Origin: Sulfurimonas sp.
GTDB taxonomy: Bacteria; Campylobacterota; Campylobacteria; Campylobacterales; Sulfurimonadaceae
Assembly: GCF_026988655.1 (NCBI RefSeq)
Contig: NZ_JALSKT010000085.1
Span: forward strand, 16,603-80,602
Reading direction: 5' to 3'
Length of the DNA: 64,000 bases
Of the stretch, positions 1 through 64,000 are shown one piece after another. The notes beneath the pieces are model-generated. The model was given only the letters and a program-made list of their open reading frames with translations. It was not told the origin of the DNA and did not search any database. The first letter of the stretch is position 1. Each line of letters begins with the position of its first letter. The translations under genes were made by a program, and so were the position numbers.

Positions 1-2201
1 TGAACTTCAACTAAAATATTTTCATCAACATTTTGGATAAATTCAATTTTAAAATATTTTAGCCCATCAAAAAGTGTAAAAATCTCCATAGAACCTACTT
101 GCAAATGTGCCAAAGTTGCTAAAAGATAGCTGATATTGAGAGGAATATGTCTAAATATTTCTATGCTAAGAGAGTTTTCGTGTTTGACACTAAAACTGTA
201 CTCTTTTGTCTCTCTAGCAATTTTAGCAATATGAATAATATCCTGAGGGGAGTGTTTAAAGAAGAAAAGACTAGACTCTATTGTGAGTATTTTTTTCTGT
301 AATAGACTTGGCAGCTCTTTAAACTCTGCTAGGTTTTTTACTCTTGTTTCAATCAAAAGACGTTTTTTTGCATCGGTGATTCTTCCTTTATTTTCGGCAA
401 CTTCTAAGGCATTTTGATATAAATCAAAAAGAAGTTTAGCGTTAAATGAGTTATAAATATCTCCTCCAACACCACTAATATCTGCATAGGTTAGTAGATA
501 AAGTAGCTTGAGGTTTTTTGTATCTTCGATTTTTGACATAAATTTATACAATGTTTTTTCATTATGAATATTTTCTTTAAACGCAACACTACTCATAAGC
601 ACATGGTGGCGTGTTAATGTCACTGCCCGCTTGATATTTTCTTCACTTATATTGATTTTTTTAGTAAATTGTGCAACAAGTTTAGCACCAACTTCACTGT
701 GGTCTTGCACTCTTCCTTTTCCACTGTCATGGAAAAAGACAACTATTTTAAGTAAAAGCTTTTCATCCCCATTAAGGGCTTGATAGAGTGTTTTCAAAAA
801 TGGATCACTGATATTTTCTAAGGCTTCAACACATTTGATAGAGTGCACATCAACAGGGTACTGATGGTATCCGTCAAACTGTGGAAGATGCATGACTTTT
901 TTGAAGTTAGGAAAGAGTTCTTCAAGTATTCCTGCATCATAAAAAAGTTCTAAAAAACAAGCAATATGTTCTTTTTTCATTAGCTCTTTGAGAAGTATGT
1001 AGATTTTACCACTTAATGGATGTATGATTTTTGCTGTAGTAAATTGATATAAAAATCCAGCATCAAAACGGTAGTGTTTATCTTCTAAGTCTATAAGTAA
1101 TTGTAAAAGTACCTTTATATCCTGCTTTGGCAGATGAAAGGAAGCATACAGTCTTGAGTCGTTTAAGTAAAAGCCTTTTTGGATTCTACCGCGTTTAAAG
1201 GTCATGATATTATTTGTATCGTATATAAATTGGCGTACCATTTTTTTGACAAATATTTGTACGAAATTATTGATACGCCACTCAGCTTCTAAGACTTTTG
1301 AAGCTAGCTTTTTTTGCTCTTTAAACCCAAGAAGTTTACTCACTTCTGGAATATATTCGAGCAAGAGCCTGTCTTCTTGCTTTTTGGTGATGAGATGCAG
1401 AGCGCTTCGTACACGGTACAATAATTCTAATGCTATACGGTATTCTTTATATTCATCTTCACTAAAAACTGTTCCACTTAACTCTTTAATAGTATCAATC
1501 CCATAAATGGTTTTTGCAATCCAAAAAATCAAATGCGTATCACGCAGCCCTCCAACACTCTCTTTGATATTTGGCTGCATTGTGCTTGGGTATTTTTTTC
1601 GCCTTATTTGGGCTTCTTCAATCTTGGCTATGATAAACTCTTTTTGTTTATCAAGTCTAATTTTATTTAGCTCTCTTTGGGTTGCATGCCAGGTAAAAGG
1701 AGAACCTGTAATCAAGCGTGATTCCATTAAAGAGGTCTTGATGGTAACATCCTCCGTACTAGCTTGATAAAGATCCGCTACTTCATGCACTCTATGTCCG
1801 AGCTTCATCCCTGCATCGAGTGCCAGATAGAAAAGTTTTTCTATGATGAGTTTGGTGTTATAGCCCTCAACATCTTTATAAACGATAAGTAAGTCGATAT
1901 CACTTTGCACGCTAAGCTGCTCACGTCCATAACTGCCAAGTGCGACAATGGCTATGGGGATAGAGCTTCGCATTGGGAGATAGTTGCCAAAGACTCTACG
2001 CAAGACCGTTTTATACATCAGGTCTATGATGGAGTCAAGTTTTTTTGTATGGCGAACAAGAAAATCTTTTCCTTGGTTCTTTGTAAAAAGCTCAGGAAGC
2101 GATTCTTTATACTCTTTGATATATTGTCTAAAGAGTTTTGAAAGTTCAAAGTCTGAACCATTTTTTTCAATGATATTTTCTATTTCTAGTAGTAAGTTCA
2201 T
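1..2201 (-). CDS. glnD: GlnD-like [protein-PII] uridylyltransferase, 3' end cut by window edge
   Basis: The minus frame is open from an ATG at 2201 to the left edge, giving at least 733 residues and no stop, so the C-terminus lies outside the window. Residues about 88-104 hold a nucleotidyltransferase signature (GSYGREQLSVQSDIDLL) with the metal-binding Asp pair. A central HD-type motif (HDSGKG) fits the deuridylylating hydrolase domain, and the last visible part looks like the start of an ACT domain. In this family the enzyme uridylylates PII proteins in response to glutamine to control nitrogen assimilation. The gene diverges from the lsrG-like operon; a TATAAT on the minus strand (2232-2227) could be its promoter. 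It carries no AAACGCAG octamer. A related GlnD-like HD protein of other function is possible, since no PII gene is visible here. Confidence 0.8.
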   Translation of the reverse strand, partial: MNLLLEIENIIEKNGSDFELSKLFRQYIKEYKESLPELFTKNQGKDFLVRHTKKLDSIIDLMYKTVLRRVFGNYLPMRSSIPIAIVALGSYGREQLSVQSDIDLLIVYKDVEGYNTKLIIEKLFYLALDAGMKLGHRVHEVADLYQASTEDVTIKTSLMESRLITGSPFTWHATQRELNKIRLDKQKEFIIAKIEEAQIRRKKYPSTMQPNIKESVGGLRDTHLIFWIAKTIYGIDTIKELSGTVFSEDEYKEYRIALELLYRVRSALHLITKKQEDRLLLEYIPEVSKLLGFKEQKKLASKVLEAEWRINNFVQIFVKKMVRQFIYDTNNIMTFKRGRIQKGFYLNDSRLYASFHLPKQDIKVLLQLLIDLEDKHYRFDAGFLYQFTTAKIIHPLSGKIYILLKELMKKEHIACFLELFYDAGILEELFPNFKKVMHLPQFDGYHQYPVDVHSIKCVEALENISDPFLKTLYQALNGDEKLLLKIVVFFHDSGKGRVQDHSEVGAKLVAQFTKKINISEENIKRAVTLTRHHVLMSSVAFKENIHNEKTLYKFMSKIEDTKNLKLLYLLTYADISGVGGDIYNSFNAKLLFDLYQNALEVAENKGRITDAKKRLLIETRVKNLAEFKELPSLLQKKILTIESSLFFFKHSPQDIIHIAKIARETKEYSFSVKHENSLSIEIFRHIPLNISYLLATLAHLQVGSMEIFTLFDGLKYFKIEFIQNVDENILVEV

Positions 2202-2252
2202 GGTATTTATCTCAAATTTTTATTAAATTATAGTATAGTAATCTTTATTAGC

Positions 2253-2258
2253 TATAAT
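2253..2258 (+). promoter_or_regulatory. -10 box of the lsrG-like/aldolase/lsrK operon
   Basis: TATAAT lies about 100 bases before the first gene. Transcription would start near 2265, at the first base of the large inverted repeat, so the mRNA would begin with a hairpin. No clear -35 box is seen. Confidence 0.45.
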
Positions 2259-2263
2259 ATTTT

Positions 2264-2320
2264 AAGTGCTTGACAAGAATAAATGTCATAAATTATGTCA
2301 TTTATTCTTGTCAGGCACTT
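2264..2320. repeat. Large inverted repeat, 22-nt arms, 13-nt loop
   Basis: The left arm 2264-2285 and right arm 2299-2320 are reverse complements with one mismatch. The repeat lies between divergently transcribed genes, so it is not a terminator of either. It would sit at the 5' end of the plus-strand operon mRNA if the TATAAT at 2253 is used. It may be an operator, a 5'-UTR hairpin or a small palindromic mobile repeat. Confidence 0.75.
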
Positions 2321-2356
2321 ATGTATAACTTATAAACAATGAGTAAAGGGATAGAT

Positions 2357-2644
2357 ATGATGATAACAAAAAGTGTAACATTTATTGCAAAAGAGGGGTC
2401 TGAAGCGAAAATGAAAGAACTTTTATCTGCGATGGTGCAACCAAGTAAGGCTGAAAAGGGGTGCCTGTTTTATGAGATCTTTCAATATGAAAATGAGAGA
2501 AGAAGATTTATGGCGGTAGAGACTTGGGAGAATGAAGCTGCTCTTGAGGGTCATAAGGCTTCGGCACATTATGCTGTATATAAAGCATCTTATGAGCCAT
2601 ATTGTGAAGATAAGTACTCAGATGAATTAGAAGTTTTAGGATAA
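2357..2644 (+). CDS. LsrG-like antibiotic-biosynthesis-monooxygenase (ABM) fold protein
   Basis: About 95 residues with the ABM dimeric alpha-beta barrel pattern: a strand with TKSVTFIAKEG, a helix, then GCLFYEIFQ and the ETWENEAALEGHKAS motif with its conserved His. The family includes quinol monooxygenases and LsrG, which isomerises phosphorylated autoinducer-2 in E. coli. The open frame begins at 2339, but ATG 2357 has AAAGGG (2345-2350) six bases upstream and is the better start. It sits two bases before the class II aldolase, with an LsrK-type kinase next, which favours a role in phospho-AI-2 or deoxysugar-phosphate turnover. Fold assignment is fairly safe; the LsrG role is inferred from context. 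Confidence 0.7.
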   Translation: MMITKSVTFIAKEGSEAKMKELLSAMVQPSKAEKGCLFYEIFQYENERRRFMAVETWENEAALEGHKASAHYAVYKASYEPYCEDKYSDELEVLG

Positions 2645-2646
2645 AA

Positions 2647-3822
2647 ATGGAAAATTTATTTAATGATAAAAAAGCACAAGCCTGCAAGGATGATTTGGAT
2701 TTACGAGTATATACTTCTAATCTTTTAGGACAGGATAATGAGCTTGTTTTACATGGTGGTGGCAATACATCTCTCAAAAGTAAGGTTGGGGGAGAAGATA
2801 TTTTATTTGTCAAAGGAAGCGGTTGGGATCTCTCAGAAATTCAAAGAGAAGGTTTTTCTCCTGTAAGACTTGATGCACTTTTAGAGATGGCAAAAAGAGA
2901 AAGTTTAAGTGATTCTGAGATGGTAAAACTTCAGCGTGAAGCGATGATAGATGAAAAGGCTCCAAATCCTTCTGTTGAAGCCATACTGCATGCTTTAATA
3001 CCATATAAATTTATAGATCATACCCATGCTGATGCTGTGGTGACTATCTCAAACGCAGTAACGGGGAAAGAAAATATCGCAAAACTGTATCCTGATTTTT
3101 TGATAGTTGATTATGTTATGCCTGGCTTTGAGCTTGCACACAGAATTTACGAGATGACAAAAGATCTTGATTGGAAATCTATTGAGGGTATTATCTTACA
3201 TAATCATGGGATCTTTACCTTTGATGATGATGCAAAAATATCCTATGAGAAAATGATAAACGCAGTAGCAAGAGCAGAAAAGTTTTTAGATGAAAATGCT
3301 CTTGTACATATAGAACATAATTATGTACACAGTGAGTGTGACATAGCAAAGATAACGCGTATTTTTTCAGAGATAAAGGGATATGATGTCTCTATTAACA
3401 TCAATCAGTCTCCTTTAGCTGGATTTTATGCCTCTCAGCCTAATCTTAGAGAATTTGCATCACGTGGAGTTTTGACACCTGAGCATATCATCCGCACAAA
3501 AAGAGTTCCTCTTATTATGGAAGATACAGATTTAGAGGGTGGCATCATGAAGTATGCTGAGGCTTATCAAGCTTACTTTAAAGAATTTGCGACTGATGAA
3601 GTGATGCTCAATCCTGCACCAAATTATATGATCATTAAAAATCTTGCACTGATCTCTTTTGGAAAAGATAAACGTGAGGCAGCAATTGTTAATGATATAG
3701 TAGAACATACTATGCTAGCAGTTTTACGAGCTGATAAGTTAGGTGGTTACAAAAGTATTAGCTTAAAAGATAGTTTTGCGATGGAGTACTGGGAACTAGA
3801 ACAGGCTAAATTGAAAAAATAA
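2647..3822 (+). CDS. Class II aldolase/adducin family protein
   Basis: 391 residues. It shows the class II (zinc) aldolase signatures: GGGNTSLK near residue 38 for phosphate binding, HTHADAV near residue 125 and LHNHGIF near residue 180 supplying metal-binding His residues. The length exceeds single-domain aldolases (about 215 residues) and resembles the N-terminal half of long RhaD-type aldolase-dehydrogenase fusions, but no dehydrogenase domain follows. AGGA at 2637-2640 serves as ribosome-binding site. It is followed after two bases by the LsrK-type kinase, so a sugar 1- or 5-phosphate is the likely substrate. In E. coli phospho-AI-2 breakdown ends with LsrF, a different aldolase class, so this enzyme may be an analogous replacement. 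Two AAACGCAG copies lie in it (3051, 3258). Confidence 0.8.
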   Translation: MENLFNDKKAQACKDDLDLRVYTSNLLGQDNELVLHGGGNTSLKSKVGGEDILFVKGSGWDLSEIQREGFSPVRLDALLEMAKRESLSDSEMVKLQREAMIDEKAPNPSVEAILHALIPYKFIDHTHADAVVTISNAVTGKENIAKLYPDFLIVDYVMPGFELAHRIYEMTKDLDWKSIEGIILHNHGIFTFDDDAKISYEKMINAVARAEKFLDENALVHIEHNYVHSECDIAKITRIFSEIKGYDVSININQSPLAGFYASQPNLREFASRGVLTPEHIIRTKRVPLIMEDTDLEGGIMKYAEAYQAYFKEFATDEVMLNPAPNYMIIKNLALISFGKDKREAAIVNDIVEHTMLAVLRADKLGGYKSISLKDSFAMEYWELEQAKLKK

Positions 3823-3824
3823 TA

Positions 3825-5390
3825 ATGAATAAATACCTTATGGCAATAGACGCGGGAACAGGCAGTATCCGCGTTGTTATTTTTGATACACTGGGCAATC
3901 AAATCACAGCAGCACAAAAAGAGTGGACACACCTAGAAGAAGAGGGTGTGCGTGATTCTATGCGTTTTGACTTTGAAAACAACTGGATTTTAGTGTGTCA
4001 ATGTATACAAGAAGCCTTAAACGCAGTAAGCCTAAACGCAGTAGATATTTTAGCTGTGAGTGCAACAAGTATGCGTGAGGGGATTGTGCTTTATGATATA
4101 GAGGGTCATGAACTCTGGGCTGTAGCCAATGTAGATGCAAGAGCTGCCCAAGAAGTAAAATATCTCAAAGAACATTGTAGTGGTTTGGAAGAAGAATTTT
4201 ACCAAATATCGGGTCAAACTTTTGCACTTGGTGCTCTACCGCGTTTGTTATGGCTTAAAAACAATCGTCCTAAGATATATAAAAAAGTCGCACAACTCTC
4301 AATGATAGGTGATTGGATTTTAGCAAAACTCTCAGGTGTCATCGCAAGTGATCCAAGTAATGGCGGCACAACGGGTGTATTTTCCCTTTCTAAACGCAGC
4401 TTTATGAGCGAAATGGCAAAGCAAGTTGGATTAAAAACAGATATCTTCCCTCAAGTTTTAGAAGTAGGGACTCCGATGGGCTTTGTGACATCTAGTGCGG
4501 CTCAAGTAACTGGACTTAGTACAAAAACTCAAGTTGTTATGGGTGGCGGTGATGTGCAGCTGGGTTCTGCTGGACTAGGTGTGGTTGGGGTAAATCAAGT
4601 AGCCATTTTAGGTGGTTCTTTTTGGCAACAAGTCGTCAATATTCCTTCTCAAACGCAGCCACCAAAAGATATGGGCATACGAATAAATCCACATGTTATT
4701 GCAGGTTTAAGTCAAGCAGAGGGAATTACTTTTTTTAGTGGTTTGGTGATGCGTTGGTTTCGCGATGCTTTTTGTGAACTTGAAAAGCATGAAGCTACTA
4801 AACGCAGTTGTGATGTATATGAAATTTTAGAAGAAAAAGCCAAAGAAGTTCCCGTAGGTTCCTATGATATTTTGCCAATATTTTCAGACACTATGAAATA
4901 TGGCAAATGGTACCACGCCGCACCAAGCTTTTTAAATCTCAATCTAAACGCAGCAGAGTGTAATCGTGCGGCAATGTTTCGAAGCCTAGAAGAAAATGCA
5001 GCGATAGTTTCAAGTTTAAACCTTCAAAAGATTCAAAAATTTAGTGGCATTGAGATACAAGAGATAGTTTTTGCAGGTGGGGCAAGTAAAGGCGCATTAT
5101 GGTCACAGATACTTGCAGATGTGACTGGCTATAAAGTGAAAATTCCAAAAGTAACTGAAGCGACAGCTTTGGGTGCGGCAATGGCTGCTGGAGTAGGCTG
5201 TGGGATATATACAAGCCTTGCAAACGCAGCAAATGAGCTTGTAGTCTGGGATAAAGTTTACACGCCAAATCTTGAGAATAAGAAAGTTTATGACAGACTA
5301 AAAGTCAAATGGCAAAAGGCTTATGAAGTGCAATTAAAGCTTGTTGATGATAATATCACGAATTCAATGTGGAAAGCCCCCGGATTATAA
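3825..5390 (+). CDS. lsrK: LsrK-type autoinducer-2 kinase (FGGY family)
   Basis: 521 residues with FGGY-kinase features: N-terminal phosphate loop MAIDAGTGSIR, GGGDVQLG in the middle and the adenosine-binding FAGGASKGALWSQILADV near residue 415. Similarity to E. coli LsrK is unusually close, including SMREGIVLY, NVDARAA, LGGSFWQQVVN, RWFRDAFC, YHAAPSF and the C-terminal SMWKAPGL, so LsrK is preferred over xylulokinase or glycerol kinase. LsrK phosphorylates DPD (AI-2) in the cytoplasm using ATP. No Lsr importer or LsrR regulator is in the window. The gene is extraordinarily rich in AAACGCAG: seven copies in 1.57 kb (4019, 4034, 4392, 4651, 4800, 4946, 5222), read in three frames as N-A, K-R and T-Q dipeptides, suggesting tolerated in-frame additions. 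Confidence 0.87.
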   Translation: MNKYLMAIDAGTGSIRVVIFDTLGNQITAAQKEWTHLEEEGVRDSMRFDFENNWILVCQCIQEALNAVSLNAVDILAVSATSMREGIVLYDIEGHELWAVANVDARAAQEVKYLKEHCSGLEEEFYQISGQTFALGALPRLLWLKNNRPKIYKKVAQLSMIGDWILAKLSGVIASDPSNGGTTGVFSLSKRSFMSEMAKQVGLKTDIFPQVLEVGTPMGFVTSSAAQVTGLSTKTQVVMGGGDVQLGSAGLGVVGVNQVAILGGSFWQQVVNIPSQTQPPKDMGIRINPHVIAGLSQAEGITFFSGLVMRWFRDAFCELEKHEATKRSCDVYEILEEKAKEVPVGSYDILPIFSDTMKYGKWYHAAPSFLNLNLNAAECNRAAMFRSLEENAAIVSSLNLQKIQKFSGIEIQEIVFAGGASKGALWSQILADVTGYKVKIPKVTEATALGAAMAAGVGCGIYTSLANAANELVVWDKVYTPNLENKKVYDRLKVKWQKAYEVQLKLVDDNITNSMWKAPGL

Positions 5391-5398
5391 GGTAAAAT

Positions 5399-6436
5399 AT
5401 GAAAAATAGAATAAATTTTGAAGATGCGTTAAAACTTTACGATATGGATTTTTTTGAACTTGGTGACCTTGCAGATGCAAAGCGTAGAGAGTTACATGGT
5501 GATAAAACATACTTTAATATCAACCGTCATATAAATCCGACCAATATTTGTGCAGATGTGTGTAAGTTTTGTGCTTATGCTGCAAACAGAAAAAACCCCA
5601 ACCCTTATACTATGAGTCATGAAGATATTATGGAGATAGTCAAAGAAGTAGAGAGTCACGGTGCTAAAGAAGTGCATATCGTCTCTGCACACAATCCTGA
5701 TGTAACCCTAGACTGGTATATCACTATATTTCAAAAGATAAAAGCTGCGTATCCTCATCTTCATGTCAAAGCCTTAACAGCTGCTGAGGTTGATTTTTTA
5801 TCTCGCCATCATGGACTGACGTATGATGAAGTACTTGACTTGATGGTGGAAAATGGAGTGGACTCTATGCCCGGTGGTGGTGCTGAGATATTTGATGAGA
5901 AAGTACGTGACTTTATCTGTAAAGGAAAAGTGACATCAGATCAGTGGTTTGAGATTCATCGTAAATGGCATGAGCGAGGCAAAAAATCAAATGTCACGAT
6001 GCTTTTTGGACACATAGAATCTCGTGAAAATCGCATAGATCATATGATGAGAATTCGTGAACTTCAAGATATTACAGGTGGTTTTAACTGCTTTATTCCT
6101 CTTGTGTATCAAACAGAAAATAATTATCTCAAAATAGATAAACCTGTGACAGCAAACGAGGTACTAAAAACAATGGCAGTAGCAAGATTAGTGCTTGATA
6201 ACGTACCAAATCTTAAAGCTTATTGGGTTACTTCAACGGTTAATCTTGCACTTGTCGCACAAGAGTTTGGAGCAAACGATCTCGATGGTACGATAGAAAA
6301 AGAGTCGATAAACTCAGCTGCAGGTGCAAAAAGTGCCAATGGTGTTGTACTTGAAGATTTTACAGCATTGATAAAAAACAGCGGATTTACTCCAGTTGAG
6401 AGAGATAGCCTCTATAATGAGATAAAAGTCTGGTAA
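5399..6436 (+). CDS. mqnE: Aminofutalosine synthase MqnE
   Basis: 345 residues, radical SAM enzyme of the futalosine menaquinone pathway. The [4Fe-4S] motif is CADVCKFC, with Cys51, Cys55 and Cys58, preceded by INPTNI, as in MqnE/MqnC proteins. It joins the SAM adenosyl group to 3-enolpyruvyloxybenzoate to give aminofutalosine. MqnE is preferred over MqnC because of the FCAYAANRKNP context and the closing SINSAAGAKSANG segment. Nine bases separate it from lsrK, and AAGGTAAA precedes its ATG. Campylobacterota use this route for menaquinone. Its presence in an AI-2-kinase operon is unexplained. No AAACGCAG is present. Confidence 0.88.
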   Translation: MKNRINFEDALKLYDMDFFELGDLADAKRRELHGDKTYFNINRHINPTNICADVCKFCAYAANRKNPNPYTMSHEDIMEIVKEVESHGAKEVHIVSAHNPDVTLDWYITIFQKIKAAYPHLHVKALTAAEVDFLSRHHGLTYDEVLDLMVENGVDSMPGGGAEIFDEKVRDFICKGKVTSDQWFEIHRKWHERGKKSNVTMLFGHIESRENRIDHMMRIRELQDITGGFNCFIPLVYQTENNYLKIDKPVTANEVLKTMAVARLVLDNVPNLKAYWVTSTVNLALVAQEFGANDLDGTIEKESINSAAGAKSANGVVLEDFTALIKNSGFTPVERDSLYNEIKVW

Positions 6437-6440
6437 ATTG

Positions 6441-7253
6441 ATGCATATCACTGTTGTAATTCCCACTTACAATAGATATGAATTTTTAAGACGTGCACTC
6501 TACTCTGTACTCGATCAAAGCTATGCAGCATCTGAAATCATTGTCGTTGATGATGGTTCTACAGATAATACGGCTTCCATCAAAGAAGAATTTCCACAAG
6601 TAAAATACATCTATCAAAATAACGCTGGAGTCTCTCGTGCACGAAATCTTGGCATTGTAAACGCAGTGCATGAGTGGATAGCGTTTTTAGATTCTGATGA
6701 TACTTGGCAGAGAGATAAACTCAAAGAACAAGTAAACTTTCACCTACAAAACCCTACTATTTTGATGAGTTTTACAGATGAGAAGTGGATTCGTGATGAT
6801 AAGGAAGTGAAAATTCCTAAGAAATTTAAAAAGTATGGTGGAGAGATATTTGAAAAATCTCTCTCTTATTGTAATATTGCCCCTTCTTCTACCCTTATCC
6901 AGAAAAATCTTTTGGATGAAGTAGGGTTTTTTGATGAGAGTTTAGAAGTTTGTGAAGATTATGATTTATGGCTTCGTATTGCGATGAATTACACTATAGG
7001 TCTTGTGGATAAAAAACTCATCACAAAATATGCAGGACATAATGACCAACTCAGTTTTAAATACTGGGGGATGGATAGATTTCGCGTTTTGGCACTAGAA
7101 AAACTTTTATCTACTTGTGATAATGCTCAGCAAGTTGCACTTATTAAAAAAGAAGCACAGAAAAAGTATACACTCTTACTCAAAGGTGCACAGAAATATG
7201 ATAAAATACTAGAGATTAAAAATTATGAAAAAAAAATAGAGAGCTTTCAATGA
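6441..7253 (+). CDS. Family 2 glycosyltransferase
   Basis: 270 residues, GT-A fold. VVIPTYNR opens the protein, VVDDGSTDNT follows near residue 35, NAGVSRARNLGI near 60 and FLDSDDTW supplies the DxD-type nucleotide-sugar site near 85-90; EDYDLWLRI lies near 175. A TTG three bases earlier (6438) is also open, but ATG 6441 is the natural start. The final ATGA overlaps the start of pgi by four bases, implying translational coupling. The acceptor cannot be told; the neighbours pgi and ugd suggest surface polysaccharide synthesis. One AAACGCAG (6659) lies between RARNLGI and the DSDD block, coding N-A at a spot where the family usually has a short variable link. Confidence 0.85.
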   Translation: MHITVVIPTYNRYEFLRRALYSVLDQSYAASEIIVVDDGSTDNTASIKEEFPQVKYIYQNNAGVSRARNLGIVNAVHEWIAFLDSDDTWQRDKLKEQVNFHLQNPTILMSFTDEKWIRDDKEVKIPKKFKKYGGEIFEKSLSYCNIAPSSTLIQKNLLDEVGFFDESLEVCEDYDLWLRIAMNYTIGLVDKKLITKYAGHNDQLSFKYWGMDRFRVLALEKLLSTCDNAQQVALIKKEAQKKYTLLLKGAQKYDKILEIKNYEKKIESFQ

Positions 7254-8461
7254 CATATGCACACAACTTTAACCCGACAATTTCAGATGAGACAGTTTTT
7301 CAAGCAATTTTGGATGAAAAAGATGATATAGGTTACTATAATTTACCATTTCAAGATACTACTGCGTTTAAAGAGTACGCAAAAACGGTACAACAAAATA
7401 ACATCGTTGTTATCGGTATAGGTGGGAGTAGTTTAGGTACTTATGCTATTTATAAATTTTTAAAACATAGCAAAAATTTACAAAAGAAGTTGTTTTTTCT
7501 TGAGACAACAGATCCTATAGATATTCAGTCTAAAATCCAAATGATAGATTTAAAAGATACACTTTTTATAGTAATCTCAAAGTCGGGTACTACCGTTGAG
7601 ACAGTTTCCATATTTAAGTACATTAACTCTCTTATAAAATGTGATAAAAATAATACTGTGGTTATCACAGAAAATGATTCTAAACTCAATACATACGCTA
7701 AAATGCATGGCATGACTGCGTTTGAAATTCCTAAAAATGTAGGTGGAAGATTTTCTGTATTTTCTGCAGTAGGACTTTTACCTTTGGCGATTGTTGGCAT
7801 AGATATTGATGAACTTATGCGTGGCACAAAACGCATTTATGATGGCTTTTTTAGTGCAAATAAAACTGCTATTAAAGAGAGATTGCTCAATAAGGCACGT
7901 TTTTTAGTAGAGTATAAAAATAAATTTAATATAAATGTTATTTTCTCATACTCTTCACGACTAGAAGGCTTTAACAAGTGGTATATTCAGCTTTGGGGAG
8001 AGAGTCTTGGAAAGATTGATGTCAATGGCTCAAGAGCTGGACTGACACCTGTTGGTATCATTGGACCCATAGATCAGCATTCATTTTTACAGCTTATCAT
8101 AGAGGGAAGACGAGATAAAACAGTTACGGTAATTAAAGTAGAAAATTTTGAAAATGATTTACAAATACCAGATATCACCCTTGAAGGTTTAGAAGAGTTA
8201 GACTATCTCAATAACATGGAATTTTCTTCACTGATTAAAAACCAAGCTGATGCAACAATCGAGTCAATCAATAATCTTAAAGATATTCCTTGTGATGTTA
8301 TGACCATAGATGGAGTGTGTGAAACTGCCATTTCAAGTTTGATGTATGAATATGAACTTTTAACTTCACTATGTGCAAAATTTATGTATATAGATGCTTA
8401 TAATCAGCCCGGTGTAGAGAGTGGAAAAATCATTTTGAAGAAGAAGCTTCAAGGCAAATAA
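7250..8461 (+). CDS. pgi: Glucose-6-phosphate isomerase
   Basis: 403 residues, the short form common in Campylobacterota (E. coli type is about 550). IGIGGSSLGTYA near residue 57 and SKSGTTVETV near 110 are SIS-fold phosphate-binding loops; GGRFSVFSAVGLLPL near 165 is the PGI signature. QPGVESGKI near the C-terminus holds the catalytic region. It interconverts glucose-6-P and fructose-6-P. It starts inside the glycosyltransferase stop region (ATGA overlap). It carries AAACGCAG in reverse orientation at 7362 and 7716, both coding A-F. Confidence 0.92.
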   Translation: MTYAHNFNPTISDETVFQAILDEKDDIGYYNLPFQDTTAFKEYAKTVQQNNIVVIGIGGSSLGTYAIYKFLKHSKNLQKKLFFLETTDPIDIQSKIQMIDLKDTLFIVISKSGTTVETVSIFKYINSLIKCDKNNTVVITENDSKLNTYAKMHGMTAFEIPKNVGGRFSVFSAVGLLPLAIVGIDIDELMRGTKRIYDGFFSANKTAIKERLLNKARFLVEYKNKFNINVIFSYSSRLEGFNKWYIQLWGESLGKIDVNGSRAGLTPVGIIGPIDQHSFLQLIIEGRRDKTVTVIKVENFENDLQIPDITLEGLEELDYLNNMEFSSLIKNQADATIESINNLKDIPCDVMTIDGVCETAISSLMYEYELLTSLCAKFMYIDAYNQPGVESGKIILKKKLQGK

Positions 8462-8488
8462 AATATCGTAATTTTAAAGAAAAATCTG

Positions 8489-8494
8489 TATAAT
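8489..8494 (+). promoter_or_regulatory. -10 box upstream of ugd
   Basis: TATAAT preceded by TG (extended -10 form) in the 73-base gap after pgi, about 40 bases before the ugd ATG. Confidence 0.5.
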
Positions 8495-8534
8495 AGTATC
8501 AATAATAATTTAAAATTTTAGGTAATAATATAAT

Positions 8535-9704
8535 ATGAAAATAGCAATAGCAGGAACAGGATACGTAGGTCTCTCAAACGGAATTCTTCTTTCTCAAAAG
8601 AATGAAGTAGTCGCCCTAGATATCATCCCAGAAAAAGTAGAAATGCTTAATAAAAAAATATCTCCTATAGAAGATAAAGAGATACAAGAGTATCTCCAAA
8701 GAGATGATCTAAACTTTAAAGCAACGCTTGATAAAGAAGAAGCATATAAAAATGCAGACTTTATCATCATAGCAACACCTACTGACTATGACACTGAGAC
8801 AAACTACTTTAACACTAAAAGCATTGAGTATGTCATAGCAGATGTACTAGAGATAAATCCAGATGCAACAATGGTTATAAAGTCAACGGTACCTGTAGGC
8901 TACACCAAAGAGATCAGTAAAAAATTTAACACAAACAACATTATCTTCTCTCCAGAATTTCTAAGAGAAGGAAAAGCCCTTCACGATAACCTCTACCCAA
9001 GTAGAATAATTGTAGGTGAAAGATCTGAGCGTGCGCAAACATTTGCCAATCTTTTAGCTGGTGGTGCTAAAAAAGAAAATATAGACATCCTCTTTACTGA
9101 CTCAACAGAAGCAGAAGCTGTCAAACTCTTTTCAAACACTTACCTTGCAATGCGTGTAGCATATTTTAACGAGCTAGATTCTTATGCACAAGCACATAAT
9201 CTTAATGCAAGACAAATCATTGAAGGTGTAGGATTAGATCCAAGAATAGGAACACACTACAATAACCCAAGCTTTGGTTATGGAGGTTATTGTCTTCCAA
9301 AAGATACGAAACAACTTCGTGCTAACTATGCAGATGTACCATGTAATATGATAAGTGCCATAGTAGAAGCAAACAGTACACGTAAAGACTTCATAGCAGA
9401 TTCTATACTCAATCGCCATCCAAAAATAGTAGGGATTTATAGACTCACAATGAAATCAGGCTCAGATAACTTTAGAAGTTCTGCTATTCAAGGCATTATG
9501 AAACGTATAAAAGCCAAAGGTGTAGAAGTAGTTATCTACGAACCAACATATAATGAAGATGAGTTTTTTAACTCTAAAGTTATAAAGGATCTTGATGAGT
9601 TTAAAAAGATGAGTGATGTCATAGTGGCAAATAGACTCTCAGATGAGATTAGGGATGTAGTAGATAAAGTATATACGAGAGATATTTTCGAGTCAGATAG
9701 TTAG
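8535..9704 (+). CDS. ugd: UDP-glucose 6-dehydrogenase
   Basis: 389 residues. Rossmann NAD motif [10 protein letters not shown] at residues 7-16, [10 protein letters not shown] near 145 and the catalytic-Cys motif [14 protein letters not shown] near 255. It oxidises UDP-glucose to UDP-glucuronate in two NAD-dependent steps, giving precursor for capsule, LPS or exopolysaccharide. It has its own extended -10 promoter and a hairpin at its 3' end, so it is likely monocistronic though functionally linked to the glycosyltransferase and pgi before it. No AAACGCAG copy. Confidence 0.92.
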
Positions 9705-9715
9705 AGATAAATATT

Positions 9716-9747
9716 TTTCATAGCTAAGAAAAATCTTCGCTATGAAA
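9716..9747. terminator. Shared hairpin between convergent ugd and the Gsp-synthase-like gene
   Basis: Nine-base perfect arms (9716-9724 and 9739-9747) with a 14-base loop. It overlaps the stop of the minus-strand gene (9740) and follows the ugd stop. T-runs are weak, so bidirectional termination is probable rather than certain. Confidence 0.55.
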
Positions 9748-10921
9748 CTATCACATGTCCTACAAATTTACTCATATTATCTAAAATATCTCCACCTTTT
9801 CTAAAACTTAGTCCACAAGCTTCATAAGCAAAAAATACTCCTGCTTGGTACTTCGCACCTTTTGCATCTTTTGGAAATTCTACAAACTCCTGATAAACTT
9901 TTTTATAATTGTCATATGGACCCGCAGTCGCTAGACTTGTAGTGCCATCAGCTTCAATTATTTTTGTATTTGCACCTTCTCTACCAAAAACAGGTTTTTC
10001 TACCTGTTTAACACCTTGAAGTGGCTCAAATGATGTTTGTAATAAGTAAGGAGAATCAGGAAATAATTTACTCAAAATTGCCATCATCCCTTTAGATTGA
10101 AAGAGTAGGGTATAGGCTGGATTAAGTATAATGGCTTTTTGATTCTCAATGATATTTGTGAGCGTCGTTGCCAACTCTGGTTCTTCTATGGCGATATCTT
10201 CCCATGGATAAAGTTTAAACCAGTATTCGTATTGGTTGCCCTCACTATCATAGATACCATTTTCATCAAAATGAACATTATGCAAAAACTCAAAACTCGT
10301 GACAAATCCCGCATCGGTTGCCATTTGTTGTAAAAGTCTTACTGTACTCTCTTCTTCATCATTGCCCTCTACGGAGGAAAAAAGTATCTTCCATCCATCA
10401 TAATTTGCATCAAAAGTATCTGTATCATCAAAGAGTGTTATAAGTCTTTTAAAGTTGTTAGATATGGCTTCATATACATTGTTAAATTGACTCTCTTCGT
10501 CCATATCATTGGACTTGAGTATTGCCCATTGGAGTAGAGCAGTCTCAAAAAGTGCTGTCGGTGTATCAGCATTAAACTCAATGAGTTTGATCTCTTGAGC
10601 ATCTATGCCACCAGCTAAATCAAAGCGACTGTAGATATGCCAATGTACATCATTTTCCCAACTTTTTTTGATAGTCTCAATAAGGTTAAACGGGATGCCT
10701 AAATCAAAAAAAAGATTGTTTTTAATTACATACTCAGCGGCTTCAACATACATATCATACAGAGTATTAGCCGCTTCATAATAAGCTTCTGCTTCTTGAG
10801 GCGTTATGGTAACTAGTTCATCGCTTATATATTTACTGCCATCACTATCTGTATGCCATGAAAAACCTATCTCATCTAAGGTGTCATCATCTACTGCGTT
10901 TACTTTTGTTGTTAGTATCAT
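9740..10921 (-). CDS. Glutathionylspermidine-synthase-like ATP-grasp ligase (YgiC/YjfC type)
   Basis: 393 residues matching the Gsp-synthase C-terminal ligase family, without the amidase domain of full-length Gsp. KPVFGREGANTKII near residue 320 is the ATP-grasp nucleotide-binding segment, and IEFNADTPTALFET near 115 is the family's active-site region. In true Gsp the domain activates a C-terminal glycine carboxylate and joins it to spermidine. The gene abuts (two bases) a lipoprotein gene ending in Gly-Gly, and in E. coli ygiC and yjfC likewise sit next to lipoprotein genes. A ligase acting on the lipoprotein C-terminus is therefore an attractive but unproved idea. One AAACGCAG (10894) lies at its N-terminus. 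Confidence 0.82.
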   Translation of the reverse strand: MILTTKVNAVDDDTLDEIGFSWHTDSDGSKYISDELVTITPQEAEAYYEAANTLYDMYVEAAEYVIKNNLFFDLGIPFNLIETIKKSWENDVHWHIYSRFDLAGGIDAQEIKLIEFNADTPTALFETALLQWAILKSNDMDEESQFNNVYEAISNNFKRLITLFDDTDTFDANYDGWKILFSSVEGNDEEESTVRLLQQMATDAGFVTSFEFLHNVHFDENGIYDSEGNQYEYWFKLYPWEDIAIEEPELATTLTNIIENQKAIILNPAYTLLFQSKGMMAILSKLFPDSPYLLQTSFEPLQGVKQVEKPVFGREGANTKIIEADGTTSLATAGPYDNYKKVYQEFVEFPKDAKGAKYQAGVFFAYEACGLSFRKGGDILDNMSKFVGHVIVS

Positions 10922-10923
10922 GA

Positions 10924-11514
10924 TTAACCTCCGAAGAACCCTCCGCTACTTCTACTAGAAGAAGAGCTTTTACTGCCTCCACCAAAGAAGCTTTTTCTAC
11001 TTGAACCACTCTTAGCTGCTTTACCTGCGGCTGAGCGACTATAGGCACTTCTGTTTGTGTTTGTTGAATTTCTTGAAAAGTTTTTGTTGTTCATAAGTGC
11101 ATTACCTATCATATTTCCAAGAAGACTCCCCGCAGCAACGGCAAGTATAGTGCCAGCTAGTCCCATTCCTGCACTTCCTGCATTATCTTGTATGGTTTCA
11201 CTTGTACCATTTTCTACTTTTTGATATTCTTGTTCTGCAAGCTTTTTCATTTCATCTTCATTCATAAAACGCTCAGTGACTCGTCCATCGGCATCTCTTT
11301 CACGAATAATCGCGCGAGAAGGACCATCAGTAGGCATCTCTTCAACAACAATATATTTGCCATTAGGCTGTTGTTCGATGACAAGAAATTTGTTTTGAGC
11401 TTGTTGTTCTTGTTTTTGCTCGCAACCACTTAATGTACTCATCATTGCTACTCCGGCAGCTCCAAGTGCAACACCACTTGCAATTGATGATAATTGTAAT
11501 TTTGTTTTTATCAT
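10924..11514 (-). CDS. UPF0323 family lipoprotein
   Basis: 196 residues. A lipoprotein signal ends in the lipobox LSGC with Cys31 as lipid anchor. A Q/E-rich stretch follows, then a conserved block (about 42-95) with VEEMPTDGPSRAIIRERD, a glycine-rich hydrophobic helix (about 112-138) and a Ser/Gly/Phe-rich tail ending in GGFFGG. UPF0323 proteins are known in Helicobacter and Campylobacter but lack a defined function. The tail resembles DUF1190 (YgiB) lipoproteins that accompany YgiC-type ligases. It lies immediately upstream of the ligase gene in transcription order and one base after the small membrane protein. Confidence 0.85.
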   Translation of the reverse strand: MIKTKLQLSSIASGVALGAAGVAMMSTLSGCEQKQEQQAQNKFLVIEQQPNGKYIVVEEMPTDGPSRAIIRERDADGRVTERFMNEDEMKKLAEQEYQKVENGTSETIQDNAGSAGMGLAGTILAVAAGSLLGNMIGNALMNNKNFSRNSTNTNRSAYSRSAAGKAAKSGSSRKSFFGGGSKSSSSSRSSGGFFGG

Positions 11515-11961
11515 TTAATATTCACCTACTATTTTATTTTTGTCCAGAATTATAACTTGTTTTAGTTTATAATCATAAAATGTTACTTTTTTTCGTCCAT
11601 CATAATAGATGTCTCCATGATAGAAAAATTTATCTGTTTTAATATTTACATTTTTTTTCATTAAAAGTAGCTCACCAAAAGTATTTCCTATAGGAGGAAT
11701 GAGTGTGCTAAAAGCGAGAATAAAGAGTATACCTATACTTACAAGGGCTATTTTTGTATTTGCATATATTACTAAATAACCCAATATAAAAGTAAAAAAT
11801 AAAAAAAGAAATATATTTTGATGATCAACAAATAAAATGTTGTAGTAGACATCTATGTTATGCACATCTATGTAGTTTTCTTTTATGCCAAGGATGATAA
11901 AAAAGTCTAAAATAAAAGTGAAAAATAATCCACTAAGGAATGCTTGAAACAGTTTACTCAT
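11515..11961 (-). CDS. Small membrane protein, unknown
   Basis: 148 residues, not recognised. Three hydrophobic segments can be seen (about 8-27, 47-66 and 70-90), followed by a 50-residue hydrophilic tail rich in Tyr, Lys and Asp that would lie on one side of the membrane. It is packed between the Sua5-like gene (four-base overlap at 11958-11961) and the UPF0323 lipoprotein (adjacent), so it probably belongs to the lipoprotein-ligase set, perhaps as a membrane partner analogous to DUF350 proteins in other YjfC loci. That analogy is positional only. Confidence 0.6.
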   Translation of the reverse strand: MSKLFQAFLSGLFFTFILDFFIILGIKENYIDVHNIDVYYNILFVDHQNIFLFLFFTFILGYLVIYANTKIALVSIGILFILAFSTLIPPIGNTFGELLLMKKNVNIKTDKFFYHGDIYYDGRKKVTFYDYKLKQVIILDKNKIVGEY

Positions 11962-12431
11962 CGTAATCTCCTTATCTTCGTGCTATTTATTTTATACAGT
12001 CTTGAAGGCTTTCCCTCATAGAGACCATTTTTATCTTCTATGATTATATCAGCTTTTTTCTCACAAAAGTCACGACAAAAATGTTCTCCTGATTTATTCG
12101 CTGAAGTGGAGTAGTTCCAAGTTGCATTTCTAAGTATTGCAGATGATAAAGTCTCTTTTGCTACTCTAAAGGAAAGATTTTTGACTATAAAAGTTGTTTT
12201 AGTAGAGCGTCTTACACGGTTTTTATATTTTTGAGGGATTCGTTTATTGTCTTTTTGTAGTGCTTTAAAACTTTTTAAAACTTTGATAAATGATTTGTTA
12301 GATGGTCGTGATTTTATATCTTGAAGTTTTGCTTCATTTTGAGATAAAAAACCAACTGTTGTATCAGTTTGAACGAGTATAACCTGAGAGGTTATACTAG
12401 AAAGTCTTGAAGTGCTGTTGCGTTTGACCAT
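11958..12431 (-). CDS. Short Sua5/YciO/YrdC family protein
   Basis: 157 residues, shorter than typical threonylcarbamoyl-AMP synthases (about 190-350). It keeps [15 protein letters not shown] near the N-terminus, a [15 protein letters not shown] block, [12 protein letters not shown] and the [10 protein letters not shown] motif, all placed as in YrdC-fold proteins. The family makes threonylcarbamoyl-AMP for the t6A37 tRNA modification. The only start before the conserved core is ATG 12431, which overlaps the end of carB by 40 bases, so translation is probably coupled to carB. Whether this short form is the active tRNA enzyme or a paralogue cannot be told here. Confidence 0.7.
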
Positions 12432-15400
12432 TGCTCATCTTTCATTTCATCAAGCGCTAAGATAAGTGCTCTTGCTGCACTGAGCGTTGTGAAGTAGGGG
12501 ATACTGCGTTTGAGAACTTCTTGACGGATCACAACGGCATCTTTTTTGCTGGTGTTATTATCTGAGGTATTAATCGCCATTGAAATTTCATCATTTTTCA
12601 TACTATCTTCAATATTTGGACGACCCTCAGAAATTTTCAATACAAGTTCACAAGCAATGCCAGCTTCTTCAATAATTTTTTGTGTTCCTTTTGTCGCTAC
12701 GAGTTTAAACCCATGTCTGATGAGACCGCTAGCAATCTCGGCAGCATGTTGTTTATCTGTATCGACAAAAGAGAGAAAACAAGTCCCAGTTGTTGGAATC
12801 TTATTTCCAGCACTCAGTTGTGCTTTTGCAAAACTTACACCAAAGTTTTTACTGATTCCCATAACTTCACCAGTTGATTTCATTTCAGGAGAAAGAACTA
12901 AATCTGCACCGTAGAGTTTATGGAAAGGAAATACTGCTTCTTTTACAGAAACATGCCCTTTTAAACGAGGACGACGTAGACCATTGACCTCTTCTACAAT
13001 ATTGTACTTATCATAAAAATCCAGAGAATCAACGAGTTTTTCTCCCATCATGACGCGTGTAGCAACTTTTGCAAGAGGCATACCTGTTGCTTTACTTACA
13101 AAAGGTACAGTACGAGAAGCTCGTGGGTTAACTTCTATAAGGTAAATTTCATCTTGATAGATTGCATATTGAACATTCACAAGACCCACTACACCAAGAC
13201 CAAGTGCAATAGTTTTCGTTTGTTGTTCAACTTTTTCTATCATTTGTTTACTTAAGTTCATTGGAGGAAGTGAACAAGCAGAGTCACCAGAATGAATTCC
13301 AGCTTCTTCTATGTGTTGCATAACAGAACCAATATAAACCTCTTTGCCATCAGAGATACAATCAACATCCAGCTCAATAGCTTGGTCAAGGAACTTATCA
13401 ATAAGTACAGGAGCTTCATTTGAAACACTAATCGCTAGAGCCATGTATTCATTTAACTCGTCATGGCTGTAAACAATCTTCATACCACGTCCACCTAAAA
13501 CAAATGAAGGACGCACAAGAACAGGAAAACCAATTTTTTCAGCGATTGGACCAGCTTCTTCTTTTTTGCGCGCTAAACCATTTTCAGGTTGTCTTAGACC
13601 ATGTTTTTTTACAAAATCAGAAAACTGCTCTCTATCTTCAGCTAAATCAATAATTGCTGATGGTGTTCCAGAAATTTTAGCACCAATTTTGGTGAGCGAA
13701 TCTGCAAGTTTTAGTGGTGTTTGTCCACCGAAATGTACGATAATTCCATCTGGTTGTTCATTTTCAATTACCTCTCTTACATGCTCAAAATCTATAGGCT
13801 CAAAGTAAAGCACATCAGAAGTATCATAGTCAGTAGAGACTGTTTCAGGGTTACAGTTATACATAATCGTCTCTATATCCATCTCTTTAAGGGCAAAGGC
13901 AGCATGGACACAACAGTAATCAAATTCAATCCCTTGTCCAATACGGTTAGGACCACCACCTAAGATAAGTACTTTTTTCTTCTCACTACTGCGTTTAGAA
14001 ACATTTGGTATTTTAGTAATGTTTGTTGTTGAGTAGAGATATGGTGTAAGTGCTTCAAATTCTGCTGCACAGGTATCGACTTCATTATACTCTAGATGTA
14101 CTGAGAGTTTTTTTCTTGCATCATAAACTTCGTTTTCATGTACTTGATGATCTGAGTTTTTTGTTATAAGTTGAGCTATACGTTTATCTGAAAAACCATC
14201 TACTTTTACATTTCTCATAAAGTCTGCATCAAAAAGGATTTTATCTGTAATAGTAGACTCTTTGTCTATCATCTCTTGCAATTGATATAAGAACCATGGG
14301 TCAATCGCACAAGTGTCAAACATATCTTCAACACTCATACCACGACGGAAACCCTCAGCAACATAGAGAATTCTTTCTGCATTTGGACGACGAATTTCAT
14401 GGCGAATAAACTCATCATCAGCATCTATCTCGTCAAAGCCACATAGACCAGTCTCAAGTGAGCAGAGTGCTTTTTGGACTGACTCTTTAAAAGTACGCCC
14501 TATAGCCATAACTTCACCAACAGATTTCATAGAAGTGCTAAGTGTACTTTGTGCTTCAGGGAATTTTTCAAATGTAAAACGAGGTATCTTTGTAACAACA
14601 TAATCAATGACCGGCTCAAACGCAGCAGGTGTCCCTGTAATATCATTTGTAATCTCATCAAGTGTAAAACCAACAGCTAAAAGTGTTGCAACTTTTGCTA
14701 TAGGGTAGCCCGTGGCTTTCGATGCTAGAGCGGAAGAGCGTGAAACACGAGGATTCATCTCGATAACAATCATACGACCAGTTTTAGGATCAATAGAAAA
14801 CTGAACATTTGAGCCTCCAGTATCAACACCAACCTCACGTAAAATTGCAAAAGAAGCGTCACGCATTCTTTGGTACTCTTTATCTGTAAGTGTAAGGGCA
14901 GGTGCTACTGTAATACTATCACCAGTATGTACACCCATAGGGTCAAAGTTTTCAATAGAGCAGACGATGATACAGTTGTCAGCTTTGTCACGAATAACTT
15001 CCATCTCATACTCTTTCCAGCCGAGCATAGATTCCATGATTTCGATTTCATTGACTGGAGATGCAGAGATTCCTTCTTGTGCGAGTTTTTTGAACTCTTC
15101 CATATTGTATGCTACACCAGAACCACCGCCAGCAAGTGTAAAAGAAGCGCGAGAAATTACAGGAAAACCAATCTCTTTGACAACTTCTATGGCCTCTTCA
15201 ACACTGTAAGCATTTCTACTTTTTGGTAAATCCATACCAATTTTTATCATTGCTTCATTAAAGAGATGTCTATCTTCACCTTTATTGATAGCTTTTGGAT
15301 CTGCACCTAAAAACTCTATCCCTTCAAGCATACCTTTTTCATGCATACTCATAGCAACATTAAGGGCTGTTTGTCCACCCATGGTAGGTAAAACAGCATC

Positions 15401-15649
15401 TACATTTTCATCTTTAATGATTTTTGCGATGATCTCTTCTTTGATAGGCTCTATGTAAGTTCTGTCTGCAAATTCAGGGTCAGTCATAATCGTTGCAGGA
15501 TTAGAGTTGATAAGCACAACGCGGTAACCTAACTCTTTTAGTGTTTTAACAGCTTGAGTCCCAGAGTAGTCAAACTCACAAGCTTGACCGATTATAATCG
15601 GACCAGAACCTATAAGTAAAATAGTTTTTATGTCGGTGCGTTTTGGCAT
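12392..15649 (-). CDS. carB: Carbamoyl-phosphate synthase large subunit
   Basis: 1085 residues, full length. It has the two homologous halves: [17 protein letters not shown] at residue 14 and [16 protein letters not shown] near 562 open the two preATP-grasp modules, each followed by an ATP-grasp domain ([20 protein letters not shown] and [20 protein letters not shown]). A C-terminal MGS-like allosteric domain begins near residue 940. It makes carbamoyl phosphate for pyrimidine and arginine synthesis; the small subunit is not in the window. AGAGGTAA precedes the ATG, with an extended -10 about 40 bases upstream. Octamer copies at 12504, 13989 and 14618 are in mixed orientation. Confidence 0.96.
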
Positions 15650-15687
15650 TTGTTACCTCTTGAAAAATGTATATAAAAAATTTGTTT

Positions 15688-15693
15688 ATTATA
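15688..15693 (-). promoter_or_regulatory. Extended -10 box of carB
   Basis: On the minus strand TGTGTATAAT is seen, with TATAAT at 15693-15688, about 40 bases upstream of the carB ATG. Confidence 0.55.
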
Positions 15694-15732
15694 CACAAGA
15701 GGTACTTAATATTTGATGAGTTTGAGAGAGCC

Positions 15733-16479
15733 TTAGTACTTGAAAGTATAGATAAGCGAGAGCAGTCCCGAATAGATATATTTATCCTTGACTATAGGAC
15801 TATTATAAGCAGTTTGCGGGATATAATCTGCCCGTATATTTGCGAGTGTTGATAGGTTCTTGGTCAATGGATAGTTAATGTATGTTTGCAAACCTAAAAG
15901 TAAACCATCACTTGGAGTATAGGCTGGTCGTTGAGCCGTTGCCTCAGAGGTTTTTACACCATAATAATAATCCAAAAATTTTTGAGATTGGTAGATGGCT
16001 ATAAGGCTTGGATAAAAACTAAAATCTCCTAAATGATACTCATCACCGATTTCTGTTTTAACTATTAAGGAGTTGTATCTTCCAAGCATATCCGTGAGTA
16101 ACATCGTTTCAATATAGGCATCATGAAAGCTTGCACTAAAAGCAATACCGCCTTCAAAAGTAGTTTTTCGCTCATCCATGCCTTCTAAAGTTTTAGAATC
16201 ACTAGCTTTATAGCCATATGTTCTAGGCTGAGCAGTAAGAGAGAAACCCCAAGCATATGTATCCTCTTTCGCACCTAAAAAGTACATTCCAAAACGGCTC
16301 CAGCGAATATAAAAAAGAGAGTTATCAAAAAATATAACAGGAGAAGGAACAAAAATAGGCTTCGCACCTTCATAAGGCTGCGTTTGGATATAAGGTCCTA
16401 AACCTAGTGTTACTTTTTGTTTTGACTCTTGGGCGTTGAGACTTAGTATGATAAGCATGAAAATGAGAATATACTTCAT
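15733..16479 (-). CDS. MipA/OmpV family outer-membrane protein
   Basis: 248 residues beginning with a signal peptide (MKYILIFMLIILSLNAQ). The rest alternates polar and hydrophobic residues with many Tyr/Phe and ends in IYTFKY, typical of an outer-membrane beta barrel with a terminal aromatic. The LGPYIQTQPYEG start and the FFDNSLFYIRWSRFG segment match MipA/OmpV proteins. Members scaffold murein enzymes in E. coli or act as porin-like proteins; the position beside mreBC is compatible with a cell-envelope role but does not prove it. It overlaps mreC by four bases. One octamer copy at 16378. Confidence 0.8.
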   Translation of the reverse strand: MKYILIFMLIILSLNAQESKQKVTLGLGPYIQTQPYEGAKPIFVPSPVIFFDNSLFYIRWSRFGMYFLGAKEDTYAWGFSLTAQPRTYGYKASDSKTLEGMDERKTTFEGGIAFSASFHDAYIETMLLTDMLGRYNSLIVKTEIGDEYHLGDFSFYPSLIAIYQSQKFLDYYYGVKTSEATAQRPAYTPSDGLLLGLQTYINYPLTKNLSTLANIRADYIPQTAYNSPIVKDKYIYSGLLSLIYTFKY

Positions 16480-17243
16480 TTTACTCTCCTAATTAGATGA
16501 AAATAGTTTGGTTCATTTGATTTATAATAGGGCTCTACTACAGCATTTTGGTAGCCTTGTAGCGTTTTTACAGAAAGGACTTTTCCTACTTTTAATCCTT
16601 TAAAAAAGATATTATCAAGTCCAGAAGTTGTTACTTCATCACCTTTTTTGATACTAATCCAGCCTGAAATATAACTAACAATAATATTTTCATCATTATT
16701 TCCATGCGCAATTCCAGGTGCTTTGTTCTCTCCGATATTTACTGAGTAAGAACTCTGTATATCGTTGTTCATCAAAGCGAGAGCTCTGCCATTTTTTGGT
16801 ATTACGATTCCGGCTACAAATTCCTTATAGGTAAGTCCATAAATTTTTGAAGCATTATAGTCTGGTATCTCTATCCAAAGCCTATTTAAGTTGCCAAATT
16901 GCTCGTAAGCAATGGTACGTACAAGCTCAACTTGTGGATTAAATGTCAGGGTAGAATTGTTTTCTTTATAGAGATCAGCAAGCTCAGTTGCAAGTTGCTG
17001 TGATTGTAGATGTGAATTTTCGTAAGTTTGCAGTTGCTCTTTAAGTTCTTGAATCTGGGAAGCTTGAAAAAAATGTTTTTCAATTGTAGTGCTGATGTAG
17101 TTAGTAGTGTTGTGATAAGTAGTTTTTACTGCGTTTAGCGTAGAAATGATAGGGGGTTGCAATGTGTTTGAATAATAAATAGCACCCACAAAGAGTGCTA
17201 CTATAAGAGAAAAATAGCTAAATACTTGTTTATTCATTCTCAA
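16476..17243 (-). CDS. mreC: Rod shape-determining protein MreC
   Basis: 255 residues: one N-terminal membrane helix (about 8-26), a coiled-coil with QIQELKEQLQTYENS (about 62-95), then the beta-rich periplasmic core containing GISWIS-like and GDEVTTSGLDNIFFKGLKVG segments characteristic of MreC. It links cytoplasmic MreB to the wall-elongation enzymes. The frame overlaps the mreB end by 14 bases; an internal ATG at 17237 would reduce this. One octamer copy at 17129 codes for N-A early in the periplasmic part. Confidence 0.9.
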   Translation of the reverse strand: MRMNKQVFSYFSLIVALFVGAIYYSNTLQPPIISTLNAVKTTYHNTTNYISTTIEKHFFQASQIQELKEQLQTYENSHLQSQQLATELADLYKENNSTLTFNPQVELVRTIAYEQFGNLNRLWIEIPDYNASKIYGLTYKEFVAGIVIPKNGRALALMNNDIQSSYSVNIGENKAPGIAHGNNDENIIVSYISGWISIKKGDEVTTSGLDNIFFKGLKVGKVLSVKTLQGYQNAVVEPYYKSNEPNYFHLIRRVK

Positions 17244-18267
17244 ATAGTTCTTGAAGTAAGTCTATCTCTTCTAAGGCACGTCCCGTTCCTCTTGCAACTG
17301 CTAAAAGTGGTTCATCTGCTACAAAAACAGGAATTTTAACAATGTCAGAGAGGTACTTGTCAAGTTGACGAATAAGAGCGCCACCACCCGTTAAGATAAT
17401 ACCATGATTGACGATATCTCCTGCCAAATCTGGTGGCATTTGTTCTAAAACATCACGAAGAGCTTCTGCAACCTCTTTGAGTGGCTCTTTCATGGCTTCT
17501 CTTGCATCTTCACTTGTGAGTTCTACTGAGCTAAGAAGTCCTTCAACCTGATCGCGTCCATTAATAACCATAGTCAAATCTTGATCAAGACTAACAGCTG
17601 TACCGATATTGATTTTAATCTCTTCGGCAACTCTTTCACCTATAAGTAGATTGTATTTTTTTCTAACATAGTTGACGATATTTTGATCTATTTTATCGCC
17701 TGCAGTACGGATAGACTTTGAAAGAACAAGTCCACCAAGGGAGACAACACCTATCTCAGTTGTCCCTCCACCGATGTCAACTACAAGATGTCCTTGTGGT
17801 TCACGGATGTCAACACCCGCTCCAATAGCTGCAGCCATAGGCTCTTCTATAAGAAAAACCTCACGAGCACCAGCGCTTAGAGCTGATTCACGAACAGCTT
17901 TACGCTCCACCTGAGTAAGACCATAGGGAACACAGATAATGATACGTGGAGAGATTAAAGAAGTACGTCCATGTGCTTTTTCAATGAATTTACGTATCAT
18001 TTTTTCAGTCATATCAAAATCAGCAATGACACCATCACGCATTGGACGAATTGCCTTGATATTTCCTGGAGTTTTCCCGACCATATCTTTTGCTTCATGT
18101 CCAACAGCTAAAACACGTTGTTGTCCATATTTTTCAGTTTTGACAGCAACAACAGAAGGCTCATTTATAATGATACCTTTACCTTTTGCAATTACAATTG
18201 TATTTGCAGTCCCGAGGTCAATAGATAAATCATTTGAAAATAATCCTACAATTTTGTTAAATATCAT
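17230..18267 (-). CDS. mreB: Rod shape-determining protein MreB
   Basis: 345 residues, standard length. The actin-fold motifs are clear: LSIDLGTANTIV (phosphate 1), VVDIGGGTTEIGVVSLGG (phosphate 2) and GIILTGGGALIRQLD (adenosine). It polymerises under the inner membrane and orients lateral wall synthesis. It lies nine bases after clpX and is followed by overlapping mreC, an arrangement common in Campylobacterota. No octamer copy. Confidence 0.97.
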   Translation of the reverse strand: MIFNKIVGLFSNDLSIDLGTANTIVIAKGKGIIINEPSVVAVKTEKYGQQRVLAVGHEAKDMVGKTPGNIKAIRPMRDGVIADFDMTEKMIRKFIEKAHGRTSLISPRIIICVPYGLTQVERKAVRESALSAGAREVFLIEEPMAAAIGAGVDIREPQGHLVVDIGGGTTEIGVVSLGGLVLSKSIRTAGDKIDQNIVNYVRKKYNLLIGERVAEEIKINIGTAVSLDQDLTMVINGRDQVEGLLSSVELTSEDAREAMKEPLKEVAEALRDVLEQMPPDLAGDIVNHGIILTGGGALIRQLDKYLSDIVKIPVFVADEPLLAVARGTGRALEEIDLLQELFENE

Positions 18268-18276
18268 ATACTTGCC

Positions 18277-19521
18277 TTATGCAGTTTTTTTTGAAGTTTT
18301 TTTAATGTAGACAGGTTTTTCTCCGTCCTCAATAACTTCTTTGGTTATAAGTACTTCATATCCACTGTACTCTGGAAGTTCATACATGATATCTATCATG
18401 CTTTCTTCTAAAATTGCACGTAATCCACGAGCACCAGTTTTTCTTTTGATAGCTTTTTGCGCAATTGCACGAAGAGAATCTTCTTCAAAGTTAAGCTCAA
18501 CTTCATCAATAGCAAAAAGTTTTTTGTACTGCTTAACTAGAGAGTTTTTAGGTTCAGTTAAAATACGTACCATATCATCTTCACTTATTTCATCTAATGA
18601 TGCAATAATTGGAAGACGTCCAACAAGCTCAGGGATGAGACCATAATGAACAAGATCATCAGGTTCAACCATATCAAAAGTAGGTTTTTTCTCATCTTTA
18701 GTTTTTTTCTCGTGACCAAAACCTAAAACATTTTCACCTTGTTTACGTTTTAAAAGATCTTCAAGTCCATCAAATGCGCCACCACAGATAAATAAAATAT
18801 TTGTAGTATCAATCGCTGTAAACTCTTGGTTTGGATGTTTTCTTCCACCTTTTGGCGGGATATTTACGGATGAACCTTCAATGATTTTAAGCAGAGCTTG
18901 CTGTACACCTTCCCCACTTACATCACGAGTAATAGAACGGTTTTCACTCATACGAGAGACTTTATCTACTTCATCTAAAAAGATGATACCTTTTTGTGCA
19001 CGTTCAACATCACCATCTGCAGCTTGGATGAGTTTGGTTAAAATGTTTTCAACATCTTCACCAACATATCCTGCTTCTGTTAAGCTTGTTGCATCAGCGA
19101 TGGCAAGAGGAACATTCAATACTCTTGCTATTGTTTGAGCCATAAGTGTTTTCCCTGAACCTGTTGGTCCTATAAGTAAAACATTAGATTTTGCAATCTC
19201 AGTATCATCATCTGTAATATTATGCATCTTAAAGATACGTTTATAATGATTATAAACAGCAACGCTTAAAAGCTTTCTTGCTCTTTCTTGACCGATGATA
19301 TACTCACCTAAAAAGGCATCAAGCTCTTTTGGTGTCATAAGCTGATGAACAGCATCGACTAACTCAGCATTTGACTCTTTTGCCAAATCTTTTTCATCAC
19401 CAAACATGATTTTATATGCAGAAACAACACAGTTTTTACAAATATAAACTCCATTGCCTGCTATGAGTGGATTGGATTCGCTCTCTTGCGCATCACAAAA
19501 ACTACAGTGTCTATGTATCAT
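18277..19521 (-). CDS. clpX: ATP-dependent Clp protease ATPase subunit ClpX
   Basis: 414 residues. An N-terminal C4 zinc-binding domain (Cys6, Cys9, Cys28, Cys31) precedes the AAA+ core with Walker [12 protein letters not shown], Walker [10 protein letters not shown], the pore-loop [11 protein letters not shown] and sensor-2 GARGLR. It unfolds substrates for ClpP, which is not in the window. It overlaps lpxA by four bases, so lipid A, cell-shape and proteolysis genes form one operon here. Confidence 0.96.
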
Positions 19522-20303
19522 ACACCCTTCCTTTCAAACGGAATACCGCGTTTAGTTTTTATTATAAAGTTACATAAGTCGATAACATGACGACTTTTTG
19601 TACTCTCAAGCAGTTGGCTTGCTACATCTTTGAGTGGTTTTCCAGACTCAAATAGTTCTCTATATGCAGACTTAAGTGCATTAATATCTTCTCTTTGGAT
19701 GTTTCTTCTAAGTCCTGTAAGATTAAGCCCACGTAATGTCGCTCTATTGCCCTCAGCCATACAAAATGGAGGCACATCTTGCGCTAAGGCACTTGCTCCG
19801 CCAATCATGGCATAGTCACCAATGTGAACAAACTGATGTATCGGTGTCATGCCACCAACAACAACATAATCACCAAGCTCAACATGACCTGCTAATGTCG
19901 CTGCGTTTGCTAGGATACAGTGGTTGCCTATGATGACATCATGACCTAAATGTACATAGCCCATAAAAAGGTTATGATTACCGATGATAGTTTTACCACC
20001 ACCACCTTTTGTTCCTGGATTGAAAAGTGTAAACTCACGAATAGTGTTGTCATCACCAATGATGAGTTCAACATCTTCTCCATTAAATTTTAAATCTTGA
20101 GGAATAGAACCTATAACGGCATGAGAAAATATTCTATTATTTTTACCAATGGTTGTTTTTCCGTAAACGCAGCTATTTTGGGCTATCGTTGTTCCATCAC
20201 CAATAGTCGCTTCACTTGAGATGAAACAAAATGGAGCGATTTCAACATCTTTTCCTATTACTGCACCATCTTCAATGACGGCTAATTCAGATATTTTTGA
20301 CAA
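19518..20303 (-). CDS. lpxA: UDP-N-acetylglucosamine acyltransferase LpxA
   Basis: 261 residues with left-handed beta-helix hexapeptide repeats over about residues 8-185 (for example [23 protein letters not shown]) and the catalytic His in [14 protein letters not shown] helical C-terminal domain follows. It adds the first acyl chain to UDP-GlcNAc in lipid A synthesis using acyl-ACP. The nearby fabZ supplies a competing branch for the same hydroxyacyl-ACP pool. Octamer copies lie at 19901 and 20165. Confidence 0.95.
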
Positions 20304-20312
20304 AATAAACTC

Positions 20313-20762
20313 TTATTTATCTACAATCATAGCTTTGAGTTCTGCTTCACTGACGAGTTTATCATCAACGTAAGCTTCACCTCTAAGCATCCAGATTGTA
20401 CCTTTTTGTTTGATTACAGTAATTCTGTATTCTAGTTTATCTCCAGGTTTTACTGGTGTTCTAAATTTTGCTTTGTCGATACTCATAAAGTAAACAACTT
20501 TATTTTGCACTTCTTCTTCTGTAAGGTCTCCCATACTTAAAAATGAGAGTACACCACCAGCTTGTGCCATACCTTCTAAGATCATAACACCAGGGTAGAT
20601 AGGATGACCCGGAAAGTGCCCTTGAAAAACTGGTTCTGAAATAGATACATTTTTGTAAGCAGTAATAGATTGACCCTTCACCAAGTCTGTAACTCTATCA
20701 ACAAGTAAGAAAGGATAGCGGTGTGGTAATATTTTTTGAATTTCTGTAACATCCATTAGCAT
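20313..20762 (-). CDS. fabZ: 3-hydroxyacyl-ACP dehydratase FabZ
   Basis: 149 residues, hot-dog fold. [13 protein letters not shown] carries the catalytic His near residue 14 and the [20 protein letters not shown] segment supplies the central hot-dog helix with the catalytic Glu. It dehydrates 3-hydroxyacyl-ACP in fatty acid elongation. Nine bases separate it from lpxA. The gap to queH (20763-20811) shows no clear hairpin. Confidence 0.95.
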
Positions 20763-20811
20763 TAAAATAGCCTTATAGTAATAATTTTATGCTATTTTAT
20801 CCAATTTATTG

Positions 20812-21897
20812 TTAAGAAAAGATAATAAGTTTTTCTTTAGTGTCCTCGTAAGTCTTTGCATCAAGATAAATAGTGAGCTTAGTTTGAGGGATTTCATCTA
20901 CAACAATGATTGGTGTTAGGTCATAGTTGCTTTGAGTGATTTTCAAACGCAGTAATTGCTCTTGGTCGAAGTCTAAAGGTTTGTAGATGAGTTCATTAAT
21001 GTTCAAATAGCTTGAATTTGTCCACTCATTGTAGCTTTGAAGTGTGATAAATTTAACTTCTTCACGATTAAAATGGTGAATATCATTATAAGAAAATTCT
21101 ATACGCCCTTGTGCTCTTTTTCTAGGTAGAGTAGAGTAACTTAAAGCATAAGCTTCTATGAGATCTTTTTTACCAGAGATAAGTTTAAAATTAAACTGTC
21201 TATAGTTTAAAAATTTTTGTTTTGTAATTTTATACTCTTTACCTTCATCTTCTAGGTTATTACGTTTCGTGTACATTTCTATACGCTCTTCAATGGAAGC
21301 AGGCAGAGTTTGTCCAGAAATAGGCGAAAACATCTCATCCATAAGTTTGTCTTGTTGTTCTCTTTGCATTGTGAGTCCAAAAATACAACCACAATAATCT
21401 TGACGATACAGCTGTTCTTCTTTTGTGACACGGCTTTGATCTTGTGTTCCACCACCACTTCTGTAATCAACTGCAATAAACTCAACACCATGAGAAGCAT
21501 AAAACTCATCTCCGACACGTTTGAGTTGTTCTTGAGACTTTAAAGGACTTACAAGCAGAGTAGTTGTGATTTTTTTCTCACCAAGTTCGAGTGCTTTTTT
21601 TGCGCTTGTTGTAAAACGTTTGTCAAAACAGACTTCACAGCGAGCGCCTTTTTCAGGCTCACGTTCTAGTCCACGAACAGCTTCTAGCCAGCTTTCATAG
21701 TCATATTCACCTTCAATCAAGTCTATCCCGAGCATTTTACAGCTGCGTTTGACATCAAGTAAACGCAGTTGATATTCAGAATATGGATGAATATTTGGAT
21801 CATAAAAAAAACCAGTAAGTTTTTCTTCTGGATAATCCTTTTGGAGTTTTTCTAAAAAAAAGTGTGAGTCAACACTACAACAGATATGTACTAAAAT
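20812..21897 (-). CDS. queH: Epoxyqueuosine reductase QueH, probably starting at ATT
   Basis: QueH is a [4Fe-4S] enzyme that reduces epoxyqueuosine to queuosine in tRNA. The N-terminal VHICCSVD motif, GFFYDPNIHPYSEY, CEVCFDKRF and QDYCGCIFG supply the Cys residues and core of the family. The first ATG in frame is 21735, which would remove the essential first Cys pair. The frame is open back to a stop at 21939-21937, with no ATG, GTG or TTG between. ATT at 21897 is exactly where related proteins begin (M-L-V-H-I-C-C), and AGGA (21907-21904) lies six bases upstream, overlapping the stop of the cyclophilin gene. This gives 361 residues. Octamers at 20945, 21743 and 21761. Confidence 0.82.
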   Translation of the reverse strand: MLVHICCSVDSHFFLEKLQKDYPEEKLTGFFYDPNIHPYSEYQLRLLDVKRSCKMLGIDLIEGEYDYESWLEAVRGLEREPEKGARCEVCFDKRFTTSAKKALELGEKKITTTLLVSPLKSQEQLKRVGDEFYASHGVEFIAVDYRSGGGTQDQSRVTKEEQLYRQDYCGCIFGLTMQREQQDKLMDEMFSPISGQTLPASIEERIEMYTKRNNLEDEGKEYKITKQKFLNYRQFNFKLISGKKDLIEAYALSYSTLPRKRAQGRIEFSYNDIHHFNREEVKFITLQSYNEWTNSSYLNINELIYKPLDFDQEQLLRLKITQSNYDLTPIIVVDEIPQTKLTIYLDAKTYEDTKEKLIIFS

Positions 21898-21905
21898 ATT
21901 TTTTC

Positions 21906-22403
21906 CTAGTCTCTTTTTTCTACTACAGAGATAGAGTTAATCGCATCTTGACCTTCAATAGAGTCTAAAACTGCGAAGCTCTCTGCATCATCTTCTTCAA
22001 TTCCACCAAAAACTGTGTGAACACCATCAAGATGAGGACATGGAACAAAACAGATAAAAAATTGACTACCACCAGTGTTTGGTCCAGCGTGTGCCATTGA
22101 AAGTGTACCTTTTACATGTTTATGTACATTTTTGTCAGTTTCACATGCTATTGCCCAGTCTGGTCCGCCAGTTCCAGTACCTTGTGGACAACCACCTTGA
22201 GCCATAAAACCAGGAATTACACGGTGAAAGTTTAAGTTGTCGTAAAAACCACTGTTTGCTAAGTGTGCAAAGTTTGCAACTGTATTTGGCGCTTCTTCAG
22301 GATAAAGTTTAATCCAGATATCACCTTTACTTGTAGAGAATTTCGCGTATTGATCTTTTGCTACATTTGTTAAGTCGTATTCTTTTAATTGTTTTGTAAA
22401 CAT
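21906..22403 (-). CDS. Cyclophilin-type peptidyl-prolyl cis-trans isomerase
   Basis: 165 residues. [39 protein letters not shown] and [12 protein letters not shown] are the cyclophilin catalytic and proline-binding motifs. The frame is open upstream to 22532, but ATG 22403 has AGAGG just upstream and begins where cyclophilins begin; the extra 43 residues look non-coding and would overlap the divergent kinase gene. No signal peptide, so cytoplasmic. It is translationally close to queH, whose ribosome-binding site overlaps this stop codon. Confidence 0.93.
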
Positions 22404-22495
22404 TTTATACCTCTTGTATTTTATTTTTGAAATTATAGTGAAATTTTTATAAATATGTCTTGTACTTTTAAAATTAAGTTTGTGATTAAAATAGG

Positions 22496-22501
22496 TATAA
22501 T
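22496..22501 (+). promoter_or_regulatory. -10 box of the sensor kinase gene
   Basis: TATAAT 25 bases before the ATG at 22527; AAGGGA sits just ahead of that ATG. Confidence 0.5.
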
Positions 22502-22526
22502 TTGGATAAGAAAAAGGGACTGAAAA

Positions 22527-23720
22527 ATGCAAAAACTAAAATTTAAATCTTTGACTATCAATCAGGCAAATACGATTACAACTATTTTTATGTTAATTTT
22601 TGTTCTTGTCTTCGCTTATTTATTGATAAAAGAAAATTATCAGGATTACGAAAGAGCACTCTACAAACAAGAACATGTTGTTTCTCAAAAAGGCGATACA
22701 CAGAAACAGTTGAAAGGACTTCTGATAAAAAATACTTTGGCAATTGCGACTCTTTCTTTTATACTTTTTGCAATAATGCTTGGATTATATAAAATATTTT
22801 ATGCATCAATACAAAATGATATTCATGCATTTTTGCATTTTTTTAAGAATGCAGCGCATACTGATGAGTTATTGCATTCAGATACAATTTATTTTAAGGA
22901 ATTTAAAGAGATGGTTGTCTATGCCAATGATATGGTAGAAACAATAAAAAAGCAAAAAGCATCGCTTAGAGAGATAAATACTATTCTTGAAAAAAAAGTA
23001 CAAAAGAAAACATTGTATTTAGAACAAGTTAATGCAAAACTTTTAGAAGAAAAAAAGTTTTCTGAGGAGATACTTTTAGCACAAAAAGAGTTTTTGCGTT
23101 ACACTGTGCATGAAACAAGCACTCCTCTTAGTGTTATCTTAACAAGTATTGAATTGTATGAAATGAAAAATAAAAAAGATAGACAGCTTGCTAAAATTGA
23201 GGCAGCTGCAAAAAATATATTTAATATATATGATGATTTAAGTTATTTGGTAAAAAAAGATCAGGTGCCTTATCCGAAAATGTCTATTGAACTGGTTTCT
23301 TATCTTAATACACGGATAGAATTTTTTAGAGATGTCGCCAATCTTTCTAAAGTGAATTTTTCATATAATAGCGATTTAGATAAGGTTTACATCTATTTTA
23401 ATGAAACAAAACTACAACGTATTGTAGACAATACAATAACAAATGCAATCAAATATACCTTGGCAGAAGAAACAGTCTTTGTGTATCTAAAGCAAAGAGG
23501 AGCAGATGTGACTTTTAGTGTATCAAGCAGGTCTAATATTATTAAAAATCCAGAGAAAATTTTTGATGCATATTATAGGGAAAATGAGAATGTAAAAGGG
23601 TTTGGCTTGGGCTTACAGCTGGTGAAAAATATTTGTCAAGAGGATAATGTGAGTATAGAAATCGATTCAAGCGATAAGTTGACTACTTTCACGTATAAAT
23701 TTAAAATGATGGGTCTATAA
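22527..23720 (+). CDS. Membrane sensor histidine kinase
   Basis: 397 residues. Two membrane helices (about 17-35 and 70-92) enclose only about 35 residues outside, too small for a known sensor domain. A coiled region leads to the H-box [12 protein letters not shown] (His near 194), the N-box [10 protein letters not shown] near 300 and a G-box [12 protein letters not shown] near 365. It shares one base with the response regulator stop/start (TAATG), so both are co-translated. The neighbouring porin, acetate permease and acetyl-CoA synthetase suggest it senses acetate supply or energy state; this is inference. It differs from CrbS kinases, which carry a fused sodium-symporter domain. This gene opens the octamer-free block. 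Confidence 0.87.
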
Positions 23721-24373
23721 TGAAGCTTCTTTTACTCGAAGATGAAATAATGTTAAATGAGTCTATACAAGAGTATCTTCAAGAGCAGGGCCATATAATA
23801 GTAAGTTTTATAGACGGTTTTGAAGCATTCCAAAGTTTACAAAATGATGTCTATGATTTACTGATTCTGGATATAAATGTCCCAAATATAGATGGATTGA
23901 CGCTTTTGGAAAAATTGCATGAGCGTAAAATACATATACCTACAATTTATATTAGTGCTCTTGTAGATATAGAAGATATATCCCGTGCCTATGATTTAGG
24001 CTGTTATGATTACTTAAAAAAGCCTTTTCATCTAAAGGAACTCGCTTTAAAAATAGACAGGATATTGATAGATAGAGATGTCCCTTTAGTTTTTTTAAGG
24101 CTTTCAAAAAATTATACCTATGATCAGGAGAGTAATACACTCTTGTTTAACAATACCCCACAGATTCTTACAAAAAGACAAGCACAAATTATAGATATCT
24201 TAGCAAGAAACAGAGGGCGAATAGTAGACTTTGAACAGCTCCGTATCTATATATGGGATGAGCAAATTATAGATAATGCAACTATAAGAGCAGAGGTCAA
24301 CAGACTGAAAAAAAGTTTAAAAGAAGATATCATCAGTAATGTCCGTGGAATGGGATATATGATAGAAAAGTAA
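23720..24373 (+). CDS. OmpR/PhoB-type response regulator
   Basis: 217 residues. Receiver domain 1-118 with acidic pocket LLEDE, phosphorylated Asp in LLILDINVP near residue 52 and Lys in YLKKPF near 101. The winged-helix DNA-binding domain covers about 130-215, with LTKRQAQIIDILARNRG and a wing ending NVRGMGYMIEK. It overlaps the kinase by one base. Likely targets are the porin-actP-acs genes that follow, since a 139-base gap with no gene separates them. Confidence 0.92.
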   Translation: MKLLLLEDEIMLNESIQEYLQEQGHIIVSFIDGFEAFQSLQNDVYDLLILDINVPNIDGLTLLEKLHERKIHIPTIYISALVDIEDISRAYDLGCYDYLKKPFHLKELALKIDRILIDRDVPLVFLRLSKNYTYDQESNTLLFNNTPQILTKRQAQIIDILARNRGRIVDFEQLRIYIWDEQIIDNATIRAEVNRLKKSLKEDIISNVRGMGYMIEK

Positions 24374-24512
24374 GTAAGGTACTTAGAGTCTTTGTTGTTA
24401 CTTTTTGATACACAGTAAAAATAAGATTGCAATTTTATGCTAAAAATATGAATTGCTACGTTCATGCTATGTTTTGGATTTATGATTAGCCTATCAAAAA
24501 GTGGAGGTATTT

Positions 24513-25946
24513 ATGAAAAAAATTGTATTAAGTATGTTTGTTACAGCATTGCTGACAAATGTATATGCTGATTACGATGGTGTAAATATAAAGTTAAAAC
24601 ATGGTGTTACGGAAACACCAGAGGTGCATGTTCTTTCTGATGATATTAAAGAGATGTTTGGCAAAGGAAAAACAAGTGGACAGATAAGAATGTTCTATGT
24701 AGATAGAGAGTATCAAGGTGGTTCAGGAGCAGATACGCATAGAGATGCTACTGTTTTGGGTGGGCATCTTAAGTATGAGACAGCTACACTTAATGGTATT
24801 CGATTAGCTACTGCATTTTATACAGTTCAAAACTTAGGACTGCAACAACATGCTACACAATCACCAGCACTCCTTGGAACTGGATATAAATCATATTCAA
24901 TCCTTGGGGAGGGCTATCTTGGATATAACTTCAGTGAAGTTGGACTAAAGAGTGATGCAAAGCTTGGTTATCAGAGATATGATTCTTTGATGATGGGATC
25001 AGATGATGCAAGAACACTTCCTAATACTTTTAGAGCATATAAATTTGTAAGTAAGGATATAGAAAATACTACTATACAAATAGCACATGTAGATAAAATC
25101 GCATATGGAACATTTGCAAATATCTATTCAACAGGCGGAATACTTGCTGCTACTTCAGGGTATACTTCAAGAGGGATTAATGATACAACTGGAGTACAAA
25201 CGGGAGAATACTTGAATTTGGGGAGTGCAACAACAGGAAGAAAAACTGCCGGTGTTACAAATATTCAACTGAAATATACAGCGAAGAATTTCCATATAGA
25301 TCTCTCAAATGATTATGCCTGGGACCTTTATAATACACTCTATGCTGATGCTGGTATCTCTTGGAATTGTTTGCTAAACAGTGATGTAAAACCATTTGTA
25401 AAACTGCAGATGATTAAACAAAACAGTGTTGGCGGAAAATATATGCAGTACTCTCCACTTGGGGGAACTGGTGAGATAGACTCTTTTTACTGGGCGGGTA
25501 AAGTTGGGGTAAAATATGAAGGTTTTGCTGCATATCTAGCGTATTCACAAACATCTTCAAATGCAGCTGGAGATGATTCTTATAAAAATGCCATACTCAC
25601 ACAGTTTGGTGGTATGCCGGCATATACGCAGGGTATGGTGACTCGTCATATGTTTTTAGCTGGAACAAAGGCAACAAAGGTTGCTGCTGTATATAATTTT
25701 AAAAAACACGGAGTAAGTCTTTCAACAGCTGCTTATTATGCCTCTTTTGATACAGATGCAAACTCTGGATACGGTATACAAAGAACAGCAACAGAGGCTG
25801 GATTTGATATTAAATACTATCCAAAAACAATTGAAAAACTGCAGCTTCGTTTTCGTGGAAATTTTCCTAGAAAATTTGCGGAAGCAACTCCAGGAAATGA
25901 CACTGGTTGGAATGAGTACAGACTTATTGCAAACTATAACTTTTAA
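24513..25946 (+). CDS. OprD-like outer-membrane porin
   Basis: 477 residues. An open GTG lies at 24501, but ATG 24513 with GGAGG (24503-24507) five bases before it and a clean signal peptide (MKKIVLSMFVTALLTNVYA) is the start. The mature protein opens DYDGVNIKLKHG and shows alternating barrel strands such as GGHLKYETATLNGIRLATAF, ending in RLIANYNF with terminal Phe, as in Campylobacterota OprD-family porins. It probably passes small organic anions such as acetate to the ActP system downstream. The 24374-24512 gap may hold the regulator's binding site; no convincing motif is seen. Confidence 0.8.
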   Translation: MKKIVLSMFVTALLTNVYADYDGVNIKLKHGVTETPEVHVLSDDIKEMFGKGKTSGQIRMFYVDREYQGGSGADTHRDATVLGGHLKYETATLNGIRLATAFYTVQNLGLQQHATQSPALLGTGYKSYSILGEGYLGYNFSEVGLKSDAKLGYQRYDSLMMGSDDARTLPNTFRAYKFVSKDIENTTIQIAHVDKIAYGTFANIYSTGGILAATSGYTSRGINDTTGVQTGEYLNLGSATTGRKTAGVTNIQLKYTAKNFHIDLSNDYAWDLYNTLYADAGISWNCLLNSDVKPFVKLQMIKQNSVGGKYMQYSPLGGTGEIDSFYWAGKVGVKYEGFAAYLAYSQTSSNAAGDDSYKNAILTQFGGMPAYTQGMVTRHMFLAGTKATKVAAVYNFKKHGVSLSTAAYYASFDTDANSGYGIQRTATEAGFDIKYYPKTIEKLQLRFRGNFPRKFAEATPGNDTGWNEYRLIANYNF

Positions 25947-25960
25947 GAAAAGGAACGATT

Positions 25961-26284
25961 ATGACTAAAGAACAAATACAACAGGTGAAAGCAGATCCTG
26001 ATTATCAAAAACTTGTAAAAACAAGACAGGGTTTTGCTCTGAAATTAACGGTAGCTATGCTTGTAGTTTATTTTGCATTTATACTTACGATAGCTTTTGA
26101 TCCTTCAGCATTGGCTGTAACACTTTCTAGCGAGACAGTTACAACTATAGGTATCCCTATCGGTATGGTGATAATTGTATTTGCTTTCATATTGACAGGT
26201 ATATATACAAAAAGAGCCAACAGCGAGTTTGATGATCTCGCAGAAAAGGTAAAAAACAAATTAAAGGAACGTTTAGATGTTTAA
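25961..26284 (+). CDS. DUF485 membrane protein (YjcH-like)
   Basis: 107 residues. An N-terminal amphipathic segment with [11 protein letters not shown], the DUF485 hallmark, is followed by two membrane helices (about 26-46 and 66-86). It overlaps actP by eight bases. YjcH proteins are the usual co-encoded partner of ActP acetate permeases in many proteobacteria. Their exact role is not settled. Confidence 0.88.
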
Positions 26285-27944
26285 CAGAATATTTTTATTT
26301 TTAATTTTTGGCAGTATCGTAGCTTTTGCTTCTGGAACTATCAGCGGTGAGATTCAAAAACAGCCACTGAATGTGCCAGCAATTGTGATGTTTGTTATTT
26401 TTGTCGGCGCTACTTTGGGAATAACATACTGGGCAGCCAAAAGAACAAAATCTGCAAAAGATTTTTATACTGCGGGTGGTGGCATCACAGGACTGCAAAA
26501 CGGTATGGCTATTGCAGGTGATTATATGTCTGCAGCGTCATTTTTGGGAATTTCAGGACTTGTTTATCTTAAAGGATATGATGGTCTTATCTACTCTATA
26601 GGATTTTTAGTTGGTTGGCCGATTATTCTTTTTATAATTGCAGAACCATTGCGAAATCTGGGAAAATATACCTTTGCTGATGTTGCTTCGTACAGACTGC
26701 GTCAAAAACCTATTCGTATATTGGCAGCTTTTGGTTCTATTGCAACTGTTATTTTATATCTTATTGCACAAATGGTCGGTTCAGGAAAGCTGATACAGCT
26801 TCTGTTTGGTTTGCAGTATGAAGTCGCGGTTATCTTGGTCGGCGTTTTAATGATTTTGTATGTAACATTTGGCGGTATGCTTGCAACAACATGGGTACAG
26901 ATTATTAAGGCATTTTTACTACTTTCAGGTGCTACTTTTATGGCTATTGCTGTTATGGCACACTATGACTTTAGTTTTGGTGCACTCTTTGCACATGCAA
27001 CAGAATTAAAAGGGGTAGAAATCATGTCTCCGGGGGGACTTGTCTCAGACCCTGTTTCTGCAATATCTTTGGCAATCGCCTTGATGTTTGGTACAGCCGG
27101 TCTGCCACATATACTTATGAGATTTTTTACAGTTGGAAATGCCAAAGAAGCACGTAAATCAGTCTTTTATGCAACAGGTTTTATCGGATATTTTTACATA
27201 TTGACATTTATCATCGGTTTTGGTGCTATCGTTATGGTGTTTAAAAACCCTCAGTATCTGGATCTGGCAAAACAGGCAATAAGCGGTGGTTTTCCAATTC
27301 TTGGCGGAAACAATATGGCAGCTATTCACTTGTCACATGCTGTTGGCGGTGACTTTTTTCTGGGCTTTATATCAGCTGTAGCATTTGCAACGATTTTAGC
27401 TGTTGTTTCAGGTTTGACACTTGCCGGTGCTTCTGCAATTTCTCATGATCTTTATGCTTCTGTATATAAAAAAGGAGAAGTTGACGGACTTAAAGAGATG
27501 AAAGTTTCAAAAATTGCAACTGTAGTTTTAGGAATAGTAGCTATTATCATGGGTATTGCCTTTGAGAAACAAAATATCGCTTTTGTTGTCGGTCTTGCTT
27601 TTGCTATTGCGGCGTCTGCAAACTTTCCTGTACTGTTACTTTCAATGTACTGGAAAAAACTTACAACTCGCGGTGCTGTTATCGGTGGAACTTTAGGATT
27701 GGCAACTGCTGTAATGCTTGTTATTCTTGGTCCGATTGTCTGGGTACAGATCTTTGGCAATGCTGAAGCGATTTTCCCGTATAAATACCCGGCACTCTTT
27801 TCTGTAACAGTTGCCTTTGTCGGAATCTGGTTCTTCTCAGTAACTGACAAATCAAATGCTGCCAAAGAAGAGATGGAAGCCTTTGAAGCACAATACATCA
27901 GAAGTCAAACTGGTATTGGCGCTGAGGGTGCATCCGAGCATTAA
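26277..27944 (+). CDS. actP: Cation/acetate symporter ActP
   Basis: 555 residues, sodium:solute symporter family, with about 13 hydrophobic segments. The N-terminus resembles a signal/first helix ([20 protein letters not shown]). [33 protein letters not shown] is split across the first conserved loop and TM2, and the [12 protein letters not shown] segment is typical of ActP. It imports acetate and similar short monocarboxylates with Na+ or H+. Two bases separate it from the CBS/DUF294 gene, and acs follows downstream, making an acetate uptake and activation unit. Confidence 0.88.
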
Positions 27945-27946
27945 TC

Positions 27947-29761
27947 ATGAGTATTTTAGACCAAAAAAAACTTATTGAGTCTATTCACCCCTTTGAGTTA
28001 CTTAGTTCAAAAGAACTGAGTAGCCTGATGCAAAAAATCGACATTGCATACTATCCTAAAGATACACTGCTTATCAGCAAAAACCTTCCATCTGTTGCTT
28101 TTTATATCATTATAAAAGGATATGTGTCCGAATATATTGATGATACTTTGTATACGGTTTACGGTGAAGGGGACAGTTTTGATGCAGATGCTCTGATTTA
28201 TAGTACAACGCAGAGCAAGTTTGTTGTCAGCGAAGATTTGATTTGTTATGAGATTCAAAAAGATGACTTTCTTGACTTGATACAAAACAAACGCATACAA
28301 GAGTATTTTTTACAAGACTTCGTCACAAGACACCAGCATTTAAAAGAACATTCACAGCAGAGTCAATTAACCCCGTTTTTAGTCTCCAAAGTAGGAGATA
28401 TTTATCTTCATGAGGCTTATATAGTTGAGGCAGATGTAAGCATTATTGATGCACTCAAAGAGATGAAAAAGAAAAAAGCAACATGTATCATTGTTGCAGA
28501 TAATGATGAGTACAGTATCGTTACAGATACGGACTTGAGAGAAAATGTCTTGATGGGCTCATTTAATGTGAGTGATGCTATTGTAAATATAGCATCTAAA
28601 AATATTATTAGCATAGAGATAAATGATTTTTTATTTAATGCTTTGGTTCTTATGACACATAATGCGATTAAGCGTTTGGTTGTAAAAGACGGAGATAAAA
28701 TTGTCGGAATATTGGAACAGTTGGATTTATTGAGCTATTTTGCAAATCACTCCTATTTGATTTCTGTTCAAATAGACAAAGCAGAGTCTCTTGATGATTT
28801 AAAAGAGATTCAAAATGGTTTGAAAAATCTTGTAACTACACTTGATTCCAATGGTGTAAAGGTACGCTATATAAGTAAGCTTGTTGCAACATTAAATCAA
28901 AAAATTTATGCGAAAGTTTTTGAAATCTATGTTGATGAGTCTTTACAGGACAAATGTGCTCTAATTATAATGGGTTCTGAGGGCAGAGAAGAGCAGATAC
29001 TCAAAACTGATCAAGATAATGCCCTTATTATTACCGATGATATTGATACAGAACTGTTTACAGAGCCTATGAAAAAGCTCAATAGTGCTCTTTTGGAAAT
29101 TGGCTTTGCAAAATGTGAAGGCAATGTGATGGTCAGTAATGCATACTGGCGTCGTAATATGCAGAGTTTCAAAAAGGAAATAGATAACTGGATCGCGAGT
29201 TTTGAAACAGGAAGTCTGCAAAATTTGAGTATCTTTTTAGATGCAAAGTGTGTTGCAGGCGATTGTGCTTTACTTGATGAAACAAAAAAGTATTTGTTTG
29301 AGGGTTTTGAGAAAAGAAATGATGTCTTGGCACATCTTGCAAAAGCAACACTTTTTTTTGAAACACCGATTTCTCTTTTTAGCGGTTTTAAGCTTGAAAA
29401 AGAGCATGAAAACAAACTGGATTTGAAAAAAGGCGGCATCTTTGCAATTGTTCACGGTATAAGATGTCTGGCACTTGAAAACAGAATCAAAACAACCAAT
29501 ACAATAGAACGCATTAAAGAGTTGAACAACAGAGGTGTTTTTGACAAGGTTTTTGCAACAGAACTGATAGAAAGCTTTGATACGCTTTTATCTATAAGAC
29601 TCAAAGCGATGCTTCATGCCAACAATCAAAAAGAGTTGAATTACATCAATCCCAAAGATTTGGATAAGACCAGCAGAGACCTGTTAAAAGACAGTTTTAA
29701 AGTAGTAAACAGATTCAAAAAGTTTATTAGCTTTCATTTTCATTTAGAGATGGTTGCATAA
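27947..29761 (+). CDS. Cyclic-nucleotide-binding-fold/CBS/DUF294 nucleotidyltransferase-like protein
   Basis: 604 residues. A cNMP-binding-like domain (about 15-110) is followed by two CBS domains (about 150-205 and 210-265), then a DUF294 nucleotidyltransferase-like domain with MGSEGREEQILKTDQDNALI near 340 and a helical DUF294 C-terminal part. Such proteins commonly sit between actP and acs with a DnaQ-like exonuclease in marine gammaproteobacteria. Their substrate is unknown; the CBS pair suggests control by adenine nucleotides. It overlaps the next gene by one base. Confidence 0.87.
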   Translation: MSILDQKKLIESIHPFELLSSKELSSLMQKIDIAYYPKDTLLISKNLPSVAFYIIIKGYVSEYIDDTLYTVYGEGDSFDADALIYSTTQSKFVVSEDLICYEIQKDDFLDLIQNKRIQEYFLQDFVTRHQHLKEHSQQSQLTPFLVSKVGDIYLHEAYIVEADVSIIDALKEMKKKKATCIIVADNDEYSIVTDTDLRENVLMGSFNVSDAIVNIASKNIISIEINDFLFNALVLMTHNAIKRLVVKDGDKIVGILEQLDLLSYFANHSYLISVQIDKAESLDDLKEIQNGLKNLVTTLDSNGVKVRYISKLVATLNQKIYAKVFEIYVDESLQDKCALIIMGSEGREEQILKTDQDNALIITDDIDTELFTEPMKKLNSALLEIGFAKCEGNVMVSNAYWRRNMQSFKKEIDNWIASFETGSLQNLSIFLDAKCVAGDCALLDETKKYLFEGFEKRNDVLAHLAKATLFFETPISLFSGFKLEKEHENKLDLKKGGIFAIVHGIRCLALENRIKTTNTIERIKELNNRGVFDKVFATELIESFDTLLSIRLKAMLHANNQKELNYINPKDLDKTSRDLLKDSFKVVNRFKKFISFHFHLEMVA

Positions 29762-30372
29762 TGCTTTTTTCTGTGTTTGAAAAGATGAAAAAAAAGAGAA
29801 ATCTCTCAATGCTTAAGGATAAATCTTTTTCTTCTCTTTTTGAACAAAGTGATGAAATTGTAGTTTTTGATACAGAAACTACAGGCTTAAACCCAAAAGA
29901 AGATGAAATACTTTCTATAGGTGCAGTTAAGATTAAAAATAATAAAATACTGACATCACAAACTTTTGAAGTGTATTTGAAAAATTTTGGTGATATTGAT
30001 GCTAAAAGCATAACAATACATGGTATCCGTCCATGTGATTTAGAGAATGCAAAAGAACCGTCGGAGGGAATTAAAGAGTTTTTGCATTATATCAAAGGTG
30101 CCACTTTGGTGGGGTACTATCTTGAGTTTGATGTTGCAATGATAAACAAATATATAAAGCCTATGCTCGGAATAACTTTGCCAAATAAAATGGTTGAAGT
30201 TTCTGAAATATATTTTGACAAAACGATAGCATTAATGCCTCAAGCTAATATTGATTTGCGTTTTGATACAATTTTAAAAAATTGTAATATTCCCAATATG
30301 GGCGCACACAATGCTGTCAATGATGCCATTATGACAGCAATGATTTACTTAAAACTAACACAGGAGAAATAA
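29761..30372 (+). CDS. DnaQ-like 3'-5' exonuclease
   Basis: 203 residues. Exo I motif VVFDTETTGLNP near residue 35, exo II region with LVGYYLEFDVAMIN near 115 and exo III GAHNAVNDAIMTA near 180, so all DEDDh catalytic residues (Asp, Glu, Asp, His, Asp) appear present. It is not the replicative epsilon subunit by context. It sits between the DUF294 protein and acs, abutting acs; the reason for this widespread pairing is unknown. Confidence 0.87.
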   Translation: MLFSVFEKMKKKRNLSMLKDKSFSSLFEQSDEIVVFDTETTGLNPKEDEILSIGAVKIKNNKILTSQTFEVYLKNFGDIDAKSITIHGIRPCDLENAKEPSEGIKEFLHYIKGATLVGYYLEFDVAMINKYIKPMLGITLPNKMVEVSEIYFDKTIALMPQANIDLRFDTILKNCNIPNMGAHNAVNDAIMTAMIYLKLTQEK

Positions 30373-32337
30373 ATGTCAGAAATAGAAAAAAAATCGATTT
30401 TTAAACCAAACAAAGAGTTGGCAAAGACTGCCAGAATCAAAAACATGTGTGAATATCAGGATTTACAGGATGAAGCTACTGAGGACTATGAAGGATTTTG
30501 GGGCAGATTTGCCAAAGAAAAGCTGAGCTGGAAAGAACCGTTTACAAAGGTAATGGATGAGTCAAATTACCCTTTTGTCAAATGGTTTGAAGGTGGAAAG
30601 TTAAATGTTTCAGAACAGTGTATTGATCGTCATTTGGATCTGCGTAAAAATAAAGCTGCGATTATTTTTGAAGGTGATCGTGGAGACAAGCAGATTATTA
30701 CCTACTTGGAACTCTATTACAATGTTAATCGTTTTGCAAATTTACTCAAAAATGAGTTTGGGGTTAAAAAGGGAGACAGAGTTGTTATCTATATGCCGAT
30801 GATTCCTGAAGCTGCTTATGCAATGCTTGCCTGTGCGAGAATCGGTGCAATTCACTCTATAGTATTTGGCGGATTTTCTGCTGAAGCACTCAAAGACAGA
30901 ATAGAAGATGCTGATGCGAAAGTTGTTATAACTGCTGATGGTGCATACAGAAAAGATAAACCATATATGTTAAAACCGGTAGTAGATGCAGCTTTGGCAG
31001 AAGGTGGTCCCGTTCAAAAAGTTCTTGTTGTTGAGCGAAACAATGAAGATATAAGATGGGTTGAAGGACGTGATTACTCTTATAATGAACTTATAAAGAT
31101 GCAGGACGTTACATGTAAAGCCGAAGTTATGGATAGCGAAGATCCGCTTTTCTTGCTTTACACATCTGGTTCGACAGGAAAACCAAAAGGAGTACAGCAC
31201 AACTCTGCGGGATATATTCTCTGGGCACAGATGACAATGGAATGGGTGTTTGATGTAAAAGAGAATGATACATACTGGTGTACTGCGGATATTGGCTGGA
31301 TTACAGGACATACATATATAGTGTATGGACCTTTGGCAATGGGTGCTACAACTATCATGTTTGAAGGTGTACCGACGTACCCTGATGCGGGTCGTCCATG
31401 GAAAATGGTGGAAGAGTATAAAATCAATCAGTTTTATACTGCTCCGACTGCTATTAGAGTGCTGCATAAAATGGGTGAAGATGAACCGGCTAAGTATGAC
31501 CTCTCAAGCCTGAAAGTACTTGGAACTGTTGGTGAGCCTATTGACCCGCCTGCGTGGAAATGGTACTATGAAGAGGTAGGGGGAAGCAAATGTGCTATCG
31601 TTGATACATACTGGCAGACTGAGACAGGAGGGCATATAGTCTCTCCTCTTCCGGGAGCTACGCCTATTAAACCGGGATGCGCAACATTCCCTCTTCCTGG
31701 AATAATGGCAGAGATACTTGACCCTGCTACGGGTGAGAAAGTTGAAGTCGGAGAGGGTGGTTACATGTGTGTAACGCGTCCTTGGCCTTCGATGATTCGC
31801 GGTGTGTGGGGAGATGAAGAGAGATTTGTAAAATCTTACTTTGGTGATGTAAAAAAAGATGGTAAAGCGGTCTACTTTACAGGTGATGGCGCAAACTATG
31901 ATGAAGATGGGTATATCACAATCACAGGTCGTACTGATGATGTCATCAATGTAAGTGGACATAGAATGGGAACTGCAGAAGTTGAAGCAGCTATCAAAAA
32001 ACATCCAAACGTTGCTGAAGTTGCTGTTGTTGGGAAACCACATGAACTCAAAGGAGAAGGAATCTTCGCTTATGTTGTTTTAAAAGATGATGAAGGTGTA
32101 GCAGATGAGGTTGAAGAGGCAAAAATCATCAACAACATCATCAAAAAAGAGATAGGAAATATCGCTTTATGTGATGATATCCTTTTCGCTCCAGGACTTC
32201 CAAAAACAAGAAGTGGAAAAATCATGCGTCGTATTTTACGCTCAATCGCTAAAGGTGAGCCAATTACGCAAGATATCTCAACACTTGAAGACCCTTCAAT
32301 CGTTGCAAAAATTGAAGCTATGGTCAAGTCTAAATAG
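30373..32337 (+). CDS. acs: Acetyl-CoA synthetase (AMP-forming)
   Basis: 654 residues, full length. The adenylation motif [11 protein letters not shown] near residue 262, [10 protein letters not shown] near 415, [20 protein letters not shown] (split across the A8 hinge) and [10 protein letters not shown] near 615, whose Lys is the acetylation-regulated catalytic residue in the family. It converts acetate, ATP and CoA to acetyl-CoA. It closes the porin-DUF485-actP-DUF294-exonuclease-acs run, so the organism can assimilate acetate, fitting mixotrophy. No octamer copy in 1.97 kb. Confidence 0.95.
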
Positions 32338-32356
32338 TTCTACCGCGTAAAAATGC

Positions 32357-32362
32357 TATAAT
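32357..32362 (+). promoter_or_regulatory. Extended -10 box of pyrF
   Basis: TGCTATAAT with TATAAT at 32357-32362, 30 bases before the pyrF ATG. Confidence 0.55.
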
Positions 32363-32391
32363 TTCATAATTAAATTACTAAGAGAATTATT

Positions 32392-33075
32392 ATGGAATTA
32401 TGCGTTGCCCTTGATTTACCCACAAAAGAAGAAAATTTAGCACTTATTGAAAAAATAAAAGATTATGATGTTTGGCTTAAAGTTGGACTTCGTACATATA
32501 TCCGTGATGGAGAGAGTTTTCTTCAAGCTATCAAACAAATCAATCCAGATTTTAAAATTTTTTTAGACCTTAAACTTTATGATATACCAAATACTATGGC
32601 AGATGCTGCAGAGTCTATCATGGGGCTTGGTGTGGATATGTTTAATGTACATGCAAGTGCTGGTCGTCGTGCTATGACGACTGTAATGCAAAGATTAGAG
32701 AAGTATGAAAACCGTCCTATTGTTTTAGCAGTGACAGCGCTTACTTCATTTAGCGAGGAAGAATTTCATGCAGTATATGAGTCTAGTATTTCGCAAAAAG
32801 CTGATCAATTTGCAAAAGATGCTATGCAAAGTGGACTTGATGGTGTTGTTTGCTCTGCATTTGAAAGTGCGAGCATTAAAAATATAACAAATGAAGATTT
32901 TATGACTTTAACTCCTGGTATCCGCCCATTTGGTGAAGACGCAGGTGATCAAAAACGTGTTGCAGATGTAAACTTTGCAAAGAATGCTCTTGTAGATTTT
33001 ATCGTTGTAGGACGTCCAATTTATCAGGCAAAAAAACCTGCAGAGGTAATTGCAAAGATATTAGCACAAATTTAA
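32392..33075 (+). CDS. pyrF: Orotidine 5'-phosphate decarboxylase
   Basis: 227 residues. CVALDLPT at the start, VWLKVGL near residue 27 and the catalytic FLDLKLYDIPNTMADA near 60 with the Asp-Lys-Asp network; LTPGIRPFGEDAGDQKR near 180 and VGRPI near 208 bind phosphate. It makes UMP, so with carB two pyrimidine enzymes lie in this window though far apart. No octamer copy. Confidence 0.95.
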   Translation: MELCVALDLPTKEENLALIEKIKDYDVWLKVGLRTYIRDGESFLQAIKQINPDFKIFLDLKLYDIPNTMADAAESIMGLGVDMFNVHASAGRRAMTTVMQRLEKYENRPIVLAVTALTSFSEEEFHAVYESSISQKADQFAKDAMQSGLDGVVCSAFESASIKNITNEDFMTLTPGIRPFGEDAGDQKRVADVNFAKNALVDFIVVGRPIYQAKKPAEVIAKILAQI

Positions 33076-33098
33076 GCTAATTGTTATGAAACTCTGAC

Positions 33099-33104
33099 TA
33101 TAAT
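33099..33104 (+). promoter_or_regulatory. -10 box of tRNA-Ser
   Basis: TATAAT 14 bases before the tRNA 5' end. Confidence 0.45.
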
Positions 33105-33118
33105 CTCACTCTTCAAAC

Positions 33119-33208
33119 GGACGAGTGGGTGAGTGGCTGAAACCACATCCCTGCTAAGGATGCGTACTGGTAACGGTACCGAGAGTTCGAATCTCTCCTC
33201 GTCCACCA
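33119..33208 (+). tRNA. tRNA-Ser (anticodon GCU)
   Basis: The acceptor arms GGACGAG (33119-33125) and CTCGTCC (33198-33204) pair fully, and an encoded CCA follows (33206-33208). The anticodon loop CTGCTAA places GCT at 33153-33155. A long variable arm and the T-arm GAGAG-TTCGAAT-CTCTC confirm a class II serine tRNA reading AGC/AGU. The discriminator is A rather than the usual G. Confidence 0.93.
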
Positions 33209-33271
33209 CCAAAACAATCCCCAAAATTCATACTGTACCTAAGTACAATACCAATAAATTTTTCATTGTCC

Positions 33272-33277
33272 TATAAT
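33272..33277 (+). promoter_or_regulatory. -10 box of the giant adhesin gene
   Basis: TATAAT 31 bases before the ATG at 33309; AGGAG (33298-33302) is its ribosome-binding site. Confidence 0.5.
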
Positions 33278-33308
33278 TTTCCTAATTCAATAGTTTTAGG
33301 AGTTTTTT

Positions 33309-36300
33309 ATGTCAAAAGTAATCGGAACAGTTTCAAGTATAGATGGTACATTCTATGTAAAAGCAGCAGACGGATCTTTACGTGAATTGTCAGAAGGCGA
33401 TAAAATTCATGAAGGTGAAGTAGTTGTTGGAGCCGACTCTAATACTCCTAGAGATAGCCTAATCTTGGCAATGGCTGATGGTACAGACCTTATCCTTCTT
33501 GGAAATAATCAACAGTTATTTGATGCTTCTTTAGCCCCTGATATTTTTGCAGAAGATGAAGTCGTTAGCAATATTGATTCAATTGAAACTCTTGTAAATG
33601 ATGATGCTTTTAATGAAGATAATATAGAAACATCTTATGGTAACGACACTAAATCAGTTTCAACTCTTGATGCAGCTACCGAATTTGACACAATAAATAC
33701 ACACACAGAGACTCTTAATACAACATTACGTAATATAGAACAGGATACAAGTACGGTTGCAACTGCAATTGGAAGTGAAAATATTATTTTAGATGTCAAT
33801 AGAGAACATTTACTTAGTGAGCTTTCTATTGTTCAGAAAAACGTAGCAGACCTAACAGAGGCAGCAAACACTGCAGCCCAAACAGCAACAGATGCAGCCC
33901 AAGCAGCCGATCAAGCCGCAACTACAGCAGCAACAAACCCAACTCCAGCAAACCTAGCAGCCGCAGAAGATGCACAAGCTACAGCAACTGAGGCAGCCAC
34001 AGCAGCCACAAACGCAGCCAATACCCTAGATGCCGCAATTAATACTCTTAGCGTTGCAGCAGATGCAGCAAACGAAACAGTAGATACAAGAGATGCAAGC
34101 CAAGCAGTAGAAGCTGCAACTACAGCAGCAACAACAGCCACAGATGCAGCAGATAACTCTGAAACAAGAATAGACTCAGTAATAGCAACTGATATCCAAA
34201 ACGTAGCCGACCTAACAGAGGCAGCAAACACTGCAGCCCAAACAGCAAATGATGCAGCAACAGCAGCAGATCAAGCAGCACAAACAGCACAAGAAAATCC
34301 AACAGAAGAAAATTTAGCACTTGCTCAGTCTGCGCAAGTAGCTGCAGATAGTGCAGCTGTGAATGCTACAAATGCAGCTTCAACGCTTAGTGCGGCCATT
34401 GAGACAACAAGTGCTGCTGCAGATGCGGCTGGTGAGAGTGTGAATTTTGATGATGCAAAAGATGCGGTTACACTTGCTACAAATGCGAGTGCTACTGCAA
34501 CAGAGTCAGGTACTGCTGTAAATAATAGGATTTCAAATGTTAGCGATAGTGATACAACAGCAAACGCAGTAGATGAGAACGTAGCTGATGGAACATACAC
34601 AGGAGTAACACTTAGTGCAACAGATGTTGATGGTGATGCGATTACATATTCTCTCCCTGATGATGTTCCATTTAGAGTTGAAGATGATGGTAGAGTTGTC
34701 GTAGATGGTAATAATGCAATAGACTTTGAAGCACAAGACAGTTATACATTTACAGCAACTGCTACGAGTGCAGATGGAACGAGCTCTACGCAAGAAGTTA
34801 GTGTAAGTGTGCATGATATTGTAGAAAATGTTGCTCCAGTTGCTGCAGATGATACGACTACGGCAACTATCGAAATACATTCATCAGGTTATGATGATGC
34901 ATCTTTTAGAACAGAAAATCGAGGTGTAACAATTGATGGTGAGCATGTTGGGGGTAACTACAGAGGTATCACAGTGACAGTTTTAGACGAAGACAACTCT
35001 TTAGTATCTACGCAAACCTTTGATACTTATGGGGATGCATCTGCATCAACAAATTTAGTAGATGCCATTTCAAATTTAGACAATGTGGAAGATGCTTCTA
35101 AAGTAATTATTACAACATCAGATGAATGGACACGTCAACTTAGTGATGATGCAAAAGATGCTTTAGTAAGTATTGGTGCTGATAGAGAGGTATTAGATAG
35201 TGCAGATTTTAGAAGTTCTTTCCTTTTAGAAAGTGAGCATGAAGGAGATAGCTGGAGTGTAAAAGATCAAGAGTATGCACCAAGATATGATGATAATGGA
35301 CTTTCAACTACTTTAGGTAGTTTAGAAACTGATGAAGATAGTGCAATAACTATAGATGTCCTAGCAAATGATACAGATGCAGATGGAGATACCTTAAGTA
35401 TCACAAAAATTGAAGGTCAAGATGTAAGTGATGGTAAAGAAGCAACTATAAAAGACAGTGATGGTAACGAACTAGGAACTGCAAAACTTACAGATGATGG
35501 AAAAGTCTCTTTTACTCCAAGCGAACATCTCCAAGAGATGAATGATGGAGAGAATCAAGATGTAACATTTAGCTATACGGTGAGTGATGGTCAGGCAGAA
35601 TCAACTGCGAATGTTACTGTTAATGTTACTGGAAGTACGGATAATTATGCTCCTGAAGCAAGTGATGATGTAACAAGTGCTATTAAAGTAAATAGTACAG
35701 GAACTGATGGTGCTTTAGTATTGGATAGCAGAGGTGATAATCCTGATTTACTTGGTGGAGCAACTTCTGTTGATCTTACTATAAGTCTAACTGGTGAAGC
35801 AGATCAAGGTCAAGCATCAGTATTCTCATATGCTTCTGAAGGAAATACAGGTAATGAGTTCTTAGTATTTAGTGATGGTAATAATGTAAAATTATATATC
35901 GATGGAGCTAATGTAAATACAGGTATTACAAGTAATGAACTTTTTGATGATGAGCAACATGAATTTAGTGTTTCATGGGATAGTGCAACAGGTGAAGCAA
36001 AGTTTTATCTTGATGGAAATTTAGAGGGAACACAGACTATAGGACAAGGTCACACTATCGATAGTGATGGTGTTCTTATGTTGGGTCAAGAACAAGATAG
36101 TGTTGGTGGAGGATTGGATACTAATCAAATATTTCAAGGTGAATATCAAGATGTAGCTATCTCAGTAGATGGTTCACCAGTTGCTCATTGGGATATGAAT
36201 GGTGTAGCCTCTGATGGAAGCATAAAAGACAGTGTAGGCAATTTTGATTTAACCACTACAGGTGATGTAACAGCTGCAGGTCAAAATATCACAACTGATG

Positions 36301-38945
36301 AAGACAGTGCAATAACCATAGATGTTTTAGCAAACGACACGGATGCAGATGGAGATACCTTAAGTATCACAAAAATTGAAGGTCAAGATGTAAGTGATGG
36401 TAAAGAAGCAACTATAAAAGACAGTGATGGTAACGAACTAGGAACTGCAAAACTTACAGATGATGGAAAAGTCTCTTTTACTCCAAGCGAACATCTCCAA
36501 GAGATGAATGATGGAGAGAATCAAGATGTAACATTTAGCTATACGGTGAGTGATGGTCAGGCAGAATCAACTGCGAATGTTACTGTTAATGTTACTGGAA
36601 GTACGGATAATTATGCTCCAGTTGCTGCAGATGATGCGCATACGTCATCTACTGAAACTGTATTTAGTGATAATTTTAATGATAATAATACTGATGGCTG
36701 GCAAGAGATAAGTTTTAATAATCGAGATACTGGGCATTGGGAAGCTGATAATGGTACTGTTGGTGAAAAAAGTAATTTCGCAGATGGTATCATCGCGCAT
36801 GATATGGGTGATAATGCTCATATGAGTGATTATAACATTACGGTTGATGTTGATGCAAATACTGGGAATACATACAACAATGATGTTGGGGTTACTTTTG
36901 GATACGAAGATGCACAAAATTATTATACTGTGCAATGGGTTGATTATTCTACTAGTTATGAAAATAATATGGCTAATACACATAAAGATTTTAACTTAGT
37001 TAAAGTAGAAGATGGGCATAAAACCATATTAGATACCATTGATAAAGCAGAGTTAGGTGATAAGTTTACTCTTTCTGTTGATGTTTCTCAGGATGGCGGT
37101 ATAGTTGTAAGCGTAGATGGCGAAGAAAAACTTACAGCTCCAAATGAACACCCAGAAATAGGTACTTTTGGTTTAAATACTGGAGATAATGATGGTGGCG
37201 TTCACTATGATAATGTTGTCGTACAAAATACGAATGTAGCGAATAGTATTGAAATAGACGAAGATAGCTCCATAACAATAGATGTCCTAGCAAACGATAC
37301 AGATGCAGATGGAGATGCTCTAAGTATCACACAAATCCAAGGTCAAGATGTAAGTGATGGACAAACTGTAAAAGTAACTGATGGGGATGAAATTTTAGGA
37401 ACTGCAAGGGTAGTTGATGGCAAAGTAGAATTTACTCCAAGCCAACATCTTCAAGCAATGAATGATGGAGAGAATCAAGATGTAACATTTAGCTATACAG
37501 TAAGTGATGGTCAGGCAGAGTCTACTGCAAATGTCACTCTTAATGTTACGGGAAATAATGATTATGTTCAAGTCGTAGATACAGAAGCTATGCAGGCACA
37601 AGGTATTATACAAAATGATGATGGAACTTACTCAAAACCTATTTATGAAGAAACTGCAAAACTGACGAAAACTGAGACTATAGAAGTTGGAAAAGCTGAA
37701 CATATTCATCTTGATGATGCTCCAGAACATGGTACTATTGAAATTAAAGACTCCAATGGTGAATGGCAAACTATGGAAGTTGGCAAAGAATATAAAGCTG
37801 ACTCTGAAGTTCGTTTTACACCTGATGAGAGTGCTGTAGAGGCTACCAAAGATGTGAAAATTGGTACTTTTGGAGATAATGAGGGAACGAAACATTTTAC
37901 AGAACATGCAGATGTTAGTGACTGGGGTGAAGTTAGTAAAGATGGAAAAAGTGTCACATTTAATGAAGATGGAACAATAAACGAGAACTTCGTAAATGAT
38001 ACAGTAGTAACAGGCGATACAGATGATGTAATTAGAGCAGGTTCAGGTGATGATACAATAAATATCACAGAGGGTGATTCCAGAGCAGAATATGAAGTAG
38101 TTCGAGGTGGTGATGGAAATGACACTGTTGTCTTGGACGGAAATAGAGCTGATTACACAGTAAATCATGAAGATAATAATGGAAGATTTACAGTTGAAAA
38201 TATTGATACTCAAGAGATTCAATACATATATGATGATGTTGAAAACATTCAGTTTGCAGATACAACTGTATCAAATGTCGATTTAGTAGCAGGAAATTCT
38301 AAAAAAGATGAGTCAGTCAAAAATGATGAAAATCATGACAAAAAAGATGAGTCAGTCAAACAAGATGAATCTGACAAGAAAGATGAGTTAGTCAAAAAAG
38401 ATGAATCTGACAAGAAAGATGAATCTGACAAAAAAGATGAGTCAGTCAAACAAGATGAGTCAGTCAAAAATGATGAAAATCATGACAAAAAAGATGAAGA
38501 GCATGAGAAAGGAGATGATAGACAACATGATGATGAAGATAAAGGTCACCATGGCATAGAATCTGATAACGATGATGATAGCCACAATAATATAGATGAT
38601 TCTGATTCACTTATTGGATCTGATAATCATATGAATATAGATTTAGGAGCTTTCCTTAATGATAATAGTGCACACTCTGATATAAAAAATCTCAATGGAA
38701 CTGATAATGAACATACAAATATTAATCTCGAAGATGTTGTAACTATTACTGATGATGATATTTTAAGACTTGAAAATGAGAACACAGAAGAAGAAGACAA
38801 TACAGAAGGAAAAGACACTGAATTTATTTTAGGTAATCATAAAACAACTGATGAAATGACTAGTGAAACACATGATGTATATACAAATGAGGATCAAACA
38901 GTAATATTAGAGGTAAATACAGAAATAAACGTTGATCAAAGTTGA
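33309..38945 (+). CDS. Giant repeat-rich surface adhesin with LapA-type retention module
   Basis: 1878 residues. Residues 1-75 match the retention module of LapA/BapA-type type I-secreted adhesins (GTVSSIDGTFYVKAADGS, LILLGNNQ). Residues about 175-395 are Ala/Thr-rich helical repeats of 120-residue period. A cadherin-like segment follows (about 420-505), then three tandem-95/VCBS-like repeats (about 676-785, 997-1108, 1317-1420). Between them lie a LamG-like domain (about 790-985) and another jelly-roll-like domain (about 1115-1310). An RTX-like motif (DDVIRAGSGDDTIN) near 1575 and an acidic Lys-Asp-Glu tail end it. It faces a dedicated TolC-ABC-HlyD operon, so it is probably exported and held at the surface for attachment or biofilm. 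No LapD or LapG is visible. Two octamers (34010, 34562). Confidence 0.88.
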   Translation: MSKVIGTVSSIDGTFYVKAADGSLRELSEGDKIHEGEVVVGADSNTPRDSLILAMADGTDLILLGNNQQLFDASLAPDIFAEDEVVSNIDSIETLVNDDAFNEDNIETSYGNDTKSVSTLDAATEFDTINTHTETLNTTLRNIEQDTSTVATAIGSENIILDVNREHLLSELSIVQKNVADLTEAANTAAQTATDAAQAADQAATTAATNPTPANLAAAEDAQATATEAATAATNAANTLDAAINTLSVAADAANETVDTRDASQAVEAATTAATTATDAADNSETRIDSVIATDIQNVADLTEAANTAAQTANDAATAADQAAQTAQENPTEENLALAQSAQVAADSAAVNATNAASTLSAAIETTSAAADAAGESVNFDDAKDAVTLATNASATATESGTAVNNRISNVSDSDTTANAVDENVADGTYTGVTLSATDVDGDAITYSLPDDVPFRVEDDGRVVVDGNNAIDFEAQDSYTFTATATSADGTSSTQEVSVSVHDIVENVAPVAADDTTTATIEIHSSGYDDASFRTENRGVTIDGEHVGGNYRGITVTVLDEDNSLVSTQTFDTYGDASASTNLVDAISNLDNVEDASKVIITTSDEWTRQLSDDAKDALVSIGADREVLDSADFRSSFLLESEHEGDSWSVKDQEYAPRYDDNGLSTTLGSLETDEDSAITIDVLANDTDADGDTLSITKIEGQDVSDGKEATIKDSDGNELGTAKLTDDGKVSFTPSEHLQEMNDGENQDVTFSYTVSDGQAESTANVTVNVTGSTDNYAPEASDDVTSAIKVNSTGTDGALVLDSRGDNPDLLGGATSVDLTISLTGEADQGQASVFSYASEGNTGNEFLVFSDGNNVKLYIDGANVNTGITSNELFDDEQHEFSVSWDSATGEAKFYLDGNLEGTQTIGQGHTIDSDGVLMLGQEQDSVGGGLDTNQIFQGEYQDVAISVDGSPVAHWDMNGVASDGSIKDSVGNFDLTTTGDVTAAGQNITTDEDSAITIDVLANDTDADGDTLSITKIEGQDVSDGKEATIKDSDGNELGTAKLTDDGKVSFTPSEHLQEMNDGENQDVTFSYTVSDGQAESTANVTVNVTGSTDNYAPVAADDAHTSSTETVFSDNFNDNNTDGWQEISFNNRDTGHWEADNGTVGEKSNFADGIIAHDMGDNAHMSDYNITVDVDANTGNTYNNDVGVTFGYEDAQNYYTVQWVDYSTSYENNMANTHKDFNLVKVEDGHKTILDTIDKAELGDKFTLSVDVSQDGGIVVSVDGEEKLTAPNEHPEIGTFGLNTGDNDGGVHYDNVVVQNTNVANSIEIDEDSSITIDVLANDTDADGDALSITQIQGQDVSDGQTVKVTDGDEILGTARVVDGKVEFTPSQHLQAMNDGENQDVTFSYTVSDGQAESTANVTLNVTGNNDYVQVVDTEAMQAQGIIQNDDGTYSKPIYEETAKLTKTETIEVGKAEHIHLDDAPEHGTIEIKDSNGEWQTMEVGKEYKADSEVRFTPDESAVEATKDVKIGTFGDNEGTKHFTEHADVSDWGEVSKDGKSVTFNEDGTINENFVNDTVVTGDTDDVIRAGSGDDTINITEGDSRAEYEVVRGGDGNDTVVLDGNRADYTVNHEDNNGRFTVENIDTQEIQYIYDDVENIQFADTTVSNVDLVAGNSKKDESVKNDENHDKKDESVKQDESDKKDELVKKDESDKKDESDKKDESVKQDESVKNDENHDKKDEEHEKGDDRQHDDEDKGHHGIESDNDDDSHNNIDDSDSLIGSDNHMNIDLGAFLNDNSAHSDIKNLNGTDNEHTNINLEDVVTITDDDILRLENENTEEEDNTEGKDTEFILGNHKTTDEMTSETHDVYTNEDQTVILEVNTEINVDQS
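33841..34560 (+). repeat. Two 360-bp Ala-rich tandem repeats inside the adhesin
   Basis: The block starting at 33841 recurs at 34201 with a 360-base period; the first 48 bases differ at only a few positions. Each unit codes for about 120 residues of helical VADLTEAANTAAQTA-type sequence, so the two units are an in-frame duplication that has since diverged. Confidence 0.8.
35377..36619 (+). repeat. Two identical 277-bp direct repeats in the adhesin, 966 bp apart
   Basis: Bases 35377-35653 and 36343-36619 are identical by eye and code for the same cadherin-like repeat. A third, diverged copy lies near 37258-37560. Identity at synonymous sites implies recent duplication or gene conversion. Recombination would delete or add the 322-residue unit containing the LamG-like domain without breaking the frame. 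Confidence 0.85.
38309..38500 (+). repeat. Short acidic/basic tandem repeats near the adhesin C-terminus
   Basis: Degenerate units coding KKDESVKQDES and close variants are repeated over about 60 residues. Period varies around 15-30 bases and all variants keep the frame, so copy number can change by slippage. Confidence 0.8.
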
Positions 38946-38994
38946 TAGAGTTTTTTTAGCTCTATCTTAAAAGTAAAATAAGAGAAACTCTATC
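38944..38994. terminator. Overlapping hairpins between the convergent adhesin and luxR-type gene
   Basis: GATAGAG (38944-38950) pairs with CTCTATC (38960-38966), and a longer 10-base pairing of 38944-38953 with 38985-38994 is also possible. They span the stops of both convergent genes. Poly-T tails are weak. Confidence 0.4.
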
Positions 38995-39567
38995 ATTAAC
39001 GTGAAGTTTTGAAAAGACAGAACCTATGTGGGCTTTTACGGTTCTTGGAGTGATGTGAAGCTCATTGGCTATAGCATCGTTTGTCAGACCCTGAAGCACA
39101 GCATAAACTACTTCTTGTTCTTTAGCTGTTAGTCTGCGTTGTATCAAACTTTGTGCTTCTTGAGAGATGTTTTGTTGGCGTAGATTCTTTGTGAGGGCTA
39201 GTGTCAGCTCGGGGTAGGTCCATACTTTATCATCTTCAACTGCTTCTATCATTTGTTCATAATGCATTTTTAACATTCTGGAATTTCCATAGGCTTTTAC
39301 ACCTTTAGATATAAGCATTTTTCCTGTAATAATTTCAGGAACTCTCTCTAAAACTATTACTCTTTGTGGCAACAAGTTTGCAGCTATCATTTTGTTGATA
39401 CTGTGTGATACAGTGTCATAATCCGCCACTATGATATATTTATCTAGTTCTTTTACTGCGTTTAGAAGTGCATCACACTCATCAAAATCTAAAGTATTGT
39501 CAAGCCCATGACGCATTTTCCATTCACTTATCATATCCATATCTGTACTTAAAAATATAGTTTGCAT
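38962..39567 (-). CDS. LuxR-type transcription regulator of the adhesin/T1SS locus
   Basis: 201 residues. The C-terminal LuxR helix-turn-helix is clear (LTAKEQEVVYAVLQGLTNDA, then TPRTVKAHIGSVFSKL, about 140-195). The N-terminal 115 residues look like a degenerate receiver: a VADYD element is present but the acidic pocket is incomplete, so phosphorylation is doubtful. The open frame reaches 39588, but ATG 39567 with GGAGAG upstream avoids overlapping the HlyD gene and is preferred. Last gene of the secretion operon and convergent with the adhesin, which it probably controls. Octamer at 39456. Confidence 0.8.
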   Translation of the reverse strand: MQTIFLSTDMDMISEWKMRHGLDNTLDFDECDALLNAVKELDKYIIVADYDTVSHSINKMIAANLLPQRVIVLERVPEIITGKMLISKGVKAYGNSRMLKMHYEQMIEAVEDDKVWTYPELTLALTKNLRQQNISQEAQSLIQRRLTAKEQEVVYAVLQGLTNDAIANELHITPRTVKAHIGSVFSKLHVNDRVSLILLLR

Positions 39568-39568
39568 C

Positions 39569-40906
39569 TTATCTCTCCGAAAAGACATACTGTTTTGATT
39601 TGAGTATAGGTTTTAGGATGTATTGCATTACCGTTTTCTTCCCTGTTACTATGTCAGCACTTGCAGTCATTCCAGGAATGATTTTGAGTGGGTGTGTATC
39701 TGAACCAAGATGGTTTTTTTGGGTTGCGACATGAATAATGTAGTAAGTACTGTCTTTTTTATCTGTTATGGTATCTGGAGATATATCAACTACCTTCCCT
39801 TTAAGCCCACCATGAATAGCAAAGTCATAAGCCGATATCTTTATCATAGCTTCCGCCCCAGGATGAATAAAAGCAATATCGCTTGGTTTGATTTTTATCT
39901 CAACATACAGCTTTTTACTCGTAGGTACGATCTCAACTAAGTCTTGTCCTGGTTTTACAACCCCACCGACGGTATTGACAAAAAGTTTTTGAACGATTCC
40001 CTCGACTGGTGACTTGACTACAGTTCGGTTGACTTGGTCTGTGTAAGCAATCTGCTGCGTTTGAATTCTTGAGAGTTCTGCTGTTACTTTATTCAACTCT
40101 TTTTTTGCTTTATTGATGAACTCTTGTTTGGATTCTATACGTTTGCTTCTGTACTCTTGTATAGCAGACTGTAGTCTTGGGAGTGATAGCTTGGCAGCTT
40201 CGATGTCATTTTCGATGCCATTGGCTTCGCGTTTTAGTTTGAGAAAATCTACTTTTGATTTTACACCTTCACGTACCATAGGAGCAGTCATAGCTATCTC
40301 TTCTGTAACATATTCTAATGATTTTTCAAGAGATTTGATCTTAGCTTTTGCCTCTTTAAGCTCTTGTTTTCTTTGCTCTATTTGGTTGACTATAGCATTG
40401 TCTTTTGCCAAGATTTCTATCTTGTCAGATTCATACAGCTGTTTTGCTAACTTCATTTGTCTCTTTAGCTCTTCATCTTGTGTTTTTATCTCTTTAAAGT
40501 TGAAGTTATTTGCTTCTGCAGAGAGTCTAGCCTTTTTAGCGAAAAGCTCAGCATATTTCATTTGGTTTGTTTCGCTACTTGAGAGTGATTTTGCATTGTT
40601 TATTTTTAGAAGTACTTGTCCTTTTTTAACAGCTTCTCCCTCTCTGACTAAGATTGATTCAACGATTCCCCCTTCAAGATTTTGTATAACTTGGTTTTGA
40701 CCATAAGGCACTACTTTACCATTGCCTCTTGTTACTTCATCTATCTCGGCAAAAGAAGCCCATATGATTGCTACTAAAAGTGTAAAGAGCCATATCTTAA
40801 GAACAATGCTCATACGTGAAGGTGACTGTTGCAACAGCGCAGCGCTCATTGAATTCATAAACTCATAATCTTTTTCATCGAATTTTGCAGGTTTATTTTT
40901 TGCCAT
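39569..40906 (-). CDS. Type I secretion membrane-fusion protein (HlyD/LapC family)
   Basis: 445 residues from ATG 40906, which has GGAGG (40915-40919) upstream; the open frame extends to 40978 but those residues lie inside the ABC gene. One membrane helix (about 36-54), the biotinyl-lipoyl-like halves (GKVVPYGQNQVIQNLEGG and VKSPVEGIVQKL), a long coiled-coil hairpin (about 120-290) and the C-terminal beta-barrel domain ending near PGMTASADIVTGKKTV. It bridges the ABC exporter and TolC. Overlaps the ABC gene by 14 bases. Octamer at 40055. Confidence 0.88.
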   Translation of the reverse strand: MAKNKPAKFDEKDYEFMNSMSAALLQQSPSRMSIVLKIWLFTLLVAIIWASFAEIDEVTRGNGKVVPYGQNQVIQNLEGGIVESILVREGEAVKKGQVLLKINNAKSLSSSETNQMKYAELFAKKARLSAEANNFNFKEIKTQDEELKRQMKLAKQLYESDKIEILAKDNAIVNQIEQRKQELKEAKAKIKSLEKSLEYVTEEIAMTAPMVREGVKSKVDFLKLKREANGIENDIEAAKLSLPRLQSAIQEYRSKRIESKQEFINKAKKELNKVTAELSRIQTQQIAYTDQVNRTVVKSPVEGIVQKLFVNTVGGVVKPGQDLVEIVPTSKKLYVEIKIKPSDIAFIHPGAEAMIKISAYDFAIHGGLKGKVVDISPDTITDKKDSTYYIIHVATQKNHLGSDTHPLKIIPGMTASADIVTGKKTVMQYILKPILKSKQYVFSER

Positions 40907-43064
40907 TTTCGTTACCTCCAGCTTGAAGTTTGAGTATGGCTTCTTCTTTAGGTGCATCAATGATGATTTTTCCTTCATTTATGACCATAACTCTATCTGC
41001 TATTTTTAAAAGATTCATTTTTTGAGTAACTAAGATGAAAGTTTTATTTTTTAAGTATGTTTCAAGATTTGAGAGAAGTTTCGTTTCAGTGACCTGATCC
41101 ATCGAGCTACTCGGCTCATCCATCATAACAACAGGTGTTTCAAGAAGAAGTGCGCGTGCGATACCTATACTCTGTTTTTGTCCTCCTGACATTCCTTGTC
41201 CTCTTTCACCTACTGGCATTTCATAGCCTTTAGGATGCTTTTTGATAAATTCGGATGCTGTACTTATTTGTGCAGCTCGTATCATTGCACCATCTGTTGC
41301 ATGAGAAGCTCTAAAAGTGATGTTCTCTTTTACTGTTCCACGGAAAAGTAAAATGTCTTGAGAAACATAACTCATGTGTCTTCTGAGGTCTGCAGGGTCT
41401 ATCTGGTTGATGTCAATGCCATCCACGAGAATTTGTCCGGCATCTGGTTCATACAAGCCTAAGATGAGTTTTTGAATAGTACTTTTTCCAGAACCAATAC
41501 GACCAATAATAGCGACATGTTCCCCATGACGAATAGTAAAAGAGACGTTTTTAAGAGCAGGGACATCAGAACCTGGGTAAGTAAAAGTAACATCTACAAA
41601 TTCTATTTGACCATCAAATTTTGGTGCTTCAACAAAATGTTTTCCTAGAGGTTTTTCGCTTGGTTGCTCTATGATGTTGTTGATAGTCTCAAAAGATGCT
41701 TTAGCATCTTCGTAGTTTGTTATAAGTGAGGCTATCTGTCCCATAGGCGCTAAAGTTCTTCCTGTTAAGATGACTATGGCGATAAGTCCCCCCATAGATA
41801 GCTCAAAACTTTGTATCTTATAAACACCAAATACGATAATGACAACAGTGTTCAACTGGATAAGCAACTGTGTAATAGTTGGAATAGAAGCAGAAAGCAT
41901 ACGAGAGTTAAAACTTTTATTTGCAATTTCTCCTGTGGATTCTTCCCATTTCCATTGAATTTGATTGAGAACACCTAATGTTTTTAAGGTCTCTATATTG
42001 CTTAATGTTTCAATGAGGATAGAACTTTTGTTCGCACTTGCTTGATGTGTTGACTCTATACTTGCACGAAGAGGTTTTTTGATAAAAAATGAGTAACCGA
42101 TAATGAAGAGCATCGTAAGCATAGGAAAGATAACGATAGAGCCACCTATGTAGCCGATAACAGCTAAAAATATCACAGCAAAAGGCAGGTCAATCAAAGC
42201 AGCCATGGTAGCATTGGTTAAAAATCCTCTGATATTGTCAAAATCTTTAATATTACTTGCAAAAGAACCAACTGAAGCTGGAATATTTGCCATCTTCAGT
42301 GATAAAACTTTTTCAAAAATTATGGAAGACATGATGACATCACTCTTTTTTGCAGCCGTTTCAAGTAGATAGTTTCGCGAAAATTTAGCAAAACTATCTA
42401 TAAGATAGACTATAACGACTCCAATAGCAAAAACCCAAAGTGTTTCTATGGCATTGTTTGGGATAACTCTATCATAAACATTCATGGTAAAAAGTGGCGT
42501 TGCAATAACAAACAAGTTTATAAGTAAAGAGGCAAAAAGAACATCTTTATAGATACCTGCTGAGAGCTTAATGGTACTCCAAAACCAATGTTTTTGTTTT
42601 AAATTTAATGTTTTTTTCGTATCATCTGCATATTCGTAAGCTTTTTTTATCATAAAGCCATAGCCAATATACTCATCTTCAAGATCTTCTAAATCAACCC
42701 ACTGCTCAATCGCTTCTTCTGCAGGCATAATGATTTTGACCTGTTTTTTATCTTCACTAAATCTGTCTAAAATACAAGAGTTCTGATTTGACAAAAGTAT
42801 AATCATTGGAAGTTGCAGGGGTGATATTTGTGAGAGTGGACGATGAATAAGTGATGATTTTAATCCAGCACGAGATGCTGCACGAGAGAACAAACCTTTT
42901 GAATTTTTAATAGAAAAAAGTTCGGGAGCTTCATTACCTGGTTCAATTGGTAAACCATCAACTAGGGCTTCAGGAGAAAAAGGTTTATGGTAAAGCTTTG
43001 TAAACAAGACTAAGGAGTCCAAAAGTGAATCCATTCTAACATTTTCAACATTTTCTAAAAACAT
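40893..43064 (-). CDS. Type I secretion ABC exporter (LapB family)
   Basis: 723 residues. An N-terminal C39-like domain (about 1-135) lacks a catalytic Cys-His pair, as in LapB/HlyB-type exporters that bind but do not cleave substrate. Six membrane helices follow (about 165-440), then the nucleotide-binding domain: Walker A IGRIGSGKST, signature MSGGQKQSIGIARALL, Walker B PVVMMDEPSSSMD. It powers export of the adhesin encoded opposite. It starts directly after the TolC gene stop. Confidence 0.92.
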   Translation of the reverse strand: MFLENVENVRMDSLLDSLVLFTKLYHKPFSPEALVDGLPIEPGNEAPELFSIKNSKGLFSRAASRAGLKSSLIHRPLSQISPLQLPMIILLSNQNSCILDRFSEDKKQVKIIMPAEEAIEQWVDLEDLEDEYIGYGFMIKKAYEYADDTKKTLNLKQKHWFWSTIKLSAGIYKDVLFASLLINLFVIATPLFTMNVYDRVIPNNAIETLWVFAIGVVIVYLIDSFAKFSRNYLLETAAKKSDVIMSSIIFEKVLSLKMANIPASVGSFASNIKDFDNIRGFLTNATMAALIDLPFAVIFLAVIGYIGGSIVIFPMLTMLFIIGYSFFIKKPLRASIESTHQASANKSSILIETLSNIETLKTLGVLNQIQWKWEESTGEIANKSFNSRMLSASIPTITQLLIQLNTVVIIVFGVYKIQSFELSMGGLIAIVILTGRTLAPMGQIASLITNYEDAKASFETINNIIEQPSEKPLGKHFVEAPKFDGQIEFVDVTFTYPGSDVPALKNVSFTIRHGEHVAIIGRIGSGKSTIQKLILGLYEPDAGQILVDGIDINQIDPADLRRHMSYVSQDILLFRGTVKENITFRASHATDGAMIRAAQISTASEFIKKHPKGYEMPVGERGQGMSGGQKQSIGIARALLLETPVVMMDEPSSSMDQVTETKLLSNLETYLKNKTFILVTQKMNLLKIADRVMVINEGKIIIDAPKEEAILKLQAGGNENGKK

Positions 43065-44414
43065 TTACTTACTTCCTTTTGTTGTTGTAGCTTGTTTGAT
43101 GACTTTCAATCCTACTTTTGCATATACATTAGCATCATCTTGCATTAAAGTATTTACTAAAATTCCCATCGTGTCTAGGATTTTATACTTAGATGAGAGG
43201 ATGCTGTACTTTGCCGTAATGATCTGTTCTTGCGAGCGAATCAGGTCATTTTGCGTTGAAAGTAAGTCGAGCAGTGAACGACGACCAAGAGAATATTCTT
43301 TATTGTATAAATCAAGTGTTTGAATTGAAAATTTGTTATATTCTTGTAAGTGCATCAATTGCTCTTGTACTTTTTCATTGGATGCCCATGCTAAGCTCAG
43401 TGTCTCGATAATTTGTCTTTTTGCATTGTTTTTATTTTGTGCTTCTTGTTGCACTTGATAAAAACTTTTTGCTATGGCTGACTTGTCAGAAAAACCATTA
43501 AAGATATTGTAAGAGAGATAAGCCATCGCACGAAACGCATCATTGTTACCTTCTATGCCACTGAGGTTTTTATTCATAGATTGTGAGATTTCTATATCTA
43601 TTCTAGGATAGTAATATGATTTTTTCTCTTTATTTGTCGCTTGGGCAAGTTTGATATTGAGTTCACTGACTAAAAGGGAAGGGTTGTTTTGTAAAGCAAA
43701 CTCAAGTGCATCCTTTTTTGATTTGGGGATTTTGACATTCATATCAGGCTTTGTCATTTTTGTATGATCAAGTGTATGACCTAAAAGTTTTTGCAATGCA
43801 AAAGACTTTTCTAAAATAGTATTTTCTTGCACAACAAGGTTAGCTTTTGCAAGGGCTAGTGATGATTCTATCTTACTGACTTCAGAAAGAGTTGTAAGAC
43901 CTGATTTGTAAATCTTTCGTACTTTGCTCAGTATATCTTCATCTATTTGTACATTTTTTTGTGCTGTTTTTAAAAGTTCTTCATTTTTTAATACTTCAAG
44001 GTAAGCATTAGCAACCTCGTAAGTAGTGTTATTCACTTTTTCTACGTAACTATAGGCTGCAGCTAGAGTTCTGTACTCTTGTTCTTCGAGTTGGTAGGTC
44101 GTAGAGAAACCATCAAAGAGGTTTTGTGTAAGTTTGAGGGAGTTTTGATATACAGTAAAATTATATGTTTGATCATCTGTTCCACCAGCTTGATTACTGC
44201 GTTTGGTTCTCTCATACCCAGCACCAAGATTTAAGTCTAGTTTAGGGTAGTAGCCAGATTTCGCACTTTGAATATCTTGCTTTGTTGCTTGAAAATTGTT
44301 TAGTCTTTCTAATACAATAGGATTTGTTGACAATGCTTCACTAATGGTACTTTTTATATCTTGGGCTTGCAAAGATACTAACAGTGAAAGGGTTAAAAAT
44401 ATATTTCTTTTCAT
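43065..44414 (-). CDS. TolC-family outer-membrane channel (LapE-like)
   Basis: 449 residues from ATG 44414 (two residues longer if 44420 is used). Signal peptide MKRNIFLTLSLLVSLQAQ, then two long helical repeats with the TolC pattern (NNFQATKQDIQSAKSGYYPKL, and YSLGRRSLLDLLSTQNDL in the second half). It forms the outer-membrane exit duct of the type I system and is the first gene of its operon, divergent from mutS7. Octamer at 44197. Confidence 0.88.
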   Translation of the reverse strand: MKRNIFLTLSLLVSLQAQDIKSTISEALSTNPIVLERLNNFQATKQDIQSAKSGYYPKLDLNLGAGYERTKRSNQAGGTDDQTYNFTVYQNSLKLTQNLFDGFSTTYQLEEQEYRTLAAAYSYVEKVNNTTYEVANAYLEVLKNEELLKTAQKNVQIDEDILSKVRKIYKSGLTTLSEVSKIESSLALAKANLVVQENTILEKSFALQKLLGHTLDHTKMTKPDMNVKIPKSKKDALEFALQNNPSLLVSELNIKLAQATNKEKKSYYYPRIDIEISQSMNKNLSGIEGNNDAFRAMAYLSYNIFNGFSDKSAIAKSFYQVQQEAQNKNNAKRQIIETLSLAWASNEKVQEQLMHLQEYNKFSIQTLDLYNKEYSLGRRSLLDLLSTQNDLIRSQEQIITAKYSILSSKYKILDTMGILVNTLMQDDANVYAKVGLKVIKQATTTKGSK

Positions 44415-44497
44415 TCTCACTCACTTTTTACTTATTTAATAGACAACGATTATATCACGTTCATATTGCAAATACAATACAAATAAGTGACTTATGT

Positions 44498-44503
44498 TAT
44501 AAT
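44498..44503 (+). promoter_or_regulatory. Extended -10 box of mutS7
   Basis: TGTTATAAT with TATAAT at 44498-44503, about 45 bases before the ATG at 44548. Confidence 0.5.
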
Positions 44504-44547
44504 AATAGTAAATTAATCATCAAATTTAAACTGGAAATCAAAACTAT

Positions 44548-47500
44548 ATGCAAGCATCTGAAATTAATCAAATATTAAATAACAAAGATAAACTTTTAAC
44601 GCAAGTTTATTTTGATTTACAGCGATTTTTTGAAACGAAGTACGGGCATGACACTGTTGTTTTTATGGAAATAGGCACATTTTATGAAGTTTATGAAGTA
44701 AATAATGAAGAACAACAGATAGGAAAAGCCAAAGAGATAGCAGAACTCTTAAACATTCAACTGACCAAAAAAAATAAAAAAATCATCGACAACTCTGAGA
44801 AAAATCCACTTTTAGCAGGTGTTCCTGCAGTTTCGTTTGAGCGTTATCTTAGCCGTCTTATTCAAGAGCAAAAATATACAGTTATTGTAGTGAGACAAAA
44901 AGGAAATCCTCCTAAAATTAGCCGTTATATCTCTCAAATAGTTTCACCCGGAACAAATTTTGATCATATAGTAGATAATGACGATAACTACATTGTCTCA
45001 CTCTTAGTTGATAAGTTTCGTGATATTTATACGGTTGGTTATTCAGCCATTGATGTCACGACTGGGAAAACTTGGCTTTATGAAACACATGGAACAAGTG
45101 AAGACCCCGCGTATGCTTTGGATGAAATATTTAATCTTTTAAATGTTTACAGAACGAGTGAAATCGTAGTGACATTTTTAGAAGGCATAGATGATCAACG
45201 TCATATTATGCAGTATCTTGAAATCCCTGAACATTATCACTACTCAGTCAATAACAAACGCGTGAGAGTTGACTTTCAAAATGAGCTTTTTAAAGAGGTG
45301 TATCAAATACAGTCTTTACTCTCCCCAATAGAGCATTTAGATCTTGAGCGCTCACCTATGATAACTGAGTCACTTGCGATATTGGTAAACTTTGTTATTG
45401 AGCATGATTATCACATCATACAAAAGATGGCAATGCCTCGTATCATAGATAATCGTCGTTTTATGTATCTTGGAAACAATGCCCTAGAGCAGATGGGTAT
45501 CATCTCAAAAGATAGAAAAGAGTTTACACTTTTAAAAATGATGGACAAAAGTTCTACGGCGATAGGAAGACGGCTTTTAAAAGAGAGACTGCTTAACCCC
45601 ATTATGGAGGTTGGCGAGCTTGAACGTCGATACAACCTTATAGAGAGAGTTTCGTCTCATGTGCGTTATCTTGATGAGATGATGCGTGGTGTGTATGACC
45701 TTGAGAGATTAGCAAGAAGACTCAATCTAGGAAGATTGCATCCATTTGAGATGAACCATGTTTATGACTCTATGTTGAGTGTTAAAGAGTTGATGCAGTA
45801 TGTTAAAAAGTATAAGATTCAAAAAACACCTTTTCATGAGAGTGAAGTTGAAGAATTTTTGCGAGACATTGCAAAAACAATAGACTTGGATGTCTCTCGA
45901 AGATTTACAAACGCAACAGTAGATGAAAACTTTTTGATGAGTGGCGTTGATGAAGCCATAGATACTTTAGTAGAAGAAAATAGTGTTATGTTAGTTGCTT
46001 TTGAAGATATCATCGCTAAGATTAATGCGATGCTTCAGAGTGTAAACGCAGGAAGTGCCAACAAAGTTGTCACACTTGGACTTTTAGAAAAAGAGGGTTA
46101 TTACATATCTATAACCAAAAATAGATACGCACTTATAGAGAGTGAATTTAAAAAGAGTGAAGAGTTTGCTGCGTTTAATGTAAAAAAACTAACAAACAAT
46201 GTCAAAATAACCTCTGCTTTTACTGACACACTCTCTGACAATATTATGAAAAACAGACGTAAAATAGTCTCTTTAGTAAAAGAGCGATACATCAAACTCC
46301 AAGCTGTGTATGAACGCCGTTATTCTCTTCTTTTTGATAGAGTCATTAACTATGTAGCAGATTTAGATGTGGGAGTGAGCTCTTCAAAAGTAGCACAAGC
46401 GTACAAACACTCACGTCCGATGGTAGTCGAAGTCAATGAAGATGAAAATTTTATGCAGATCATGCAGCTACGTCATCCACTCATAGAAGTACAAGAAAGA
46501 GGTGGACTCTATGTACCAAATGATATAGTTATGGGCAATCGTGACTATATGGACTTACCACATCCTAAAACTGTTATGCTTGATGTTGGGGTACATGATG
46601 GGCATGAGATAAATGGCGTACTTTTGTATGGTATCAACTCAAGTGGTAAATCTTCTTTGATGAAAAGTATCGGCATAGCTACCTTGATGGCGCAGTCTGG
46701 ATTTTTTGTCAGTGCTGCTGTTATGAAGTTTAGCATTTTTGATTCGCTTTTTACTCGGATAGTTTCAAAAGACAATCTGGCTAAAGGACTTTCAACCTTT
46801 GCGGTTGAAATGCTTGAACTCAAAAATATCTTCAACCGCTCAACTGTGCGTTCATTAGTTCTTGGTGATGAGATAAGTCACGGAACAGAGACACTCTCTG
46901 GTGTAGCCATAGTCGCTTCAGCTATACAAAAACTTGCCGACACTCGTTGTCTGTTTTTGTTTGCAACGCATCTGCATCAACTCTCCTCAATGCAAGAGAT
47001 AAGCGTACTTGATAATGTTGTAAATTTGCATCTAAGTGTTGAGTATGATGAAGAGAGTGATAAATTGATTTTTAACCGTGTCCTACAATCTGGAAGTGGA
47101 AGTAGTATATATGGGCTTGAGTTCGCAAAATCATTGCATATGGACAGTGAGTTTTTAGATAATGCAAACGCAATAAGAAAACGTCTTGCTAATGACTATG
47201 ATGAACTTGAACTTTTAGTGAAAAAGAAAAAGTCTAAATACAACAAAGATTTGTATGTGACGAAGTGTATTATCTGTGGTGCTGTAGCCGAAGATGTGCA
47301 TCATATATCACAAAAATCTTTGGCAGATAGTGCAGGGTTTATTGGGCATTTTCATAAAGACAACAAACATAACCTCGTTCCTTTATGTAAAGAACATCAT
47401 CATCAAATCCATGATGGAAAACTCCAAGTCAATGGTTTTATTATGACAAGTAAAGGACTTGAGTTGCAGTTTGAAGAGCAGATGCGTAAGCCCGAAGCAA

Positions 47501-47592
47501 AAAAAGTGCTAGAGCCGGAGATAAATGAAAATATAGAAGTGAAAAAAGTTGAAGAAGATGAGCCAAAAGGGTTTGTTTTAGATGATTGGTAA
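44548..47592 (+). CDS. MutS7-type MutS with C-terminal HNH endonuclease domain
   Basis: 1014 residues. MutS domain I with the mismatch-reading Phe-x-Glu context (MEIGTFYEVYE near 40-50), connector and lever domains, ATPase Walker A LLYGINSSGKSS near 692, Walker B LVLGDEISHGTET near 770. An HNH nuclease domain is attached at about 905-965: CIICG, HHISQ and NLVPLCKEHHHQIH. MutS7 proteins with HNH are known from epsilonproteobacteria and as mtMutS of octocoral mitochondria; a plant relative (MSH1) carries GIY-YIG instead. The fusion joins mismatch recognition and cutting, plausible for Campylobacterota, which often lack MutL. Octamers at 46044 and 46169. Confidence 0.9.
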   Translation: MQASEINQILNNKDKLLTQVYFDLQRFFETKYGHDTVVFMEIGTFYEVYEVNNEEQQIGKAKEIAELLNIQLTKKNKKIIDNSEKNPLLAGVPAVSFERYLSRLIQEQKYTVIVVRQKGNPPKISRYISQIVSPGTNFDHIVDNDDNYIVSLLVDKFRDIYTVGYSAIDVTTGKTWLYETHGTSEDPAYALDEIFNLLNVYRTSEIVVTFLEGIDDQRHIMQYLEIPEHYHYSVNNKRVRVDFQNELFKEVYQIQSLLSPIEHLDLERSPMITESLAILVNFVIEHDYHIIQKMAMPRIIDNRRFMYLGNNALEQMGIISKDRKEFTLLKMMDKSSTAIGRRLLKERLLNPIMEVGELERRYNLIERVSSHVRYLDEMMRGVYDLERLARRLNLGRLHPFEMNHVYDSMLSVKELMQYVKKYKIQKTPFHESEVEEFLRDIAKTIDLDVSRRFTNATVDENFLMSGVDEAIDTLVEENSVMLVAFEDIIAKINAMLQSVNAGSANKVVTLGLLEKEGYYISITKNRYALIESEFKKSEEFAAFNVKKLTNNVKITSAFTDTLSDNIMKNRRKIVSLVKERYIKLQAVYERRYSLLFDRVINYVADLDVGVSSSKVAQAYKHSRPMVVEVNEDENFMQIMQLRHPLIEVQERGGLYVPNDIVMGNRDYMDLPHPKTVMLDVGVHDGHEINGVLLYGINSSGKSSLMKSIGIATLMAQSGFFVSAAVMKFSIFDSLFTRIVSKDNLAKGLSTFAVEMLELKNIFNRSTVRSLVLGDEISHGTETLSGVAIVASAIQKLADTRCLFLFATHLHQLSSMQEISVLDNVVNLHLSVEYDEESDKLIFNRVLQSGSGSSIYGLEFAKSLHMDSEFLDNANAIRKRLANDYDELELLVKKKKSKYNKDLYVTKCIICGAVAEDVHHISQKSLADSAGFIGHFHKDNKHNLVPLCKEHHHQIHDGKLQVNGFIMTSKGLELQFEEQMRKPEAKKVLEPEINENIEVKKVEEDEPKGFVLDDW

Positions 47593-47657
47593 AAATGCTT
47601 TTTAAAGATACGGGAAATGTTATGAAATTATTGGAATATTTATGATAAAATTATTCT

Positions 47658-48572
47658 ATGTATAAAATAATAATTCTTTTTCTTTATAGTATTTTTATAA
47701 TTGCAAATGAACCTATCACACCATTGCGAGAGAGTGTAAAAGTCAATCAGGCAAAAGCAAAACTTGGTCAAGCACTCTTTTTTGACCCTCTGTTATCGCA
47801 TGATGGCACTATCAGCTGTGCAAGCTGTCATGACTTACAAAACGGTGGGGATGATGGACTGAAAGTTTCGTTTGGTATACAAGGACAACAAGGTTCACTC
47901 AATGCTCCCACTGTCTATAATGCCGTTTTTAATTTTCGCCAGTTCTGGGATGGTCGAGCAAAAGACTTAAAAGAACAAGCTGCTGGACCTATAGAAAATC
48001 CTGTTGAGATGGGTGCTACCTTTGAAGAGGTTATACAAAAACTCAAAAAAAGCAAATATAAAAAACTTTTTGCTAGCATCTATGATGATGGCATTACAAA
48101 AGAGACTATTACAGATGCCATAGCCGAGTATGAAAAGACACTCGTAACACCAAACTCCCGTTTTGACAAATATCTCAAAGGGGATAAAAATGCACTCACA
48201 GAAAATGAAAAAGAGGGTTATGAACTTTTTAAGTCAAAAGGGTGTGTCAGTTGCCATCATGGAGAAAATATTGGCGGTAATTTTTACAACAAATTTGGTA
48301 TTTTTAATGAATCAAACTCAGGATGGCTCGGAAGGTATAATGTAACACACAAAGAGCGTGACAAATACTTTTTTAAAGTTCCCTCCCTTCGCAATATTGC
48401 AAGAACAGCACCTTACTTTCATGATGGGCGTACCAATGATTTACAAGAAGCGGTAGAGATTATGTCACAGTATCAACTCGGTCGCCATATTACAAAAGAA
48501 GAGATTGCAAAAATAACTGCTTTTTTACAATCTCTCAACGGTGAACTTCCTAAAAATATCGAGCCACAATGA
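47658..48572 (+). CDS. Di-haem cytochrome c peroxidase
   Basis: 304 residues. A signal peptide (about 1-16) and two c-type haem motifs, CASCH near residue 54 and CVSCH near 196, at the spacing of bacterial CcpA/MauG proteins. LGQALFFDPLLSHDGTISC and FKVPSLRNIARTAPYFHDG are family signatures. It reduces hydrogen peroxide in the periplasm. It overlaps the following sensor/GGDEF gene by four bases, which suggests a linked redox signal. The flanking 47-53 kb lacks octamers. Confidence 0.92.
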   Translation: MYKIIILFLYSIFIIANEPITPLRESVKVNQAKAKLGQALFFDPLLSHDGTISCASCHDLQNGGDDGLKVSFGIQGQQGSLNAPTVYNAVFNFRQFWDGRAKDLKEQAAGPIENPVEMGATFEEVIQKLKKSKYKKLFASIYDDGITKETITDAIAEYEKTLVTPNSRFDKYLKGDKNALTENEKEGYELFKSKGCVSCHHGENIGGNFYNKFGIFNESNSGWLGRYNVTHKERDKYFFKVPSLRNIARTAPYFHDGRTNDLQEAVEIMSQYQLGRHITKEEIAKITAFLQSLNGELPKNIEPQ

Positions 48573-51414
48573 TAAAGAGATTCAAACACGCAGATAGGAC
48601 AACATTGATACTCTTTATTTTTATCATTTTTATCTTCATTATGTTTGCTAATGCTTATAAAATTAAAGAAAATATGAGCCACTATTCCGCACAAAACAAT
48701 AAAATAACCACGCTACAACTCATAGACAAAGAACTCTACGATTTTACATTTACTATAAACAGATTCACGAACTATGACAAAATTGAATACGAAGAAGAGA
48801 AATTTGCAAACATTTTAAAAAGCCTGCGTCCTCATATACAAAAACATACACAACATATTATCACTCTTGTAGAAAACATTACAACAAACTTTCAAAAAAA
48901 AGTGGATGACCTGGAGTTCTTCAAAGCCCAAAATGCTGCGCTTATCAACAGTTCGCATTTTCTTTTTGATCTGCATACAACAATTTCCAATGCACCCGAT
49001 ATATCGTTGCAGGCAAAAAACATAAGTAACGAAACCTTTTTTTATATCCTACGGTATGCTTCAAGTGACTATATTGATAAAGATACTGTAGAAATGAAAC
49101 TCAATAAACTCAAAAAAATTGCCAATAAAGAAAAAAATCAATATCTCTTTACTTTTTACAGACATGCAAAGGTAATGCTGCAAACACTACAGTCACTCAA
49201 AGAAGTAGCACAAGAAATACGAACAAATCCACTCTATAAACAACTAGAAGCACTCAAACACCATATAACAGCTGAGTATGAAATGGACCTGCAACACCAA
49301 ACATGGCTTATGCTTATATTTTTCTTTGTTACTATTTCTATTTTATTTTTGCTTATTTTTTCACACCTACAATCTAACAAAACAAAAAAAGAGCTTTTAG
49401 CATTTAAGTATGCAATAGAACACAGTGATAATATCGTTGTCATTACAGATGCCAAACGAGATATTATTTATGTCAATGAAACATTTGAAAAAGCAACCAA
49501 ATACAAGGCAGAAGAAGTATTGGGACAAAATCCCAGAATATTAAAATCAGACATGCAGGACCCCATTTTAACAATGAACTCAATACTAAACTCGAAAAAG
49601 GAGAAAAATGGGAGGGACAGTTTGTAAACAAACGCAAAGACGGCTCACTTTTGTATGAAAAAGCCTCTATCGTTCCAGTTTTTCTACAAGGAAAACTTGT
49701 CAATTATATTGCACTCAAACTTGACATCACAGAATACATAGAAAAGAACAAACAGCTCGCACAAGCGGCTAGTGTTTTTGAAAATACAGAAGAAGCCATC
49801 ATTATAACAGATGCACAAGGAAAGCTTATCTCTATAAACAGTGCTTTTACTACCATATACGGATACAGCTTGCATGAGGTAAAAGGTAAAAGTCTTGAGT
49901 TTTTACATTCAGGCATACAGGATAAAAGTTTTTACAAAAATCTTTGGAATCAACTTGTAGAACATGGTATATGGAAAGGGAAGCTTATAAACAAAACAAA
50001 AGATGGAGAGCTCATTCCTCTTTGGTCCACAATTAAAAAAATCACAAACTCCAAAGGCGATGTTGTTAACTATACTGCGGTGCAGACTGACCTTAGGGAG
50101 ATAGAGACTTCACAGGCCAAAGCTGATTATCTTGCTTATCATGACTCACTTACAGGACTCGCCAACCGTATCAACTTTGAAGAGTATTTACAACATGCCC
50201 TCGTCATAAGCAAACGGGAAAAAGCTATCTTGGCTGTCCTCTTTATAGACCTTGATAGGTTTAAAGTCATCAACGATACTCTTGGGCACGACATAGGAGA
50301 TGAAGTCTTAAAGATTGTCGCATCAAGACTGCAAAACACCCTTCGTGAGAGTGACTTTATCTCCCGTTGGGGTGGTGATGAGTTTGTTGTTATCTTAGAA
50401 AATCTTGCATCTTCTGATGATGCAGCAGTAGCAGCTTTAAAAATTATACAGAATCTTCAAAAGCCTTTATATATAAACAAACATACCCTTCTCACTACGG
50501 CAAGTATCGGTATAGCACTCTATCCGCAAAATGGAGAGGATTCACAAACACTTATAAAACACGCAGATAGTGCCATGTACCTTGCAAAAGAGAGTGGTAA
50601 GAACAACTTTCGTTTCTATACAAAAGAACTCTCGCAAAATATTCGCCACAAACTCAACATAGATATGGCGCTTCGTAATGCTTTGAAAAACAATGAATTT
50701 ACTATGCTTTTTCAACCACAGTATCTCCTTACTACGAAAAAAATCTACTCTGCTGAAGCACTCATTCGATGGCATAGCCCTCTACTTGGTACAGTTCCTC
50801 CTGACAAATTTATTCCTATCGCTGAAGAAAATGGGGTAATAACAGAACTTGGATATTTCGTCTTTGAAGAATCATGTAAAGCACTCAAGCAGATACAGCA
50901 AGCTGATATATTCATGCAACATATTGCCGTTAATGTCTCTAGTTTACAGTTTAAAGAAGCCAATCTTTTAAAGAATTTTTTAGATATTGCAAACAAACAT
51001 AATGTAAAACCATCAGAGATTGAGATTGAGATTACTGAACGCTTTATTATGGAACATACGCAAGCAAATATGAATATATTGCACAGCTTCAGAGATCATG
51101 GATTTAAAATTTCTATTGATGATTTTGGTACAGGCTATTCTTCTATGTCTTATCTCAAACAGCTCCCGGCTGATACCATTAAAATAGACAAATCTTTTGT
51201 AGATGATATAGTACAGGGAAGCTCTGACAATGTCATCATTGAAGCTATTATCGCGCTTTCAAAAACACTTGGCTATATGATCGTTGCGGAGGGGATTGAA
51301 ACACAAAAACAAGAGGAGTTCCTTACGCAAGCCAACTGTGATCTTGGTCAAGGCTATCTTTTTTCACGACCGGTTACATGTAAAGAGATTATTGAAAAAT
51401 TTAGTAAGGGGTAA
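48569..51414 (+). pseudogene. PAS-PAS-GGDEF-EAL cyclic-di-GMP protein split by a one-base frameshift
   Basis: Two plus-strand frames together make one protein of about 948 residues. The first (48569-49627) has two membrane helices (about 14-30 and 250-270) around a periplasmic helical sensor, then half a PAS domain ending at a premature stop. The second frame resumes that PAS domain without a gap (WEGQFVNKRKDGSLLYEKAS), adds a second PAS, an intact GGDEF domain (SRWGGDEFVV) and an EAL domain (SAEALIRW). The switch falls at 49561-49569, at a CCCC and a TTTT run, and equals loss of one base. It may be a sequencing error, phase variation or decay. The C-terminal part could still start internally at 49651. 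It would make and/or degrade c-di-GMP. Confidence 0.85.
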
Positions 51415-51490
51415 GAGAGATTCAAGCCCGCATGGATGTTGAAGTTATAGAAGAATTATTTGAGGTAATCTTGCTGTTATAAAAAAAAGA

Positions 51491-51496
51491 TATAAT
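51491..51496 (+). promoter_or_regulatory. -10 box of the beta-helix protein gene
   Basis: TATAAT 31 bases before ATG 51527, in the 112-base gap after the GGDEF-EAL gene. Confidence 0.4.
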
Positions 51497-51526
51497 CGAA
51501 AATATTTTAGAAAAGTGAGTAGATTA

Positions 51527-52792
51527 ATGTTGAAAAAAATTATAGTTTTTGTTGCTCTTGTAGCTACTTCCTTTGTGCAAGCAAAGACAATTAAAAACTG
51601 TGAGCCAGCTATAGTAGATGTTAGACTGCCAAATGTAATAGATTCTAATATGACACTATCTGCTTCAAAGGTTTATGGGATAGATCGAAAAGTGATTGTA
51701 AATAATGGTGCAACTTTGACAATTGAGCCTGGAACGACACTTGCAGGATGTAGTCTTTACTCTTTTTTAGCTATTGCAAATGATGCAAAAATTATAGCAA
51801 AGGGAACAAAACATAAGCCAATAATATTTACATCGCAGCTTGATTTACTTGGTTTTTCTTCTCCTCGTAATAGTTTAGGAGAGTGGGGTGGTCTTGTTAT
51901 CGCTGGGAGAGCATATACGCATTATAAAGAAAATAAGTACGAGGCAGATGAGAGCATTACATTTGGTAGTCAATCGCATGAGTATGATGAAGACTCTTCT
52001 GGTATTTTAGAGTATGTTGTTATAAAATATACAGGTTATGAAGTAAAAAAAGATAAAGAACTCAATGGTCTCTCTTTAGCTGGTGTTGGAAGTGGAACTG
52101 TTATAAAAAATATTGCTATTATTGGTGGTGCTGATGATGGTATAGAAATATGGGGTGGTAGCGTTAATATAGATGGATTGTATGTTTATAATGCTAAAGA
52201 TGACTCTGTGGATGTTGATTTAGGGTATAGAGGGGAGATAAAAAATGTTTTAGTGGTACAAAACAAAGTATCAAAGACCAATAATCATGACTCATCAGCA
52301 ATGGAGTTTGGTAATGATGAAAACCTTATAAAAACTGGTGAAAAAACTGCTACACTCCCAACAATTAAAAATCTTACCGCATACATTAAAGGCGGAGGCA
52401 TATATAATAAATATGATGCTGGTTTTCGTTTAAAGAATGTGAAAATCTTGAGTGAGAAAAAAGAGAACTGCGAGATGGTTCATTTTAGAGGAAAAGATTC
52501 GTACACAACAGGAGCAAAGTTTCTTGATGGAGATCTTTGTCTTTATGATAAAGCAAAACCTCTTAAGATAAAAGAGTTATTTTCTAAGAAAAATTCTAAA
52601 ACACCAAAAAAATCTTATACTGCATATGACTTTTTTATTAAAAATAATTTAGTGAAAGGTAATGGCAAAATCATTTCATGTAAAGATCAGTATAAGGGAG
52701 TAAACGAAAAAGTTGTTTGGAAAGGAAAAAGAGGTTCAAATGAACCTCTCGCTCAATCTATGAAGCCAGAGCTTTTTTCACAGCATCGCTGA
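51527..52792 (+). CDS. Exported right-handed beta-helix protein, function unknown
   Basis: 421 residues from ATG 51527; a GTG at 51515 is also open. Signal peptide MLKKIIVFVALVATSFVQA. The rest is rich in short strand-turn units such as GATLTIEPGTTLAGC, GEWGGLVIAGRA and GGADDGIEIWGGSVNIDGLYV (given in parts), typical of a parallel beta-helix, with a few Cys residues that could form disulfides. Similar folds occur in surface and polysaccharide-acting proteins. No catalytic motif is recognised. Its last 35 bases overlap the convergent yqeY gene and contain that gene's terminator, so the native C-terminus could be longer than once was. Confidence 0.7.
   Translation: MLKKIIVFVALVATSFVQAKTIKNCEPAIVDVRLPNVIDSNMTLSASKVYGIDRKVIVNNGATLTIEPGTTLAGCSLYSFLAIANDAKIIAKGTKHKPIIFTSQLDLLGFSSPRNSLGEWGGLVIAGRAYTHYKENKYEADESITFGSQSHEYDEDSSGILEYVVIKYTGYEVKKDKELNGLSLAGVGSGTVIKNIAIIGGADDGIEIWGGSVNIDGLYVYNAKDDSVDVDLGYRGEIKNVLVVQNKVSKTNNHDSSAMEFGNDENLIKTGEKTATLPTIKNLTAYIKGGGIYNKYDAGFRLKNVKILSEKKENCEMVHFRGKDSYTTGAKFLDGDLCLYDKAKPLKIKELFSKKNSKTPKKSYTAYDFFIKNNLVKGNGKIISCKDQYKGVNEKVVWKGKRGSNEPLAQSMKPELFSQHR
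52725..52749 (-). terminator. Rho-independent terminator of yqeY, inside the beta-helix gene
   Basis: On the minus strand AGAGGTTC pairs with GAACCTCT over a four-base loop (52749-52730), followed by a U-run from the five A's at 52725-52729. It lies nine bases beyond the yqeY stop, within the 3' coding end of the convergent gene. Confidence 0.75.
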
Positions 52793-53204
52793 TGCGTTTT
52801 CCATCAGCTTTTCCAGCTAAGGCTTTGCTTGCCATACCCATAACTTTTCCCATCTCTTTCATAGATGTTGCACCTGATTTTTCTACGAGTGCTTTTACTT
52901 CATTTGTTAGCTCTTCATCACTGAGTTGTTTTGGAAGATATGTTTCATAGTAAGATATCTCGTCAAGTTCAATTTGCATCAAGTCCTCACGATTTGCTTC
53001 TTTATATTGCGAAGCTGCATCATTTCTACGTTTGACTTGCGTTTGAATAATTTTGATGACATCTTCATCTGTGAGTTCTTTTCTTTCATCCACCTCTATT
53101 TGTTTAAAAGCACTTGTAAGTAAACGCAGTGCATCTCTTTTTTTAGTATCTTTGGCTTTCATAGCCTCTTTTACATCTTGATTGATTGTTTCTCTTAATG
53201 TCAT
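52758..53204 (-). CDS. yqeY: GatB/YqeY domain protein
   Basis: 148 residues, full length for YqeY. DVKEAMKAKDTKKRDALRLL at the start, VKRRNDAASQYKEANREDL near 60 and GKVMGMASKALAGKADGKRI (in part) at the C-terminus match the family, which shares the tail domain of the GatB amidotransferase subunit. It may assist tRNA-dependent amidation, though stand-alone YqeY function is not settled. Terminator at its 3' end. Octamer at 53122. Confidence 0.9.
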   Translation of the reverse strand: MTLRETINQDVKEAMKAKDTKKRDALRLLTSAFKQIEVDERKELTDEDVIKIIQTQVKRRNDAASQYKEANREDLMQIELDEISYYETYLPKQLSDEELTNEVKALVEKSGATSMKEMGKVMGMASKALAGKADGKRISDAVKKALAS

Positions 53205-53222
53205 TTTGGATATCCTTATTAA

Positions 53223-53238
53223 TGGAACTAAATTTGCT
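53223..53238 (+). promoter_or_regulatory. Sigma-54 (RpoN) promoter of flgH
   Basis: TGGAACTAAATTTGCT keeps the -24 GG and -12 GC spacing and differs from the TGGCAC-N5-TTGCW consensus at one position. It ends 32 bases before the flgH start, as expected for an RpoN-class hook/basal-body gene in Campylobacterota. Confidence 0.75.
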
Positions 53239-53270
53239 AGAATTATAACGAAATAAGCATATACTATGGA

Positions 53271-54005
53271 ATGAAATTAATGAAAAAAAACTTTACTTTA
53301 CTTTTACTACTTTTAGCGACAAGCTTTCTCTTGAGTGCTTGTACAGCAAAACTGACAGATCCTGAGATAAATTTCGAGCCACCTGTTTATGTAGAACAGA
53401 TGCCTGCAAGAGAGAATAAGAAAGATTTTATTTCAACTGGTAGTCTCTTTGGACAAGGAGAAAACCCTCTTTTTTCAGATCATAAAGCGATGCATGTAAA
53501 TGACATTGTTACAGTAGTGATCTCTGAAGCTGCCAAAAGTTCAAGTGTTGGCGCAAAGCAGCTTGCAACTACAGACTCTACAAATTTGGGTGGTGGACTT
53601 TTTTCCAATACAGGAACAGCAAACTCAGGTATGCAAGCTAAAATAGCAGGGCTTAATGGTTATACTAATGTAGGTTTTACTTCAAACACTACAAATACTT
53701 TTCAAGGCAATGGAAGCGCTACAAAAGATGCGAGTTTTACGACAACTGTTTCGGCTCGTATTGTTAAGGTTTTAAGTAATGGAAACTATTTTATCTCAGG
53801 AAAAAGAGAGATACTCATAGATGATCAAAAGCAGATAGTACAAATCAGTGGTGTTATTCGTCCGTATGACATCGACCAGTACAACAAAATCAACTCAGCA
53901 CAAATGAGTGATGCAAAAATATTATATAAAACTGAGGGAGATGTAGATCGTGCAACAGAACAAGGATGGGGAACGAAAATTATACAGGCTGTTTGGCCTT
54001 TCTAG
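53271..54005 (+). CDS. flgH: Flagellar L-ring lipoprotein FlgH
   Basis: 244 residues. Lipoprotein signal with lipobox LSAC (Cys24). SLFSD-like FGQGENPLFSDHKAMHVNDIVTV (in part) near 62-85 and KVLSNGNYFISGKREILIDD near 165 are FlgH signatures. It forms the outer-membrane L ring of the basal body. An ATG three codons in (53280) is an alternative start. It is the only flagellar gene in the window, with its own RpoN-type promoter, and overlaps the transglutaminase-like gene by 56 bases. Confidence 0.93.
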   Translation: MKLMKKNFTLLLLLLATSFLLSACTAKLTDPEINFEPPVYVEQMPARENKKDFISTGSLFGQGENPLFSDHKAMHVNDIVTVVISEAAKSSSVGAKQLATTDSTNLGGGLFSNTGTANSGMQAKIAGLNGYTNVGFTSNTTNTFQGNGSATKDASFTTTVSARIVKVLSNGNYFISGKREILIDDQKQIVQISGVIRPYDIDQYNKINSAQMSDAKILYKTEGDVDRATEQGWGTKIIQAVWPF

Positions 54006-55392
54006 TCTTGCTCTGATTACTGCGTTTAGCTCGCTGTATGGAGAAGATTTTGAAGATTTTAAACGTGTACAAAACACTGCGTTTGCAAAATATAAAGATG
54101 CAAACGATAATGCTTTTGAAGCCTATTTAAAAAAACAGTGGCAGGAGTATAATGCTTTTGCATCAAAAGCTTTGTATAAAAAAGAAAAACCAAAAGTCAT
54201 TACTCCTGCGAGTCAAAGAGAGCCTTTAGCCGTAGGACCTGCCGTTCGCATTAATGTTGAAAAAGAGAAACAAGAGAGAGTTAAAGCAATGCCAAAGCTT
54301 GAAAAAAAAGCAGCTTTAGTTGTGCATTATTTTGGGACTAATCTGAGTTTCATTCAAAACACGCAGCTCTCTAAGGCTAAGTTTTATCCACCTAAGCAAA
54401 AAGGTGTCTTAAACTTTTTTAGTGTTATGGCAGCAAGTGATTATCAGCCAACTCTTTTAGAGATAAAAAAAATCTGTGATGACTTAAAGCTCAATGACTG
54501 GGGTTTGTATCTTCTCGTACAAAAACTCTCTCAAAAATATTTTAGCAATGATGATGATAAAAAACTCTATAGTTGGTTTATACTTAATAAACTAGGGTAT
54601 AACACAAAAGTAGGGCTAAAAGAGGGGCATATTGTCTTGTTGAGTCTGACAAAACAGCAGGTATATGCTACTCCAGGGTACAGACTTGCAGGTGAGAAGT
54701 TTTATAACTTTGATGCTAAACGCAGTGAAAGAAAAAGTATATATACCTATGAGCAAAATTATCCAAACGCAGTAAAAGCACTTGATTTTAGTTTACCTAC
54801 ATTGCCTCTCTTAGCAAAAGAGATGCAAGAAGAAAGTAAAACTTTTCGTATGGAAGGTAAAAACTATACGCTTTCTTATAGATACAACAAAAATCTTATA
54901 AATTTTATGAATACATATCCGCAAGTAGATTATCAAGTTTATTTTGATGCACCTTTAGAAGAAGATACTTATAGAGATATAGCACTTGGTATGAAGCCAT
55001 ATTTGGATGGGAAAAAAGCAAATATTGCACTGAATTTTGTTCTTCGTTTCGTTCAAAGTGGATTTGAGTATGAACGTGATAAAGAACAGTTTGGTAAAGA
55101 AAAAGTCATGTTTGCACAAGAAACACTCTTTTATACAAAGTCTGATTGTGAGGATAGAGCTGTTTTATATGCTAAGCTTGTAAAAAAGCTTTTTGGCATA
55201 GGTGTCGTTGGAGTGAAATATCCAAATCATATGGCAACAGCTTTATATATTCCGCTTCAAGGTGATAGTGTGAAGTTAAATGGAAGAAGATTTGTAGTCG
55301 CTGACCCCACATTTATCAATGCAAATGTGGGAGAGAGTATGCCTAAGTATAAGTCTATCATACCTGAGAGTTTTATAGTTGTAAAGAACTAG
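53950..55392 (+). CDS. Exported transglutaminase-like protein, function unknown
   Basis: 480 residues. Start GTG 53950 lies inside flgH; no better start precedes the hydrophobic signal (LYRLFGLSSLALITAFSSLYG). The N-terminal half is Lys-rich and unrecognised. The C-terminal part has a transglutaminase-like triad: Cys in FYTKSDCEDRAVLYA near 400, His in KYPNHMATALY near 432 and Asp in VVADPTFINA near 458. Such domains are often cysteine peptidases or cross-linkers in the envelope. The 56-base overlap ties its expression to flgH, so a role in flagellar or wall remodelling is possible. Octamers at 54020, 54077, 54718 and 54765, four in 1.4 kb. Confidence 0.72.
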   Translation: MQQNKDGERKLYRLFGLSSLALITAFSSLYGEDFEDFKRVQNTAFAKYKDANDNAFEAYLKKQWQEYNAFASKALYKKEKPKVITPASQREPLAVGPAVRINVEKEKQERVKAMPKLEKKAALVVHYFGTNLSFIQNTQLSKAKFYPPKQKGVLNFFSVMAASDYQPTLLEIKKICDDLKLNDWGLYLLVQKLSQKYFSNDDDKKLYSWFILNKLGYNTKVGLKEGHIVLLSLTKQQVYATPGYRLAGEKFYNFDAKRSERKSIYTYEQNYPNAVKALDFSLPTLPLLAKEMQEESKTFRMEGKNYTLSYRYNKNLINFMNTYPQVDYQVYFDAPLEEDTYRDIALGMKPYLDGKKANIALNFVLRFVQSGFEYERDKEQFGKEKVMFAQETLFYTKSDCEDRAVLYAKLVKKLFGIGVVGVKYPNHMATALYIPLQGDSVKLNGRRFVVADPTFINANVGESMPKYKSIIPESFIVVKN

Positions 55393-55393
55393 C

Positions 55394-56932
55394 TTAGTAG
55401 TCTATAGCGACCTTGTATGTTGGATCATCTTCTGAGTAAGTACAGTGTGGTCCAGCTTTTTTAAGTATCTTTTTACAATCTTGGCTGAGATGACGAAGGA
55501 GAAGGTTTTTCCCTGAGTCTTCGTATTTTTTGACCATGGCATCAATGGCTTCAACACCTGAAAAATCCATAACTCTAGCCTTTTTAAAATCAATAACAAC
55601 CTTTGGAGGATCTTGTAAAACATCAAAGTTGTCTGAGAATGTTGTCGCACTTCCAAAAAAGAGTGGACCCTCAAGCTCATACACTTTTGTGCCATCTTCT
55701 TCAGTGTATGTTTTTGTCCAGATACGTGCATGCTTCCAAGCAAATACAAGAGCAGAGATAATAACACCAGCAATAACAGCTACAGCTAAATCTTCCACAA
55801 CAGTTATAATGGTGACAACAACCATAACAAAAACATCAGCACGAGGCATATGTTTGAGATGAGAGAAACTTGACCACTCAAAGGTTCCAATACTCACCAT
55901 AAACATAATCCCGACTAAAACACCAACAGGAATTGCATTGAGTACATCTGTCATAGAGACGACGAGGATGATAAGCCCAACTGCTGCTGTAAATGATGAA
56001 AGACGTCCAAGACCACCTGAAGTATAGTTGATGATAGATTGACCAATCATCGCACAACCTGCCATTCCACCAAAAAATCCTGATGCGATATTTCCACATC
56101 CTAAGGCAATACACTCTTGGTTTCCACTTCCTCTTACTCCACTCATCTCATCTAAAACAGCAAGGGTAAGAAGGGATTCTATGAGTCCAACAAGTGCCAT
56201 GATTATGGCATAAGGTAAAACCATCATAATAGCATCAAGACTAAAAAGTGTATCAGGGATAATAAGATGAGGCAGTTGTCCTTTAAATTCTGACAAATCA
56301 GCTAACTCTCCAACAGTAAGCGTGTTAATACTTGTAAGGTAAACGACAAGTGTTAAGAGCACGATAGCTACAAGTCCTGATGGCACTGCTTTCGTGTATT
56401 TTGGTAAAAAGTACATAATGAGCATGGTAATAACTACAATGATATACATACTCATCCCTTGACCATCAAAAAATTTAAACTGTGCCATAGCAATGACAAT
56501 TGCAAGCCCATTGACAAAACCATAAAGCGCAGGTTGGGGAACAAGACGGATAAATTTACCAAATTTTAAAACGCCTACTGCCACTTGAATAGCACCCGCT
56601 ATGATAGTAGCAAGTAAAATATAGTTGAGCATATGGATATAAAGCTCATCTCCACTCATACCAAGTGCGCTAAGTTTTGCATTTGCCTCAAGAACAAGTC
56701 CAACGATGACAACAGCCACACTTCCCGTTGCCCCACTAATCATACCCGGTTTACCACCGATGATAGCAGTGATAAGCCCTAGTATAAACGCAGTATAAAG
56801 CCCAACAATTGGACTAACCCCTGCGATAAAACTAAAAGCGATAGCTTCAGGAACCAGTGCAACTGCAACGACAAGACCAGAGAGTATATCGTTTTTAATG
56901 TTTGGAGATGTATACTTTTTTATATCAAACAA
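55394..56932 (-). CDS. SulP family anion transporter with STAS domain
   Basis: 512 residues. About 10-14 membrane segments cover 20-400, beginning DILSGLVVAVALVPEAIAFS, the SulP entry motif. A cytoplasmic STAS domain occupies about 425-512 (PPKVVIDFKKARVMDFSG). Substrates in the family are sulfate, bicarbonate or dicarboxylates; bicarbonate import would suit an autotroph but the sequence does not decide. Convergent with the transglutaminase-like gene, one base between stops. Octamer at 56786. Confidence 0.9.
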   Translation of the reverse strand: MFDIKKYTSPNIKNDILSGLVVAVALVPEAIAFSFIAGVSPIVGLYTAFILGLITAIIGGKPGMISGATGSVAVVIVGLVLEANAKLSALGMSGDELYIHMLNYILLATIIAGAIQVAVGVLKFGKFIRLVPQPALYGFVNGLAIVIAMAQFKFFDGQGMSMYIIVVITMLIMYFLPKYTKAVPSGLVAIVLLTLVVYLTSINTLTVGELADLSEFKGQLPHLIIPDTLFSLDAIMMVLPYAIIMALVGLIESLLTLAVLDEMSGVRGSGNQECIALGCGNIASGFFGGMAGCAMIGQSIINYTSGGLGRLSSFTAAVGLIILVVSMTDVLNAIPVGVLVGIMFMVSIGTFEWSSFSHLKHMPRADVFVMVVVTIITVVEDLAVAVIAGVIISALVFAWKHARIWTKTYTEEDGTKVYELEGPLFFGSATTFSDNFDVLQDPPKVVIDFKKARVMDFSGVEAIDAMVKKYEDSGKNLLLRHLSQDCKKILKKAGPHCTYSEDDPTYKVAIDY

Positions 56933-56933
56933 A

Positions 56934-59561
56934 TCATGCCTTTAGTGAGCTGAGTTGCTCTAAAACTTTTTCGCGTTTTGTTTGTGCATCTGCTAAGAGC
57001 GTTCTGTTTTTTTCTAAAACTTCTTCAGGTGCATTGGCTACAAAACGTTCATTACCTAGCATACCGTTGAGTTTTCCTATCTCTTTTTGTAACTTTTCAT
57101 CTTGTTTTGTGAGTTTGTTGATGATAGGTGTTAAATCTATAGAGTCAGTAGGGATGAATGTCTCACATTTATCAGCAATATCACTTACTGCGTTTGGAAT
57201 TTTTTCTTCACTAAATATTACTTCTTCAACCTTTGCAAGTCTTGCAATGAAAGGTAACATCATTGCTTTATCTTTATCACTGAGCCCGTCGATTTTTACA
57301 TAAGCTTTAGCTATTTTTTGGTTTGCTAAATCTACCAATACTTTTGCACGACGAATGGAAACAATAGCGTCCATAATTATCTCAAATTTCGCTTCTTCTT
57401 TACGTTGCTTAACCTTATGTGGAAACTTTTTAATCATAATAGAGTCTGAATCTTCAAGCGTTGTTCCGCTAAGCTCATGATATAGATGCTCCGTAATAAA
57501 TGGCATAAATGGATGTAGGAGTTTCATCGCTTCTTTGAAGATAGCTCCGAGTTCTACTATTGAACTTTTGTCTGCTTTACTAAGTTCAATTCCCCAGTCA
57601 CAAAATTCATTCCATAAAAATCTATACATAACAAGCGCTGCATCATTAAATTTGTATTCATCCAGATTTGCACGTACTTCTTTTGTTGCAAAATTAAGGC
57701 GACTCATCATATAACGACCCAGGTCTGTTTCAACACAAAAACCACTCAAATCAGGAAATGTTTCTACATTCATTTGTAGATATTTTGAAGCGTTGTAGAG
57801 TTTGTTTGTAAAGTTACGGTTGAGTTCAAGTTTGTCTTGACTCATACGAATATCACGACCCTGTGCAGCAGAGATTGCGAGTGTGAAACGCAGTATATCC
57901 GCGCTATATTGGTTGACCATATCAAGAGGGTCTATAACGTTTCCTTTTGATTTAGACATTTTTTGACCGTGTTCATCACGAACAAGGGCATGAAGATAGA
58001 TGTGATTGAATGGAAGTTCTCCATTGAAATGTTCTCCCATCATCATCATTCGAGCGACCCAAAAGAAAAGTATGTCAAAGCCTGTAATAAGAAGGGTATT
58101 TGGATAGAAATCTTTCATGTCATTTGATTCAAAAAGTTTGTCCATTTCAGTGTCGCCATGACCCCAACCTAAAGTTGAAAAAGGCCATAAAGCAGAACTA
58201 AACCATGTGTCAAGAACATCAGGATCTTGTGTTAGATTTTTTGATGTACATTTTGGACAAGATTCAGGATGCTCTTCTTGAGAAGCAAATTCATGCCCAC
58301 AATCATCACAGTAAAAGACAGGTATTTGATGTCCCCACCAAAGCTGACGTGAAATACACCAGTCGCGAAGCTCTCCCATCCAAGAGTTGTAAGAGTTTAT
58401 CCAGTGTGGTGGAAAAAACTTTGCTTCACCTGCGTTTGTTTTTTCTATAGATTTATCAGCCACTTCTTTACGAACAAACCATTGTTTTGAGATATAAGGC
58501 TCAACGATGTTTTTACATCTATAGCAATGTCCCACTTGATGTTTATGGTCTTCAATCTTGACTATATAGCCTTCTTCTTGCAATCTTTGTACGATAGGCT
58601 CTCTAGCTTCAAGACGTTCCATGCCTTTAAACTCTCCAGCATAGTCGTTTAAGATCCCTTTTTCATCAAACACTGTAATGAAATCTAAGTCATGGCGTTT
58701 TCCCACTTCGTAGTCATTTTGATCATGTGCCGGAGTTACTTTTACAACACCTGTTCCAAAATCCATATCAACATAAGAATCAGCAATGATTTTTATCTTT
58801 TTATCTAAAAGTGGAAGAAGAACTTCTTTACCTATGATATCTTTGTAACGCGCATCATCAGGATGAACCATAACAGCAGTATCTCCGAAATATGTCTCTG
58901 GTCTAGTCGTAGCGACTTCAACGCTTCCACTTCCATCTGCAAAATGGTAAAGCATATGGTAAAACTTACCATCTTCTTCTTCGTGTTCTACTTCGATATC
59001 TGAGAGTGCACCATCATGTGTACACCAGTTGACCATGTAGTTTCCACGAATGATAAGACCTTCATTATAAAGATGAACAAAAGCCTCTTTTACAGACTTT
59101 TGTAGTCCTTCATCCATAGTAAAGCGTTCTCTCTCCCATGCTGGACTCACACCGATGTGGCGTAACTGTTGTGTCATAATCCCAGCAGATTCTTCCTTCC
59201 AAGCCCAAACTTTTTCTAAAAAAGCTTCTCTGCCTATCTCTTCTTTTGTTATGCCTTGTTCTAGGAGTTGTTTCTCTACTACATTTTGTGTAGCGATTCC
59301 CGCATGATCAGTTCCAGGTTGCCAAAGTGTTTTGTATCCATCCATACGTTTGTAACGAGTGATGATATCTTGGAGTGTAAATGTAAGTGCATGACCGATA
59401 TGCAAACGACCGGTAACATTTGGTGGTGGCATCATGATAGAGAAATTTTTTCCCTCTTCTTGAATGACTTTGTTCCCGTCTATTTCAAAGTACTTTCTAT
59501 CTTCCCAGATTTTATAGTATTTGTTCTCAGTTTCTTGTGGATTGTATTTGTTTTCTGACAT
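56934..59561 (-). CDS. valS: Valyl-tRNA synthetase
   Basis: 875 residues, class I synthetase. HIGH motif in PPPNVTGRLHIGHALTF near residue 43, editing domain with TTRPETYFGDTAVMVHP near 215, KMSKS in GQKMSKSKGNVIDP near 520, and a C-terminal coiled-coil (about 810-875). A zinc-ribbon-like pair of CxxC motifs near 400-430 (YCDDCG, SCPKC) is also present. It ends one base after the sulP start region, so the two may be co-transcribed. Octamers at 57188, 57886 and 58430. Confidence 0.96.
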   Translation of the reverse strand: MSENKYNPQETENKYYKIWEDRKYFEIDGNKVIQEEGKNFSIMMPPPNVTGRLHIGHALTFTLQDIITRYKRMDGYKTLWQPGTDHAGIATQNVVEKQLLEQGITKEEIGREAFLEKVWAWKEESAGIMTQQLRHIGVSPAWERERFTMDEGLQKSVKEAFVHLYNEGLIIRGNYMVNWCTHDGALSDIEVEHEEEDGKFYHMLYHFADGSGSVEVATTRPETYFGDTAVMVHPDDARYKDIIGKEVLLPLLDKKIKIIADSYVDMDFGTGVVKVTPAHDQNDYEVGKRHDLDFITVFDEKGILNDYAGEFKGMERLEAREPIVQRLQEEGYIVKIEDHKHQVGHCYRCKNIVEPYISKQWFVRKEVADKSIEKTNAGEAKFFPPHWINSYNSWMGELRDWCISRQLWWGHQIPVFYCDDCGHEFASQEEHPESCPKCTSKNLTQDPDVLDTWFSSALWPFSTLGWGHGDTEMDKLFESNDMKDFYPNTLLITGFDILFFWVARMMMMGEHFNGELPFNHIYLHALVRDEHGQKMSKSKGNVIDPLDMVNQYSADILRFTLAISAAQGRDIRMSQDKLELNRNFTNKLYNASKYLQMNVETFPDLSGFCVETDLGRYMMSRLNFATKEVRANLDEYKFNDAALVMYRFLWNEFCDWGIELSKADKSSIVELGAIFKEAMKLLHPFMPFITEHLYHELSGTTLEDSDSIMIKKFPHKVKQRKEEAKFEIIMDAIVSIRRAKVLVDLANQKIAKAYVKIDGLSDKDKAMMLPFIARLAKVEEVIFSEEKIPNAVSDIADKCETFIPTDSIDLTPIINKLTKQDEKLQKEIGKLNGMLGNERFVANAPEEVLEKNRTLLADAQTKREKVLEQLSSLKA

Positions 59562-59597
59562 ATATCGCGCCTTAATTTATCTGTTTAAAATTGCGCG

Positions 59598-59603
59598 ATT
59601 ATA
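59598..59603 (-). promoter_or_regulatory. -10 box of valS
   Basis: TATAAT on the minus strand 36 bases upstream of the valS ATG, flanked by GCGC blocks that could pair in the leader RNA. Confidence 0.45.
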
Positions 59604-59652
59604 TCTAAAAAGAGGTGTGTCTTGGCTTAACTATGGAGTGCGAATGTTGATT

Positions 59653-60477
59653 TTAAATTTCTATCCCAGTAACTCTTTTTTTAATTTCAATTTTATCTTG
59701 GTACATATCTTTATCTGCTGTCTCAATTGTTTCTGTCAGAATATGGTCAGTCTTAAAACTTGTAAGACCAATGGAAAAACTGACTCTAAAAGTAGAATTA
59801 TGTGCTTTTAGTTTTGATTTGAGTATGTTTTCTCTTATGGTATTTAAAATTTCGCGTGCATCTTGTTCGCTTGTAAATTTATCAAACATTATGATAAACT
59901 CATCACCACCATAACGGATGACTGGTTCTTTTGATTTTTTAAGCGCATTTGTAATAAAAATTAAAACCTTATCTCCTGTGATATGCCCAAGAGTGTCATT
60001 TATTTGTTTAAAATAATTGAGATCAATAATCGCTAAGACACCATCACATTTGAACTTTTTCTCATCACTTTGTAGATAATGATGATGTAACCATCTTCTG
60101 TTGAATGCTTTGGTCAGTTCATCACTATATATGGAAGCTTTTAAATGTTCTATCTCTTGACGCAATGCTTGCGTTTCTTTTAGCACTTCATTTAAAACTG
60201 TGTCGTCTTTTGATTGAATGGCATGTATCGCTTTTTTTGTGCTACTATCTAGCGTATTAATATTTTTGGATGTCGTGTCTTGTAAGGTAATGAAGTTTGA
60301 GCACTCTTTTTGGAGTAAATTCGAAGCTAATTCTTCCTCATCTTTTAAATCTGTATTGTGTTCTTGAGCGTATTTTTTGAATATTGAAGCATAGATACTC
60401 GGTGTAACTATTGAAAGTGCATCTATAGATGATTTTGCTTCATTTGAAATAATGTGTAGTGTTTGTTCTTTGTTCAT
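59653..60477 (-). CDS. Diguanylate cyclase (GGDEF), cytoplasmic
   Basis: 274 residues from ATG 60477 with AAAGG upstream; the frame opens at 60504. The N-terminal 110 residues are helical with no membrane helix and no recognised sensor. The GGDEF domain (about 118-270) has SDELTKAFNRRWL, the LNYFKQINDTLGHITGD element and an intact active site RYGGDEFI. No EAL domain. It makes c-di-GMP and could act together with the nearby PAS-GGDEF-EAL gene. No octamer copy. Confidence 0.9.
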   Translation of the reverse strand: MNKEQTLHIISNEAKSSIDALSIVTPSIYASIFKKYAQEHNTDLKDEEELASNLLQKECSNFITLQDTTSKNINTLDSSTKKAIHAIQSKDDTVLNEVLKETQALRQEIEHLKASIYSDELTKAFNRRWLHHHYLQSDEKKFKCDGVLAIIDLNYFKQINDTLGHITGDKVLIFITNALKKSKEPVIRYGGDEFIIMFDKFTSEQDAREILNTIRENILKSKLKAHNSTFRVSFSIGLTSFKTDHILTETIETADKDMYQDKIEIKKRVTGIEI

Positions 60478-60583
60478 TTTGTGACCTTTGTGTAATTTTA
60501 GCACAAAATTATAAAAAATATTAGAATATTTTATCTAATGTGCAACTTATTTTTAATGTGTAACCAAGTATAATCACACTCTC

Positions 60584-60848
60584 AAGTACCTCTCCATAAA
60601 TAACCCCAACTTCAGCAAAGAGCAAATAGCTCTAGTGCTAGGCAGATTTCTGCAGGACTAACTGGTTAATCCAAAGGAATCTAACGACGCAATAGGGCTA
60701 TTTGCTCTTTGCCCGAAGGGAAGTTTAAAAAGAGGGCTACTACTTCGTTGAAAATCCTTTAAGCTACTAGTAGCTCATGCGGAATTTCGCCTTGTATTAG
60801 CCCTCTTTTTAAGCTTCTGAAATTGGGGTTATTTATGGAGAGGTACTT
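60584..60848. repeat. 265-bp cloverleaf-forming palindromic element
   Basis: The outer arms 60584-60615 and 60817-60848 pair over 32 bases with one mismatch. Inside, with no unpaired base at the junctions, come arm 2 (60616-60630 with 60697-60711, 15 perfect), a mini-hairpin CCCGAAGGG (60712-60720) and arm 4 (60721-60739 with 60798-60816, 19 bases, one mismatch). Arm 4's loop contains a 12-base palindrome GCTACTAGTAGC (60763-60774), and arm 2's loop a small hairpin (60642-60653). There is no ORF. It lies between divergent genes; the helicase's ribosome-binding site begins nine bases after its end. It looks like a non-autonomous mobile element or structured RNA. Confidence 0.85.
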
Positions 60849-60869
60849 AAAAAATTGGAGGGGTTGTCG

Positions 60870-62951
60870 ATGCCATTATCACGTTTAAACGAAGAACAGT
60901 ATGCCGCTGCAACTGCAAAGGCCAATAAAAATCTCATCATTGCCTCAGCTGGAACAGGTAAAACTTCAACTATCGTAGGACGCATTGGATATCTCCTCAA
61001 TGATGGTGTAAAACCAGAAGAGATCCTACTTTTGACTTTTACCAACAAAGCTGCAGCTGAGATGGTTGCTCGTGTGGCAGAGTATTTTGGGGCGGGTGTT
61101 GCAAAAAAAATAGATGCAGGCACTTTTCATGCAGTGAGTTACCGTTGGCTGAAAAAACGCGATAAAAGAGTTGTTCTTAAACAACAGCGTGAACTTAAAA
61201 CACTTTTTCGTTCTGTATTTGAGAAGCGTTCATTTATGCAAATAGATGCAGAAGTGCAGCCTTATGGCGGTAACCATTTATATGATTTATACTCTTTTTA
61301 TCAAAATACTGAACTTGAAAACAATTTTGAAGATTGGCTTATAGAAAATTATCCTGAACATGAGCTTTTTGCAATGATTTATGCTGATGTAGTGGATGAG
61401 TTTGAGGCACTTAAAAAAGAATATGGCTTTTTAAACTTTAATGATTTGCTTTTAAACTTTCGTGAAATGTGTAAAAATGACAACTTGGGTTATAAAGAAG
61501 TCCTTGTAGATGAGTATCAAGATACCAATGCGCTTCAAGGAACGCTCATAGATGCGATGAAGCCACCTTCGCTGTTTTGTGTTGGGGATTATGACCAAAG
61601 TATTTATGCTTTTAATGGTGCAGATATCAGTATAATTGGTTCATTTACGAAAAAATATCCTGATGCAATTGTGCATACACTGACTAAAAACTACCGCTCT
61701 TCTGTACCTATTCTTTCACTAGCAAGTAAAGTTATAGAGCACAATGAACGTATCTACCCGAAGAAACTTGAAGTGACACGTGTTTATGATGCACAGCCTC
61801 CAAAACTGCTTGCTTTTGATGAGCTGTTTGATCAGTACCACGCAATGGCAGCCATGATACGCGACTCTCAAACACCAAGAGAAGAGATAGCGGTCATCTT
61901 TCGTAACAACTCTTCAGCTGATGGGATTGAAGTGGGACTTCGTGAGCTTGATATTCCCTGTAAGCGTAAAGGTGGTACGAGTTTTTTTGATGCACGTGAG
62001 GTGAAGGCTGTTCTTGATTTGTATACTTTACTTGTTAATGAAGCGGATATGATGGCTTTTATTCATCTTTTTGAATTTGCACGCGGTATTGGCTCGGCAA
62101 TGGCAAAAGAGATTTATATCGCATTGAAAGTTTTAGGGCAGGGGAGTATGTTTTATGGACTGTATGCGCCTGACGAATCGATGAAAAATCCTTTTGAAAA
62201 ACGTAAACTCAACCATCAGCTTGGGCTTTTTGATGACTTTTTAGAGCTTGGTGCAGTTGGCAAATATGCAAAGCTTGGATTTGAAAATAAGTTTATGAAA
62301 AACCCTGTTTTAAAACATCCTAAACTGACAAAAGAGAGTGCGACGTTTTTACATAACTTTTATCTTCTCTTTCGGGATTTAAAAGGGATAAAACAGCCCA
62401 AAACAATAGTGAAAAAGATAGCAAATTCAGAACTTTACAAATACATCTCAGATGTATTGGCGACCAAAAGAGCGACACTCAAAGATGGCTCGATAGATGA
62501 AAAACAAAAGACAGAAGCCTTGACGCGTATAACAAGAAAAGTAGTACTCCTTGAAGAGCTTTCTAAACCATATGCTGAACATGATAGGTTTCTAAACGCA
62601 ATGATTTTAGGCTCTTCTGACTTGACACAAGGAGAGGGTGTAAACCTTTTAAGTGTGCATGCAAGTAAAGGCTTAGAGTACAAAGAAGTCTATGTGATTG
62701 ATTTGATGGATGGACGGTTTCCAAATCGTAAGCTTATGCAAAGAGCTGGAAGTCTCGATGAAGAGCGACGACTCTTTTATGTCGCTGTGACAAGAGCAAA
62801 AGATATCTTGTATCTAAGTTTTGCAAAATATGACAAAATCAAAAAACAAAACTTTATGCCAAGTCAGTTTTTATACGAAGCTGGGCTTGTTCCTAAAGAT
62901 GAAGCTTATCGCGCTATGGTTATGAAAGAGGCGGATAAAGAGGAAGAGTGA
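60870..62951 (+). CDS. UvrD/PcrA/Rep-type ATP-dependent DNA helicase
   Basis: 693 residues. An open TTG lies at 60855, but ATG 60870 with GGAGGGG (60857-60863) seven bases upstream decides the start. Superfamily 1A motifs are complete: Q motif LNEEQYAAA, Walker A IASAGTGKTS, motif II VDEYQDTN, motif III GDYDQSIYAFNGAD, motif V LLSVHASKGLEYKEV and VI VAVTRAKD. It translocates 3'-5' on single-stranded DNA and serves repair or replication restart. UvrD, Rep and PcrA cannot be separated here. Confidence 0.9.
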   Translation: MPLSRLNEEQYAAATAKANKNLIIASAGTGKTSTIVGRIGYLLNDGVKPEEILLLTFTNKAAAEMVARVAEYFGAGVAKKIDAGTFHAVSYRWLKKRDKRVVLKQQRELKTLFRSVFEKRSFMQIDAEVQPYGGNHLYDLYSFYQNTELENNFEDWLIENYPEHELFAMIYADVVDEFEALKKEYGFLNFNDLLLNFREMCKNDNLGYKEVLVDEYQDTNALQGTLIDAMKPPSLFCVGDYDQSIYAFNGADISIIGSFTKKYPDAIVHTLTKNYRSSVPILSLASKVIEHNERIYPKKLEVTRVYDAQPPKLLAFDELFDQYHAMAAMIRDSQTPREEIAVIFRNNSSADGIEVGLRELDIPCKRKGGTSFFDAREVKAVLDLYTLLVNEADMMAFIHLFEFARGIGSAMAKEIYIALKVLGQGSMFYGLYAPDESMKNPFEKRKLNHQLGLFDDFLELGAVGKYAKLGFENKFMKNPVLKHPKLTKESATFLHNFYLLFRDLKGIKQPKTIVKKIANSELYKYISDVLATKRATLKDGSIDEKQKTEALTRITRKVVLLEELSKPYAEHDRFLNAMILGSSDLTQGEGVNLLSVHASKGLEYKEVYVIDLMDGRFPNRKLMQRAGSLDEERRLFYVAVTRAKDILYLSFAKYDKIKKQNFMPSQFLYEAGLVPKDEAYRAMVMKEADKEEE

Positions 62952-63069
62952 GTTTTAAAACTCAAACATAGTAACAAGAATGTTGGAAATTTCTTTTGAT
63001 GTCATCGGTACAACAATGACTGTTTTAAGCACATTCATTTGTATTAGGGTCAGGTGATGAATATCCACG

Positions 63070-63441
63070 TTATCCCAATTTCTTAACAACCTTAGATATA
63101 GTTGATGTTGATACACCCAAATATTTGGCTATACTCGCTTGAGTATAGCCATCTTTTAGTGCATTTGTAATAGCTATATTTCTCTCTGCTTTGTTGTTGC
63201 GTGCATTAAAATGCTGCTCTAAACTTTTTTGCTTATGTAACTTTAACTCATACTCTTCAATCTCTATTTTTCTTGTTTGCTCTTCTTTTAATTTTTGAAG
63301 TTCATCATCATTTAGCTGAAGTTGTAAATGCTCTAAAATTCCATCTTCTTTTAGTAGTTCTATGAGTTGTGAATGTTTTGCACACTCGATTACAGTTAGA
63401 TTGTTTTGCAGTAGAGTAGCGAGTAAAGTATGAGTTGTTCT
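63070..63441 (-). pseudogene. C-terminal remnant of a RAYT-like (Y1, REP-associated) transposase
   Basis: An open minus frame of about 123 residues has no start and no catalytic HUH/Tyr part. It ends in a helix-turn-helix tail (GYTQASIAKYLGVS, then STISKVVKKLG) of the kind found at the C-terminus of REP-associated tyrosine transposases in Campylobacterota; a long Lys/Glu helix precedes it. Its upstream end runs into the IS5-type fragment in another frame near 63430-63440. Family assignment rests on the tail only. Confidence 0.5.
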
Positions 63442-63764
63442 TTAAAAAGCCATATAGTCTTTGCATCTGGAACATTATCACCTATTTGTAGCCCTAAGAA
63501 GTCCAAAAATGACAATCTATCTTTTATTTGAAATTCTGTTTGTTCATCACTGAGATTATAGTACTTTTGTAAGATAATGATTTTAAACATCATAAGTTTA
63601 TCATAGGGTGGTCTTCCACCTGGTGCTTTTGGTTCTTTATGGAGTGCTGTCTCTATTGGTTCTCGAAACATCTCCCAATCAATGATTTTATCAAGTTTAT
63701 AAAGAGGTGGTTGATGTTGGTTTATCTTCTGTAATTGAAATTCGTAATCAAATAATCCTGCCAT
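63396..63764 (-). mobile_element. IS5-family transposase, truncated after the N-terminal domain
   Basis: 122 residues. The N-terminal DUF772-type domain is clear: GGRPPYDKLMMFKIIILQKY, YNLSDEQTEFQIKDRLSF and DAKTIWLFKEQL. The homology stops right after KEQL (near 63437) and the DDE catalytic core is missing; the last dozen residues are out-of-frame read-through into the neighbouring remnant. Upstream on the minus strand GGGCACCTTTAAAAACCC (63840-63823) may be the terminal inverted repeat; no matching right end is seen in 62952-63400. It cannot transpose by itself. Confidence 0.82.
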
Positions 63765-63890
63765 CTTATACTCTCTTTTTTTCTTTATTTTACACTTTTT
63801 TAGATTTAATGTTGGTTAGGTTGGGTTTTTAAAGGTGCCCTAAAATCACTTTAGAGGTGATGACTTTAGATACAACGGCAGTCGTGAGCC

Positions 63891-63916
63891 ATAATTTTCC
63901 CGCTAGGGAAAATTAT
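63891..63916. repeat. Perfect 11-bp hairpin downstream of the IS5 remnant
   Basis: ATAATTTTCCC (63891-63901) pairs perfectly with 63906-63916 over a four-base loop. On the plus strand a short T-run comes 14 bases later, and on the minus strand it follows the partial gene ending at 63943. It could be that gene's terminator but lacks an adjacent U-run. Confidence 0.5.
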
Positions 63917-63942
63917 TGGTCTCCTCGTTTTTGTTGTACTTT

Positions 63943-64000
63943 TTAGTCTAGTAAGTCCATACTGTTTTGAATACTCTCATCTATAAACTTTAAAAGTTCC
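63943..64000 (-). CDS. C-terminal fragment of an unidentified gene, cut by window edge
   Basis: A minus frame entering from the right edge codes for ELLKFIDESIQNSMDLLD and then stops (TAA at 63945-63943). Only 18 residues are visible, so no family can be named, and a chance frame is possible. Confidence 0.35.
   Translation of the reverse strand, partial: ELLKFIDESIQNSMDLLD

What the first reader, a model, noticed from the sequence alone, without database searches (positions are those of the whole stretch)
3051..58437. AAACGCAG is about 30-fold over-represented: candidate uptake, recombination or segregation signal
By hand about 39 copies of this octamer are seen on both strands in 64 kb, against about 1.3 expected for 33% A and 17% C or G. 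Copies use all coding frames and both orientations relative to genes, so codon or amino-acid bias cannot explain them. Flanks are constrained too (pyrimidine on each side). Orientation is nearly balanced (22 versus 17), which speaks against a strictly polar chromosome-segregation signal and is more like a DNA-uptake sequence or Chi-like site. I know of no described uptake sequence of this form in Campylobacterota.
Basis: partly seen in the sequence, partly recalled or inferred. Interest (0 to 1): 0.9.

Follow-up and report, generated by a model that had tools for sequence, protein, structure and literature searches.

The report
Self-DNA uptake tags with dialects
The sulfur bacterium in this window carries about 1,200 copies of an eight-letter DNA word, and related species carry other words, some at the very same places in the same genes; these words likely act as species tags that let the cells take up DNA of their own kind, a trick so far described mainly in two other bacterial families.

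Summary
AAACGCAG occurs 39 times in the window (22/17 by strand; shuffles 1.5) and 1,207 times in the 1.97-Mb genome (634/573; reversed control 29). The nearest relatives are Sulfurimonas (Campylobacterota). Related clades lack it but carry another word: AAACGCCA, CTCACGCA, palindromic TACATGTA, AGATGCWA or CACATGCC. Five words assign a dialect to 82 of 135 genus genomes (hand tally) and hardly co-occur, except AAACGCAG with AAACGCCA. In codon-aligned orthologues the words replace each other at the same position and register (template A/T-N-A-Y-G-Y-N-N), clearly for some dialect pairs and not for others. Sites are conserved 45-64% in three close same-dialect genomes (other octamers 14-16%) but 2 of 336 in other-dialect genomes. 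No replication-strand polarity exists (226/430 here; 84/186 in a sister species), which rules out KOPS and argues against Chi. ComEC is found in 123 of 135 genomes; pilins precede priA in 28 of 28 regions holding priA; a cts-like operon is present here too. Best reading: uptake sequences with dialects, as in Neisseriaceae but unrelated in sequence. Uptake is untested, and no receptor was identified: three pilin candidates did not track dialect.

The parts
3051..3058 (+). AAACGCAG site
3258..3265 (+). AAACGCAG site
4019..4026 (+). AAACGCAG site
4034..4041 (+). AAACGCAG site
4392..4399 (+). AAACGCAG site
4651..4658 (+). AAACGCAG site
4800..4807 (+). AAACGCAG site
4946..4953 (+). AAACGCAG site
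5222..5229 (+). AAACGCAG site
6659..6666 (+). AAACGCAG site
7362..7369 (-). AAACGCAG site
7716..7723 (-). AAACGCAG site
10894..10901 (-). AAACGCAG site
12504..12511 (-). AAACGCAG site (in the carB gene)
13989..13996 (-). AAACGCAG site (in the carB gene)
14618..14625 (+). AAACGCAG site (in the carB gene)
16378..16385 (-). AAACGCAG site
17129..17136 (-). AAACGCAG site
19901..19908 (-). AAACGCAG site
20165..20172 (+). AAACGCAG site
20945..20952 (+). AAACGCAG site
21743..21750 (-). AAACGCAG site, first arm of an intergenic inverted pair
21761..21768 (+). AAACGCAG site, second arm of an intergenic inverted pair
34010..34017 (+). AAACGCAG site
34562..34569 (+). AAACGCAG site
39456..39463 (-). AAACGCAG site
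40055..40062 (-). AAACGCAG site
44197..44204 (-). AAACGCAG site
46044..46051 (+). AAACGCAG site (in a mutS-family gene)
46169..46176 (-). AAACGCAG site (in a mutS-family gene)
53122..53129 (+). AAACGCAG site
54020..54027 (-). AAACGCAG site
54077..54084 (-). AAACGCAG site
54718..54725 (+). AAACGCAG site
54765..54772 (+). AAACGCAG site
56786..56793 (+). AAACGCAG site
57188..57195 (-). AAACGCAG site (in the valyl-tRNA synthetase gene)
57886..57893 (+). AAACGCAG site (in the valyl-tRNA synthetase gene)
58430..58437 (-). AAACGCAG site (in the valyl-tRNA synthetase gene)

Best explanation
AAACGCAG is the window genome's version of a short word that differs between Sulfurimonas clades, and it likely works as a DNA uptake sequence, a self tag that would make a competent cell prefer DNA of its own kind. 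Shown: genome-wide over-representation on both strands without replication polarity, about one copy per 1.6 kb; alternative words in sister clades that hardly co-occur except AAACGCAG with AAACGCCA; replacement of one word by another at the same position and register of some orthologous genes; conservation only within a dialect; presence of ComEC, priA-linked pilins and a cts-like type II/type IV-pilus operon. Inferred: a surface receptor of the competence pilus binds Y-AAACGCAG-Y (about 10 bp), fragments carrying it are pulled in and recombined, so alleles with the word spread and alleles without it are lost. A change of receptor specificity then re-writes the words in place, site by site, which gives dialects. 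Not shown: transformation of Sulfurimonas, word-dependent uptake, and the receptor's identity.
For: enrichment; alternative words; genome-wide counts; no polarity; dialects follow clades: 7 changes on the ComEC tree against 19.1 shuffled; conserved 9/16, 5/11, 7/11 in close same-dialect genomes against 14-16% for other octamers; 2 of 336 in other-dialect genomes; in-register replacement: a genome's own word in 185 of 7,218 cells against 45 of 28,872 for the same words in third-dialect genomes; competence genes; inverted pairs at 40 bp or less, 10 against 3.2 expected, in this genome. The one good assembly without ComEC, G132, carries none of the five words. Precedent: eight Neisseriaceae dialects with a shared core (PMC3630211, passages).
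Against: No receptor found: the priA-linked pilin, a 215-aa pilin and a 300-aa minor pilin do not track dialect (judged by eye and by identity, no formal test). No excess of one-mismatch copies in this genome (473 against 553 expected), although decay of sites should leave some; G017 does show one (285 against 191). ComEC does not discriminate: it is missing in 8 of 82 genomes with a word and in 4 of 53 without (hand tally). One dialect is palindromic, unlike any uptake sequence known to me. Inverted pairs are not enriched in G017 (0 against 1.6). In the best-known relative, C. jejuni, self-recognition rests on methylated RAATTY (PMC10046745). The register match is not universal: same-register hits are zero in 8 of 30 ordered dialect pairs (A-D, D-A, B-C, C-B, C-D, D-C, C-E, E-C), and A-E is weak on unique sites (4 of 200, with 7 at two other offsets).
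Confidence: 0.75

Rival explanations
1. A Chi-type recombination hotspot that an AddAB/RecBCD-like enzyme recognises.
For: Short word, about one per 1.6 kb, mostly in genes and shared by sister species; Chi words differ between bacteria (PMC3630211, passage).
Against: No bias to the G-rich, presumed leading strand (84/186; 226/430), while Chi is usually co-oriented with replication (recalled). One dialect is a palindrome. Several words within one genus, some swapping in register, would need repeated re-targeting of an important repair enzyme. AddAB/RecBCD genes were not searched here.
Confidence: 0.08
2. A highly iterated word of the cyanobacterial HIP1 kind, kept up by a mutation, repair or methylation bias without any role in DNA uptake.
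For: Strand-symmetric, clade-limited and palindromic in one dialect; one related locus is enriched in CGATCGCA, which resembles HIP1 (HIP1 recalled). No excess of near-miss copies in this genome.
Against: Five of six words are not palindromes; words replace each other in register in orthologues for several dialect pairs; a mutational bias does not readily explain a pyrimidine-flanked 10-bp footprint or the alternation between clades.
Confidence: 0.1
3. Uptake specificity by methylation, as in C. jejuni: the word is the target of a solitary methyltransferase and the modified base is what the uptake machine reads.
For: C. jejuni imports only DNA with CtsM-methylated RAATTY (PMC10046745 and PMC8468864, passages); phylum and cts-like machinery are shared.
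Against: In the passages read the C. jejuni motif is called frequent, not a rare word raised above chance; restriction and methylation sites are usually avoided, not enriched (recalled). No methyltransferase was tested against dialect here.
Confidence: 0.06
4. A chromosome-segregation (KOPS-like) or composition/codon artefact.
For: Frames are used unequally.
Against: No orientation switch across the GC-skew change of a nearly closed chromosome (48+/54- before, 48+/36- after); both strands and all six frames used; at background in many genomes of the same genus; z-score 94.6 against 20.1 for the best unrelated octamer.
Confidence: 0.01

Closest known systems
DNA uptake sequence (DUS) dialects of Neisseriaceae, receptor ComP
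   Same: About 1 word per 1-2 kb, both strands, a different dialect in each clade with a shared core (CTG there; A-Y-G-Y here), clade-congruent distribution (PMC3630211 passages).
   Different: Unrelated sequence and phylum; a palindromic dialect; no ComP counterpart identified; uptake not demonstrated.
Uptake signal sequence (USS) of Pasteurellaceae, receptor predicted to be ComN/PpdA
   Same: Genome-wide non-polar word of 8-10 bp in a bacterium with type IV pilus-like competence genes; one orientation commoner in genes (125 against 83; PMC2346458 abstract).
   Different: Different word and phylum; no 1-mismatch excess in this genome. The ComN paper (PMC12616744) was seen in search listings only.
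CtsM-methylated RAATTY recognition of Campylobacter jejuni
   Same: Same phylum, cts-like machinery, a pilin gene before priA (Cj0683 there, needed for uptake), self-recognition at the first uptake step (PMC10046745, PMC8468864 passages).
   Different: There the mark is a methyl group on a frequent hexamer; here a word is enriched 20- to 40-fold and changes between clades.
Chi sites and KOPS
   Same: Short, genome-wide, shared by relatives.
   Different: Those are polar with replication (recalled); this word is not.
HIP1 of cyanobacteria (recalled)
   Same: Highly iterated octamer, strand-symmetric.
   Different: HIP1 is one palindrome; here several mostly non-palindromic words alternate, some in register.

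Membership tests
DNA uptake sequences (DUS/USS) | One short word massively over-represented genome-wide | tested here: met
   1,207 against 29 reversed control; 430 against 18.4 in 678 kb, top z-score.
DNA uptake sequences (DUS/USS) | Both strands, no replication polarity | tested here: met
   634/573; 84/186 on the presumed leading strand of G017; 226/430 on the G-richer strand.
DNA uptake sequences (DUS/USS) | Dialects that follow clades and share a core | tested here: met
   82 of 135 genus genomes carry one of five words (tallied by hand); 7 tree changes against 19.1 shuffled; in-register replacement for about half of the ordered dialect pairs. The core A-Y-G-Y was noticed first and register-tested afterwards; support for dialect D is thin.
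DNA uptake sequences (DUS/USS) | Host has a competence machinery | tested here: met
   ComEC in 123 of 135 genomes; cts-like operon in 19 of 20 fetched regions, cut by a contig end in the other (regions chosen by a secretin hit), and in this genome; pilins before priA in 28 of 28 regions that hold priA.
DNA uptake sequences (DUS/USS) | A pilin-type receptor that changes with the dialect | tested here: inconclusive
   Pilins exist, but the three candidates examined do not follow dialect.
DNA uptake sequences (DUS/USS) | Inverted pairs, often at terminators | tested here: inconclusive
   10 against 3.2 in this genome (P 0.0015), 0 against 1.6 in G017.
DNA uptake sequences (DUS/USS) | DNA with the word is taken up preferentially | not testable with these tools
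   Needs a transformation or uptake assay.
Chi sites | Bias to the leading strand | tested here: not met
Chi sites | Modulates AddAB/RecBCD | not testable with these tools
   Biochemistry needed.
KOPS | Strong polarity that switches at dif | tested here: not met
   no switch across the GC-skew change between the 0.9 and 1.0 Mb samples of G017 (tested on its own word, CTCACGCA).
HIP1-like palindromes | Palindromic octamer | tested here: not met
   AAACGCAG and four other words are not palindromes; only TACATGTA is.
Restriction-modification site | Site avoided in the host genome | tested here: not met
   Strong excess, not avoidance.

The most novel reading that the evidence does not exclude
A third, independent origin of sequence-tagged bacterial sex: Sulfurimonas and its relatives carry one evolving uptake signal with at least six dialects, including a palindromic one, re-written in place in orthologous genes each time the receptor changes, so that dialects would partition gene exchange among species living side by side at vents and in sediments.
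Probability: 0.68. Interest if true: 0.9.

Novelty: new variant of a known kind. Interest (0 to 1): 0.83.

Why it matters
Uptake sequences are described mainly in two families, Neisseriaceae and Pasteurellaceae. A third group in another phylum, with more than 80 genomes carrying one of several dialects, would allow long-debated questions to be tested comparatively: do uptake words exist for the recipient's benefit or spread by drive, how does a receptor change specificity, and do dialects isolate species? It would also give a practical key: DNA for transforming Sulfurimonas would need the right word. The type strain S. autotrophica OK10T, whose published length of 2,153,198 bp equals genome G002 here, carries the palindromic dialect.

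Tried and rejected
Type II secretion operon as the uptake machine: of 30 genomes searched with its secretin, 20 have a full-length match and G116 a broken one, but strong-dialect genomes G002, G008, G017, G023, G063, G066, G106 and G133 have only a distant secretin and G025 none, so rejected. Pilins as receptor: the priA-linked pilin (27 sequences aligned from 36 genomes, the rest missed by my text filter or outside the pieces) mixes dialects by eye; a 215-aa pilin (searched with a 170-residue fragment) is present in 21 of 30 genomes and absent from strong A genomes G074 and G086; the 300-aa minor pilin is in 28 of 30 and its identity follows relatedness. Tandem repeats that mimic enrichment (L069, L039, by position; L085, by its equal counts) were set aside. 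CAGCTTCA (L043) and TTGAAGAG (L071, L072) were set aside as strand-biased. The reversed-pattern control is poor for AGATGCWA, which has a background near 200 per Mb in nearly every genome; only 15 clear outliers (at least about 480 per Mb; next highest about 340) were counted. Chi, KOPS, HIP1, restriction-site and codon readings: see rivals. Structure prediction was not used, since no receptor candidate passed.

Limits: the genus dialect tally (A 30, C 18, E 27, B 8, F 15; union 82 of 135) was read by hand from the tables with the rule at least 60 per Mb (genome sizes as rounded there) and at least 3 times the reversed control (F: the outlier gap). 53 genomes carry none of these five words at that level. 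Register cells are not independent; unique-site counts are given beside them. Some A genomes showed no conserved site (G054 0/6, G069 0/8, G090 0/2, L038 0/5). Nine rows without an assigned word (0 of 135 sites) and the mixed genome G001 (1 of 17) are not in the 336. Paper lists were capped (8 to 20 rows shown of up to 104), so absence is claimed only for the term pairs that returned zero papers.
Full report
OBSERVATION. The window holds 39 AAACGCAG (22 +, 17 -; shuffles 1.5). The whole genome (1.97 Mb, 87 contigs) holds 634 + 573 = 1,207, against 29 for the reversed pattern. In the 678 kb I held, it is the most enriched of 31,343 strand-merged octamers (430 against 18.4 under order-2 Markov, z 94.6; the best unrelated word has z 20.1). 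The footprint is Y-AAACGCAG-Y with weak further bias. 208 of 221 sites are coding, as the 94% coding fraction predicts; all six frames occur, with preference for those reading Asn-Ala and Ala-Phe. One-mismatch copies are not in excess (473 against 553).

ORGANISM. The closest relatives of the window's carB gene carry the name Sulfurimonas; the window's own record is not named.

OTHER SPECIES, OTHER WORDS. AAACGCAG varies from 2,331 copies (G109) to background among 135 genus genomes. De novo octamer ranking in 80 carB regions and 35 ComEC regions of other genomes showed other words, each on both strands: AAACGCCA (C), CTCACGCA (B), CACATGCC (D), the palindrome CTTACATGTAAG/CTACATGTAG (E), AGATGCWA (F); one search shows flanks and positions for most. 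Genome-wide counts confirm them: C up to 693, E up to 1,764 half-sites ACATGTAR, B up to 962, D 337-1,668 in the 6 genomes where it was first seen and 5-53 in the 10 others searched, F 935-2,593 in 15 of 135. By the hand tally described under Tried and rejected, 82 of 135 genomes have an assigned word. E and F do not overlap another word; B overlaps A only in G017 (A 141, borderline); A and C coexist in 15 genomes.

ONE SIGNAL, MANY DIALECTS. All six words fit A/T-N-A-Y-G-Y-N-N. That was noticed after the fact, so I tested it on independent evidence: codon-aligned orthologues between genomes of different dialects. The word of the second genome often sits at offset 0, same orientation: A-B 6 of 211 sites (background 0.10 per offset), A-C 13 of 186 (0.01), A-F 13 of 190 (0.23), E-F 10 of 119 (0.21), F-E 9 of 90 (0.26), B-A 5 of 84 (0.07), C-A 5 of 22 (0.01). 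Offset 0 is the highest or tied highest of 82 offset-orientation classes in 15 of 30 ordered pairs, and in E-F second by one to the palindrome's mirror image. It is zero in 8 of 30 (A-D, D-A, B-C, C-B, C-D, D-C, and C-E and E-C with no hits at all), and weak for A-E (4 of 200; background 1.09; 7 at two other places). A-F also has an unexplained second peak in opposite orientation (11 at -4). In cells, a genome's own word is in register in 185 of 7,218, against 45 of 28,872 for the same words in genomes of a third dialect (odds ratio 17; cells not independent). For A sites: the E word in 11 of 1,047 cells of E genomes and 0 of 1,116 cells of B, C, D and F genomes.

CONSERVATION. AAACGCAG sites of this genome are kept in 9 of 16, 5 of 11 and 7 of 11 places in the close same-dialect genomes G074, G086 and G076, where 14-16% of other octamers are kept. 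In genomes of dialects B, C, D, E and F, 2 of 336 aligned places are kept, although 7-16% of other octamers are (sum made by hand over 23 genomes or loci, G009 and G013 counted as F). More distant A genomes lie between (for example G109 5 of 18, G037 5 of 21), some at zero.

PHYLOGENY. On a ComEC tree with 42 labelled rows (A and C pooled), four labels need 7 changes (least possible 3; shuffled mean 19.1, lowest 14 of 300). The A clade of this genome falls into one group of 13 with the S. autotrophica E clade and the B pair (support 91/97, below the tool's star). A/C, E and F need 5, 4 and 3 changes, so each was gained or lost more than once. Some long branches (G089, G090, G098, G048, G047) are unsure.

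POLARITY. G017 is nearly closed (2.03 of 2.1 Mb in one contig): 20 evenly spaced 20-kb samples show the GC-skew switch, and its word CTCACGCA lies 84 of 186 times on the G-rich, presumed leading strand (P 0.21). This genome: 226 of 430 on the locally G-richer strand (P 0.31).

MACHINERY. ComEC is found in 123 of 135 genus genomes and in 78 of 79 good assemblies; by hand it is missing in 8 of 82 genomes with a word (incomplete assemblies, 54-90% complete) and 4 of 53 without. An operon (GspF-like protein, GspE-like ATPase with MshEN domain, two small proteins, AAA ATPase, secretin, small proteins with one weak T2SSM match) lies in 19 of 20 regions fetched because a secretin hit pointed there; the twentieth (G063) is cut by its contig end; G025 had no secretin hit. 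This genome has it at L112:10015-19404. I call it cts-like from gene order, which resembles ctsE-ctsX-ctsP-ctsD with consecutive locus tags in C. jejuni (PMC8308473, passage), not from sequence comparison with C. jejuni. One to three pilins lie just upstream of priA (named by NCBIfam) in 28 of 28 fetched pieces that hold priA, of 35, and in this genome. That is the position of the pilin-like Cj0683, which C. jejuni needs for uptake (PMC10046745, passages). These are the natural candidates for a receptor, but their sequences do not follow dialect by eye, nor do two other pilins. The receptor is open.

INTERPRETATION. Non-polar, clade-specific, mutually replacing words, maintained within a dialect, in genomes with competence genes, match uptake sequences closely; Neisseriaceae have eight such dialects sharing a three-base core (PMC3630211, passages). 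KOPS is excluded and Chi opposed by the missing polarity and by the palindromic dialect. A HIP1-like mutational word and a methylation-read variant of uptake remain possible. I found no test of uptake in Sulfurimonas: no paper of the open PMC library holds 'Sulfurimonas' with 'uptake sequence', none holds 'Campylobacterota' with 'DNA uptake sequence' or the octamer as a word, and the one paper with 'Sulfurimonas', 'natural competence' and 'DNA uptake' is about universal stress proteins (listing only). The capped lists showed nothing on it either. Subscription papers and preprints are not in that library.

Noticed in passing
L070 (Helicobacteraceae bacterium isolate GLR69): CGATCGCA 9 copies against 0.1 expected in 21.6 kb, both strands; resembles cyanobacterial HIP1 and may be a further dialect or a different iterated word.
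   Followed up: partly
L106 (Candidatus Thiovulum imperiosus): ACCTCATC 16 copies against 0.4 expected in 21.7 kb, 7/9 by strand; a possible uptake-type word outside Sulfurimonas.
   Followed up: partly
window 21761-34010: A 12.2-kb stretch without any AAACGCAG (mean spacing 1.6 kb), although it holds ordinary-looking genes such as an acetyl-CoA synthetase-like gene.
   Followed up: no
L170:12091-14574 (own genome): The DnaB helicase gene carries Hint and LAGLIDADG domains, that is an intein, just before ComEC.
   Followed up: no
window and many of the carB loci: GGTGGTGG (11 copies against 0.5 in the window) is among the top octamers of many loci including Arcobacter ones; it fits the GNTGGTGG Chi form (recalled), but glycine-rich coding may explain it.
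   Followed up: no
G000:C55:15061-15837 and G000:C22:1544-2320: Two near-equal ComEC matches in the window's assembly, probably a strain-duplicate contig in a metagenome bin.
   Followed up: no
L085: About 40 copies of a repeat containing GAACCGAAACA in one carB region, perhaps a CRISPR or tandem array.
   Followed up: no
G017 (genus search): AAACGCAG 111 forward against 30 reverse in a B-dialect genome, probably a local repeat.
   Followed up: no
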